Part shown: positions 1 to 64,000 of the stretch, piece by piece
Layout of the letters: every line of letters starts with the position of its first letter
Position numbering within the stretch: the stretch's first letter is position 1
Assembly: GCA_030247885.1 (NCBI GenBank)
Contig: JAPDRO010000013.1
Location: 790,938 to 854,937, forward strand
From: Taxawa tesnikishii (nom. ined.)
Lineage: Eukaryota > Ascomycota > Dothideomycetes > Dothideales
Reading direction: 5' to 3'
Length of the DNA: 64,000 nt
Made by a program: the position numbers and the translations under genes
Notes under the pieces: generated by a model
The model's input: the letters and a program-made list of their open reading frames with translations, nothing else
Told to the model about the DNA's origin: nothing
Databases searched by the model: none

Positions 1-1524
1 TATGCTTACCGGTCTCGTGCAACATCTCACGCAGTTCATCTCGCTGAATCTCCAACTGACCTTCCGCGCTGTTATCATACTCTAGCAGCGCGCTTTGCTC
101 ATCCTCTTGATTCAGACCAGTGACAGTGTCGATAGACTCAGGGTCGGAATCGGAGGAAAGCGGAGATGTGAGGGGCTCACATCACCCGGGACGTCAACCA
201 AAACTTCTTCTGAAAGCTGCTGCTGGGACAAGGTAGCCTCAGGGGTTTCCTTCGAGTCCCCTTCGGTGTTTGTGTCCATTGCCATGTCCGAATCAATCGG
301 GGACTCAGGTCGAACAGACACCATCGCTTCGTCTTCGCTGTTGTTAGAGTCCGGGTCCTGATCAGTACCAGCAGGGCCGATTTCTGCCGCCATGCCGCCA
401 AGGTCCATGGGCGTGTCATTACTGGCAACGATCGGTGCAGGCGCCTGAGCAAGCGGCTCTTCATCGTCAGATTGGGTCCAGTCAAGGTCGTTGGTCGTAT
501 CGTGGTCACTCCAGTCGAACTTGAAGGCGGCCGGGCTGACTGGAAGCGTGTTGAGCGCTGGCAACTGGTGGGGTGCTGGAAGCGGAGCCACTTCGAGGTC
601 TTCTTTCGACAGTCTTCTCCCAAAACCGTCTGCGCCTGCCCCGAACTCCCGCTGGACGTCTCCCGCTTGGTATGGCGCGACTTCCAACTCTTCATCGTCC
701 TCCCAGTTCGCGAGTGGAACCATGTCGAGAGGGGAGGTTGGCACTGGATTCGCGACTGCATCTTCGGCCATTGGGGAGGTAGTTCCATCAGAGATAATGG
801 TGTGTTTCAAAGGGCTGGGGCGGCGAACACGTGGCTGTGCCTCTGGCAAGCTGGTAGAGCGAGGGCGGTGGTGGTGAACGTCACCCATCTCACCAAACTC
901 GAACGGCAATGGTACAGGAAGGTTCGCCTTCAACTCTTGCTCCAACATGCCTTGTGCAATTGAGAATTGAATGGCTTCGCGGAGTTCTGCGTTGAGGGGT
1001 TCAACGTAGTAAGCCTGTTCTGGCTCCTGCGAGTGCGCGACACTGTCATCATCGTCAGAGCTGTCGTCAAAAACTGTGGTTGCAGAATCTTGATGAATAC
1101 ATACGCTGCGTGCTCCTCCTTGACTTCACCTGGCTCCAGGTCGCGCTGGGACGGCTCTTCCGGTGCCCTTTCAACGAACTCTTCGTTATGTGGTGTCTGT
1201 TGTGGCTGCTGCGAACACACAGAGCTATCTGTGTTGTTAGCACCGATTGTGGAAACGTGTGTAATGGACCAGTACGTACAGAACGTCTGCTTCGTGCACC
1301 TCTCTTGCGTTCGACGGCTCGACGTCGCGCTGAGCCTGCTCATCAGGTGCGTCGCGCGCCAACTCCGTCGCTTCGTGCTCCGCAGGAACACGGTTCTCAA
1401 AGTAGCTCATGATCAAATCGTAGAGGTCCTGCCTCTGGAAGGGAGAGAATGCAATAATACAAGAAACGAACGAAAGTACGATTGGTAAAGCGATGTAGGC
1501 AACGGAGGAGCTTGGGGACTCCAT
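1..1524 (-). CDS. Acidic single-pass membrane protein, hypothetical; 3' end cut by window
   Basis: I do not recognise the family. The start at 1524 (MESPSSSVAY) leads into a hydrophobic stretch of about 20 residues (ALPIVLSFVSCIIAF), then a long acidic, low-complexity region rich in Glu, Asp, Pro and Ser. The proposed exons are 1524-1276, 1208-1105, 1060-181 and 136-1, with introns of 67, 44 and 44 bp. Each of these splices keeps the frame, and the last exon (a helical, charged stretch VTGLNQEDEQ...) is still open at base 1, so the C-terminus lies outside the window. Exons 1 and 2 each end in a related acidic motif (QRDVEPSNAREVHEAD and QRDLEPGEVKEEHAA), which suggests an internal duplication. 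It is likely anchored in a membrane with its acidic tail on one side. Divergent from the SNG1-like gene. Confidence 0.6.
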
Positions 1525-3046
1525 CGTGTTATCGAGTACACGTTGGTTTCTTTCAGGGATGAATGGCTGTGTGGACAGAAAGCGCTTTGTCGATTATAGT
1601 TTGTTCGCAAGTGAGGATTCTGCGTGGCGTGCTTTGTGGTATCCGGACGTGTTTATAAGAGAAAGGTAGACAACGGGGAAGAGATTCTGAGGGACAAAGG
1701 ATGCTGCCTGTTAGCGAGATGAGGGGCAGTGAATCTCGTTTGTTTGTGTGCAAAGAGTGCTCCCGTCACATCATGTGAAAATGCTATGCTCGGCGCTGGT
1801 CACTCGCCCGATCCCGCATCCTGCATCGCATCATACTCAGGCAATGACGTGCCAGGCACGAAACACATGGGCAAGTGGGATGGCTGCAGGCCGATAGGTA
1901 CAGACATAGTATGTACTCCAGCTCGGCTTCAGATGTACAACACGAAACGGACAGAACTCTCCTACTATATATTAAGGAATATAAAACAAGTGCCTACCAT
2001 TCCATTCGCACAACCAAGTGCAGTGCTGCTGAGCAGCGCTTTATGGTACTCCGTCAGGTTTTTTTACCTCTTCTCCATCCTTTCTCGCCATCAATCCAAT
2101 CACTTTCCATGCATCCAGAGGTGCCACCAGGTCTTACGCAAGCCGCATCAACAGATGCACAAGCGATCTGGTAGTTTGTGGGTATAGACAGTGCACAATC
2201 TCCCATGTTCCCACCACAAGCCCAGCCGTACGTCGATGTGTTCGTGCCATGATCAAAGAGTTTGTTTAGGGTGAAGATTGTTTCGTACGAGACAAAGAAG
2301 CAAGAGAGAAACAACAAAGCCGTATCGCACCGGTATCTGCAGAACTTCTTTCGTGACGCAGCAAACCTCTTTGAAGTCTGTCTTTTGCCTTTGCGCGTCG
2401 AACAAACTCAAAGAGTCATTGCTACACTCTGAACCAGAGCAGCACTAGTCGAACAATGGAAGGTCGCGTTAGCGGGAGATCCGACAAGCGGCCTGTTTGC
2501 TGCAGAGATCATCAACACAGTAGACTACCACATCGTGTGCATAGGATTATGCAAGACAGAACAGATTTTGATGCTGGTAGGGTGAAGTGAAGTGAAGTGT
2601 GGTCGGTGAGATGAAGATGTTTGACGCGTTGAAGTCTGGTACGGTACGCATGCGACCGGGATCCAATCCTCCGTCCTCCGATTGGTCTGAATCGATCTAA
2701 CATCGTCATACCATCGATCGGGCTGAATTAACCAAAATCCGATAAAATGCGGCTGAACGCCCGATCGTTAATCGTTAGGTGACGGCGCTAGAGATCAACC
2801 GCCGAATAGGATACCGAACATCGAGTAAAACGCGGGAAAATGTCGTCACAGCATTGCCTTTATTCTTCTCGATAATGGTCGGTCATGGGGATAATAATAA
2901 TGAGCCTCACTCGAGGTCATTACCTGTCTGCCAGGCCCCTTGCATCGTTCATTCAGCTTCACAGGCATCCCCTGCTAGATATCTAGTAGTGACAACAGTC
3001 AGGAATCCGTTCAGCATATCGACGCCTTGAAGCACCGCATCCAGTC
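1525..3046. other. Intergenic region, no gene seen
   Basis: This is the divergent spacer of about 1.5 kb between the left-edge gene and the SNG1-like gene. Open frames here are short, begin mostly with non-ATG codons and resemble no family. A short cysteine-rich frame on the minus strand near 2054-2317 lacks a usable start. It probably holds the two promoters, but no motif stands out. Confidence 0.5.
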
Positions 3047-4639
3047 ATGTCTTCATCGGAGAACGACAGCAATGGCAACCAGAACGATGACAAGGAGAAG
3101 AACGGGGCCCTCCACAACCAGTTGGATTCTTTGACCACCGTTTGAGGCATGTTCGGCGCTCCGTCACAGGCAAATGGCTATTGACGACTACTGTTCTGAT
3201 GATCTTCATCTTGAGCGTGTTGTCCATATGTCAGTATTCATGGCTCCCGCATTCTACATTGTGCTGACGCGAATATGTAGATTGGGGAAGTCTCTTCCAC
3301 GTTGAGAGGAACCTGTCCTCACTAGTTGTCTACATCGTCGACTTTGACGCCCAGGTCGCGCCGTACAACACTTCAGGAACAACGCCGTTGGTAGGACCTA
3401 CAATTGTGCAGTTGGGAAGATCAATGGTTGCATCGGGCAAGCCAACTTTGGGATGGGGACCTCTGCCCCCTTCTCGCTTCAATTACGACCCCATCCAAGT
3501 CCGTCAAGAAGTATACGATTTCAAGGCATGGGCCGCGATCATCATAAACCCAAACGCGACATCCATGCTCTACTCGGCGGTTCAAAATGGGAATACCAGC
3601 TACGATCCTCTGGGTGCGATACAGTTGGTCTATCAAGATGCTCGGGACGATACAATCTGGTACGACTTCATGCTCCCGCTCGTTTCGGAGTTTATGACGG
3701 AAGCGCAAAGCATGGTCGGGTCAGAGTGGACGCGGATGGTGCTCCAGAATGCGACGACGGACAGGACACTGCTCACGAACATCGCGCGTGTGCCGCAGGC
3801 CCTTTCGCCGGCTATTGGATACAGCCAGTACAACCTGCGTCCTTTCTATCCTTACCAGACTATTCCGGCTGTCACTGTGGGGTTGATTTACCTGATCATC
3901 ATTTCGTTCTTCTCTTTCGCCTTCTACCTCCCTGTCTGGATGCAGTACTTGAAGCCGGAAGGCCACCCGCCGCTCAAGTTCTGGCAATTGGTCACTATTC
4001 GTTGGCTGGGTACTGTTGCCGCTTATTTTTTCTATCTTTGGCATACTCTTTGATCTCTTTGGCATTCCAGATCAACTTCTCCGGTGGCAACCCTGTGAGT
4101 TCGGAGACTCAGCCTACCTTAATTGAGTACGGCAATCCGGACTCAAATGGAAAACGAACTTTCATGATTTACTGGGTAAGTGATTTTCCCGCCCTTGCAT
4201 GCTTCCCGCTCAATTTTGCTGACCTCGATCAGATGCTGAACTTCGTCGGCATGAATGCGCTCGGTCTCGCATGTGAGAACGTTGCCATGTTCGTCGGGCA
4301 GCCGTGGACCGGACTCTGGCTTATCTTCTGGGTCATCACGAATGTGTCAACGAGTTTCTACGATATCACTATTGAGCCACACTTCTATTACTGGGGTTAT
4401 GCCTGGCCGCTACACTCTGGTAAGTACCATGCCAACGTCACTACAATCGAGGAGCGAACATTAATGAGTGTACAGTGGTGGAAGGCAGCAGGCATCTGTT
4501 GTTTGGTCTTCACTCACGCATGGGGCTCGACTTTGGAATCCTCATTGCCTGGGCTGCTGTCAACAGCGCGATATTCCCATTTGCATGCTGGTGGCTCAAG
4601 TACAAGAACAGCCACCACCTCCACGAATACTGGGCGTAA
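3047..4639 (+). CDS. SNG1-family (DUF3533) multi-pass membrane protein
   Basis: This resembles the fungal nitrosoguanidine-resistance family SNG1/DUF3533, membrane proteins tied to drug and stress tolerance. Proposed exons are 3047-3229, 3281-4175, 4233-4419 and 4476-4639 (introns of 51, 57 and 56 bp), giving about 476 aa. The N-terminus is Asp/Asn/Lys-rich, then PPQPVGFFDHRLRHVRRS, then a first membrane helix (LLTTTVLMIFILSVLSIYWG). A large extracellular/lumenal domain follows with NATS, NTS and NATT sequons, and several C-terminal membrane helices end in ...HHLHEYWA. Two single-base frame breaks are present, in the G run at 3104-3107 and the T run at 4026-4031. One extra base in each restores a continuous family-like protein whose spliced length is a multiple of three. 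I read them as assembly errors, but genuine pseudogenisation cannot be excluded. Confidence 0.8.
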
Positions 4640-5273
4640 ACAGTATGCTGCTGTAATTGAGAACGCAGGTCATAGACAAGACGTTCGCTTGTTTTGACAT
4701 CTACGATGCTTTGCGACTTTGTATAATATACCTTCCGGCATAGCATCTGGCGGAAATCTGTAGCATAGTAATACCTTACCAAGTAATGCCTAATCATGCT
4801 GCGATATGCTGAGTTACAACGTGCCATGTGAGCTTCCAGGGTATCATCGTTAAAATACTTACAAGCAGCACGTCGCCATGGTACTCTCACAACCACATGA
4901 GTGATTTTCTGAAGTCCTTCTCACCTCATCCGGCTCACTCGCTGAAGGTCTCGACAGGCCAAGGCAGATCTTCGGCAACTTCTGCCGGCGAAGGTTCGAG
5001 CAACGTCATTCGTTGTCTTGTCTGCTTGCGCCTCTAGCACTGCAGTCACGAAACACTCGCGCTTACAAAACACAACCCAACACATTCCTTTTCTGACCAG
5101 AATACTAGTCAAGCTGTCATAGACAACGCATTAGTCCGCGTTGTGTTGTCGTTCCTTTTCCTCGCTACCTGTCAGCCATCATCAACCCTCCCCAGGACCC
5201 TTCGTACCAAGCAGTCAAACTGGGTAAACGACGTCTTTCCGGTAAGGCCGCGGCCAGTCCTAGCAAGAAAATC
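4640..5273. other. Intergenic region, upstream of UBA1
   Basis: About 630 bp between the SNG1-like stop and the UBA1 start. It contains only short frames without family resemblance. It should hold the UBA1 promoter and 5' UTR. No motif is convincing enough to name. Confidence 0.5.
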
Positions 5274-8200
5274 ATGACGGTAGGTGGCGACGATGAACAA
5301 CACTCAACTTCAGCTTCGTGTATTGACTGTTCTCTCAGGACACCAAGATGGATGTCGACAGCCCAGCAGCTGCCGTAGAGCAGCTGAAGGAGACCAACGG
5401 CGAGATCGATGAATCCCTTTACAGCAGACAGCTTTACGTCTTAGGCCACGAGGCCATGAAGCGTATGGGCTCCTCCAACATCCTTATTGTCGGTCTTCGT
5501 GGGCTGGGAGTGGAGATTGCAAAGAACATCGCCCTTGCTGGCGTAAAGAGCTTGACACTATACGATCCCAAACCTGCACAGATACAGGACCTTTCCGCAC
5601 AGTTCTTCCTGCATCCGGAGGATGTAGGCAAGCCACGCGCTGAAGTGACGGTGCCGCGCGTTTCTGAACTCAACCCTTACACACCCGTCAAGGTTCACGC
5701 GACAAAGAACCTTACCGACGACCTGAGCCAGCTCAAGGCTTTCCAGGTGGTCGTGCTTACGGATACACCTCTGAAGGACCAGATCCTTATTTCTGATTAC
5801 TGTCACGAGAATGGCATCTACGTTGTCATCACCGACACTTTCGGCCTTTTCGGCACCATATTTAACGACTTCGGAAAGAACTTCACTTGCGGTGACCCAA
5901 CTGGAGAGGAGATTCACTCTGGTATTGTGGCAGACATCGACGCTGATGGCACGGTATCTGCCCTGGATGAGACGAGACACGGCCTTGAAGATGGAGACTT
6001 TGTCACTTTCACGGAAGTTCAGGGTATGGAAGGATTGAACGATGCTCCGCCCCGCAGGATTACTGTCAAGGGTCCATACACTTTCTCAATTGGTGACGTC
6101 TCGGGCCTTGGTGAATACAAGCGTGGCGGTCTCTACTCGCAAGTCAAGATGCCGAAGATCATGAGCTTCGAGCCTTACAGCAAGCAGCTCAAGAAGCCCG
6201 AGCTCATGATGTCCGACTTTGCCAAGTTTGACCGCCCACAGCAGTTGCACGTCGGTGTTCAGGCCCTGCACAAGTTCGCAGAGAGCCACGGAGGCGACTT
6301 CCCCAGAGCTCACAACGACAGCGATGCCGCGGAGGTCTTCAAGCTGGCGCAGGAGATCGCTAAGTCTGGTGGAGAGGAGGTCGAGCTTGATGAGAAGCTC
6401 ATCCGCGAACTCAGTTACCAGGCTCGTGGTGATCTTAGCCCTATGGCCGCCTTCTATGGTGGTCTTGCCGCACAAGAGGTGCTCAAATCGGTATCGGGCA
6501 AGTTCCACCCAATCATACAATGGCTCTACTTCGACGCCTTGGAAGCTCTTCCTACTTCCGTCAAGCGTTCCGAGGAGCTCTGCAAGCCTCTGGGCACGCG
6601 CTACGACGGTCAGATCGCGGTGTTTGGTAAGGAGTTTCAGGATAAGATCGCCAATGTCACGCAGTTCCTGGTCGGCGCAGGCGCCATTGGCTGTGAGATG
6701 CTAAAGAACTGGGCCATGATCGGCCTTGCTACTGGTCCCAAGGGTAAGATCACTCTCACAGACATGGATCAGATTGAGAGAAGCAACCTCAACCGCCAAT
6801 TCTTGTTCAGGCCCAAGGACGTTGGCAAGCTGAAGAGTGAAGCTGCGACTGCGGCTGTGCAGGCCATGAATCCTGACCTGAACGGCAAGGTCGTTGCCAT
6901 GAAGGATCGTGTTGGCCAGGACACCGAGCACGTCTTCGACGAGAAGTTCTGGGAGGGTCTGGACGGAGTCACAGATGCCCTAGACAACGTGGAAGCTCGG
7001 ACATACGTCGACCGGAGATGTGTATTTTTCCGCAAGCCTCTTGTCGACAGTGGCACTCTGGGCACCAAGGGTAACTCGCAGGTCGTGCTGCCTAGGTTGA
7101 CCGAATCCTATTCTAGCTCGCAGGATCCACCTGAGCAGTCATTTCCTATGTGCACTCTCCGCAGTTTCCCCAACCGCATTGAGCACACCATCGCCTGGGC
7201 AAAGGATCTCTTCCACACCTACTTCGCTGGACCTGCCGAGATCGTCAATACCTACTTGACCCAACCAGACTACCTTGGCTCGGCGCTGAAGCAAACCGGT
7301 AACGAGAAGCAGACCCTGGAGACACTTCGCGACTTCCTGGTGACGGACAAGCCGGAGTCGTACGAGGATTGCATCAAATGGGCTAGGCTGCAGTTCGAGA
7401 AGCAGTACAATAATGCTATCCAGCAGCTTCTGTACAACTTCCCCAAGGACGCTAAGACCTCGACTGGTCAGCCCTTCTGGTCAGGCCCAAAGCGTGCTCC
7501 AGATCCGCTCAAGTTCGACCCGAACAACCCAACCCACTTCACCTTTGTACTTGCTGCTGCGAACCTCCACGCCTTCAACTACAACATCCCGCAGAAGACA
7601 TCTGCAGATTCTCAGGAGATCGTCGGTGTTCTCGACAACATGATCGTCCCAGACTTCAAGCCAGATGCTGGTGTGAAGATTCAGGCCGACGAGAAGGAGC
7701 CAGATCCAAACGCAGAAGCACAGGCGGACGAGGCCGAGCTGAAGAAGATCTCCGACAGCCTCCCAGCATCAAAGTCACTCGGCGACTTCAGATTGACGCC
7801 CGTCGAGTTCGAGAAGGACGACGACAGCAACTTCCACATTGACTTCATCACAGCTGCTAGCAACCTGCGCGCTGAGAACTACAAGATCGCAACCGCCGAC
7901 CGACACAAGACCAAATTCATTGCGGGCAAGATCATTCCTGCCATTGCGACCACAACGGCGCTGGTGACCGGCCTCGTCGTGCTCGAGCTCTACAAGATCA
8001 TCGACGGCAAAGACGACATCGAGCAATACAAGAACGGATTCGTGAACCTAGCTCTCCCCTTCTTCGGGTTCAGCGAGCCCATTGCGTCTCCCAAGGGCAA
8101 GTATCAGGGCAAGAACGGCGAAGTTACCATTGACAAGCTGTGGGACCGGTTCGAGACGGAGGATGTGACGCTCGAGCAATTCCTCAAGGACTTCGAGGAC

Positions 8201-8501
8201 AAGGGTCTGAGTGTGAGCATGATCAGCTCGGGCGTCAGTCTGTTGTATGCCAGCTTCTACCCTGCGGCCAAGAACAAGGACCGCCTGCCACTACCGTAAG
8301 TTTCCTCCCAAGTACCGGACTGCTGTTTGTTTTGTAGAGCGTGTGCTAACCTGAATTGACAGGCTGAGTAAGCTTGTGGAAACCATCAGCAAGAAACCTA
8401 TTCCCGAGCACCAGAAGAACGTCATCCTGGAGATTACGGCTGAGGATCAGACGGAGGAGGATGTGGAGATTCCTTATGTGATGCTCAAGCTAAGGAAGTA
8501 G
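5274..8501 (+). CDS. UBA1: Ubiquitin-activating enzyme E1
   Basis: E1 adenylates the ubiquitin C-terminus with ATP, captures it as a thioester and hands it to E2 enzymes in cytosol and nucleus. The protein is about 1033 aa, the usual length. It shows the inactive N-terminal adenylation half ([18 protein letters not shown]), the active adenylation half with the nucleotide loop [13 protein letters not shown] near residue 447, the catalytic cysteine in [11 protein letters not shown] near residue 607, and a C-terminal ubiquitin-fold domain ([25 protein letters not shown]). I place the start at 5274: a two-codon exon (ATG ACG), a 59-bp GTAGGT...CAG intron, then GAC ACC AAG joins in frame to the ATG at 5348. 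Starting at 5348 would give a protein five residues shorter. A 67-bp intron (8296-8362) precedes the last exon. The frame is intact throughout. Confidence 0.96.
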
Positions 8502-9236
8502 CTTGCCGCGCAGGTTGGTTCCTGTGTGGGTCCTTCTCTACTCGGGCGTACGGAGTTAGGGACGATGGCGATGGAATTCAGGACTGGAAGTTGGGAGAAT
8601 GGGCTGCACTAGACTGCTGCATCTGAACACATGACGGCATAAGTAGCGTAGACATGGATGTGGAAATACAATTCTACGAACAAACTGTTCGCCGTTTCTA
8701 TTTTGCGTCGCCATCGCGCAATTTTAGCGTACATCAAGGATTGTCGAACTCTTCATCATGCTACACCTCACCGCCTCCGCTAGCGGGACTGACAAGGAGA
8801 AATGCATCACTTCTTCCATCTCTTCGGTCATCTTGACCCGGGCGACAAGTCGAAACCCATGACATTTTCAAGACTCATGAACCAAATCACACGTACGTCC
8901 AAGCTGAAGGTCTCCGAGGGGATCCCGTCGACTGCATCAGGCCTTCATACTGGTCTTCAAAGGGAGTGACCGACGTTGCTGCTTACACATCGGACTGCAT
9001 TGGCTTGCCGTAGTTGTTCAAAGAAGCTCATTCATGACTTGTTTGTTCTTGCTCGAGAGTGGTGGTTGCGGCAAAAGTGCGCACGCCATCGCCGACCCTT
9101 CCGGCTGTTTGGCCGAGCCCCGCCGCAAATGGAAGGTCGCCCAATAACCAAGACCCAGTCATTCCTGCCTCCCCAGTCTACAACCGAAACATCGCCTCTT
9201 CCATCGTCTTAACTCGTCTTCCCTCTGCTTATACGC
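8502..9236. other. Intergenic region, no gene seen
   Basis: About 735 bp between UBA1 and the downstream SDR. The ORFs are short and unconvincing. It holds the UBA1 3' UTR and the SDR promoter. I see no repeat or RNA gene. Confidence 0.5.
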
Positions 9237-10431
9237 ATGTCATTCAAGACTGTCAAACACTTCTCAAACACCCTTGCATCCTTTGTCGCAACTTTGATCC
9301 ACCCTCGAACTGTCAACCCCGCACTCGCAATATATCCGGGTATAAGACAAGCAACAAGACGAACCATGACAACAGCAATGGGCAAGCGCCTCGAAGGCAA
9401 AACCATCGTCGTAACAGGCGCGTCCTCAGGTATTGGACGCAGCACCGCTTTCGAGTTCGCACGAACCTCGCCCAAAAACCTGAAGCTGGTTCTCACTGCG
9501 CGTCGGGAGGACACGCTGAAGCAGGTCGCCGAGGATATCAAGAAGGAAGTCGGTGATGGCGTCAAAGTCCTTCCGGTTAAGCTCGACGTGAGCAATGCGA
9601 GCGAGGTTAAGAGTTTTGTGCAGAATCTGCCGGAGGAGTTTAGAGGGATCGATGTGCTGGTTAACAATGCGTAAGCTACAGCTACCTTTCCTTCCACTGC
9701 CACTCCCTTTCTCTTCTCTTCTGTCGATTCGTTCGCGTGGACTGGGCTTGCATTAGTGGTATAGCATGTTCTGACCGGAGCTGACACACGGCAGCGGACT
9801 CGTCAAAGGCGTCGCCAAGGCTGGCGAAATCGACCCGGAGGACATCGACATCATGTACAAAACCAATGTGAACGGTCTGATCAACATGACCCAGGCCGTC
9901 CTACCCATATTCAAGCAGCGCCCCGACGGCGGCGCAGGCGACATTATCAACGTGGGCAGCATCGCCGGCCGCGAGCCCTACCCCGGCGGCTCTATCTACT
10001 GCTCCACCAAGGCCGCCGTGCGCAGCTTCACCGATGCCATGCGCCGAGAACTGATCGCCACGCGAATCAGGGTCATTGAGGTCGACCCCGGTCAGGTCGA
10101 GACTGAGTTCAGCGTTGTGAGATTCTATGGCGACAAGGCGAAGGCGGATGCGGTGTATGCGGGTTGTGAGCCGCTGACCGGGGACGACATCGCGGAGGTC
10201 ATTGTGTTTGCGGCAGGGAGGAGGGAGAACGTTGTCATTGCTGATACATTGATCTTCCCGAATCACCAGGTGAGTGAACGATTTTCCTGGAACTAGAGAG
10301 AGAGTTAAGAGGCTGATATGTGGAAGGCCGCCGCGACTGTCATGCACAAAAAGTCGTAATGAATTGCTCTAACAACATGGCAGGCTGGGACCGGAGGTGC
10401 CATGTACAAAAAGCCTTCGTCCAAGATGTGA
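9237..10431 (+). CDS. NADP-dependent short-chain dehydrogenase (YMR226C/serine-3-dehydrogenase-like)
   Basis: Classical SDR oxidoreductase, closest in feel to the yeast YMR226C group that oxidises hydroxy acids such as L-allo-threonine and serine with NADP. Exons are 9237-9670, 9795-10269 and 10384-10431 (introns of 124 and 114 bp), giving 318 aa. The Rossmann glycine motif GASSGIG lies at about residues 61-67, LTARRED follows beta-2 (consistent with NADP), then NNAG, and the catalytic Ser in NVGSIAG (about 200), Tyr and Lys in YCSTK (about 213 and 217). The C-terminus is AGTGGAMYKKPSSKM. The 45 residues before the fold are Arg/Ser/Thr-rich and could be a mitochondrial presequence; the ATGs at 9366 and 9378 are alternative starts giving a cytosolic form. 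Frame intact. Confidence 0.88.
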
Positions 10432-11102
10432 GTGAGAGGTGGTTTCATGGACTGGACTTCGCAGGTCAACCACGCTTCTACCAAGTCATACGCACTACGA
10501 AACATATATATAGAAGATGGGAATATCCTACACAGAAGCAGATGAGATGGTGTGCCCGTCTCGATCATGGACGATCTGAAAAGCGTGATCCTACACTCCC
10601 CTTTGATGACCAGCTTGAGAGCTGATGCGATCAGCGGCGCCCTAGCTTCTTCTTCTCTCTCCTGCTTTCTGATACTGTCATTTCATCCTCTCTCCTGTAA
10701 CAGCGTGTTGATAGATGAGGAAGGCTTTACGTATCTGTTCCTATACCATGCTAGTGGAGGCGGTGAGATGTATCGTAACAAACGCTATTCTTCTGGATGA
10801 TACAAGTACACACCTACCCTCATGCAGCCCCTGAATGAAGAAACGCATTGAGCTTTTGTTCGACAGCCAAGAAGTAAACAGAGTATGTACCGACTGCTAC
10901 CATTCCTCTCCATGGCTCAAACCCAACTAATAGCTTATGGTCAAACGGCTAAAAGTCCTGGAGGTCGACATAGAGGAACGCCGGCTCTAACGTTGGCGCG
11001 CCCATCGATTGATCCGTCACGTGCTGGGCTTCGAAGGAAGTCTTGCGAGTTCTTTGCCAAATAGATTACTGTCGCTTTTGGATCTGGATGGCTTTGCGGC
11101 TT
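10432..11102. other. Intergenic region, no gene seen
   Basis: About 670 bp between the convergent SDR and small membrane protein genes. It contains only short unrelated frames and should hold both 3' UTRs. No repeat or RNA gene is recognised. Confidence 0.45.
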
Positions 11103-11633
11103 TCATCTCTGCCGCAACAACTGATGCAAGTCTTCCTCGGCTTCCGAATCCGACGACAGAGAAGTCATCCAGTCCTTGTTGTTCATAACAACATCTTCCA
11201 TCTCGATTTGCTCCCAGCCCGCCTGTCCGGCGCCTGATCCCATAGTCCGCGCATAGTGCTGTCCGTACGTTGCATGCCGTGGGTTCAGGTTTGTGCCAGC
11301 AAAATGCGCGCGGATATCGTCTCCCAGGCAAGACGAGAAGGCGAACCAGGCTGCATGAGATATCAGAACGTGTATCTGGGCTAGAGGAGGAAGTGAAGAC
11401 TGACCGAGCAAAAGAAACAGAGGAATCAGGAAGAGCACGACTAGCAGGAGGATGATGTTCATCGTGAGTACATGTATATGCTGTTGCTGTCGTCGCATTG
11501 CCGCCATCGCATCCCAAGACATCTCTAGCCGACAGCTTCTCGCTTGACGTTCGCTTGATGGTCGCTTAATGTCGGAGAAACCGCCAGCTTGCATAAAACG
11601 GCCTCGCATTTTTCGGGGATCACCTTTACTCAC
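11103..11633 (-). CDS. Small single-pass membrane protein, hypothetical
   Basis: I do not recognise the family. The open frame gives 176 aa; an internal ATG at 11522 (MSWDAMAAMRRQQQ) is an equally good start. One strong hydrophobic segment (IILLLVVLFLIPLFLLL) is preceded by basic residues, so the N-terminus probably faces the cytosol. After it come a conserved-looking tail (CLGDDIRAHFAGTNLNPRHATYGQHYARTMG) and an acidic C-terminus. A 54-bp GTCAGT...GCAG stretch just after the membrane segment has intron borders. Because it is a multiple of three, both the retained and the spliced forms stay open; splicing would join LLL directly to AWFAFSSCLGDD. Divergent from SEN34 with about 320 bp between starts, so the two may share a promoter. 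Confidence 0.6.
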   Translation of the reverse strand: MSKGDPRKMRGRFMQAGGFSDIKRPSSERQARSCRLEMSWDAMAAMRRQQQHIHVLTMNIILLLVVLFLIPLFLLLGQSSLPPLAQIHVLISHAAWFAFSSCLGDDIRAHFAGTNLNPRHATYGQHYARTMGSGAGQAGWEQIEMEDVVMNNKDWMTSLSSDSEAEEDLHQLLRQR

Positions 11634-11957
11634 TCAAAGAAAACATGGGCTGAACAACAACAACAAGCACCCTCTTTCAGGGTACAGACATCCCAAACTG
11701 TAAGCAACGTTCCTTGATGATGTTGATTTTCTTGAACATCAAATGATTATACATCCATTTTAACCAATCTGTCAATCCCCTGAAGGCCCTGAGAAGCCTA
11801 TTGACGAGGAAAAATGCTATGCTCTTTATGACTCTTTCACAATCCATCCAACTCGCTTTCCCTCTTCACTTCAAACATCTTCATTCTCTCTGGTTACTAA
11901 TGTTGAGGAAGCACACAACCTTGGTGGAACCGCAACGCCGGCCAGATATCAGCAACA

Positions 11958-12993
11958 ATGGCGGATTCCACCGTCACCGAACCCTTCCCCATCTTCTTGA
12001 CCGCCCACCGCTACCTCCTCTATGACGTCAACACAGTAACCTACGTACGTCGCGAACACAACATCACCGGCGTCCTAATCGGCGGCCTGCCCCAAGCTCC
12101 GCAGCAAAACGTCTTCCTCGGCATGCCCTTGGAGCTGATGCCCGAAGAGGCTCGCTTGCTGGTGGAGAAAGAGGTCGCGTATATCGTCGACGATGTTGCT
12201 GCGCACAAGAAGAACCTCTTGTCTGCCAACGGCACTGAGGCGGGGCTGAGCGCGGAGGAGAAAAAGCCTTCATGCGAAGCTTAAAAGAAAGGGGAATCGA
12301 TGCCGCAAAACTACAGCAGAAAAAAGCGGGCGAGAGGAAGATAGAAGGATTGAAGAAGATGGCCGCGAAACAAGGCGCAGCTGCGGGGATGGAGAACTGG
12401 AACGATATCCCGGACGACATGTTTGCACCTTCTGCGAGACGTGCGGGCGGGAAGAAAGCGAAGAGGGAAGGGCCAGTGCTGCGCCTACGCCGCCGCCTGA
12501 GCGCGCCGGCGATACAACTGGCGCTGAGGAGGAATCCTTGTTTGGTGCCCCGCCCAGCAATCCACCGCCTGCATCAGAAACCTCGACTGATCTCGCCTCC
12601 AAGACGGAAGAGGCTCTACACATCACGCCTGCGACCTCATATCCTCCCCTCGCCGTCTCTGCCCCCGACCCACCACTACCTCCGCCCCAAGTGCCGTCCT
12701 CGTATCCGTTATTCAAGCATCTGCATGAGAAGGAGTACTTCCTTGCGCCTGGGTTACGGTTTGGTTGTCAATATATGGCATATCCGGGTGATCCGTTACG
12801 ATTCCACAGTCATTTCCTGGTGAACGGGATGGATTGGGATGAAGAGTTTGAACTCCTGGATCTTGTGGGCGGAGGAAGGTTGGGAACGGGTGTTAAGAAG
12901 GGGTTCTTGATTGGGGGAGAGGAGAGGAAGGGCGAAAAGAACGGTGGGAGAGGGGATGTGAGAGCTTTTTGTGTGGAGTGGGGTGGGATGTAA
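11958..12993 (+). CDS. SEN34: tRNA-splicing endonuclease catalytic subunit Sen34
   Basis: Sen34 cuts the 3' splice site of intron-containing pre-tRNAs within the Sen2-Sen34-Sen15-Sen54 complex. The N-terminal domain (PFPIFLTAHRYLLYDVNTV) is followed by a charged linker and the C-terminal nuclease fold: FKHLHEKEYFLAPGLRFG, then MAYPGDPLRFHSHFLV with the expected Tyr and His, and GGGRLGTGVKKGFLIGG with the Lys. Two one-base frame breaks are present, at the A5 run 12261-12265 and the G3 run 12470-12472. Adding one base to each gives a continuous 345-aa protein, the usual size. The gene is essential in yeast, so true loss is unlikely; I read these as assembly errors. No intron is needed. It shares a short divergent promoter with the small membrane protein. 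Confidence 0.88.
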
Positions 12994-13640
12994 CGGATGG
13001 GGACGGACGGGCAGATAGGTTTAATGACATGAGATTCTTCGACATGCACTGTTTTTCGTGTCATACTCTTTGGTGGTACATGTGCTTTTCTGTGTAACGA
13101 GTTTTGTCTGTCCTAATTGTTACACGGCAGTCTGGGGCACGATCGCCATATGTACTTCTGGGCGTGCGGTCTTTTGAACGCACACTTCCCCCTCAACTAC
13201 TTCTTGTCCGTCTTCACCCACTAGTTGACCGTAGATACTCACCACCACCACCTTTTACTACGAGTTCAGCCCAGCTCTTCTGTTTTTTGTCGAGGACTAA
13301 ACAGTTCCTGCTACGAGGATAAAGCCCCGCCGCACATGTGCTCTGATACATCGCCACCCCGCTCAGGATGGCCAATGAAGCGAGAGCACAGCCTTGCTCA
13401 GCCTTGCGATGAGCGGCTGAATATGTAGAGATCTACTTCCAGCTGATTGATGTTGCGATACTGCACCACTCCTAACACACAGAGCTCTCAGGCGGTTTCG
13501 GAGTGCATTCGACAAGCTTGCCCGCAGTACATGCGTAGGTCTAACATGTAAAGGTGGGACGCTGCGGCAGTATAATACCCTCACTGTGGCAGCAGAGTAC
13601 GACAGCAGCGCGGAAAGAGACGCACATTGCAACCTCTGAC
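12994..13640. other. Intergenic region, no gene seen
   Basis: About 650 bp between SEN34 and the HET-domain gene, with only short frames. It presumably carries the SEN34 3' UTR and the HET-gene promoter. Confidence 0.45.
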
Positions 13641-15816
13641 ATGGTGGTTGATGATGAGCGCTTGCCGCCCATTTGCCCACGATGCAGCCGGATACCACTT
13701 GAAGCTTTCTATGCTTCGTCCCGGAAGAACGCTGTCAAGATTACAGTAACCGTTGAGGAACAACGAGTAGCTGAGAATTACTGTGCGTTGCCGGTAGAGT
13801 GCAGACTAATCCCATCCCGTCTTCATCTTGATAACAGTACGGACGCGGAAGAGGATGATGCAGAGAAAACTATCGAGGCCGCATTGTTTGCGGAGCACTT
13901 CGAAGATAGGTTTAAGGTACGAGACCAGTCACTCAAATCTGATGAATATTCGTCGTCGTACACAGATGGCATAACCACGTAAACAGGTACGGTGGGACGG
14001 TATCCTCAGGAGCACGCGTAAAAAGGAGGGAACGTTCTCAAAGCTACTGCCTCTGGACTTCAACGCCACCAGTCCTTTGCTACGATCCGACTCGCCGGCT
14101 TCGTTTCAGCTCATGAAGTGTCGGATTCAGGAATGCTTGGAGAACCACATGCCCTGCCGACGTCATGCATACAGCGAATTGGGTTATATGCCAACAAGGC
14201 TCATTTGCGTGAATGAAGATCTGGGAGCAGAGAATGTCCGTGTCATTGTTACGGAGGAACTCAATCTGAAACATGATGCCAAAAGGCCAGCGTATGTTGC
14301 TTTGAGTCATTGTTGGGGTGAGGGGGTGTTCAGGAATCTGCAATCACAAAGACTGAGAGCCTGCCATACCGACGCCGCGGCATTAGAATTGCTGGTCTTC
14401 CCTAAACTTCCAGCATGCCATCGAAGTGACGAGGCAAATCGGAGTGGCTTATCTATGGATCGATTCCCTGTGCATTCTGCAAGACTCAAAAGAGGATTGG
14501 CATAAAGAGTCGGCACAAATGGCAGATGTATATGCTGGCGCTGTGCTTACCATTGCAGCCTCCGGTTCTGCTAGTGCCAATGGAGGGTTGTTCTTCCCCA
14601 GAGGGTACTTTCCGGAAGACGCTAAACTGCAGCAACCTGGAACAAGGGCTCAATCTTCTGGAGGCCGGTGCCTTGCCGAATGCAGCTCTGCAGATGGTCG
14701 TAAATCTCTGGTTCTGCTCGGCCCTGAAGATTACTGGGAGGGAAGATATGTCAGAGGCGAAGCACAGAGGCCGAAGGAGCTTCATGAAAGTCCGCTTGTC
14801 AAACGTGGTTGGGCGCTGCAAGAACGCCACCTCTCTACACGGATCATACACTTCGCAGCGGCGATTCTCGTCTGAGAGTGTGTCACAACTACCGCAGATG
14901 AGATGCATCCACGTCCTAAACCCCGGGACAACAGAGACTGGGATCGTGGTGATAGGAGTGCCAATCGCTTCTGTGACCAGCTCGGACAACTCGGTATGTG
15001 CGGCGGCAAAAAGTTCTATATCAGAGCTGGCAGCGCTTGATGGAGCAACTGAGCACTTGCTCGTATACCTTCCTCACAGACAAGGTGTCTTCGATCGCCG
15101 GTATGGCTCAAGTATTTCAGAAGGCCACTGGCGACAACTACCTCGCCGGCCATTGGCAATCTCACCTCGCTTCATCACTGTTGTGGAAGGTTGAACCTTT
15201 GAACGGAGTAGCAGAATCTCGGGAAGAGCTCTCCCAGATACCCTCTTGGTCATCATTATCCTACAACGGAGCGATCGCAGCAGGCAGAATCGGAACCGGA
15301 GCGACCATACGTCTTGGAAGTGGGGCTGGTCGCGTGGGACTGCAAGTCAACAAGATTGTGAAGATTGTGGAATCAACGTCAAATCCATTCGGTGACGTCG
15401 CGACCTGCGAAATCTATGCAAATGTTTGGATGGCAGAAATACACGTGGCCTTGCTGGATCCCGGGAAACAAAATCCCCACAGCTGGAGTTCGCAAGTCTT
15501 TCTGCAGCAGGAAGTAGCAGAGAATGTGCTGGAAGGGTCTCGCTCGATTGGATCTTATTGGCCGGATTCCCGGGCGGAGCACTCTCTTCTGCATTCAGCA
15601 TCTTCACCTCTCTATTGCATCCTCGTCCAGGCCTCCGGCGATCGAGCCGGCTCAGCCTGGAAGGGACTTGTTGCCCGCCGTCAGCAACGCAACCCTCAGG
15701 TATATCGAAGGATCGGATACTTTGATGGCAAAGATGCTCGGTTACGGTTAGGGAAGAGCACCACAAACTTGCCAGAAACCCTTGGTTTTAAATGGGAAGA
15801 CGTGATACTCGTCTAG
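13641..15816 (+). CDS. HET-domain (heterokaryon incompatibility) protein, reading frame interrupted
   Basis: HET-domain proteins trigger cell death after fusion of genetically unlike hyphae or in innate-type responses. The start MVVDDERLPPICPRCSRI is followed by a 70-bp intron (13917-13986). Diagnostic HET blocks appear in order: YVALSHCWG, then NFQHAIEVTRQIGVAYLWIDSLCILQDS, then MADVYAGAVLTIAAS, then SPLVKRGWALQERHLSTRIIHFA, and the LAGLAKYF-like block SIAGMAQVFQKATGDNYLAGHW. The frame breaks at the A3 run 14348-14350, the C3 run 14400-14402 and the A5 run 15008-15012; one base more in each restores about 702 aa. In addition, codon 14873-14875 is TGA where the family has the Trp of its W-E-C motif, a single G-to-A change. 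That one is not a homopolymer error, so the gene may be a real null allele. Confidence 0.8.
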
Positions 15817-16687
15817 ACAAAGTACTGAAGTTGGTGTTCAAGATTTTGCAAGTCGTACTCAGTCACATCTTGCTACAAAGCAAAACGTCAGAGGATGGTA
15901 ACAAGGAAGAGCTACAGTAGAAGCGCCCAAGTAACAGTCCGGCTGCGGAAGAGAAGGAGGAGAGACATTTCGATCAGCATACGCCCGACACTACAGGCTT
16001 TTCGTATTCTCCTCTTGTGCTCACTGTTTTGTCGCGAACCGCTTCGCTTCTACGTCTTGATCAGCTCCATGTTGCCCTTTTTCACACACCAGATCGCAAC
16101 AGGTCGTCAAATCGTGAGTCACAGTGGAAAGTCAAGGTCGAAGTAGCATGGGATTGATGAAAGGGTAGAGACAACAAAACGGAGTGCTGCCATGTTTGCT
16201 CTTGAACCTCAAATTTCTACGTTGGAGTTTATTATTTGTTGAGTACTCTCACAACAGACTAGTTTCATCTTCTCCAAAGACCAGTGAAAAGTTCGGTACA
16301 GCCAATGCAGCGGTGAAGCGTTTTGAAGAAGTTCAAGATTTTGTGCCCATGCAGACAAGCATCAATAGTAGACTATAAGTCTGCGCAGCAAAGATAACGT
16401 GATCAAGGGATATACATTTCGGGCAATACAATGCTGAGGCGGTGAGTGATGGTGTCAGTCTGGTAGTGTGTTTTGCAGATGACTACACACATCCGTCAAG
16501 GCATCCTAGATGGCGGCCTCGGGCATGGTGGATCCCCCAAGAAGCATCATCGATCATGCAGGATTCCATTACATATACAGTGGCTCCCAGTACCCTGATA
16601 TCCACCTCCCATCTCCTACCTAAAGCCTCGCCCTCGTCCCTAATGTCCTCCTCCTACTCTTCCTCTTCGTCTCCCCTCCGTCATCCA
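15817..16687. other. Intergenic region, no gene seen
   Basis: About 870 bp between the convergent HET-domain and acyltransferase genes. The proline/serine-rich + frame that runs on from here to 16960 is antisense to the GC-rich tail of the acyltransferase and is not supported. No RNA gene or repeat is seen. Confidence 0.45.
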
Positions 16688-19473
16688 CTACCACTCCCTC
16701 CCAACCTCCCCAGGACCTCCGCTCCCGCCTTCCCAAAGCTCCCTACCCACCATCTCCACCAACCCAAGTACCCTCCTCTGCACCGTCGCACCGTCTCTCC
16801 TGTTTTTCCCCTCTCTCCTCGACCTGGAAATCCTCTCTGCAAACTCCCACAGTTTGCCTTCTGCCTTGACTGTCGCCTCCATCCCATCCTCCCTCCTTTG
16901 CCCATTCTCCATCTCGTCGGGATCTGTACAGGGACGTGTGGGCATCCACTCGGGTGTTAGGGAGACGAGGGCGGGTACTTTGGAGTCTTTGGAGCGGCGC
17001 ACGGCAAGGATCCCCTCTTCTTCAAACCTCGTGTACGCGTTGCCCAAACTCTGCTTGTTGACCGCTTCCCAATAACTCAAATCGCCCTGATGATAGAGCG
17101 TCTTACCCAGTAATTGCGCCTTGTCCTGGGCTTTCTTGAGCGGGAACCATGGCTCCCCCACGCTTGCAGATCCGGACGTTCCTCTGGGTGGTGCCAGCAT
17201 CAACAAGCTCACAGCGCCGAGCCAAGAAGCTTCAATGAACGGCCAGATCAGGAAGCAGTAGAAATCAAAATTTTCTCTTCCGCTCTGGCGTTCCTGGGGG
17301 CTGAGTTCGATCGTCTCGACGTCACCCTCACCACCTCCACCGCCGGACGCGCGCGTGATGGTGATGATGCCATCGTTCTCCAGTCCAGTGAGCGTCGTGG
17401 CAAGGTTCTCGGCCAACGAGGTCGTCGGGAAGATAAATTCTGCGCGGAAAAGCTGCCACTCATATCAGCCATCAACTGTGCTTATTCCCAAAGTCACTTC
17501 GAGAACCGAAGGGGGCAAACAAACTTGTGATAAGAAATACACGTAGTCATACAACTCCCGATACCCGATGCGCTGGTTTTCGGGTCCGCCGCCCTGTTTG
17601 ACTTTCGTATATACGCCCGCGCACACCAGGGCCTCGGAAACGAACAGATGGATGGTCATGTTCCGGTAAAAACTCAACTGGAACCGATCGACGGCGAAAT
17701 ACGTTGGTTCGGGCAACCCCTCGACGACGCCCACGAGTGAGGGTCCGAGGACTTCGAGCCCGCGCTCGACGACCGCAGCGGTGGGTAGACCACCGAAATG
17801 CGCGATGCGCCCGCCGCGACTGCGCACTAGAGTGCAGAGCCAGTCGACGCGCCGCACGAGCTCTGTTTTGCCGACGCCACGGCCGCGGAGAGTGAGGAGG
17901 ACTGTGCCAATTAGGGCGGTCGGCATGACAACGGAGACGGTGTTGATATCGGCTAAGACTTTGTAGCCGAGAGTGGTCAGCAGGCGCCTCCTCACGAGGG
18001 TGTCTTGTGAGTTGCGGATCTGGGGCGGAAGGCTTGACATGCGGGAGCGCTGGTCGTCGATGAAATTGCGCAGGCTCCAGGGGAGTGGAAGCGGACGTCG
18101 ACGCGGCCGAGTTTGAGGGAGAGGATGGAAGAGCTGGAGAGGAAGGAGAAGAGATTTTCTTTGGGTTTGGGCTGGCCGAGGAGTTCGGAGATGTAGGAGC
18201 TGGGAACAAGGGCGTGAGTAAGCTTCTTGAAATGTAAGGAGAAATGAGTGGAAAGGTGGCGTACTCGACTTCGATGACTTTGTCGTACTGCGTGCTGACG
18301 GGGCATATTATGGCGTCCCGGACACGGCCGGAGAGAACACTGTCTAAGAGGAAACTGAGGATGCCGAACTTGGGCTGCAGGAGCTTGCCTGTGCGTGACC
18401 GGCCACCCTCTACCATGCGAGGGTCAGTTGTGCGATACTCGAATCGAGCGTCAGAGTCTGGTTCTTACCGACGAAACATTCAAAGTTGTAACCGTTCTGC
18501 AAAAGGGTATCTATGTAAGACTGGACGAGGGTAGTGTACAAGGCGTCGTCGCCAAATGACCGGCGTATCCACATGGCGCCTTGACACTGTTCAGCAAGAC
18601 CACAAACATAGTGGGCGAGTTTCACTGACCTGCATGCTGAAGGAAAGGACCAACGACGGGAAAATTCAGATTATCTCCGGCCACGACGATTGGCAGAGTT
18701 AGGCCTAAGCGGTAACAGATGAGTTGTAGCGAAACGTAGTCGACGTGAGAACGATGACATGGTAGGAAAATGATGGATTGCTGCTTCTTGGCCGCTTCTT
18801 CGGCTACAGCACGTAACCGCAGTACTTCTTCGCTGGAGATATGGATGCCTTGTGCTAGTCAGCCCTCGCTCTTCGTAACGCAGTGGGCTAGGATGGTAGC
18901 TGCGCAACTGCAGTGTCTCACCTTGATGGTACGCTCTTGTGAGCAACTGCGTGGCCAGGTAGTACGCCCCTCTGATAAAGCGTTTACTCTCCATCTTGCA
19001 TATCATCTTATCCGTCCAATCCTCGGCAACCTCCTTCAACTGACTTTCGATCTCCCTCCTCCTCTTTTCCTGCATCTCCTGATCTGCTGCAGCAAGCAGC
19101 CCCTCTTCGATCTCCACGCTCACCCTCTTTTGCGCCAATTCTTCCATCTTCCCCAAAAGCTGTGGGTTTCGCAGAACCATGCCCTTCATGCGGTCGCTGT
19201 AGCCCTTGTAGAAGACGTCCTGGCCGACGATGGTGTCGTAGGAGCGCCATCCTGTGCCGGAGACATGGAGACTGACCTCGCGGAGGAAGTCGAAAGGCGT
19301 CGAGCGAAACCGGGCATAAGGCTCGAGAAGAGGCTGGTCTGGCGAGGTCTGCGGTGGATGAGGGAGAGCTGGTGGACTGTTGGAAGTTACGCCGGGAGGA
19401 TGGAGAGTTAGACGATCCCCAAGGATGGAGAGGTCGGGAGCGATGGTAGACGAAGGAGACTTGGGGAAGTCAT
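16688..19473 (-). CDS. PlsB/GNPAT-type glycerolipid acyltransferase (G3P or DHAP acyltransferase)
   Basis: Transfers an acyl group from acyl-CoA to glycerol-3-phosphate or dihydroxyacetone phosphate, the first step of glycerolipid or ether-lipid synthesis. The four acyltransferase blocks are visible: block I FLPCHRSHVDYVSLQLICYR (the H-x4-D catalytic pair), GAMWIRRSFGDD (block II), FVEGGRSRTGKLLQPKFGIL (block III), and AIICPVSTQYDKV (block IV). Exons run 19473-18922, 18848-18630, 18579-18469, 18409-18265, 18199-17525 and 17452-16688, about 822 aa. Two breaks, at the + strand G4 runs 18080-18083 and 19463-19466, each need one more base; then the total length is a multiple of three. The start at 19473 depends on the second correction and is less sure. 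It is divergent from ALG2 with only 265 bp between starts, so the promoter is likely shared. Confidence 0.85.
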
Positions 19474-19738
19474 AGCGGATGTCAGCACCGCAATGTCATG
19501 AGCATGGTCGATGTAGATAGTGCAAAGCCGTCTCCTGTGCCTGCGCCTGCGCCTGTTCCCGAGGGTATGTGTTGTGACAATACCACCGAGGTATACTGCA
19601 CTGTCCACATGTAGTTAGTACCTGATGAAACATGCAGCTTCCCCGGACGCGATGACGGATTGCGGGGTCGTACGAGTCAAACTCAATCTGTCCTTTCATT
19701 CATCGATAACTCTATATATATATAACCATACCGCCACC

Positions 19739-21365
19739 ATGTCGACCGCAGAACCCAGACAGAAGCGCGTCGTCTTCATACACCCAGACTTGGGCATCGG
19801 CGGCGCAGAGCGTCTCGTCATCGACGCCGCCGTAGGTCTCCAATCGCGGGGTGCCAAAGTCACCATCTTCACATCGCACTGCGACCCTTCACATTGCTTC
19901 GATGAGGCCCGAGATGGTACGTCCTCCATTTCACAATGCCCACGCCAGAGCTGGAGGCATGCACAAGGCGCAAGCTGAAACCTCTTCCTCCAAGGTACCC
20001 TCGACGTCCGTGTGCGCGGAAAAACCTTCCCGGCCTCTATCCTAGGACGATTCGCAATCCTCTGCGCCATTGTGCGGCAATTGCATCTCGTGCTCAGTAT
20101 AGCACTGTTCTCATACGAGCTCGACTCATTGGATCCCGATACCATCTTCGTCGACCAACTCAGCGCTTGCGTGCCCCTTTGCGACTCGTCTACTCTTCCG
20201 CTCGTATCCTGTTCTACTGCCACTTTCCCGACAAGCTGTTGGCGAAGAAGAGTTCTGGCGCGCTGAGATTGGTCAAAGCCTTTTACCGCATTCCGTTCGA
20301 TTTCCTCGAGGACTGGAGTACGAGTTGTAGCGATGGAATTGTCGTCAACAGCCTGTTCACGGGCAGAGTGGTCAAGCAGGCGTTCCCGAGACTGAGGCGG
20401 AGAAAGCTCGATTGCATCTACCCGTGTGTGGATACCGCCATTGCTGAAGGGACAAAGCGCGAGAAAGAGCCGCTGTGGCCGGGCAAACAGGTTTTTCTGA
20501 GCATCAACCGGTTCGAGGAAAAGAAGGATATCGCACTCGCCATCAAGGCGTTCGCCGGTCTAAAGGAGGAGGAGAGAAAATCCGCAAGGTTGATCATAGC
20601 AGGTATTCTTTTTACAAAACCTTCCAATTCCTCATAGAATCCTACTCACATCTCGCAGGCGGCTACGACCCACGCGTGCGCGAAAACGTCGCCTACCACA
20701 AATCCCTCGAATCCCTAGCCTCATCGTTCAACCTGTCGCACTCAACTCACCAATCCGTCTCCGACCCTTCCAGCCTCCCCACCGACACCCAAATGCTCTT
20801 CCTCCTCTCCGTGTCCGGCGCACTGAAGCAGAGCCTCCTCGACTCGGCCGACCTGCTACTCTACACGCCCCTGAACGAGCACTTCGGCATCGTGCCTCTG
20901 GAAGCCATGCTCAATCGCGTGCCGGTGCTCGCTGCCGACCAAGGCGGACCACGGGAGACTGTGGTTGATGGGTCGACGGGTTGGCTACGTCCGACAGAGG
21001 AAGTGGAAAAATGGACGCAGATCATGGCCGAGGTGGTGGGAATGGCGAAGCACGTGGCCGGTCGGCAGGAGCTTTCGGAAATGGGCTTCAGAGGCGAAAA
21101 GCGCGTCAGAGAGGAATTTTCAAAGGAGAAGATGGCGTGGCGGATGGAGCTTGAGATTGATAGTCTGAAGAGCGTTAAGCGGGAGCCCATAGTTCCCGTG
21201 TGGATTGTGGCGAGTATTGGGTTCACGATCTTTGCTGCCATCGGAGGGTACGTCTTGACGAATGTGTTGTTTAGGTTTATTGCATTGGATGTGGAGCTGG
21301 AGAGGCATTTGAACGAGACGAGGGCGAAGGCTGAGGCGGAGGGCAAGCCGTTGTTGCCTTGGTGA
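19739..21365 (+). CDS. ALG2: Alpha-1,3/1,6-mannosyltransferase Alg2
   Basis: Adds the second and third mannose to the dolichol-linked precursor of N-glycans on the cytosolic face of the ER. Exons are 19739-19916, 19995-20602 and 20659-21365 (introns of 78 and 56 bp), about 497 aa. Landmarks: the N-terminal [19 protein letters not shown] loop, [36 protein letters not shown], the GT4 block [15 protein letters not shown], the donor-binding [11 protein letters not shown] (E-x7-E) near residue 336, and a C-terminal membrane helix ([22 protein letters not shown]). One frame break lies in the CCCCTTT run at 20174-20180; one added base restores the conserved sequence. The ATG context CCACCATGT is strong. 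Confidence 0.93.
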
Positions 21366-22180
21366 TGATGCTTAGGGGTGAGCAGTGGGTTGAGAAGAGG
21401 GGCCGTGTATATGCATAGATCAGTCTTGTGTAGGAACGAGCCTGTTGGGCCTGCAAGAGCAACTTCTGAGCCGGCACAGCTTCGAAGCGGGCGTTCACCA
21501 TCGAGCAACAGCGCTAGCTTCGATACAGATCTTCGTCGCTCGTGACACGGGATGATTTTACTCTCTACACGAAATGCATTCACCTGGTAAAACGGCTGAT
21601 TTTCACTGGCGCGTGCTGGAGTTCTTCGGGATGTCTGAGCATGCTGTATCCCATCGCCTTCGTTGGTGTGGTCTTGTGTTCCATACGTGCGACCTATCTA
21701 GAGATTAAAAATGCAATCTTATAGATATGAAGGATTAGGATACAATCAGATGAGATATGATATGATCGAGTGTCCGTCTTGACGATGGATGTATCGATGC
21801 TCGCTATCATAACCCTAGGGCCCGCAACCCGGAACCCGGAATGCGGAACATGAACGAATGCACGAGCCTCGCGACAACCTTAGCGCAAGCTCTGAACCAA
21901 AGTGTACGTCACGGTGTACAATTGAACCAGGACAGGAGCTTCCGTGATGGTCCTTCACTCTTCCTGCTACTCATACTGCCATAACTACCCCCAATCTCTA
22001 TCCCTATCCCCATCCCCATCCCTATTCCTATCCCTACCTCGTCCTCATTCGTATCTTTGAGGTCCAGCATGCTTGTCTGCAATTGACCGTCCAACACTGC
22101 ATTCCGGCTCATCTCCGTCTCAAAAATCTCTACGGCCGCTGCTGGCTGTGCTGGCATTGCTGCGACAACCAGCTCCCACG
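21366..22180. other. Intergenic region between ALG2 and the NADH dehydrogenase
   Basis: About 815 bp with no convincing gene. It includes a short hexamer array at 21996-22038, listed separately. The rest should hold the ALG2 3' UTR and the downstream promoter. Confidence 0.45.
21996..22038. repeat. Hexanucleotide pyrimidine array (TATCCC/CATCCC)
   Basis: About seven 6-bp units alternating between TATCCC-like and CATCCC-like on the + strand. They lie about 140 bp upstream of the NADH dehydrogenase start. The array could be a polypyrimidine promoter element or a length-variable microsatellite. Nothing in the sequence decides between these. Confidence 0.7.
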
Positions 22181-24366
22181 ATGCAGCCATTATCGCGCCT
22201 AGAGTGCGCTTCTGCGCCTCTGCGCCGCTCAGCATTCTTCCTCAACACTGTCTCTCGCACCTCCAATGCTCCTGTACGAAGGTGCGTTCACAGACACGTG
22301 TCACCCTCGCCATTCCTCCCCACCCTCAAGCTGCGGAATCAACCCGATATCCGGGTATCGCGCCAGGTCTTCCAGCTACGAGCGGCATCGAGCGCCGCCG
22401 AGGGTGCCGGCTTGAGAGGCAAGGGATTCCCCTCTGGATTCATACAGAAAACCTTCGCCTATCTGGGTTTCTTCGTTGTTTTCAGCGGCGCGCTCGTAGT
22501 CGCCTTCTTCCTCTATGATGCTAGTACCTACCGGGATGACTCCGACGCCACCGACATTCCTGTCTCCGAGTACGCCCTTAACCCGAGAAGAGGAGGACCC
22601 AAGAATCTGCCTATCGCCGATCATCTCGTCGACGATGACGACTCGCCCGAGAAGAAGGCGCAGAAGCACAAGCCCAAGCTCGTTGTTTTGGGAACCGGCT
22701 GGGGCAGTGTGCCTCTGTTGAAGAGCCTGAATCCAGACGAGTACCACGTCACCATCATCTCGCCGTCCAACTACTTCCTGTTCACGCCCATGCTGCCATC
22801 TGCCACCGTCGGCACGCTCGAGCTCCGCTCGCTGGTTGAGCCCGTCCGCAGAATCACTGCAAGAATCAAAGGCCATTTCATGAAAGCCGAGGCAAAGGAT
22901 GTCGATTTCTCCGCAAAGTTGGTAGAGGTAGCTTCCAAGGGCCCGAATGGCGAGGAGCAGCGCTTCTACGTTCCATACGACAAGCTCGTGATTGGTGTTG
23001 GTATGTACAGCCAATTCTTTTACCCACGACTTCAGGAACTGACAAGGTTCAGGCTCCATTACGAATCCTCACGGTGTCAAGGGTCTCGAGAACTGCTACT
23101 TCCTCAAGGACATCAGCGACGCCCGTCTCATCCGCAATCAGATCGTTCGCAACTTCGAAACCGCCTGCCTGCCAACCACGCCCGATGAGGAAAGGAGAAG
23201 ACTGCTTTCATTCGTCGTCAGTGGCGGTGGTCCCACCGGTGTTGAATTCGCTGCCGAGTTGTACGACATGCTCAACGAGGATCTCGTCAAGTATTACCCA
23301 CGCATCCTGCGCAACGAAATCTCCGTGCACGTCATTCAAAGCAGAGGTCACATCCTGAACACGTACGACGAAGCGCTTTCCCGCTTCGCCGAAGCCCGGT
23401 TCGCTCACGATCAAGTCAACGTCATGACCAATTCTCGCGTCAAGGAGGTCCGCCCAGACCGCATCCTCTTCAGCCAAAAAGACGACAACGGCACCATCGT
23501 GACCAAGGAGCTGCCCATGGGCTTCTGTCTCTGGTCCACCGGCGTCTCGCAAACCGAATTCTGCCAGACTCTCGCCAAAAAGCTCGACGGACAGAACAAC
23601 CGACACGCGCTCGAAACGGACACTCACCTCCGCCTGATCGGCGCCCCTCTGGGCGACGTCTACGCCATCGGCGATTGCTCCACCGTCCAGAACAACACTT
23701 CCGACCACATTGTCAGTTTTCTGAGAACCCTGGCCTGGGAGCGCAACAAGGATCCGGAAACGATGCAGATCTCGTACCGGGACTGGCGCACCGTGGCCAA
23801 GAAAGTCAAGCAGCGCTTCCCGCAGGCGGGGACCACCTCAAACGCCTCGATCGCCTCTTCGAGCAGTACGATAAGGACAAAAGCGGCACCCTTAACTTTG
23901 GTGAGCTTAACGAGCTCCTCAAACAGATCGATTCCAAACTCACGTCGCTCCCCGCGACGGCTCAGCGCGCGAACCAGCAGGGCGAGTACCTCGCCCGCAA
24001 GCTGAATGCGATGGCGCGCGCGGCCCCGGGCTCGCGGCAAACGACATCGATTACGGCGACCTGGATGAGGCGGTTTATAAGGCGTTTGAGTACAGACATA
24101 TGGGCAGTTTGGCGTACATCGGCAACGCCGCCATCTTCGATTTCAATGGGCTGAATTTTGGTGGTGGCTTGCTGGCCGTGTACCTCTGGCGCAGCGTCTA
24201 CTTCGCCCAAAGCGTCAGCCTCAGGACGAGGATGTTGCTTGCAATGGACTGGACCAAAAGGGCCATGTTTGGTAGAGGTAAGGGCATACATCCCTTTTCA
24301 TTGTTTGGGTCCGTGTAAGGAGGGGAACGCATGCTGACGTTGGTTGCAGATCTCATGAACTTCTAG
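22181..24366 (+). CDS. NDE1: External alternative (type II) NADH dehydrogenase with EF-hand
   Basis: A single-subunit NADH:ubiquinone oxidoreductase of the inner mitochondrial membrane facing the intermembrane space; it oxidises cytosolic NADH without pumping protons. The N-terminus is Arg/Ser-rich (mitochondrial presequence), then a membrane segment (FAYLGFFVVFSGALVVAFFLY). The FAD fold is KLVVLGTGWGSVPLLKSL and the NADH fold is SFVVSGGGPTGVEFAAEL. An inserted calcium-binding EF-hand (YDKDKSGTLNFGEL) marks the calcium-responsive subgroup of this family. Exons are 22181-23000, 23053-24277 and 24350-24366, about 687 aa, ending DLMNF. Frame breaks at the G4 run 23828-23831 and the G3 run 24028-24030 flank the EF-hand region; one base added to each gives an intact protein of normal length. 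Confidence 0.93.
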
Positions 24367-24881
24367 ACTCCTGGGTGGTGGCTGGACGAATGGCAGGATC
24401 GCAAGTGAAGGAGTTGAGGGGAGTGAGTAGAGCGGCGGCGTGCTCAGTGCGATGCGCGGAGCAACTCAGGGCAGCGATCTGCTTGCTGCTTGCCGGATGT
24501 TGTTGGACTCCAATGTCGAATAGATATGTTCACCCAGACTGAGACTTTACCATTCAAGCGACTAAGGAACTCTGGCGCGCGTACATCAAAGCAAGATTAG
24601 GAATCGTTCATCACACTACCTCTCACCGCTTTCTGTTAGCGCGGTGTGCAATGGGGATACGTACATGTACGTCTTCCCTGGTCTTCCTTCATCGTCGTCG
24701 CCAATCCTACTCCCAGGGAAGGCGTGACTTGTCGTATTTGGCCGTGCCAGTGCAAGCGATGATAGTTCAGAAGGGTACGATACGTAAGCCTCGCTCGAGT
24801 GATCTCTATCAACCTTTGCTCATAAAATAGTTGCATTGCCCACTGCCACGTTTCAGCAGTGCATCCTATCCCGAAACTCCA
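24367..24881. other. Intergenic region between convergent genes
   Basis: About 515 bp between the ends of the NADH dehydrogenase and ELP4 genes. It should contain both 3' UTRs. No gene or repeat is seen. Confidence 0.45.
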
Positions 24882-26253
24882 TCAGAACTCAATGTCCACT
24901 TTGCTTGCCTTCCCCAGCGCCCCCCTTCCGCCTCCCCCTCTGCGCCTCCGTATCCCCTTCCATGGGCGGCAGACTAAACGGCTTGATGACAAACTTCCGC
25001 CTGCTGAGCGTAAACGCCATATCCTCGCCTCCCCTCCCCTCCCCTCCACCTCCACCTCCACCCCTCTCCGTACTAACGGGAAGCTTGTGCAGCTTCAGCA
25101 TCCCCTGCGGCTGTTCCTCGTTTCCCCTCGAACCGCCGGACTCTGCGAGCGAGTTGGAGGAATCCATGAGGTGCGGGAACGGAGTGAGCTCGACGACGCC
25201 GTCGCAGAGCGTTTCGGCCCACCGGACCAGGCCGCTGGAGCGCGGGTAGAGCGATAGGGGCAGGGTCAGCATGGCGGTCAAGCGGGTCGGGTGTTGGCGT
25301 AGCAGGGAGCGGAGAGAGTGCAGGAATCGGAGGAAGTGCTGCGGGTGCGCCGCTTGCGGCGGGTACAGTGCCGGGCTGAGGATTGTGGGGATGATGAGGC
25401 GGTGGACTGTCGTCGAGGGGTGTTGGTCAGGTGGTGCGACAGAGACTGGAAGATGGCTGCCAAGGGAGAACTGGAAGATGCCGGCTGTGGTGAGATGGGC
25501 ATGTGGTTTACGGAGGCGTTTGCGGGCCTGGTGAGGCGTTTTGCGAGGTCGAACGTGTGGCAGAATGCTTGGTCTTCCACTTCGACTGACGAGGTTCTTC
25601 CATCGGTTGCGCCTGTGCCGGTGGGAGCGCGGTCCGGTACGACTGTTGAGAAGAATGACGCATCAGTACGGGATTCGAAAATCGGTGGTATTGAAGACTT
25701 TGGCTATATACACCCGGTGCACGAGACGCACCTCTTCCTGCTCGTTCGACCCGCTCTCTGTCGGCGCCGAATTGGCCCAGTCGCTCGTATCGCCATGCGA
25801 TTTTCATCTTCTCGTTGTCCACCTTCCCTCCTCCTCCTCCTCCTCCTCCTCCACCCCTTCCCTATCTCCCTTCTCTTCCGTTTCCCTGGCAGCGCCTACT
25901 AAGCCAGGCAACTCCCTCACCCATTGCTCTCCGACACCGACAACGTGTAGCATATGCCCCTGCACCAGGCCCTCCGCCGCGTAGTATCTCAACAACGCGC
26001 CCGCGAAGTCAGTCGTTCCGTTCTCTTCGATGAACAGCGAAGAGCCCATCGCTAGACCGGCGTGTCCGCCTAGCAAGCTATCGAGGGAATATGCGCCTGT
26101 GGACGTCGTGGGCTGGCCGGTCAGTGGAGAGGGCCTCGTCCCGCGCAAGATTGCCGGAACTTCTGCAGCCTGTCCATGTCCGTCTGTGAGGTTCAGTGCA
26201 TCGGACGGCCGGGACGCACGACTCAGGCCGATGTTACGCTTGCGGAAGGCCAT
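24882..26253 (-). CDS. ELP4: Elongator complex protein 4 (PAXNEB family)
   Basis: Part of the Elp4-5-6 ring of Elongator, which modifies wobble uridines in tRNA. It reads MAFRKRNIGLSR, then RPSPLTGQPTTSTGAYSLD and LGGHAGLAMGSSLFIEE (RecA-like fold without a catalytic loop), GVGEQWVRELPGL, a poly-Glu stretch, EKMKIAWRYERLGQF, FCHTFDLAKRL, IIPTILSPALYPP, LPLSLYPRSSGLVRW and FTLSRRKFVIKPFSLPPMEGD. One 89-bp intron spans 25643-25731. Frame breaks lie at + strand runs C3 25826-25828 and G4 25417-25420 (one base short each). The stop as read is at 24889-24891. If the C6 run at 24920-24925 is one base too long, the protein instead ends SKVDIEF with a stop at 24882-24884, which looks more family-like. 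Confidence 0.88.
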
Positions 26254-27738
26254 GGTGGAATGCTGTTGCGGATGCGAGGACAGGGTGGGCTTTTGGGTGG
26301 AAGCTGAAGCGAAGGTGAAGATTGAAGATGGAAGACTGCCAGTGATAAGATAAGGTGGCTTGGCTACAAGCAGTTGTGAGCTTGTCCGACAGAAGGATAC
26401 TTGACAGGGCAAAACGGCACCTCTCACTCTCACACTCCCCAGTTGGCCAATTCCAATTTCGCTGTCGCTTGCTGCCTTGTTTCCATCGTCTACTGACACG
26501 GCCTCCCACGAGCTACAGGAGGCATCCTCATCCTACTCCTCCACACGAGCGTCCCTCAAGCCCGGAGCTGGAGGAGGAGAAAGGCAAGCCTCGGTCAATG
26601 GCTGGCATGTGCAACCGCGTCGTCTACATGTAGTCTACTTAGCGCTGACCGTCGATGCTAAACCGCCGGGACCAATCAATGACATCAACGGCGGCAATTC
26701 AAAGTCCTTTGCTCGACTAGCTCCCACTGTTCCAGTGTCAAGAACGGACGAAAGGGGTCCGTCTAAGGTTACAAATAAGCTCTACACGTCGGCCCAAAGC
26801 TTATGCGACGATGTGGGGGCCCCGTCACTGTGTCTATGTCAGCATCCTCCCTTCCTCCCTAAACGAGCTCCTCTCTACGTCTGTGGCTTTGCTGTGAGCT
26901 TAGCCACTTGCGCTCGACCTTTGCACTACGGCGTCGCTTGCGGTGCGGTGCGGTTCACTGCCTGTGACTGGCGTGCATCACCCCCGTATGGCGAAGGATG
27001 GCGTGTTCTATACATTGCGGTACACGCTATATGTATCTGCAATATGCCTCGGTTAGATGCACGAGGCGAGCGAACAGCGTAAGCATGCTCGCGTCGACTG
27101 CTGAATGCAGAATGTACCGCGGCAAAAAGTCGACAAAGGGAGAGTCGGTTTAGGCTGATCGCTGCACTCCGCACTGCTGCGCTATGAGATCTCCAGGCAC
27201 GAGGCTCGCACGCTCACAACGCCGAACCAATTAACGATGGTGTGTTTGCAGTCAACAGTTCGACCGAGTCTCCGTCGCCATTCTTACCACTACATGCGGG
27301 TCTGCGGGGTGAAGCACCACTCGTGCGCCGAAACCGTATCCTGAAGATGCAGGAGCCGGTTGTTGGTATGCTTTCTTGAAAGAGGAACTGATCGCCAAGC
27401 TCATTCCGTTTCCGGGGTAGGCTTCAACCTCTTGCCGTCAGGCGGCTCGACGATCACTATACGCCCTAACGGGGAAGCTTGCAGCAGGCACCCTGGCCGA
27501 CCCCGAACAGGTGCTTGTTGCTGCATATCACGTAGACATTGGGCTGCGTCGTTTCCGCTCGAGGTAGGATACCCGTCGATCTCTGTAGGTTGTTGGCAAC
27601 TCTTTTCCAAAGTGCCGAGGCATTGTCTTGAGTTCACTATCGTGCAAAGAGCACTTGAATGGTATATATACTCTTTCCACTGCTCTTCATGACGATGTTG
27701 TTTTTCCAGCTTGCTATCCACTCTGCAAGTACCTCGCG
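26254..27738. other. Intergenic region, no gene seen
   Basis: About 1.5 kb of divergent spacer between ELP4 and the peroxygenase. Open frames on both strands (for example + 26477-27082) show no domain, no start context and no family resemblance. It is unusually long for this gene-dense arm and may carry regulatory sites for the secreted enzyme. Confidence 0.5.
27663..27670 (+). promoter_or_regulatory. Probable TATA box of the peroxygenase gene
   Basis: A TATATATA stretch lies about 70 bp upstream of the peroxygenase ATG and is followed by a pyrimidine-rich stretch, the usual layout of an inducible fungal promoter. The call rests on position and motif only. Confidence 0.45.
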
Positions 27739-29206
27739 ATGAAGACCATTCAGATTTCCTCCTTCATCACCTTGGCTCTGGTCGGTGTGAGCAATGCCTA
27801 CCCTTCCATCATGGAGCACCTCGCCCGCGAGGCTCAGCAGAAACAAGCCAAGCGATGGGGCCTGCCTTCATTCAAGAAAGAGATGGGCAAGCGGCAATTG
27901 ACAGTCCCTCCATTCGACCCTACCACGCAATACGTTAGCAACACCGGCGCCCATGCCTTCGTAGCCCCAGGCAGTGGTGACCAGCGCGGTCCCTGCCCCG
28001 GCTTGAACGCCATGGCAAATCAGTGAGTTTGTCCCTCTTCTGATCGACCAGTGCGGTTCTGACCAGCATTCAGCAACTACATCCCACACAACGGCGTCGC
28101 TACCATCCAACAGTTCATCACCGGTACCGGGCAGGTTTTCGGCATGGGTACCGACCTCGCCACATTCCTCTCCACATACGGCGCTGTCATGGACGGAGAT
28201 CTCACAAAATGGAGTATCGGCGGTCCAACATCGAACGTAGGCTCCGTGCTGGGCCTGCTCGGTACGCCTCAAGGTACGCCCATCCTTGCCCACGTGCCCT
28301 TCTTTTAACTCTTTCTAACACATAGAACACAGGGCTCGATGGATCCCACAACAAATACGAAAGCGACGTGTCTCCGACCCGCGGTGATTTATACCAATAG
28401 TAGGTCGACGTCCGCTGAAATTGTGCAGTGTGGTCGAGTGTGGATGCTGACACCACGTCCCCAGCGGCAACAATTACCTGCTCCAAGTGCCCCAGTTTCA
28501 AGCCCTCTACGACCTCGGCAAAGCCCAAGACAGCTATGATCTAGATGTCCTAACCCAGCACCGCGTCAACCGCTTCCAGCAGAGTATCAGCAACAACCCA
28601 TACTTCTTCAACGGCCCCTTCAGTGGTGTCGCGGTCCAGCCGGCTGCGTATACGTTCATCTACCGCTTCATGGCCAACAAGAGCGCAGAATACCCCGAAG
28701 GCCGCCTCACTGGTGATGTGCTGAAGAGTTTCTTCTCAATCACCGGCACCGATGGAAACTTCAAGTACACACCAGGCTACGAACGCATCCCGAACAACTG
28801 GTACAAGAGGAATGCCGCAGACGCGTACACGATCCCATACTACTCCCTCGATCTCGACACCATGGCCCTCAAATACCCTCAATTCCTCTCCATCGGCGGT
28901 AACACTGGCACGGTGAACTCCTTCGTCGGACTCGAGCCCACGAGCCTCACCAATGGCGTCTACAACGCTGCCACCCTTACCCAAGGCAACAACGCCCTCT
29001 GCTACGCGTTCCAGGTCGGTGCGCAGAGCCTGCCGGATCTGCTCCAAGGCGTCTTCACGAACCCGACTACCGCCCTCAACACCCTCGACGGTCTCTTCTC
29101 CAAGGCGGCCAGCAGCCTCGGGTGCCCGCAGTTGAACAGCGTCGACCAGAGTCAATATGACAGATATCCCGGGTATGCGAAGTTGAAGTCGAACGGCCAG
29201 TATTAG
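27739..29206 (+). CDS. Secreted heme-thiolate peroxidase / unspecific peroxygenase-like (Peroxidase_2 family)
   Basis: Heme-thiolate peroxygenases use hydrogen peroxide to halogenate or insert oxygen into organic substrates outside the cell. Exons are 27739-28022, 28074-28273, 28333-28399 and 28465-29206 (introns of 51, 59 and 65 bp), 430 aa with no frame break. A signal peptide (MKTIQISSFITLALVGVSNA) precedes a Lys/Arg-rich stretch ending KR that may be a propeptide. The proximal heme cysteine is in GPCPGLNAMANHNYIPHNG near residue 86. The distal acid/metal region is GSHNKYESDVSPTRGDLY. The C-terminal half (FFSITGTDGNFKYTPGYERIPNNWYKR) is typical of the long fungal subfamily. No C-terminal anchor is seen. 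Confidence 0.92.
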
Positions 29207-29957
29207 GCGGAAGTAATCGAGTGGTGAACCGGTCGCTCGCTGGGATTCCAAGGGGACCCTTTGAGTGTATTAAGGATTAGCCAATGAGGATTTGGCGTTT
29301 CAATGGCGTGTTAGTCCCTATGGCGGCCTGCTGGCAGGGCTTCGGGGCCAACTTGCAATGAGGGATGGCTTAACGATATTGTATGTACATTGTAAATCAC
29401 GAAAGGCTTTTCTGCACCGTTTCATCCACTGCTTGGCCTGGGCTACGTCAGACCGTCCCTAAGCCTGCGGCCTGTGTAATCAATCGCGTCGCGGAGATGG
29501 GTGATTTCGGGGGTTTGGAAGGGGGCCCAGTGAGGAGGAGGCGGATCACTCGCCTTCCATTTGCAGGTTCTGGTAGACGCGCGCGGATCCGGATCGATAG
29601 GGGTTTGTGTCTCTCTGAGCAATGTCCTCTGTGCTCCCGGCGATGGCTGTTCGTTTTTGTATGGCACCGTCAGCTGCGGTAGAGCGTTGAGCAATGGGGT
29701 CGTTCGACCATGTTGGAGTTGGAGGTTAGAGTTGGACAAGGAAAGGTTGGACAGACGGCGTCCACGGGTCTGCTTTCGTGGTTGAATGTCTGACAATACG
29801 AAGCTGTTTCTGCAGGCGAATAACAAGACGCAAGCAAGGTTCTCCACATCGCATTCGCTGCGTATCGATAGCCATTAGGTTTTGGTCGAGAGATGACATC
29901 ACTTGGAGCGATATCCGTCGCCAACCTTGGTAGTAGCAAGCATACTGATACACAAAT
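29207..29957. other. Intergenic region between convergent genes
   Basis: About 750 bp between the peroxygenase and the unknown minus-strand gene. Frames on both strands are short and unrelated to known families. Confidence 0.45.
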
Positions 29958-31631
29958 TCATTGCCAATCGTCATCTTCGTCTGGTCGCACCCACAACTCG
30001 CCTTCGTTATTGTCAGGATCTCTGACATCCTCGCCGTTTGGGATCGGACTATCGATACCCTTGATCTCCCTCAGGAACGGGAATCGCTTAGACTTCATCC
30101 GCAAGAAGTCATCGATCTGCTTATCATGTTGCCGCATCTCGCCTCTCCGGTAGCCACGAAGGACCAGGGATTCAAGACTCGGTGGAAGCGAATCAGTCAG
30201 TCGGAATGGCGCAGATTCCTCACCCGCACCGAGGAGCAACCGCACGCCGATGGACAAATCCGTGAGCGCCGTGAAATCATGAAACGAGCCCATCGTACCG
30301 CCGTATTCTCGCGTATCGGCCAGGTCTTTCGTGAAAAGCGGACCGGAGCTATTGGCCTCGTTGAGCAAGAACCACTCGTCACGCATATAGTCTACAGCCT
30401 CAAGGTCCAAGGGGTCATTCGGGTCCATGCCGTCCTCATCAACCCACTCCCCAGGGCGTGCATAGACTTTGGCGTCCAAGTCCAGGTCGAGTCTGCGCAG
30501 GCTGTGTTTCTGGCACAACAAGGCTTTGCCTAGTGTTTTTGGATATATCACGTGATTGCCGTAGATGGCGCGGCCCCCAGTCGAGAAGGTAAAGTCTTCC
30601 AGAGCGGTCGACAGACGGATAACGGACGCTAGCATTGCGCTTGATAGGTCAGAGTGCCCGATGTGAATGCTTTTGACGTTCGACGTGTGCGGCGCGATCA
30701 GCCAGCGGTCTGAACCCTTGCCGTCTTCTTGGATACCATCTATGCTGATGCTTTCAAGAGAGGGCAACCTGTTGAACAGACCAACGAGGCCGAGAAAATC
30801 CGTCGTGGTGTATTCTCGTGGATCACATAGAATTATCTCAGTCGTCGGTAGCAGTTTGACATGTTTCAGCTTCTGTAAATATCTCTCCTTCAACAGGCTA
30901 TGGTTGTTTTTGCGTAGCACCATGCCCAGGACGTCCGTAGTTGCGGAATCCTCGAGTGTGAGCGCCTCGATGTTGGGGCATAACGCGATCAACAACGCGG
31001 CCGCGTAGTGCCCAAACAGAGCGTGCTGACGCCGCGAGGACCGCATGGTTTGCCAGTTCCCGTCTGCCCACGCCCGGGTTTCATTGAGTTTCCGTGCCTC
31101 GACGCGTTCGGGCCTTGCCCAGCTGAGCGCCCGAACCCATTCGCCAACCGCGTCTTCGCCAACGAGGACTTTGACGACCTCAATCAAGGCTTTGTTGTCA
31201 AGAGCGTCACGTGCTCCTAACCTTCCTTCCCCGGCCATCTGTCGGCGTGGTGGATATTCGTACTCGACATGATGTCCACGGAAGACAAGTTCTTTCACGG
31301 AGGTCGCTAGTTGAGGGTTCTGGACGTAGTCCACGATCAATGAATACAGCCTAGAGTGGTCTTCCTGCTCACTTATTCGAACCCTGTGCCAACGTCTGAC
31401 GTTCGCAACATGCTCCGCATTCTTTGCAGACGTCCCGTTAACCTTCGATATGGTTGATGCTGTTTCTCCTGCCTCTTCGCCACGTTTACGCTTCTTGCTT
31501 TCTCTCTCGGCTACGGTGCTCATCTGGAGCGGAAAACCGAGGGATCGCGCGGCAGCTGTTAATGAAGGTCGGGGATAGACGTAGAGACTCCCTGACCTGT
31601 AAGCAAATGCTATTCTAGTCCGTGAGTTCAT
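29958..31631 (-). CDS. Hypothetical protein, possibly leucine-rich-repeat/F-box-like
   Basis: A single open frame of 557 aa. The ATG at 31523 (MSTVAERESKKRKRGEEAGE) would give 521 aa and begins with a nuclear-type basic cluster, so it is an attractive alternative start. The body holds irregular leucine-spaced stretches (ALCPNIEALTLED, LFNRLPSLESISIDGIQ, SLRRLDLDLDAKV, LPPSLESLVLRGY) typical of the degenerate repeats of fungal F-box-type proteins. No clear F-box is visible at the N-terminus. The C-terminus is strongly acidic (PDEDDDWQ). It shares a short divergent promoter of about 260-370 bp with the SET-domain gene. No function is assigned. Confidence 0.75.
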   Translation of the reverse strand: MNSRTRIAFAYRSGSLYVYPRPSLTAAARSLGFPLQMSTVAERESKKRKRGEEAGETASTISKVNGTSAKNAEHVANVRRWHRVRISEQEDHSRLYSLIVDYVQNPQLATSVKELVFRGHHVEYEYPPRRQMAGEGRLGARDALDNKALIEVVKVLVGEDAVGEWVRALSWARPERVEARKLNETRAWADGNWQTMRSSRRQHALFGHYAAALLIALCPNIEALTLEDSATTDVLGMVLRKNNHSLLKERYLQKLKHVKLLPTTEIILCDPREYTTTDFLGLVGLFNRLPSLESISIDGIQEDGKGSDRWLIAPHTSNVKSIHIGHSDLSSAMLASVIRLSTALEDFTFSTGGRAIYGNHVIYPKTLGKALLCQKHSLRRLDLDLDAKVYARPGEWVDEDGMDPNDPLDLEAVDYMRDEWFLLNEANSSGPLFTKDLADTREYGGTMGSFHDFTALTDLSIGVRLLLGAGEESAPFRLTDSLPPSLESLVLRGYRRGEMRQHDKQIDDFLRMKSKRFPFLREIKGIDSPIPNGEDVRDPDNNEGELWVRPDEDDDWQ

Positions 31632-31889
31632 TCAACAGAACGCTCTTATCGTGTAGGGCAGGAAGATAAAGGGAAGTCAGAAAGCGTAGCAACGTCTCTC
31701 TGCGCTCTTGCCGCGAGATTGCTGGTATTGCTCTCGTGGTGGATGTAGCAGAAGAATTGATGTGATTAAGGTATAAGGGATGTCCGATCAAACAAATTAG
31801 TGGAAGAATCACTTGCAACCAAGGAATTCCCCCGCAATCCCCCGAAAAACCAACCCCTCTTCCGCCGCACCTCTCAGCAAATCTGTCAA

Positions 31890-32993
31890 ATGACACCTCC
31901 AATCCTTCCGCACTCCCTCCCCTCCTCCGCCCTCTTCTCCGTCCGCGAAACAGCGTCCTCGGGTCGCGGAGTCTACGCAACCCAAGCAATTCCCGCCGGA
32001 ACACTCCTGTTCTCCACTTCCGCCCTCGCCGCTGGCGTCGTCTATCGTGAATACCGTAAGGAAGTCTGCGCGCAATGCTTCGCGTATGATCGCGGTCGGG
32101 TGTGGAGACTGAGGGACTCGAGGGCTGGGGTTGCCTTCTGCGGTGAAGCGTGCCATGACGAATGGAGGAGAGAGAACGCGGCTGGCGAGGCTGCGTTTGT
32201 TGCAGTAGAAGCACTGGGCAAAGGTGGGAAAGGACAGACTGAGGATGGGGAAGAGGAGAAGCAGAGTCAAGATGAGCGGCGGCCCACGGAGGAGGAGATA
32301 GATACAGCTTGGATGAAAGCAGAAGAGATGGCGGATAGGATACGCGCGGCGCGGTCATCCACACAGCCGTCGAAAGCGCAGCGACGGGATCTGAACCGCG
32401 TATTGGCGACGCAGCCATTGCGTGATATTCTCTCGTATTTGTTGTCCGGGGTTCTGTGTTCTGAACAAGAGCCAGAATTGTGGGCAGATGTACTGTCGTT
32501 GGCGGCCGACAGCAAACCCTACACTACCCCAACAGAATTGGAGTTTCATATCACGAGTTACCACCACCTGCTCGCAGTATGTCCCATCGATCTGCTCCCG
32601 TACATCACGCAAGCAACCGTCCGCACGATAGCGCGCAACAGCGCGCACAACGTCTTCAACATCTGGTCGCAAGATCTTGTGTCCGAGGATGAGGGAAGTC
32701 AGAACGATACGGGTTCAGCCGGTGCTCCGGGAGGGAGCGAATGCCTAGGCTACGGCATGTGGACGACAGCCAGTTACTGGAATCACAGCTGTGCGCCGAA
32801 TGTGCGTAAAAGACGTTCCGGTCGCATATGGCAATTCTGGGCAGAACGTGATGTCAAGGCGGGCGAGGAGCTGTGCATCACGTATCTGGGCGGCGACGAA
32901 CGGGAAATGACACGCGGACAGAGGAGGGAGCGATTGAGCAAAAATTGGGGGTTTCTGTGCGGTTGCAATAGGTGCGCTGCCGACGATGGGTAG
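31890..32993 (+). CDS. SET-domain protein with MYND-like zinc finger (SMYD-type)
   Basis: Candidate protein-lysine methyltransferase of 367 aa, one exon, no frame break. It starts MTPPILPHSLPSS. The split SET domain opens with FSVRETASSGRGVYATQAIPAGTLL. A zinc-finger insertion follows (VCAQCF...VAFCGEACHDEW, Cys pairs plus His). A charged insert and helical region then lead to the second SET half: WTTASYWNHSCAPNVRKRR (the NHSC motif contacting the methyl donor), RDVKAGEELCITYLGG, and a post-SET NWGFLCGCNRCAADDG with three cysteines. The order matches SMYD proteins and yeast Set5/Set6-like proteins. The substrate cannot be told from the sequence. Confidence 0.88.
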   Translation: MTPPILPHSLPSSALFSVRETASSGRGVYATQAIPAGTLLFSTSALAAGVVYREYRKEVCAQCFAYDRGRVWRLRDSRAGVAFCGEACHDEWRRENAAGEAAFVAVEALGKGGKGQTEDGEEEKQSQDERRPTEEEIDTAWMKAEEMADRIRAARSSTQPSKAQRRDLNRVLATQPLRDILSYLLSGVLCSEQEPELWADVLSLAADSKPYTTPTELEFHITSYHHLLAVCPIDLLPYITQATVRTIARNSAHNVFNIWSQDLVSEDEGSQNDTGSAGAPGGSECLGYGMWTTASYWNHSCAPNVRKRRSGRIWQFWAERDVKAGEELCITYLGGDEREMTRGQRRERLSKNWGFLCGCNRCAADDG

Positions 32994-33437
32994 GAAGTTA
33001 TGTCACGTTATCCTGACATGAACTTCCTTCCAGTCAGATAACGTTCTAAAACTAGCTTACCACGCGGCTCCGCCTTACCCTCGCTCTTCTGTCGGATACA
33101 TAATGTCGCCCGCGCAGCTGTACTTCTCCCCAAACGACAACTCAGTTCCTCGAATGGACGATAAACAGTGTGCCTGCTGGTGCTGCAGCTAACGAGCGAA
33201 CGTTCTATATGGCCGGCGATGCACTCACCGAGGATGGGCCCATGCCTTAGGGCGATAGTAAATGAGGCTCTGACGTTATGCTTCGACTGACCCTTGAGAT
33301 TCACTGCTCAGGACTACTGCTTAAAGCCCCATCACCAGAACTCATCCGCCGCCAACATATAAGGGGTGCTATTAGCATCGTTTGGTCTTCCATGGTTCTC
33401 TAAAGCTAGGCTGCAATCTGTTCTAGGAACCATCAAC
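32994..33437. other. Intergenic region between convergent genes
   Basis: About 440 bp between the SET gene and the carboxylesterase. Only short frames are present and nothing is recognised. Confidence 0.45.
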
Positions 33438-35611
33438 TCAAGGGCTTTCATACAAGGTAAGCGACTGGTTCAGCACGTTACACTGTGCCGTATCAACCCA
33501 GGGGATATCGCCAACTGTGGTGCCAAGCTGGCGGATGGCTCGAGCGGACACTTGTGCCACCGCAGGTCTCCATGCCCCGGCCGTGCTCATTGTTCGAGAG
33601 CTGTTCGTGTATCCTCGTGCTGCCAGGTATCCAGACTCAGGGTTTGGATTGCCTGAGTTTCTTGCAAATGCGCTCCAGTAGTCTATGATCAATTGACTGA
33701 AAGGGATGTCCAATCCATCTCGATCTGGAAGACCATTTGGCACGAAGTTGCCAAACACGTATGCCACCTCGCCCGCGTGGCACTTGAAGTACTCAAGCTC
33801 AGGATCACCGTATGGACGATTGGACGTAGCAGCTGGGTGACACTCGTAAGCGTCAAAGCTCGAGGGCTGGTATGTGCGGTTGAATTGGAAGTAATATGCA
33901 TGTTCGAACACATCGTTCTGCACACCCACGAATGCCGTGGATTCATCCGCACAACGTATGCCGAGGTCTGTAAGTACACGTTGTGTTGCGTTGAAGGCTG
34001 CCAGAGTATTGTTCGGTCCAGACGGCGAAGCAAACTGGCCAGAGGCGAGAATCACTGCTGGCGACGGGTTGAGAACAACGCCCGCTGTAAGGTTCAGAAC
34101 GGTGTTGAGGCTGTTCAATGCAGAATCGAAGGACGTGTAGTTGATATATGGACCGGCTTGCGCTAACGTGATAGCGAGCTCATCACGGTTGTTGCCAATC
34201 AACAACGGAACGTGCGCCGCGTCCTCGGTGTCGGTTCCATTGAGCACTAACCGTGGAGTCGTCAGATAGGTGCCGTCGATGACGGGGTACCTATGGTGGT
34301 GTTAGCTTGGGGTTTTCGCCACTGGAAACAGCACTTACCCGGGATCTTGCGTAGCGTTCAGGATTGCCTCCACAGTCAAGTTTCTCAAGCAACCCAGACG
34401 GTCGCTCGTGTTGAGACAACCCACTTGCGAGAGCACACCTGCTGCAATGCTGTCGTACTTCTCTTGGATGGTTTGGTATTCGATGTATGGTTCGTTGGCA
34501 CCGAACAGGCCAGGTGATGATTCCATTATCGCAGCCGAGAACAGCCCCTTTGCAGCTGGCGAAGCCATCAGGGCTCTCACGTTGGCAGCTCCGGAAGATT
34601 CTCCAAAAATGGTGACCCTGCTGGGATCACCGCCGAAAGCTTCAATGTTGTCCTGAATCCACTCTAGTGCCGTGACCATGTCCGAGAGTCCATAGTTCCC
34701 ACGAGCGTCGCTACTGTTCAGGGCCAGCCAACCGAGATCTCCGATCCGGTAGTTGAAGCTCACGACCACTACATCACCGCGAGATGCAAGATTGCCTCCA
34801 TCTGTCGTCGGATCAGTGGAAGAGCCGCCGGAGCCAAAAACCAGACCATGACAGCCTTGAGGGACTTCTTTTGCTGCGGATGCGAAAGATCCGGTAGAAA
34901 GGGGGTCCATATATTCAGGAAGAGACAATCTTCGCTTCCAACAACAGTAGTACCGCTCAGCTGTGGGCAGGCAGGTGCGGCTGCCAACGCCGTGACCACA
35001 GCATCGTTGTCGAAGACAACAGAGTACCCGAATCTCTCTGGCTGCGCTGCGTAGCGGATGCCCAGAAACTCCATAGTATAAGTACCACGAGAGCCGGTGA
35101 CGTATCCTTTGCCTAAGCGCTGGGTGATCTCCAGAGACGTTGAGTTGCTTGTTGAGGTTGTGTTTGATCGCTGCGCACTCTGCTCGCACAAGACCGGCAT
35201 CTTCAGGTGGCAGTCCACCTCGTGAACGGCTCCAGACTTGTCAATCGCTTGACAGCATGTACCTCGCCAAGACGCCTTTTCCGTGATCCAGAACAGCTGA
35301 TCAGAAGGGTAGTTACCCAGCCAGATTTGGTATGCAATCGCATCTTGAAGGCCCTTCCCAAAGTCGGTATGATCGCCGGACCAGACAGATTCTCCAAGTG
35401 CTGCGCATGAGTTTGTCGCTTCTGCATAAGAATGGCGACCGCTCAGTAGGATCGCGTCAGCATTTCGAAGGGACGACCCGCCATAGAGGTCATTGTGCGA
35501 CAGGATAGTCAGCCCTGCTCCAAGGTTCTCTGGAGTCGCAGCGGCTTGGATGGAAGCGCTGAAGCAAAGCAGGGCGCTGATCCTGGAAACGATCTTCGGT
35601 AGAACACCCAT
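33438..35611 (-). CDS. Secreted type-B carboxylesterase/lipase with N-terminal lectin-like extension
   Basis: An alpha/beta-hydrolase that cleaves carboxylic esters outside the cell. Exons are 35611-34339 and 34290-33438 (48-bp intron), about 708 aa. A signal peptide (MGVLPKIVSRISALLCFSASIQA) is followed by about 130 residues with paired cysteines and Trp-rich motifs (YAEATNSCAALGESVW, AYQIWLGNYPSDQLFWI, WRGTCCQAI), which look like a C-type-lectin fold. The esterase begins at LGKGYVTGSRGTYTMEFLGIRYA, with EDCLFLNIWTP, the serine nucleophile in IFGESSGAANV, and Asn-x-Ser/Thr sites throughout. One frame break at the + strand A5 run 34836-34840 sits just before the oxyanion-hole loop; one added base gives FFGSGGSSTD and an unbroken protein. 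Confidence 0.88.
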
Positions 35612-37445
35612 CTTCTGATCGATGGAACACCCAAGCCTGGCAGATTACAGATGGATTTGATGTGTTTTTATGTAGGCCAAGAGGTGGCCTCTATGGGTAA
35701 TGGTTAACTACCATTGATTCAGCCATGACTGGAACATCGGGGAGCGGTTGGCATTACCATACGGCTAAAAGTCCCCAAAAGTGGTGAAGGGTGCGAATCG
35801 GCTAAAAAAAGCGTGGCGCACGCTGTGATAGACCTTCCTTGAGTGCCTACCTGCTTTTATCCGTGATTGATCAGCCTATAGATGTTCATTTCTCGCTTGT
35901 CGTTCCGCTTCTATCATGTCCGGTACTTTCCAGTTAAGTAACGTCCGACTAATATTCTCTTATCGTATATAAGCGTCTCTAATTGCTAGCCGATCTTATG
36001 TGAGCTAGCGCTTCCGCGGGCTTCCGGTGCGTGAATATATACAAACGCATTAGGAGGGCCGGCCATACCCTTCGTGTTGTCTACTATACGTCTGTTTTCC
36101 ATGGATCTTGTGTATAGCGCAACGAGCCTCCATTCTCTCCCGGTCGTCGAGGCAGATGCCGTTGATGAAAGATCGTCTGATAGCAGAGCAGCAGGCTTGT
36201 CGCATGCTTAGATGGCCTCTTAAATGACAAAGCCGCAGGAAGTCCTATCTGGAGGAGATGAGAGGTGCAGTCAACGACATATCCCTTGACTGGAAGCGAC
36301 TTCTTTTGGTATGGTCGAGACACTTCATTGTTCACGCAACGGTGGATGCATTTACTGACTAGCAGAAAGCTCGAAGCTGGATATTCCTCACTGCGACGCA
36401 GCAATCACCGACCCGCGTACCAGTTTCGAGAAAACGCCACTAGAGCCTTGGCTGTCGTCGGGGGCATCAAATACCGGCCTGTCCTAGCGCGCCCAGTCGT
36501 CGCAAATGTTCCAGAACCTGACGTATGCTTGGCCGACTCCTGTCTCGCTACCCCTCCCCACCTGCCAAACAGACATGCCAAGCATAGACAAGAGGAGGGT
36601 CAAACATGCGAGTGGAAGTTTCTGTTGTGGAAGACTCGTAGCATCGGACAAGACAGTGCGGAAATGGGAGAGTCGACAACTTCAAGGTTCAGCAACGGCT
36701 GCTTCGAGAGAAAATAGCGCATCGTTGCCGCTACTCAGACAGTTGAGGCATCTCTGCTGCGCCCACGCGTGACGTGTTGGCGTTGAACGGCTCATCTCAT
36801 GGATCGAGGCCCGTTGCGAACGCGCTGCGCACTCTAACGAGTACCGCAGAGCTCAAAGCCCGTAGCCGCAAGCGAACGGGGACGCGGACGGGGTCGCCAC
36901 GGAAACAACCGTGCCCAGGACCGCGACGCGCACTTGTCCAACTCCCACTTGTCCATCGTCAACTCTTTCCACGTCCATGGGGTTAGCACGCTCTTGCCCA
37001 GCCGTGCATCGCCCCGCTAAAGGAGACTTTGACCTTGCAGCAAAGCGCTAAAGGATTACGGGCCACACCTGACGCGAGCTCGAGTGAAGTATGGGTTGGG
37101 TTGGTGTCCGGTCACACTTGACCCCTACTCGATCGTAAAGAGCTCGAATCCAATTGAACCCCTTTACCGAACCCTGAATGGAGGGGTCGTCATACGTCCA
37201 CCTCCAAACAGAGGCGCGTCTCATCGCAAGCGTCTTGCATGATACGCGCGGTTCGCAGCGGCGCAGTCTGGCCTGCCGCAAACAGCAATTTCCTCAGCAA
37301 TTCCGCTAGGCGAAGTATTGAGCAATGGCCCAACATAGAAGGCTCATGATGAGTATGTTTCCTGCCGTCGCTGTCGTCTCTTATCGTTCTCCCACTCCGC
37401 GTTTCCACCCTTCCCTCTAGGCCTGTAAGCTTTACCACTCTTTCC
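35612..37445. other. Intergenic region, no gene seen
   Basis: About 1.8 kb of divergent spacer between the carboxylesterase and the desaturase. Open frames such as + 36265-36717 show no domain. The stretch 35930-36030 is locally AT-rich with many TA steps and may be an old mobile-element scrap, but no repeat partner was found by eye. Confidence 0.45.
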
Positions 37446-39321
37446 ATGGACCGTAATCAAGTTCTCTGCCCTGCAGCAATCGAACGATCCATTGCCGAAG
37501 GTCACATCATCGTTATCCACGAAGGATACGCCCTGAAACTCGATGGCTGGCTCGACAAGCATCCTGGCGGGCGCTTGGCCATTCTGCACATGGTCGGCAG
37601 GGATGCAACAGACGAGATCAACGTGTAAACATGCCCTTTTATTCCCCAGCTCCGAGGCGGGTTCTACCGTATGATGTTGTACGAATGTTCCCTAGGGTTC
37701 AAGCGACAGGCGACAGTGATGATGTCTTATCGGCTTGGAAGAGATGTCGATATCTGTCACCCCATTGCTGATGTTCGTGTTAATTAAGGTACCATTTCCC
37801 AACGACCCTGCAGCGCTTAAAGGCATACCGCATCGGCCGGATACCACAACCCTGGACAAACCTCGAACCTCCGATTCGCGCTTCCGCAAACAGACAGCAT
37901 GGAAACATTCTTATGGAACGGAAGGAAGATATCCCCATTGTCAGGGTCGACCCCCATGATCGATGAGAAGGAGAGCAGACCGTACAAGCGTTATACTGAG
38001 CATGCATCACGGGAGGGGTATACGTCGGCTATGGAACAGAAGGAGTTTAGGGATGGCGTCCGCGACAATCCATCGGTCGACCAAGCCACGCAATACGCCA
38101 TTGCGCTGGAATATCGGGCGTTGCATGAACGATTGAAGGAGGAAGGCTTTTACGACTGCCGATACTCCGAGTACGGCAAGGAGCTTGTCCGGTATCTGTT
38201 GCTGTTCAGTGCATTCGTCTACCTATTGAGATCCGGGTGGTATCTCACCTCAGCATGCTTCCTGGGCATGTTCTGGGTATGTTCGTTCCGTCGTGGCTAA
38301 GTCATGCGCGAGTAGCTGACGTGGCATGCAGCAACAAATAATGTTCACAGCACACGACGCTGGCCATCGTGGAATCACAGGGAACTTCATTGTCGACACC
38401 CTGATCGGCGCCTTCATCGCCGACTTCTGCTGCGGCTTGTCCATAGGATGGTGGAAGAGCTCACACAACGTGCACCACCTCATCACCAACATGCCCGTAC
38501 GCCATTCTCACTCCTATTCCCTCGTTCCCGTCCCCTCCCTCCCGCATGGCAATCCTGATTAATCAATGTTCCAGGAGCACGATCCAGACCTGCAAAACGT
38601 ACCCCTCTTCGCCACGTCACCGACCTACTTCCGCTCCATTTTCAGCTCTTTCTACAACTTCACCTTTGTTTGGGATAGCGTGGCCGACTTTCTGGTCTCA
38701 TACCAGAAATATACCTATTACCCCATCATGGCCATCGCCCGCTTCAACCTCTACCTCCTCTCTTGGCTACACCTCATGTCGCCGCGCGCAGCCAACTTGG
38801 GCTCGGCTTGGTGGACCCGTCCTGTGGAGATCGCCATGATGGCATGCTATTGGACTATCTTCGGATATGGACTGCTTTGGTGCACACTCCCTAACTGGCC
38901 GACTCGAGTGGGGTTTGTGTTGATAAGTCACTGTATTACCATGCTACTACACGTCCAGATTACACTATCCCACTGGGGTATGCCGACTTCCGACCTCGGA
39001 CCCTCGGAGTCCTTTGCCCAGCGTCAATTACGGACGACCATGGACGTCGACTGTCCGCCCTGGCTAGACTTCCTGCATGGCGGATTGCAGTTTCAGGCTG
39101 TACACCACTTGTTCCCAAGAGTTCCGCGACACAACCTGAGGAGATTACAGGTCCTGGTCAGAGAGTTCTGCGAAAAGACGAGCATCAAATATCAGTGTTA
39201 CGATTTCGTCAAGGGTAACAAAATCGTAATCTCAAGATTAGAGGAGGTTGCCCAGATGGTGGATACACTAGTCAAGTGCCAAGTCCATATGGCTGAGACG
39301 GGCGAGAGCGGGTTGCATTGA
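37446..39321 (+). CDS. Cytochrome b5-fused fatty-acyl desaturase (sphingolipid delta-8 type)
   Basis: An ER membrane enzyme that introduces a double bond using electrons from its own cytochrome b5 domain; the overall pattern best fits fungal sphingolipid delta-8 desaturases. The heme motif HPGG is near residues 39-42. After a 164-bp intron (37625-37788) the frame resumes at YHFPTTLQRLKAYRIGRIPQPW, which is diagnostic. The three His boxes are HDAGHRG, HNVHH and QAVHH (the last with the Gln typical of b5-fused desaturases). Further introns are 38277-38331 and 38497-38574. A frame break at the C5 run 37951-37955 needs one base fewer, giving 525 aa. Substrate specificity (delta-8 sphingolipid or front-end fatty acid) is inference. 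Confidence 0.87.
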
Positions 39322-39808
39322 TTCGAGCTTAGCGATGGCGTTGCGTATATGACTTTCTAAATTCGTTCTGTCAAGAGTGCATTTTACAGCGGTCCTGCAC
39401 CAACATAGTTGACTGAGCAAAGGCATCTAGTCAAGACCCGAGCATAATGAGCGTATACTAACAGTAGTAACAAGACGCGCCTAGATAGTACCTAGGGGAA
39501 CAAGAGCTTAGAAAAAGCTAATTCAAGTTCCGCTTTAACCTTATATTGTTTATTATATAAGGGTCAAATCTAGTCTAGGGCTTTATATCTATGACACTTC
39601 TGATATTCTATCCTTGTCTTCTAATGTAGGAGACAACAATGCAACAAGCACATTGCAGTTGGCACTGAAGCTTGAATTGCGCTCGCCATCGTACGTCTCG
39701 AAGTGAGCGTATTGTCTAAATGGCTCCAGCATGCCCCTCGGCGAGGCGGGTTGACCAAGTGCTACCCTAATGATGCACTGTTTCAAGTACACACCTCTGC
39801 GCTCATTA
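39322..39808. other. Intergenic region between convergent genes, partly AT-rich
   Basis: About 490 bp. The stretch 39440-39600 is TA-step-rich like the RIP block further right and contains small inverted motifs (cctaggggaac..., agcttagaaaaagct). No gene is seen. Confidence 0.4.
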
Positions 39809-40822
39809 TCATCGCACAGCACGAGCAAGAAGATCTGTGGTGTGCTCCCACACCTTCTGCGCCACACCTTGTTCCCTCAACCTCTGCATCTTCTTGCCCG
39901 CCGCTGATGTCTCACCCTTCCAATCCATCAGATACGCACCGCTGCCTACTGTTCCATGGGAGCCCACGGCCACGTGTAGGCTATCAAGAGTGGCCGTGCC
40001 TTGAGGTTCGGAAGGTGCGTGAAGTTTGTTGGCGGGGTAGCGCGGGGAGGTGGAGTGGAAGAGATGTCGCTGGCCGCTCTCGTCGATGTTGACCGAGAAT
40101 GGGTACATGAGAGGCCACATGCCGTAGTTGTAGACAGCAGCCAATGGCGGGGAAGCTGTTGGTGTAGATGTTAGTGCCGACCAAGCCTGGGTAGACGTGG
40201 ACGAGAGAGACGCGATGCGAAGCGGCCAGGTGCTCCATGGCTAGCGAAGTCATGGTCACGGAGTGCATGGCACAGCTGACAATGTTGTAGCCATGCTTGA
40301 GGTCGAGGTCGTTGGTGTTGATGTTGCCCTCGAATCCTCCGCCCAACACGCTGACAACACGCCCTGGTGCTGGTTGCGCGTCTTCCAGCAATGGGAGCAG
40401 GTTTTGAACAAAGCGCATACGGGCGTAGTAGCGCAAGGCGAATAACTTGTCCACCCCCTCGCTTGTCTCTCGTCGTCCCACCAGCGAAAGCCCGCCGGGG
40501 GTTATAAACAACAGATTCAACGCCTTTCCACGTCTCTTGATGCTCTCGCACGCCTTGTCCACATTGCTGATGAGCGACACGTCGGCCTCGATGAAGTTGA
40601 AGGAGCCGCGCGGGTTGATCTGGCCGAGTTCCGTGAGTAGCGGCGCGGCGTTTCTCTCGCTGCGTCCGACGATGTACGCCGTCGGCGCGTGGGCGTTGAG
40701 AGCGAGTTGACGCAGCGCGCTTCGTCCAATGCCGCTGCTTCCCCTACGAGAAGTGCCACGAGACGAGGCACCGTGGAGCTCAAGCTGCCATTAGACTTGC
40801 GCACACTGTCCAGGCTGACCAT
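39809..40822 (-). CDS. Short-chain dehydrogenase/reductase (retinol dehydrogenase-like)
   Basis: An NAD(P)-binding SDR of about 337 aa in one exon. It starts MVSLDSVRKSNGSLSS; the Rossmann loop is VALLVGGSSGIGRSALRQLA. Further motifs are YIVGRSERNAAPLL, NLLFITPGG where most SDRs have NNAG, RVVSVLGGGFEG, and AMHSVTMTSLAMEHLA. The usual Tyr-x3-Lys is not obvious: the equivalent region reads YNIVSCAMHS, so the protein may be a divergent, possibly non-classical SDR. Two frame breaks exist: the + strand C4 run 40741-40744 one base short and the G4 run 40149-40152 one base long. Correcting both gives a continuous protein of unchanged total length. It is the last gene before the RIP block; its promoter abuts AT-rich DNA. 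Confidence 0.75.
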
Positions 40823-41114
40823 TTCCGCAGTGTGCTATGTGCTGTTCTCGGAAAGAGTGTCTTGCTCCTAGTGATAGTATGATACCTCGGCAAAAGTCTA
40901 CGTACAGATTCGCGCGACGCGTTAGCTAGAATAACACTCTATCAATTCAACCACCACTATAGCGCCACAAACTCGTGCTCTTGCTATAATACCGCGTAAT
41001 AGACGTCGCAATACTGAGATCTTACTAGCTACGAGAAACTAGATTGTTAGAATAGCTATTGCTAGTATACTATAGCGTTAAATATGTAAGATCTTTAATT
41101 TTAGAAGCTAGTAC

Positions 41115-44100
41115 TAACGTAAACCGCGGGGTAATAGATTAGGTAGGGTAATAGATTACTTAACTGCGAACCTCCTAGCTTCTACTACTATTTACGAACT
41201 ATAATAATAATGTAATTAGAATTTAAGTTACTATAAATATTCTCTAATTCTTCGTCTTCTTCTTTCTTAATTACTTCGTTAATTAGATACTTATATAGCC
41301 GTCTATATAGCTTTTTTATTACTAAATTTACTTTTACTATCTTAGTTATTTTAAGTACTTCCTTTATATTAAATATAAACTTTCCCTTTAATATAACTTA
41401 CTTTTCCTTCTTTTAAGCCTTTTATATATTAATTAACTTTTTCTATTTTTTTACTTACTTATATAAAGTAATAAGCTTACTATATATTAACTTAAAAGCG
41501 TAAGTTATTTACTTTATATATTACTTTATTAAAGAAAGTAAGTTCTACGTAACTTTAATAATTAAGTTAAGTATTATATTTACTTTATATAATATGTTTT
41601 ATTACTAAGTAGTTTACTATTATTAAGTAGTTCGCCCTTACTAACATTATAACTATTATAGACTATTATAATAATACCTTTATAATATAACGCGTAATTA
41701 ACTTATAATAAAGGTATATTATACCTTACTATTAAGGCTACTTAAGTAACTCTTCTTAATAGTTAAAGATACGCGTCTAAGGCATTTAATATCCCTTAAA
41801 TAACCTTAAAACGACGACGTAATAAAAGCTTATATAACGCGACTATAAGCTTAACTTAAAGAAGTTATAAAAGATAAAGAAAAAGGCGATAGTAGTACGT
41901 ATACTTAAGTTAGACTTATAAGAAATAAGCGCTATAAGAATTATAGTAGAAGAAATAGCTAATAATTTACTAGTTACGCGTAATAAAGAGCCTATTAGTA
42001 AATACTAAGTAGATAGGTTTAAGATATATACTAAGGAAGTTAAACTTCGACGTAGTTATTTATACGAATATTAGTAAGCCTTAAATAAAGACGTACGCAT
42101 TATAACGCCCTAGTTTAAGCTAGTTAAAAAGATAAAGGAAAAGTATAATATCTTAAATAAAGATATATATAACTTTAATAAGATAGGCTTTATAATAAGT
42201 ATAATTAACGCTTAAATAGTCTTTATAAGCTCTAAGAAACGAAGTAATCTTAAAAAGGTATAACTAAGTAACTAGGAGTAAGTTATAATTATTTAAGGTA
42301 TTTACGCTACTAAGTAAGCTATCTTACTCTTTATTATCTTTAGTAGTAAAGTCCTTATATCGAGCTAGTACGTAGACTTACTTCGTAACTAAGTACTTAA
42401 AACTAGCGCTAATAACTAGATAATAAATAAGTTTACTTTAAAGTAGTTAAAGTACTTTAATATATATATAAAGGCGCGTTAAGTAAGTATATATTACCTA
42501 CTAATTATAGACGACTACGAGAGTTATAATAGTTATAACCTTTATAATTATTATAAAGAATAAAACATTATTATTCTTTATATATCCTTATACTTATTAT
42601 ACTTATTATAGCTACTTAACGTAAGCTATTTTACCCCTTAAAGTAAGTATATAACGCGGAGATTAAAAGTTAGTTATAATACTTTACTATATAAGTTAAG
42701 AAAAGGCCTTCTTACTAGCCTTTTATATTACTTTTAATAAGGCGATTATAAAGGATAATATTTAAGTAAACTTTAAAGGCGCTAAATTAGTTCCTTATAA
42801 CTTAGAGTAAGTATTATTAAAGCTTAACGTAGTACTTCGTATGCTAATACTCGTACTATTAAAAGTTACCTTATAGGAGTCTAAAATGCTAGCTAATTTA
42901 AAGGAGATAAAAGCGTAAATAACGCTAGTTTATAAGCGTATATAACTATATAAGGATTCGTCTATTTTGCCTCTTTTATAAACTATAAATTCGCTTACTA
43001 AAAGTATAGCTATTATAAGTTATAAATTAAAGTTATAAATAAGGGAAATTATAAGTCTTCGGAAGTCGATTAAGGTATTAATAAAGTAATATAGTCGTAA
43101 AAGAAAGTATATTTAAATAGAGGAGAGTCTTATAGTAAGTAACGTATAGGATTTAATAGTTAATAAGAACGATAGTAGTAACAAGGGTACTAAATAGCTT
43201 ATAAAGAAGGTACATATATAAAAGTACTATAAATATTATAGTAAGACTAGTTATAATACGCGTACTTATACTATAGAAATAGTAGATTTAAATAATAGCG
43301 ATACTTTTAAATAGTACTATAGACTAGAGTATATTTTTATATAGTATTATAGTATAGAGGTAATAGTTTATAATAGTCGCGATATTAGTAAGGGTAAACT
43401 ACTTAGTAATAGTAGACTACTTAGTAATAAAATACGTTAGTTTAGTTCTATTTAGTAAAAAGTTATTAAGTAGTAAAAGGTTTAAATTAAGTTATTATAA
43501 AAGTATATAAGGTTATATATTTACTAGAGTTAACTTTATAAGTAGCTTATTAAGTACTATTATAAAGTTTAAAAGTTAAAGATTAGCGCCTTATTATTTA
43601 GTAAGGATATTATATTTAGTAAGTACTTTATTTTTTACTTAGATATATATCTCTATTTATTCTACGTATAATATATAGTTAAAATCGACTTATAAGGTAG
43701 TATTAGTCTTCGAAGTTAGTATATACTTTAGTAGTATAAATACCTTAATATTAAGTAGTTAAAGTATATATAAATAGTAAGGTAATAAGATAAGTAAGTT
43801 AATTATATTCTCTATATAAAAGGTAATTACTTTCGCTATTATATAGTTACTATAACTATCTATAATTAATATTCTTTATATTATAAAATCGTTAAGTTAT
43901 ATTAAGAGTTTAAAAATAGTAGTTAGTTACTATAAATTATAACTATCAAATATTTAGCTATTACTACTAGTTAAGAACCTTTAATTTAAAGGCGTATATA
44001 CGAGTACTTATATTATATTAATATACTTAGTTTTAAAGATAATTAAGGGTAGTATAGTTTTCTTAGTAGTACTTATATACTTAATTACTATTATTTACTT

Positions 44101-44814
44101 TTAATAGCTTATAATTACCTTTAATTAAATACTTTATATATGTTAATAAAAGCTCTTAATAACTAGCTTACTTTAACTATAATGTTAAACTTATTTATAT
44201 TATAAACGCGCTTTAGAAGATAGTTATATTTTATAAAAAGCTTTATTACTATATTAAACTACCTCTTTATAGCGTTATAAGTTATTATATTAAAGCGCGT
44301 ACTATTAATTTAATAAGTCTAAATACTTATAATTTCTAAATAGTAAGTTTTAAAGTAATTAAGTTACTTTTTACTAATTAGTTATATAAATAGTATAAAT
44401 AGCTAAGGAAATTTAGCGCGAATACGTATAAGTATTAAAGACTTAATAACTACTACTTTAAGTAAAGTAAGAAAGTAAGTATATATAAGACGTATAATTT
44501 ATCGGACTAATATCTTCTCTTTTACGACTAATAAAATATACTCTATTTTATACGCTATAATATATAAAGTATATTTAATTATATTATTTTAAAGCGTTAT
44601 ACTTAAGACGTTAAACGCGCTAGTAGGCTTATAGATTAATATATATTTCTTCTTTTTTAATGTCGAGATAGTATTTTAAATATTAGCTTTAATATATACT
44701 TGCTAGTTAAGTATAAAAGTACTTATAGTAAGTAATAGTAATATTAGTAAATTAAAGGATTACGTTTTAGTAATTTATTACTTTATTTAATTTATTACTT
44801 TATAGTTTACGTTA
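41115..44814. mobile_element. RIP-degraded DNA transposon with terminal inverted repeats (Tc1/mariner-like)
   Basis: The sequence at about 41115-41164 and the reverse complement of about 44764-44814 match along some 50 bp, apart from C-to-T-type differences. Both ends begin TAACGTAAAC-like going inwards, so the element appears to be flanked by TA, as in Tc1/mariner/pogo transposons. The repeat has internal doublets of a GTAATAGATTA-like unit. The left end keeps G/C bases (accgcggggtaat) that the right end has lost, which shows the mutation direction. About 3.7 kb is long for this class, so the interior may contain other insertions. No transposase frame survives. Confidence 0.65.
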
Positions 44815-46412
44815 CTTTTCTTTACTTTCCTTATACTTTCTCTTCTCTTAGTTTTCGTTTAAATACTTATTTAATATTCTTCTCTTATATATACTTTACT
44901 CCTTTTCTTTTCTACTTATTATATATTTCTATATTAAATTAGTATTTTCCTTATTTACGTCTTTTTTACTTCCTTACGTTACTTTTATAATAATAACTAC
45001 TTCGCTTTTCTTTTTATTTTACTTTACCTTACTACTTTCCTACGCGTAGTTTAATATACTTTACAAAACATCTATATAAATAATTGCCTTAATATCTACT
45101 ATATTTACTCTTATACTTAATATACTTATTACTATAATTAACTATTATTACTTACTTATAAAATCCTCGAACTTATCTACCTTTATATTCGTATTATAAT
45201 AATACTTATTTACGCTTAACTTCTCTATTAAATCTTATACTTTACTTACTATATTATAATATATAATCGTCTTACTTAGTTAGTACTTATAAAACGTCTT
45301 TTTATAAACTTAACTATAAACTTATTATCTTTTTATCTCGTCTTACTTAGGTTCCTAACTACTTTATACGTAATATTACTCCTTACTATTACTTACTAAA
45401 ATATCTTTACTTCTATTTTATTAAACTATATTCTCTTAAATAATAATACTTTTATATTTAAAAGTAATATTACTATTAATATTACTATTAGCGTTTCTTT
45501 TACTATTAACTTACTTAACTACTATATTTCCTTCTTAAAATCTTACTACTTATATAAAACGACGTATTACTTGTTAATTACTATCTTATTTAATTATCGT
45601 ATTATTCTTAATTAGTTTAAAAAATCTATAAACGTCTCGTTTTTTACTATTATTTTTAGTATAATTAAAACTACTATTACTTTATTACTTAGCTTTCTAC
45701 TATTTTACTTAGTATATAAAATACTTACTTCCTTATATTTATACTTTATATTCTATTATAATAGGATTAATAGTACTACTACTACTATTATTTCTATTAA
45801 GTTAATAGTAATAGGTAATATAAATAATAAACTCTTACTACTTCCTATTAATATTATAGTTACTATAGGGCTCTTCCCTCGTATAATTACTTATATAATT
45901 TCTTCCTACTTACTATAAAACTTTACTTTTAGTCTTATAAACGTCTTTAATTATTTACGAGTATTATAAAATTTTAACTACTTTTACTATATTATACTAG
46001 CTTCTTTTACTTCTTCCTTAAATACTTATTATTTCTACTTACTCTTTACTACTTAACTCTTATATATCTTATCTTACGCGTTAGTAAAACTTAAAAATAT
46101 ATACTATTTTATACTTACTTATTAAAACTTTTACTTTAACTTTACTACTATACTTAGTATCTTAAATAACGCCCTAGCGTATATTATATTAGTAATATAT
46201 AAATTATACTCGACTTAGTAGTTTATAATACGCTCGATTATTCCTTTATTATACTTATCCTTATTAAATATACTATTTTTATCCTCGTTGTTTCTATTAA
46301 ATAATACTAGACCTTATATATACTTCCTATTAATAGTAATAGTAATTTCCTTATATACTTAAATTATTAACTCTTAACTTAAACTTATACTTATTTCCTA
46401 CTTAATTACTTC
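44815..46412. repeat. RIP-degraded DNA of unknown origin, left of the copia element
   Basis: AT-rich sequence with trinucleotide TAC/TAT/CTA stretches and no coding potential. It may belong, together with 51551-54135, to one older element split by the copia insertion. I could not identify a family. Confidence 0.45.
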
Positions 46413-46579
46413 TAGTTAAACTAAGTACTTAACTATAACTAAATATATAGTAGGACTAACCGTAACTTATTAATTAATTAAGTTATTTATAATAGTAACT
46501 AGAAGATAAAGAAATTCCTCGCTTAACTTAATAGGTTATATAACTATCTATTCGGACTAGGTAACTATTATCTTATAAT
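46413..46579 (-). repeat. Long terminal repeat of the copia element (3' LTR)
   Basis: A 167-bp direct repeat of 51379-51545. The copies match along their whole length except for scattered transitions. It starts TAGTTAAAC and ends ...CTTATAAT on the + strand; the first TA is probably a RIP-mutated TG. Confidence 0.82.
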
Positions 46580-49500
46580 ACTCTTTCTTAGCTAGATTAG
46601 TCCTCTTTAGATAGTCTAAGTTAATTAATAAACTTCTAAAAATACTAACCTTAAAGAGGCTTTATAAAGTTATTAGTAATTATCTCCTATATACTAATAA
46701 ACTTAATATTAATCTTCTTCTTCTTATATAAATCTTTAATATAATAATAAGCTATATTAATATACTTTAATTTATTATAAGTATACGTATCTTAAATAAG
46801 AGAGAAAGTAGCTTAGTTATCTCCTTTAAGTATAATAAATAATTTAATAGTAAACTTTAACTCCTCTTAAATTATTAGCTTAAAGGAGTCGCTACTAATA
46901 AGATACTAATAGCCTATATCTCTTAAGAGTAATATAAGCTATTATAATTACTTTAAGTAAGTATATATTACTATATACTTAGTATTTATAGTAAAGGTTA
47001 CTATTAACTTCTACTTCTTACTTATTTAACTAATTAGCCTTCCTTTAAGTATAAATATATTACTAAGGATAGAGATCCTATCTCGTTTATTTATTATATA
47101 GTTTAAGTTAAAAAAGCTAGTTAAATATTAGTCTTAATATACTCTTAAAATAATTACTAAATTAGCATTTAATCTTAAGTACCTTAAGATTCTCTTAGTT
47201 ACTTTAGTATAGAACTCTACTAGATCTATAAGGTACTAGCTTAGTTTATTTAAGGTAAAGGTAATATTAGGCTTTATTAAAATACTAAGGTAAATTATCT
47301 TTTTAATTAAATACTAGTATTCTTTTTAGTTTACTCTTATATCTTAGAGTCTAGCTAGTCTTAGTATATCGTAGCTATTTAATAGTACCTTTACTAAGTA
47401 AGCTTTATCTTTCTCTATATAGTATTTAGTAAAAATATCTTTAATATAATAAGACTAGTCTATTTTAATTATCTTAGCTTCTTTATTCCTTATAATTCTT
47501 ATTTTAAGGATAAAATTAATCTCTCTTAAGTCCTTAATTATAAAGATAAAAGTAAAAGTCTCTTTAAACTATAAGATATTATTAATATCCTTATACGCTA
47601 CTTAGATATTATTTACGTAGATAAGGAGAAGTATCTTTCTTTTTAAGTAAATAAAAAGATACGAGTTTACTTTACTTTAAACGAAGCCTAAGTTTTAAAG
47701 CTATAATATATAGTTTTAGTTCTAGTTCCTTACTACTTACTTAAGACTATATAGGCTTCTAAGAACCTTAAGTACTTAGCTAGGAGCGAGATTAATATTA
47801 AGTAGAAGTATTATATAAATCTCTTCCTTTAAGAATAACTTAGTAAAAGTATTATTAATATCTACTTAATAGTACTTTAAGTCCTCGATTATAATAATAG
47901 TTAGAAAGACTCTTAAGGTATTATACCTTAAGGTAAAAGTAAAAGTATATTTAAAATTAATACTATACTTCTAAGAAAATCCTCTTACTATTAGCTTAGC
48001 CTTTAGCTTATTAAGAAATCTATTTAAGTTAAACTTAGTATTAAAAACCTATTTACTTAATACGATATTATACCCCTTTAGTAAGGTAGCTATTTTAAAT
48101 ATTACGTTTACTTATAAAGTATTTAGCTCCTTCTTAATAGCTCCCTTTTAAAGTTCTCCTTAAATAGAGTTATAAATAGCTTTTAAATAAGTTCGCGAAA
48201 TTAAGATATTTATTTTACCTTTTACTATAAAAGCGAACTCCTTCTCTACTTAATTAACCTTAAAAAGAGCGATAATTTAGCTTTATCCTTCTTTTATAAG
48301 TAGGGCTATAAGAGCCTTAAAAATCTTAGCTAACTTATAGTTAATTTTTAGCTTATCTTTATCGAGATCCCCTTTTATTTTCTTAAGTATTAAGATTTCG
48401 ACGTAAGAGAAGACCTTCTTTAATAAAGCTAAGGTAGAAATCTTAACGTAAAAAATACGTTTCTTAGTTAAGTTAAAATAATTATCTCTTACTCTTCTTA
48501 TTATAGTTCCTTTTATAGAGACTCTTTCTACTAAGTTATATAAGACTTTTCTTAATTTATAGTCTTAGGAAGCTCCTCTTACTATAATATATCCTTATAA
48601 ATACTTAGTATAAGCTTTATTAGCTACTTCCTTAGTCTACTAACTAGCCTCCTTTAAGGTACTATATTTAAAGTAAATCTAACGAGTATATTAAGCTTAA
48701 TATTTCCTTCCTTTTTATCCTTAAAGAACTTAACTACTTTACTTATAATTATCTTTCTTATATCTAGTACTTAGAGCTTTTATTACTTAGTAGTACCTTT
48801 AATATAGCTTATAAAGATTTTAACTTTACCTTTATTTATTAGCTTATTTTATCTTAAAAATAAAGGTAGGAATTTTAAGTTTATATAAGTAATAACTTTA
48901 TAACCTTAGACTCTAATATAGTTAATTAATAGGGTAATTTTAGTAAAAGCTTCCTTAAGACTAAGCTATTTACTATTAATAACTAGTTCGTTAAATATAA
49001 GGTTTTTAAAGTAAATATTAGTTTATATTACTTTAAACTAAAACTCGTTTAGTAGCTTTATATTCTTAAGTATTACCTTTATATTAAACTCTATAGTTTA
49101 GTTACTTCTTTTAATAACTCTATTTTATAAAGATATTTAAGTAATAGTAAACTAAGGTTAAATTTCCTCTTATTTTTCTTACTCTTAAAAGACTTCCTTT
49201 AGTTTAAAAGTATTATTACTTTTAATAGTCTTAAGCTTAGCTTTACCTTAAAGTTTTACCTTTTTCTTTTATTACTAAAAGTAAGTAGGAGCTTTATCCC
49301 TAGTCTTTAGTCTATAGATTTAAGCTTTCCTTAAGTAGTTATTTATAATAAGAAGGAATATAATATACCCTTACTATAATAGTTCGAATAGTTTATAAAT
49401 ATTTATATAAACTAAGTTAAGTACTTCTAGCTTTCTTATTAAGAGAGGTCCCTTTATATTTCTAATCTTAGTAAGCATATAGATCTTATATTAATAGCTT

Positions 49501-51378
49501 TTATTAATTTAAATTAGTTTAGTAAGTATTATAACCTTATATAAGTTACTAATCTTTTTAGCCTTAAGATAAGTAAGCCTTTTATATTATAGTTAGTATC
49601 TCTACTTTTAGGCTATATCTTTTATTAGTACCTTTTCGAGACTATTTATTAAATCTTTATATAGTTCTAAGAGCTATATAATATTTACCTCGGCTTTTAT
49701 TAGTAAATCTTCGAGTATATTAGTTAGCTAATTACTCGGCTCTTAAAGCTATATAGATTCTACCTATTAGTAGGTAATCTTATCTCGTAAATTTAATAGA
49801 ATAGAACCCTAATAAGTACTTAATATAGCTCGAAATATATATTAATTATTTAGCAAAGTAATCTTATTTATAATATAGATATTACCTTTATACCTTACCT
49901 TTACTACGATATTTCCTTATTTATCTTTTAAGTATATATTATCTTTATCGAAGGTCCTATAGAGTCTACTCTTATATATTTTCCTTTTAAATAATAAGTT
50001 AACTTTAAGATTAGAAATATAAAGTATCTTTAATAAAAGAATCGAATTCTTATTCTTATTTATTATCTCTATTATACCCTAGTAGTTTAAGAATAAAACT
50101 CCTCCTCTTACTATAATCTTTTATCTTAAGATATTTCGAAGTAGTTTCTTAAATAACTAGAGCTAATTAGTTATATATAAACTTATACTAGTATTAAAGG
50201 CTTAACTTTAATAAGGAACTTTACTTCTTACTTCCTTAGAAAAATAAGTAACTTCCTTAATAAGGTCTATAGACTTTTAATCTTAACTTAATAAGTTTAA
50301 CTCTATAGTTTAAGATTTACTTAAGGTTAAAGTTTCCTTAACTTTAAAGGCTTTATACTTCCCCTTTTTTACTTTAAGCCTATCTTTTTTACTTTAAGTT
50401 TATAACCTCTTTATAGAGCTTATTAATTAGGTCTATTATATTATTATTACTCCTTTTTAGCTTAGTTTAAGACTTCTTTTACTTCCTTTTATCTTTAGTT
50501 ATAGTCCTTATATCTTTAAGAGAAGAGTAGTTTTTTAGCTAGTAGTTATTATTATAAAGATAATACTTAGCTTAATTTAGTAACTAAGATCTCCTTCTAT
50601 TAGACGTCTTTTATTGTTAATGCCTTTTAGTAAAAAGAGTAAGTTAGCTAGCCTTAGCCTTAAGAGAAGCTTCTTTCTTTTAGAACTTAAAGATTAACTC
50701 CTTAATTAGTAGATTTATTTAAGTATTAATAGTATCCCTTATAATAGTATATTTATCTAATAAAGCTTAAAGTAGCTACTAAAGTCTCTTACTTAGCTTC
50801 TTAATAGTTACTATATTTAGTTAAGTAGTAGTTACTTTCTTACTTAGCTTAACTAGTTAAATTTATACTTTATTTATAGTTATTTCTAGGCCTATCTTAT
50901 AGTTAATAAAATCCTATAGGTACTACCTTATTATTATTTAAAGCTTATTTAAGTATTTATTCCTTAGCTCCTTATAGTAAAATTAAATTAGCGTAAAGAG
51001 AAAGTAATAAGTTAGTAGACTTTAGTATCTATAAAAGTAAAGTAGGTTTTATAATACTTAATAAGTTCTTAGTAGTAAAGAGCTTAACTTAATATAACTA
51101 GTCTTACTACTTATTATAGCCCTTTTAGTTACTATACTTTATAGTACTTAGTCTTACTACTTTATAGTCCTTCTAAGTACTAGCATACTTCTATAAGTAG
51201 TCTTACTACTTCTAGTAGCCCTTCTATATATAGGAATTATATTAGTTTTACTACTTATAGTAGCCCTTTTAATATAAGTATTAATTATACTAGTCTTACT
51301 ATCTATTATAGCCCTTTTAAGTATAAAATATACTATACTTAATTAAGCGGTAAGCTATTATAAACTCGGGCTTATAAC

Positions 51379-51545
51379 TAGTTAAACTAAGTACTTAACT
51401 ATAATTAAATATATAGTAAGACTAACTATAACTTATTAATTAATTAAGCTATTTATAACGGTAACTAGGGGATAAAGAGATTCCCTACTTAGCTTAATAA
51501 GTTATATAATTATCTATTCGAACTAAGTAACTATTATCTTATAAT
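51379..51545 (-). repeat. Long terminal repeat of the copia element (5' LTR)
   Basis: A 167-bp partner of 46413-46579, of equal length. This copy keeps a few G/C bases the other has lost, and vice versa, so the two mutated independently after insertion. Confidence 0.82.
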
Positions 51546-51550
51546 ACTTC

Positions 51551-54135
51551 TTATATTTTATTTAATATTTACTTCTTACTATTAACTATATTAACTAGTT
51601 ATATATACTTCGACCTTATTTTCCTTTTAGATACTTAATATTCTAATCGCCTTATAAATAGTAATATTAACTATATAAACTATATAAATAACTCTCTTAC
51701 CTTACGAAGTAAATACTAATAAATAATCTTAATATTACTACTTAATATAAAACCCTTATAATACTAAGTTATAAATACTATTAATTTGTTTTTAATAAAT
51801 ATATTTCTCTACTTACCTTATAATATATTAGTATACTATATACTTAATATTTCTAGCGCCCTTACTAGTTATTTTCTTATAATATATATTATAACTAAAA
51901 ACTTCTCTTAAAATATTACTACTTTAAATATAAACTTCTTTATATCTTTTATTTTAATAATTCTATTTAGCTTTAACTTAATAAACTTAACTCTTAATAC
52001 TATACTCTTACTAATTTATTTCTATATTTACTACTTACTATCTACAAACTAATAATTATATTTGTCGCATATAAAACTAAACTATAGCTCGTTATTTATT
52101 AAGCTATTTCTTAACTACTTCTACGTAATTACTAGTAGCTTAATTTTATATATTAACTCCTTTATTATTATCTTTCTTACTTTTATAATTAAACTATATA
52201 CTATATTACGGAACGTATTTATACTAAACTATAAATACTAATATAAAATCGTATTACTATATACTTAATTTACGCTACTTAGACTAGTTATATTATAATA
52301 GATCTTTAACTTATATATTCGTAAATTTAGTTACTATTATATTAGCTTCTAGTACCTCTTAACTATAAACCTATTTATTGCCTTCTTTATTATTATAATA
52401 TATTTAGTCTTACCTTTCCTTATATATTATAATATACTAGTTACGCTACTAATACTATTAAATCTATTATACCTTAAACTTAATTACTTAGATATTTACT
52501 AACTACTATTAACTTCCTCTTTACTCTTACTTTCCTTACTTATATATTATTCGTTATTACTTTTATTTAAATTAACTTTTTCTAAAACATATTAAATTAC
52601 TAAAAACTAAGCTACTTTAATTGATATTAATAATATTAGTAGGTACTTATTTAGCCCTTTTTATCTACTTACTTAGACTCTTAATACTACTAACGTATAA
52701 ATTAATTTACTTTTATACTCGTCCTTATTAATCTTTTAGTTTAATATTGTAATATAAAACTATAAATATACCCTTTAAATCTTACTTAATTTTAACTATT
52801 ATTCTTCCTATATTTATTACTCTTTTTATACTTATTACTCCTTTTTATTTATAACTATTACTCTTCTTTATATTCCTTATCCTTGCGCTTTATTATTAAC
52901 TTTTTCTTTCTCTCTTTTATCTTATAGCTTTGTCTTAATTATCTCTTAATATAGTAGCTATTTATTAGTATTATTACTACTACTACTACTACTAGTACTA
53001 CTACTACTATTTCTACTTATATTATAGTTACTATATCTTTTACTACTTCTTATAATCTTTATTATACTTATTACTACTTTATTATTAACTAGTATATAAA
53101 GCTTTCCTACTTATAGTCTTACTATATATATATATAAAGAATATTAATAACTACTCTTATAGTCGCGCATATTTCTTTATTATTACTTCGTCTTTATACG
53201 ACTATAATAAATAGTACTTCGTTTAGTACTTCTTTATCCTTATAGTTTTTATATAAATAAATATATTAACTCTAAAAATTATAAACTACTAGCTATATTA
53301 TATTAACTTATTTATTATTATTTAAATAGCGTACTCTTTTACTTTCTTATCTTAATATAGTATATCGACGTACTTTAATAACTAATCCCTATTTACGTTA
53401 TTTAAATACTCTTACTAATACCTTTATCCTTTTTACTTAGTTAAATCTTTTATATAGTAACTTTTAAAACTACTTCCTTTATAATAGCTTCTTTATATAA
53501 CTTTATTTACTCGTTTATATTACTTACTTCTTAATAGTTATTCTTTACTTCTTTTATTTATTTAGCTTTAAAATAATTAAACTTAAGTCCTTAAATAAAA
53601 AACTACTAATAATAAACTACTTTCTATAGCTACTTTATTACCTTAATTACTTCGACTTATTAGTTATAACTTAGATAGCCTTTTAATTTATACTTAGTAA
53701 ACTTATAAGCTTCCTTATAATACCTTACTATATTATATATAACTCTATATATCTTCCTATAATATTACTAGTTAATTATATATAATAAACCGTCCGTAAA
53801 AATTAGTAATTATAGTATTACTTCTCTTATTACTTATAGTATATTAAACTTTATAAACTATATTTAAAATAGCCTACTATTTATCCTTTAACTTCTAGTT
53901 TATTTACTTTACTTCCTACTTATTAATATAGTATATTTTACTTTTATAATAGTTAATAATTTAACTTAGCTATACTATATATTTATATTATAAACTAAAA
54001 TACGGTATTTTAGAACGTATTTAAAGATTCTATTTACCTTTAATATTTTGCTTTCTTCTTTATAATAACTTATATGTTCTATACTTAATAATTAGAAATA
54101 GGTACTTAGCTTAGTATTATTATAACTATAAACCG
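51551..54135. repeat. RIP-degraded DNA of unknown origin, right of the copia element
   Basis: Same composition as the rest of the block, with runs of ACT trinucleotides near 52975-53010. No family recognised. It ends abruptly at about 54135, where normal base composition returns. Confidence 0.45.
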
Positions 54136-54803
54136 GATGTAATCTTATATCTACGTCTTGTTGCGTTGTTTTGCGTTCCCCTAACGACCTATATATATGA
54201 TCCTTGTCTCGGTTCCTTACTTACCTTGCACTAGCTACTAATTTGGGGTGCTTGTTGGCCTGTCCTGTTTATTGCTCGCGGATTAATGTTGTCCTAGCTT
54301 GGCGTTAGGGTTACTCCTTAGCTACGAACTTCATTCTTACCCTAACCAAACGACAACGATGTTATATCTCCATAACGGCTGCGTTTGACATGCTATGCCT
54401 TAGGATATCCGTTTTTGCGTACGTGCGACAAATCTGCCGGATTCTAATGGCAAACCGCCTAGGGAATGTAATTGGGATCAGGTCGCAAAGTTGATAATGG
54501 GGATGGGCTTCCTGTAGTCTCTATCACTACGAACATCTGAGCACATAAAGGGGATAGGATCTCATCCCAAAACGCCATTTTGGTTAGCCAGTGCTAGTGC
54601 GGGCATCGATATTCACCACGGCCTCTGCAGAAACGCAACGAAGTCCGAATTGTGCCATCGCACGCAGCTCTTGTGGGTGTCTCGAACAGTGTTGTGTGCG
54701 GCATATTTGTGTGGAACGGATGGTGGCATGCGTATATACGTGAAGGGTATATATAGTCGAACTCTACTCCTCGAGACCACCACGCTAACCCTGATACGTT
54801 CTC
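54136..54803. other. Normal-composition spacer at the inner edge of the island
   Basis: About 670 bp between the RIP block and the endoglucanase stop, with balanced base composition and no supported gene. It contains a telomere-like inverted pair (gttagggtta at 54304-54313 and ttaccctaac at 54337-54346). Confidence 0.45.
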
Positions 54804-55972
54804 CTATAGGGCGACACAGGACTCGACAAGGTTGGTATCAGTCCATGTGCCGTTACTGTTATGCGTTGGTGTCTCAGATAGAACATAGCTGCTATCAAAG
54901 CTACCAGCAGACCAGGTGACATAGCCAAAGTAGACGTCTGGATTCGCACTGTACTAGCAATCAGCATGACATAGAATCTCAATATGTATCCAAGACTAAC
55001 CGTAGATAAGCGAGTTCCTGGCACAAGTATTGGACGCAAGATTGGACATTGCCACCACCGGTTTCCGAGAGAATGGCCTGTCGGCCGGCCGAGCGGAGCG
55101 TTGCGGCCAAGGGCGCAAAGGTGCTATCGATGTTGTTTGTAACGCACTCGGCGTGGGTACCGCTGTTATCCACGTCGAGGTATTTGTGAACGTCAAAGAT
55201 TAGATTCGTGTATGAGCCGTCCTGGTTGGTGACCTTGGACAGGTTGCCGAACGAGCCGTCTGAGACGAAGGCCTGTGCAGATGTATACTGCGTACCGGGC
55301 AGCGCGATGATGTTGTGTTCAGCGCCAGTCTTGCGGATAGCAGTGACCACGTATTGCACAGTTGCAGCCCATGTGGGAACATCGACTAGGACCCGAATGT
55401 CAGCTACTTGATTGTAAGAGTTCTTGAAGAACGCGATAGTACATACGGTCGTGAGGTTCGTTCATAAGGCCGAAGATGACTTTGTTGTTGTTCCGGTAAT
55501 GCGCTGCAAGCTGGGTCCAGACACTAGCGAATTGATCGTTGGTTGGCCCGCCCTGGCCAATGATGCCACCCTGCCAGCGTGCGTAGTTGTGAATGTCAAT
55601 CATGCAATAAGCGCCAGTTTTCAAGCATGCTTGCACAAGCGAGTCGTACTCCTGGAATATCGTCTGATTTAAGGGTCCGCCCAGATTGAAATTCACCAAA
55701 TACTGCCATCCAATAGGCAAGCGGAAAATGTTCAGGTTGTCATCTGCAGCAAAGTGCTGCATCTGACCGGGACCATCAGGGAAGTAGCTTACACCCAAAG
55801 CAGGGTAATACCCATTCGGTGTGCAGGTACCTGTGATGTCGCAGCCAAAGTCAAATCCCGCGATGTTGACACCGTAGGCATTTCCAGAAACAGGCTTGGT
55901 CGGCGGTGATGGAAGCTGTAAAGAGGGGCCAGCTGCAACGAGCAGCCCAACGAGGATGGAGACAGACTTCAT
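54804..55972 (-). CDS. Secreted GH5 endo-beta-1,4-glucanase (Cel5A-like, subfamily 5)
   Basis: Hydrolyses internal beta-1,4 bonds in cellulose. Exons are 55972-55447, 55385-55001 and 54948-54804 (introns of 61 and 52 bp), 351 aa, with no frame break. A signal peptide (MKSVSILVGLLVAAGPSLQ) leads straight into the catalytic barrel: GNAYGVNIAGFDFGCDITGTC, NIFRLPIGWQYLVN, CMIDIHNYARW, the acid/base Glu in IFGLMNEPHD (about residue 172), FDVHKYLDVDNSGTHAECV, the nucleophile Glu in AILSETGGGN (about 282), GYVTWSAGSFDSSYVLSETPT, and a final LVESCVAL. There is no cellulose-binding module or linker. The gene sits between two RIP blocks yet shows neither RIP nor frame damage, so it is probably single-copy and selected. 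Confidence 0.92.
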
Positions 55973-56880
55973 CTTGCAGACAAATGACGGAGAAGTATTG
56001 GTATCAGAAAGTCAGAGGATGAGAAGTGTTTGTGGTTATGATAGGACGAGGAAAACATCGGCGGAGAACATGCTGATATAAAGCCCCAGGAGCCCCTAGT
56101 GCCCGCCTGTTGTGAGGAATAGAACCAGACCACGGAATGATGATACTCAGCGGCAAAGACGATGAAGGGATCGGATCTAGACTTGGGCTGAGGATGATGC
56201 GTACTAGGTACAATGAATGAATGAGACAGCTGATGATAGGCTACAGGTCCGTCTGGACACACAGGTGTGGATACCTATGCCAGACCGGATCATTTCCTGT
56301 AAACGCGGACAGACAAGTAGTGACATATTTGTGTGATGCCTCGGATGGATCTGCGGCAGAAGTGAGCGCGATTCAGTAGAGAAGAATGATTGCGTCGAAG
56401 CTCAACTGGGGATAGGCAGTAGCCAAAGTGGCGAAACGTACAAGCATCGCATTTGCTAGCCTAAAAGCAGCGGGGTAAGGGGGGCTCTAGGCTCTTCGGA
56501 CCGCTAGCACCGGTATATGGGGGATATCTAAACTAGTGCACGGGAAGTGCGGGACAAGCGATACGATGCAGTCCAAGAGAATACTATCCGATGCTTATGC
56601 TTGTCTGCACTACTCTTTCCTCTCCACTTTCGCTGCCCTGCGCTCATCCCGTTCAAAAACTTGACGTATATCTTTCCCGCCACGTGCGATGTGTGTCCTG
56701 CCCGCCTGTCCGCGATCGACCCTTACCTCTCCTCGATGTTGTCCTCCCGTCACTCACACGATGCTACGTCTCGAACGATCCTCCTGCTAGTTGTAGTAGT
56801 TAAAACCCAATTTTGCTTATTAGAACCGGCGTTCTCTCGCACGCGTTATCCTTATAGCCCTCGTTAGTCCCCCGACCCTT
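55973..56880. other. Endoglucanase upstream region, no other gene seen
   Basis: About 900 bp of normal composition from the endoglucanase start to the second AT-rich block. Frames at 56547-56867 lack any family resemblance. It holds the endoglucanase promoter. Confidence 0.45.
56075..56083 (-). promoter_or_regulatory. Probable TATA box of the endoglucanase gene
   Basis: On the minus strand a CTTTATATC element lies about 105 bp upstream of the endoglucanase ATG, behind a GC-rich stretch. It is assigned by position and motif only. Confidence 0.4.
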
Positions 56881-56958
56881 ATTTCGTTCTTAATAGATTT
56901 CGCGCTATTCTATTAGTTATATATAGCTTTTATAAGTTATTTAAGTAATTTACTTATA

Positions 56959-57655
56959 ATATAAACTACGAGGAAGTAAGCTAAGTAAGGAAGTAAACTA
57001 CTAAAACGCGACTCTCTTATATTTTACTATTACTACTACTTACTATAAATATTCCTATACTTAACGAACTCGTTTATATTAAAGCTAATATATAAGACGC
57101 TATTTTTATACTTAAAAGAAAGGAACTTAAGTTAATTTATAAGGCTATAAGTACGTTTAGTATCTTTTACTTAACTTTATACGTATATATAACTAAATAA
57201 ACTTCGCGCGCTATAGCGTATAAATCGGATTAAATTCTCTTAAATATAGAAGAAAAGATATTAATTTAATAAATTATACGTTTTATACGTATTAACTTCC
57301 TTACTTTACTTATATTAGTTATATAAATAGCTAAAGAAATTCGATATAAACGCATATAACTATTAAGGACTTTACGATTATTTCCTTAACTAATTAGTAA
57401 AAAGTAACTTAACTACTTTAAAACTTACTATCTTAAGATCGCTAGTATTTAGACTTATTAAATAAATAGTACGTACTTTAATATAATAAGTTATAATACT
57501 ATAAAGAGGTAATTTAACGTAGTAATAAAGCTATTTATATAATATAACTATCCTTTAAAGCGCGTTTATAATATAAATGAGTTTAACTTCGTAGTTAAAG
57601 TAAGTTAATTATTAAGAACTTTAGTTAATATACGCGAGATATTTAGTTAAAAATA
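56959..57655. mobile_element. RIP-degraded partial copy of the 41-45 kb DNA transposon, inverted
   Basis: The reverse complement of this stretch aligns over about 700 bp with about 44130-44810, including the terminal inverted repeat (at 56959-57006 here). Shared landmarks include TATTATAAACGCGCTTTA, AGTAATTAAGTTACTTTTTAC-like and TTAATAAGTCTAAATACT. Only one transposon end is present; the other end is missing, and the copy stops just before the motif array at 57679. Confidence 0.7.
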
Positions 57656-57678
57656 AGTTAAAAGCTACTCGTAGAAGT

Positions 57679-57780
57679 CAAACGAATGGCCACGATTCGT
57701 TTGCTTTTGCGTGGGCTATAACCCTAAGGGTTAGAGGAACGACCACGATTCGTTTGCACCTGTTGACCACGATTCGTTTG
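57679..57780. repeat. Array of a 14-bp motif upstream of the helicase gene
   Basis: CCACGATTCGTTTG occurs exactly at 57690-57703, 57743-57756 and 57767-57780, and the inverted half-site CAAACGAAT lies at 57679-57687. The spacers are 39 and 10 bp. A near-palindrome AACCCTAAGGGTT, made of telomere-type hexamers, lies at 57720-57732 between copies one and two. This could be a protein-binding array or a subtelomeric repeat. Confidence 0.8.
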
Positions 57781-58121
57781 CCTTCCCGAGCCCCAACCTT
57801 CTCGAAACCCACACACTATACTGTCATAAGGTTATTCTCTCTGCATGCCAAACACCACTCATATATATGCCATATACATGGAACATCAAGGGCGGCGGTC
57901 TTAAAAGGAAAAAGATGAGGCGCCTTGTGCATAGGCCACTCCCGCATTTTCGCAGGGCGGCCTCTCCAAACAAAGACCAGCCCTGTGTCTATGCGACGTG
58001 ATCAGTACGCTCTAAACAATTGATCCTGAGCATCACATGGATCCTTTAAATCCTTAGAAAGGTAATATAGCTATGTCTGGCCTCGCAAGTATGGCAGCCG
58101 TGAAGGCAAGCCAAGACTCAG
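57781..58121. other. Helicase gene upstream region
   Basis: About 340 bp of normal composition between the 14-bp array and the helicase ATG, presumably promoter and 5' UTR. I see no clear core element. Confidence 0.4.
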
Positions 58122-61100
58122 ATGGATGATTTTCATCGTCTCTTCCAAGTAGTCGCCCAGCACCGCATCCTTGTTTGCATCCATTGTCAGTATGCAGTCG
58201 TACCTTCGCAGCTCGCCAAACATCTTCGTGTGCATCACAAGCGTCTCAGCTTACAACAACGGCGGGACATTATTGCCAAAGTCGGGTCTTTTACCGAACT
58301 TGCGCAAGTCGAGGCAGATGTCATCTATCCAGCAGCAACAGAGCCTCCCGTAACGGGACTTCCGGTGTACTTCGACGGCTTGAAGTGTGGCGGGAAAGAT
58401 GGCGAAGGCAGGCTTTGTCCCTATATATGCCGCACTCCGCGTGGCATGCAAGATCATTGTGAGCGGCAACACGGCTGGGTCAACGGACAGAAGCGAGGCG
58501 GCGATGCTCGTTTGAAGCAGGTCCATACCCACAACAAGCTGTGGTCTTGCGACCGCGCCTGTCAGCGTTTCTTCAAGGTCGGAAGCTGGCAGAGGTACTT
58601 CGAGGTCCAAGTAGCGGACCTGGAGATTTGCGGTCGGAGGCGAGCCGGTCACCAGCGTGACTTCTTCCGGACGCAAGAAGAAGACATCCTTCAGGCAGAG
58701 CGCGACGCCGCATCTGCGGCCAACCGTGTCCGCGGATTCGACGAGCATCGTTCTACCGTGGTACCATGGCTCAGAGAGACCGGCATCGTCGACCATGTCT
58801 GCGGCTTGAAGAAAGACGAGATCCGAGCAGCGATCGCCGTGCCCTCGCGAGACGAAGGATGTCCTCTGCGGACGATCGTCGATGCGATGGAGGACGTGCT
58901 CAGGGAGGCGCACGGCTGGTGTTTCGACGGACCCGACTGTATGCTCACTTGGCCATGTCGCGTCGTTCTCAGTCGGTTCCAGTCGTCGCAGGTCGAGTCG
59001 ATTGGGAAGGTTCGGCCGTTCGATCCTTACAAGGAGCCCGGCACGCTCAAGGTCTACTTCAAGCTGGCGTCACAGTTCCTGTCGTACCTGGAGCGAGTGG
59101 CGATCTGTGACGAGTACCACTTCAGTGCTGACTCGGAGGAGACGATCCGGCCAGAGGACGTGATCGAACCGACGGACAAGCAAAGGGTGGTGTGGCATAA
59201 CCTCCGTCGGTTAGCAGAACGGGGAGCGACGGGCACGGGTGAAGGGATCAAGGGCCAACTGAGAGATGGGCTGGTTGAGTTATGGATGCTCGTTATCCGT
59301 CACACTACCGGAGCCCGACGGTACCGCTCGCCAATAGTGAGCTTCTGCGCGATGCTAAGCATCAAGCCGTCTACGCAAGGCTGGATGGAACCCGGCAACT
59401 TCAACAGCAGTCTGTCTGCGATGATATGGGTCGCGCAGCTGCTGATCTTCTATGACTGTGCTCGCAAAGAGCGGCAGGGTGGGGAGAAACGCTCGCGCTC
59501 GTCAAGGAATGCTGTGAGAGTTATCTGCAGCAGACGGCCGAGACGCCGATGGGGAGATACTCCGCTGGCGCCTGTTGCTGTTTCGCATCTCGAAGGACAG
59601 CGTGGGTGATCATGAGGCCTGTTGGGACGAAAGCGAACAGGTCCTGACATACGAAGATACAGAGCTGCGTATGGACCAGATCCCCACGCTACTGCTCTCC
59701 GAATACCGTGAGTGCGAACGGCTACTGTACGACGACTTGCTGCTGGGTCAGAAGGACCTACGCCGCATGCAGTCTTGGGCGCTTAGAGATAGCGGCAACG
59801 TCGATACCGTCGGCTGGAGCTTGATCCAGCATCGTGACAACGCTCTCCTGCTGAGGGGGACGGACAAAGCTCTGTTGGCCGCCGTTGAGCGTTCCGAGCA
59901 ACTGTGCCGCCTTTTCCTTCAGCAAGACCGTCGATCAGCGAGCGGCTTCGTTTGGAGGGACAGTGCGCTAGCCGGCTACGAGGCAACTGTGCAGGAGTTC
60001 TTGAAACGCTTGTGTGTCCTCGTTCACATCAGTGGCGGTCAGCCCATCCGCGAAAGCGAGTTCTTCTCCATGACCTGGCGGAACACGCAACGACGACGAT
60101 CCATCACACTCCGCCACGATCGTGTCATGATACATGTCAAATACCACAAAGGTCAGCAGCAGACGGGCAGGTACAAGGAAAACATCCGGTTTCTCGCCAA
60201 TCCGGTGGGCGACCTGTTGCTGGATTACCTCGTCTATGTCGTGCCGCTACGACAGGTCTTTCTGCGGCAGCAATCACCAAAGGCACTGCTCTCCTCGTTC
60301 TTGTGGGAGAAAGACGGAAAGGTGTGGGGCGAAGGACGGTTGAGTCGTTGTCTGGAGGAAGCCAGTGCTCGGGCGTGCACACCCCGGCTTCACGTTTCCA
60401 ACTGGCGCCAGATGAGCGTGGCCATCGTCAAGACCAAGTTTGCGAGCAACATAGGCTGCTTCGAAGTCAACGAAGACGACGAGGACGCCGAGGAGATGGA
60501 GGAGGATATCCGAGCGATGACGAGACAGCGCAACCACAAGACACGCACGGTCAACAGGGCGTATGCCAATCAGACGGGAGCGACCTTCGGCAACGTGTGG
60601 GACGGGCTGATCCGAATGGGACTTCGCGCGTCAACGTTGTGGCAGGACTTCTGGGGAGTGGAGACGATGCTAAAAGGCAAGAAGCGAAAGAGGGACGGAG
60701 AAGAGTGTCGACTGAAGGAACGACTTGCCAAGGGTGTCTATCGGCCCCGCAAACCGTGGTCGGCAGAGGCTCTGCTGGAAGGGCTCAGAAAGCTCTACGG
60801 CAACCAGAGAATGATGTGGAAATCGAGGGAGCAGGAACAGACCCTCACCACGATCATGTCGTGGACGGAGCAGGTGGTGGCCATCTTGCCAACCGGAGCC
60901 GGAAAGAGCCTGTCCTTCATGTTGCCGTGTACGCTGCCTGATGCCGGGATCACCATCCTCATCGTGCCGCTCGTATCCCTTCGGGCAGACCTGCTTCGGC
61001 GGATACGGGAACTGAACATCGCTCACCTCGAATGGTTGCCGGGAGAAAGTCGAGAAGCATCGCTGATAATCGTCAGCGTTGAGGCTGCGGCCACAACACA

Positions 61101-62556
61101 CTTCACGAAATACGCACGAAGCCTGATCGTCCAGCAGAAACTCGATCGAATCGTGATCGACGAATGCCACCTGACGGTGACTGCCGTTGACTACCGATCG
61201 AGCATCGTCGACCTTACTGCGGTCCGCAATCTCAGGACGCAGTTTGTCTACCTGACAGCCACACTGCCTCCGTCCATGAAAGAGGAGTTTGAGGAGCGCA
61301 ACTACCTCTACCGTCCGACAACCATCAGAGCATCGAGCAACCGACCCAACATATTCTACATGGTCCGCAGGGCAGACCCTCGCAAAGGCAGCCTTCTGGA
61401 GCAGAGTGCGGTCGAAGCGCAAGACGCGTGGCGCGACTCCGACCTGTTCGATCATTCCCGTGACAAGATCGTCCTATACGTCCGAACGTGTGAGGACGCG
61501 GACAGCCTGTGCCAACTGCTTGGTTGTGCTGCATACACCGCAAAGAGCGGAACGCCGGAACAGAAGAAGCTCATCGTTGATCGCTGGATCCATACCTCCG
61601 ACCGCCCGTATCTCGTTGCCACGACCGCTCTTGCCGAAGGCTTCGACCACGCTCATGTACGTCTGGTCATGAACGTAGGGGAGCCGGACTCGTTGGTCAC
61701 CTTCGCGCAGGAGTCGGGTCGGGCCGGCCGCGACGGGATGGAGGCGTACTCGATGGTTCTCCTGCCGGCGACGTGGCAGGCACAGCTCGAAGACGACGTC
61801 GACGTCGGTTCGGAGCAGACGGGCAGCTGCAGGGACGACGTGTCACTTCGCAAGCGACGGGACAAGCAGGCCGTGCACAAGTACTTACGAGGCGAGCAAT
61901 GTTTCCGAACTTCGCTGAGCGAACACCTCGATCTCGCTCAGCACCGAAGGTGGTGCATGCCGGAAGACGTGGCTTGCGACGTCTGCAAAGCGGCTCACGA
62001 GGATCCAATCGCAGCCTCGGACGCGACAAGACGGCAGACCGCCCACACCGGACTCGATCTCATCCAGCAAGAGCGGCTGCAGGCTCACTCCGAACTTGTC
62101 AACTACCGTCTGGACCTGGCCAGCGTGCGCGGGACATGCTTGCTCTGCCGTGCGATGGACGAGGAATGGAAGCACGAGTTCTCCAAGTGTGCCCGGCGGC
62201 ATGAGGTGTTTCACGAGCGCAGTCGAGTACGGCAGCGGCACGAGACACGCGGACGAAAGTGGTTGCGTCCGTACACGAGCTGCTTCTGGTGCCTAAACCC
62301 TCAGTCCATCTGCCAAAGGGCTGAGCTCAGCAAGACCAGTAAGGAAGAAGCGTGTGAGCACGGAGACGTGGTCCTGCCGCTCTGTTACGGGATATTCGTG
62401 AGCGCCGGAGGAGCCAGATGGCTAGAGGACCACTTCCGGCGCAGATTCGCCGGGGTGGAGGATTTCTTTGACTGGTTGGGAGAGGAGACAAGATTTGGAG
62501 GCGGAATGGCGGTACAGGGAGTCAGAGTAGCGGCAAAGGCTTTATTGTCGTTCTAA
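58122..62556 (+). CDS. Telomere-linked RecQ-type DNA helicase with OrsD-like and recombinase-like N-terminal regions
   Basis: A subtelomeric RecQ-family helicase of about 1478 aa. The N-terminal region is OrsD/DUF3505-like with zinc-finger pairs (VCIHCQYAVVPSQLAKHLRVHH, CPYICRTPRGMQDHCERQH). The middle (about residues 600-830) looks like a tyrosine recombinase. The helicase core runs AILPTGAGKSLSF (Walker A, about 922), VIDECHL (DEAH-type, about 1013), TATLPPSM, and EGFDHAHVRLVMN plus FAQESGRAGRDG (motifs V and VI). A C-terminal tail carries CDVC, CLLC and CFWC pairs. Two frame breaks, at the A3 run 59487-59489 and the G4 run 59551-59554, each lack one base; correction joins both halves. It lies 1.4 kb from the telomere. 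Such genes are typically multicopy at chromosome ends. No RIP is visible in it. Confidence 0.88.
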
Positions 62557-62596
62557 GATAGCGAGGTCAGAGACAACTAATAGCAACGACCTATAA

Positions 62597-62700
62597 GAAA
62601 AAACAGAAGAAGTAGTGAAGGAAAAAACAGAAGAAGTAGTGAAGGAAAAAACAGAAGAAGTAGTGAAGGAAAAAACAGAAGAAGTAGCGAAGGAAAAAAA
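62597..62700 (+). repeat. 24-bp tandem repeat, about four units
   Basis: Purine-rich units built from GAAGGAAAAAACAG and AAGAAGTAGT repeat about four times with almost no change, starting some 40 bp after the helicase stop. A minisatellite of the subtelomere. Confidence 0.85.
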
Positions 62701-63164
62701 TAGATAATAGCTTAAGAGGTAAATACGTTAGGTCCTTACTAGCTCCGACAAGCAAGAAAGAGTCCTAACAAAAAGTAAACGCCTAATAATAAGTTAGTTA
62801 GAGTAGTTAAGAAGAAGTCTAATAGATAAGGAAAGTAACTTAGTTAAATAGACTTAAGCTAAGTTATAAAGAAGTTAAGAAAGAATCCTAAAGTATAATA
62901 AAGTTCTTCTTAAACCTTAGGGATTATATAGGATAATATAGAACTAAGAGTTAGGGTTTAGATAAATAAGGGTAAAAAGTAAGTATATAAATGAAGAAGA
63001 CGATAATCATAGAAAAGCTAAGTTTTAAAGAAAGGAACAATATTTCTCTATATAGGATTTTCAAAAAAAAAGGTAATATTTCTCTCTATAACAAGTATAA
63101 TATTTTAAAGAGAAAAGATATATCTCTTAAGATAAAAAAAGATAAAAGAAAGAAAAAGAAAAAC
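62701..63164. other. AT-rich subtelomeric spacer
   Basis: About 460 bp of A/T/G-rich sequence in which C becomes steadily rarer towards the telomere. No gene is seen. It contains short poly-A runs and TATTTCTCTCTATA-like repeats near 63030-63090. Confidence 0.5.
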
Positions 63165-63825
63165 TAATAGATTTAATAGTAAAGTAAAAGAAATTAAAGT
63201 AAAATAGTGGAATATAAAAAGAAAAAGGAGATTAGTTAAGAATAAGAGAAAAAAAGTAAAAAGGAAAGTAAAGTAAGGGAGGATAATATAAAAGAAAAGA
63301 GAAGATAATAAAAAGAAAAGGTAATAAAAAAGAGAAGGAATAAAATAAGTAAGTTAGAAAATAAGAGTTATAATAAGGAAGGAATAAAGAAAGAAAGTTT
63401 AAGTAATAGGGATATAATAATATAGAAATAGAATAAAAGTAAAAAATAGGAAAATAAGAAGAGATAAAATAAAAGAAAGAAAAGAAATAAAAGAAAAAAG
63501 TTAAAATAAGAGATTTATAGTAAAAGATAAGGAGTAAAGTAATAGAGATATAGTAATATAAGAATGGAATAATAAATTAGTAGAGTTAAAGTAATATTTA
63601 AAAAGAATAAGAAAGTAATAAAAATATAGTAATAAAGTAATAAAATAATAAAGTAGTAAAGTAGTAAAGTAATAAAATAATAGAGTAATAAAATAGTAGA
63701 GTAATAGAATAGTAGAGTAATAGAGTAGTAAAGTAATAAAGTAGTAGAGTAATAAGATATAAGAAGAATAAAAGAAGTAGAGAGATAAAATAGAAAGAAA
63801 GAAATAAAGTAGAAAGAGAAAAAAA
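63165..63825 (+). repeat. Cytosine-free purine-rich subtelomeric tract
   Basis: 661 consecutive bases on the + strand contain no C. The sequence is A/G-rich with scattered T, built from words such as AGTAATA, AAAGTAG and GAGATA; from 63600 to 63770 it is a loose AGTAATA-type repeat. The long minus-strand frame here (63598-63828) is an artefact of this composition. Confidence 0.88.
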
Positions 63826-63836
63826 CATTGAAAAAG

Positions 63837-63916
63837 AGAGTGAGTGAGTGAGAGTAAGAATGAGTAAGAATAAGAGTGAGTGAGTGAGTGAGTGAGTGAG
63901 TGAGTGAGTGAGTGGG
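63837..63916 (+). repeat. GAGT tetranucleotide repeat adjoining the telomere
   Basis: About 80 bp of GAGT/GTGA repeats with a few AGTAAGAAT interruptions, passing directly into the TTAGGG array through GTGGGTTAGGG. Confidence 0.9.
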
Positions 63917-64000
63917 TTAGGGTTAGGGTTAGGGTTAGGGTTAGGGTTAGGGTTAGGGTTAGGGTTAGGGTTAGGGTTAGGGTTAGGGTTAGGGTTAGGG
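63917..64000 (+). repeat. Telomere, 14 perfect TTAGGG repeats
   Basis: 84 bases of exact TTAGGG units run to the last base. The G-rich strand reads 5' to 3' outward, so this is the right-hand chromosome end. The array is cut at the window or assembly edge and may be longer in vivo. Confidence 0.98.

What the first reader, a model, noticed from the sequence alone, without database searches (positions are those of the whole stretch)
3104..59554. Recurrent one-base homopolymer frame breaks in at least ten conserved genes
I counted about 18 single-base losses and 2-3 gains, all at homopolymer runs. They lie in the SNG1-like gene, SEN34, the HET gene, the acyltransferase, ALG2, the NADH dehydrogenase, ELP4, the carboxylesterase, the desaturase, the second SDR and the helicase. 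Changing one base per run restores the conserved sequence on both sides, and every spliced length then becomes divisible by three. Essential genes are among those hit. Mass pseudogenisation is implausible; this looks like uncorrected long-read homopolymer error, and automatic annotation here will be fragmented or will invent tiny introns.
Basis: partly seen in the sequence, partly recalled or inferred. Interest (0 to 1): 0.7.

Follow-up and report, generated by a model that had tools for sequence, protein, structure and literature searches.

The report
Homopolymer errors in a fungal assembly
Many genes near this fungal chromosome end look broken, but most likely only because the genome assembly miscounts short runs of identical bases, so the broken genes are probably sequencing artefacts.

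Summary
I count 17 breaks (14 loss-type, 3 gain-type), not 20-21. By eye 14 of 17 lie on a run of 4 or more. Where profile alignments bound the site, 6 of 8 intervals hold such a run against 1.3 expected (P = 0.0003). 'All at homopolymers' is not upheld: a HET and an ELP4 break are not on such runs, and HET also has an in-frame stop. Many other frame changes are ordinary short introns.

Two tests outside the window point to the cause. A chaperonin subunit and an HSP70-family gene on other contigs show the same break. The telomere-linked helicase at the window's end has at least 33 copies in this assembly: 14 read over 4.45 kb vary in 12 columns, 11 of them indel columns; over 0.48 kb all 33 vary only in three G-run lengths. 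This is residual homopolymer-length error of a long-read assembly, a known artefact. No reads were available, so it is inferred, not proved.

The parts
3104..4636 (+). SNG1-like (DUF3533) gene; loss-type frame break on a T6 run at 4026-4031; two other frame changes are introns
11955..12990 (+). SEN34; loss-type break on an A5 run at about 12261-12265 and a second, imprecise one at about 12466-12490
13626..15813 (+). HET-domain gene; gain-type change within 14356-14402 (no run of 4), loss-type break at A5 15008-15012, in-frame TGA at 14873-14875
16691..19495 (-). Glycerol-3-phosphate acyltransferase; loss-type break on a C4 run at 18080-18083; several introns
19738..21362 (+). ALG2; loss-type break at about 20174-20180 (C4 next to T3); two introns
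22181..24315 (+). Type II NADH dehydrogenase with EF-hand; loss-type breaks at about 23828-23831 (G4) and 24024-24030 (C4 next to G3); one intron
24892..26258 (-). ELP4 (PAXNEB); loss-type breaks within 25816-25837 (no run of 4) and within 25404-25428 (C4); a third place unresolved
33441..35608 (-). Carboxylesterase; loss-type break on a T5 run within 34838-34850; one intron
37440..39318 (+). Cytochrome-b5 fatty acid desaturase; gain-type break on a C5 run at 37951-37955; three introns
39812..40822 (-). Second SDR; loss-type break on a G4 run at 40741-40744 and gain-type break on a C4 run at 40149-40152
58104..62553 (+). Telomere-linked helicase (OrsD + DEAD + Helicase_C); loss-type breaks on G4 runs at about 59481-59484 and 59551-59554; a third G run near 59855 varies between copies
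5327..8498 (+). UBA1 (E1 enzyme): no break seen, one intron that keeps the frame (contrast gene)
63914..64000 (+). Telomere repeat, 14.5 perfect units, contig end

Best explanation
The frame breaks are consensus errors of a long-read assembly. Runs of roughly five or more G or C, and five or six or more A or T, are often recorded one base short and now and then one base long; each miscount inside an exon shifts the reading frame. Shown here: the frame breaks, their tie to runs in the bounded cases, their presence in conserved genes on other contigs, and near-identical copies that differ almost only by one-base length changes. Inferred: that reads would show other lengths, and that the sequencing method is the cause.
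For: 17 breaks in 11 of 16 window genes. 6 of 8 alignment-bounded intervals hold a run of 4 or more, expected 1.31, P = 2.7e-4. Same kind of break in a CCT subunit (G4 run) and an HSP70-family gene (A4 run) on other contigs. At least 33 helicase copies of about 100% identity: of 14 read in full, 12 of 4452 columns vary, 1 substitution and 11 indel columns, that is 10 indel events, 7 in runs of 3 or more, 1 in a run of 2, 2 outside simple runs; over about 480 bases all 33 vary only in three G runs, four against five bases in 32:1, 32:1 and 19:14. C/G runs of 6 or more are scarce against a third-order Markov model: 2 against 7.1 expected (window genic part), 0 against 6.8 (48 kb from 8 contigs), 5 against 10.4 (chaperone loci) (sums mine).
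Against: No reads were seen. Two of 8 bounded intervals hold no run of 4. HET has an in-frame stop that a run miscount does not explain. Break density is uneven: 17 in 29.2 kb of window coding sequence against 2 clear ones in 25.3 kb of chaperone coding sequence, and the lower density of runs there (2.57 against 3.70 C/G runs of four per kb) explains only part; stops inside matched stretches of 7 of the 16 chaperone genes were not resolved. A/T runs of 6 or more show only a mild deficit (5 of 8.8, 5 of 11.3, 12 of 13.5). Selection against long runs in exons could cause part of the C/G deficit. The telomere repeat is perfect over 14.5 units. Two helicase sites read four in 32 of 33 copies, which a shared real deletion would also give.
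Confidence: 0.93

Rival explanations
1. Real frameshift mutations: a decaying subtelomere, or a mutator lineage without mismatch repair in which homopolymer indels accumulate in the living genome.
For: The window is a chromosome end and has more breaks per kb than the chaperone genes. HET carries an in-frame stop. Two helicase sites are shared by 32 of 33 copies.
Against: ALG2 and SEN34 are indispensable in yeast (recalled), and a CCT subunit on another contig is hit too. MutS_V domains occur at about six places, four in open frames of 601-999 aa; MutL was not searched and the MSH types were not told apart. Ten indel events against one substitution among 14 copies is the reverse of usual mutation spectra (recalled).
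Confidence: 0.04
2. The cells restore the frame by ribosomal frameshifting or transcriptional slippage at the runs.
For: Losses outnumber gains 14 to 3 and many breaks lie on runs.
Against: Runs are short (mostly four or five bases), of all four bases, and both directions occur; near-identical copies disagree in length. No transcript data were available.
Confidence: 0.01
3. The frame changes are unrecognised introns.
For: Many frame changes in these genes are in-frame GT-AG introns of about 50-160 bases; in 16 chaperone genes, 17 of 24 junctions fit an intron to within one residue.
Against: At the bounded breaks the profile positions on both sides meet or overlap with no bases to spare, except HET; at two chaperone junctions the pieces overlap by 4 bases and no intron fits.
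Confidence: 0.02

Closest known systems
Residual systematic homopolymer indels in nanopore assemblies (Homopolish paper, PMC8011154; passages read)
   Same: Mainly indels in homopolymers that shift the frame of protein-coding genes and survive polishing
   Different: The platform of this assembly is unknown; no reads seen
Gene-fragmenting errors of long-read assemblies (Kastor paper, PMC12007338; passages read)
   Same: False deletions dominate and are most frequent after runs of four to five bases
   Different: There A/T runs dominated; here C/G runs are at least as frequent among the breaks
Homopolymer indels in conserved genes of ascomycete nanopore assemblies (PMC9453082; passages read)
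   Same: Filamentous fungi; indels inside conserved genes at low depth, rarer at higher depth
   Different: Depth and polishing of this assembly are unknown

Membership tests
Homopolymer-length error of a long-read assembly | Indels, not substitutions, dominate among copies that should be alike | tested here: met
   11 of 12 variable columns among 14 helicase copies are indel columns
Homopolymer-length error of a long-read assembly | Breaks fall on homopolymer runs more often than chance | tested here: met
   6 of 8 bounded intervals, expected 1.31, P = 2.7e-4; 2 misses
Homopolymer-length error of a long-read assembly | Losses outnumber gains | tested here: met
   14 loss-type, 3 gain-type in the window, direction read from frame order
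Homopolymer-length error of a long-read assembly | Genome-wide, indispensable genes included | tested here: met
   A CCT subunit and an HSP70-family gene, 2 clear breaks in 16 genes, density lower than in the window
Homopolymer-length error of a long-read assembly | Accurate reads disagree with the assembled run lengths | not testable with these tools
   No reads held
Mutator genome without mismatch repair | MutS/MutL homologues lost or broken | tested here: inconclusive
   MutS_V at about six places, four in open frames of 601-999 aa; MutL not searched
Telomere-linked helicase | Helicase gene next to the telomere, repeated at many chromosome ends | tested here: met
   32 of 33 listed copies lie about 1.39-1.49 kb from a contig end, the other beside an internal telomere array on C2 (distances mine)
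Telomere-linked helicase | RecQ-type helicase by tree | not tested
   Only Pfam DEAD, Helicase_C and OrsD

The most novel reading that the evidence does not exclude
The G-run differences among the telomere-linked helicase copies are real, and slippage at these runs switches single copies on and off: a phase-variable gene family at fungal chromosome ends.
Probability: 0.02. Interest if true: 0.75.

Novelty: already known. Interest (0 to 1): 0.12.

Why it matters
Gene sets predicted from this assembly will be fragmented, may contain false tiny introns and will miss parts of indispensable genes; in the stretch read, all 33 telomere-linked helicase copies would be filed as pseudogenes. Near-identical multi-copy genes give a built-in test for such errors without reads.

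Tried and rejected
Codon-usage scoring was too weak to place breaks. Rfam at gathering thresholds found nothing in the window, ARAGORN no tRNA. A test on ribosomal RNA run lengths was not possible because the machine did not answer. ALG2 pieces have no useful match among solved structures. Overlapping long frames in eight random 6-kb samples (20 pieces scanned; views) look in places like further breaks, but I did not separate them from introns and do not count them. The run-length spectrum is supporting evidence only. Rejected: mass pseudogenisation, recoding, unrecognised introns (see rivals). Of the chaperone hits, 16 genes were checked; the CCT-like domain on C31 and the short HSP70 hits on C33:697768, C8 and C32 were left out beforehand. 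Of 24 junctions there, 17 fit an intron to within one residue, 3 fit loosely, 2 are the breaks reported and 2 (on C23 and C33) stayed unresolved.

Full report
What the window is. It is G000:C5:790938-854937 of a 29.37-Mb genome in 34 contigs. It ends at the contig end in 14.5 perfect GGGTTA units, so it is a chromosome end. About 41-56 kb is AT-rich (GC 0.21-0.34 in 4-kb steps). The species was not determined; a HET domain, a family-2 peroxidase and short GT-AG introns suggest a filamentous ascomycete (my inference).

Checking the breaks. I translated the frames, scanned stop-free pieces against Pfam and read three-frame views at places where homology changed frame. A break was counted where both sides seem to belong to one gene and no intron fits. 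Eleven of 16 genes examined are broken: the SNG1-like gene, SEN34, HET, GPAT, ALG2, NADH dehydrogenase, ELP4, carboxylesterase, desaturase, second SDR and helicase. They carry 17 breaks, 14 of loss type and 3 of gain type. In UBA1, the first SDR, a peroxidase, an LRR-like gene and a SET gene I saw none. Profile support on both sides is good for DUF3533, GPAT, ELP4 and the carboxylesterase, and by successive domains for the NADH dehydrogenase. It is weaker for ALG2 and for the first HET piece (E 0.21). For the desaturase, SDR2 and helicase breaks I relied on the views and partly on recalled family knowledge.

Tie to homopolymers. By eye 14 of 17 breaks lie on a run of at least four bases; that count is open to bias. 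With bounds set by alignments and widened by six bases, 6 of 8 intervals (6 in the window, 2 in chaperone genes) contain such a run, expected 1.31 from the window's coding sequence, P = 2.7e-4. For runs of five or more it is 2 of 8, expected 0.23, P = 0.02. The misses are a HET and an ELP4 break. HET also has an in-frame TGA at 14873, so it may be partly a real pseudogene.

Not local. Two conserved families were searched in the whole genome, Cpn60_TCP1 and HSP70, and 16 genes were checked for junctions that an intron can explain. Of 24 junctions, 17 fit a GT-AG intron to within one residue, 3 fit loosely, 2 stayed unresolved, and 2 have pieces that overlap by 4 bases with no intron that fits: a CCT subunit on C1, on a G4 run, and an HSP70-family gene on C3, on an A4 run. 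Stops inside matched stretches of 7 of the 16 genes were not resolved, so two is a lower bound. That is 2 clear breaks in 25.3 kb against 17 in 29.2 kb in the window (lengths, exon bounds mine). The window is richer in breaks. Chaperone genes hold fewer C/G runs of four (2.57 against 3.70 per kb), which explains only part of the difference.

Internal replicates. The helicase at 58.1-62.6 kb has 33 listed matches of about 100% identity (33 of 53 candidates were scored, so this is a lower bound). Thirty-two lie about 1.39-1.49 kb from a contig end; the other lies beside an internal telomere array on C2. I read 14 copies in full, the window's included. Twelve of 4452 alignment columns vary: one substitution and eleven indel columns, which make ten indel events, seven of them in runs of three or more, one in a run of two and two outside simple runs. 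Of the other 19 copies I read about 0.48 kb. Over that stretch the 33 copies vary only in three G runs: four against five bases in 32:1, 32:1 and 19:14. By the views five is the length that keeps the frame at the first two; at the third, the window has five within its open 1012-aa frame. No copy has five at all three. Real divergence would be expected to bring more substitutions than indels (recalled). Consensus error explains it simply; where 32 of 33 agree, the error would have to be systematic, and a shared real deletion is not excluded by this test alone.

Run-length spectrum. Against a third-order Markov model, C/G runs of six or more number 2 (7.1 expected) in the window's genic part, 0 (6.8) in 48 kb from eight other places and 5 (10.4) in 66 kb of chaperone loci; A/T runs of six or more 5 (8.8), 5 (11.3) and 12 (13.5). 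Runs of exactly four exceed expectation in 7 of 8 comparisons (sums mine). Selection in exons could contribute.

Rivals. Loss of mismatch repair is not supported: MutS_V occurs at about six places, four in open frames of 601-999 aa, but MutL was not searched. Recoding would need the DNA to be right, and disagreeing copies speak against it. Introns explain many frame changes in these genes but not the bounded breaks, HET perhaps excepted.

Literature. I read passages of three papers. Kastor (PMC12007338): most indel errors in its main test case are false deletions, most often after runs of four to five bases. Homopolish (PMC8011154): systematic nanopore errors are mainly homopolymer indels that shift frames. 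A survey of ascomycete nanopore assemblies (PMC9453082): homopolymer indels in three conserved genes fall with depth. Other papers were seen only in search listings.

Verdict. An artefact of a known kind, well supported but not proved without reads. A useful by-product is that multi-copy telomeric genes expose it from the assembly alone.

Noticed in passing
window 58104-62553; 33 listed places in G000: A telomere-linked helicase (OrsD, DEAD, Helicase_C) in at least 33 copies of about 100% identity, 32 about 1.4 kb from a contig end; either strong homogenisation between ends or an effect of assembly and polishing.
   Followed up: partly
G000:C2:865102-865764 (locus L073): Two telomere arrays face each other with exactly 500 N between them inside a contig: probably two chromosome ends joined by scaffolding, unless the N stretch was withheld.
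   Followed up: partly
G000:C24 (266,415 bases): A small contig with helicase copies near both ends and a telomere array at its start: possibly a complete small chromosome.
   Followed up: no
window 14873-14875: In-frame TGA in the HET gene where a tryptophan would be expected (expectation recalled); not a run-length change.
   Followed up: no
window 41000-56000: AT-rich subtelomeric block, GC down to 0.21, with no open frame of 120 aa or more listed between about 40.8 and 54.5 kb; it could be mutated repeats.
   Followed up: no
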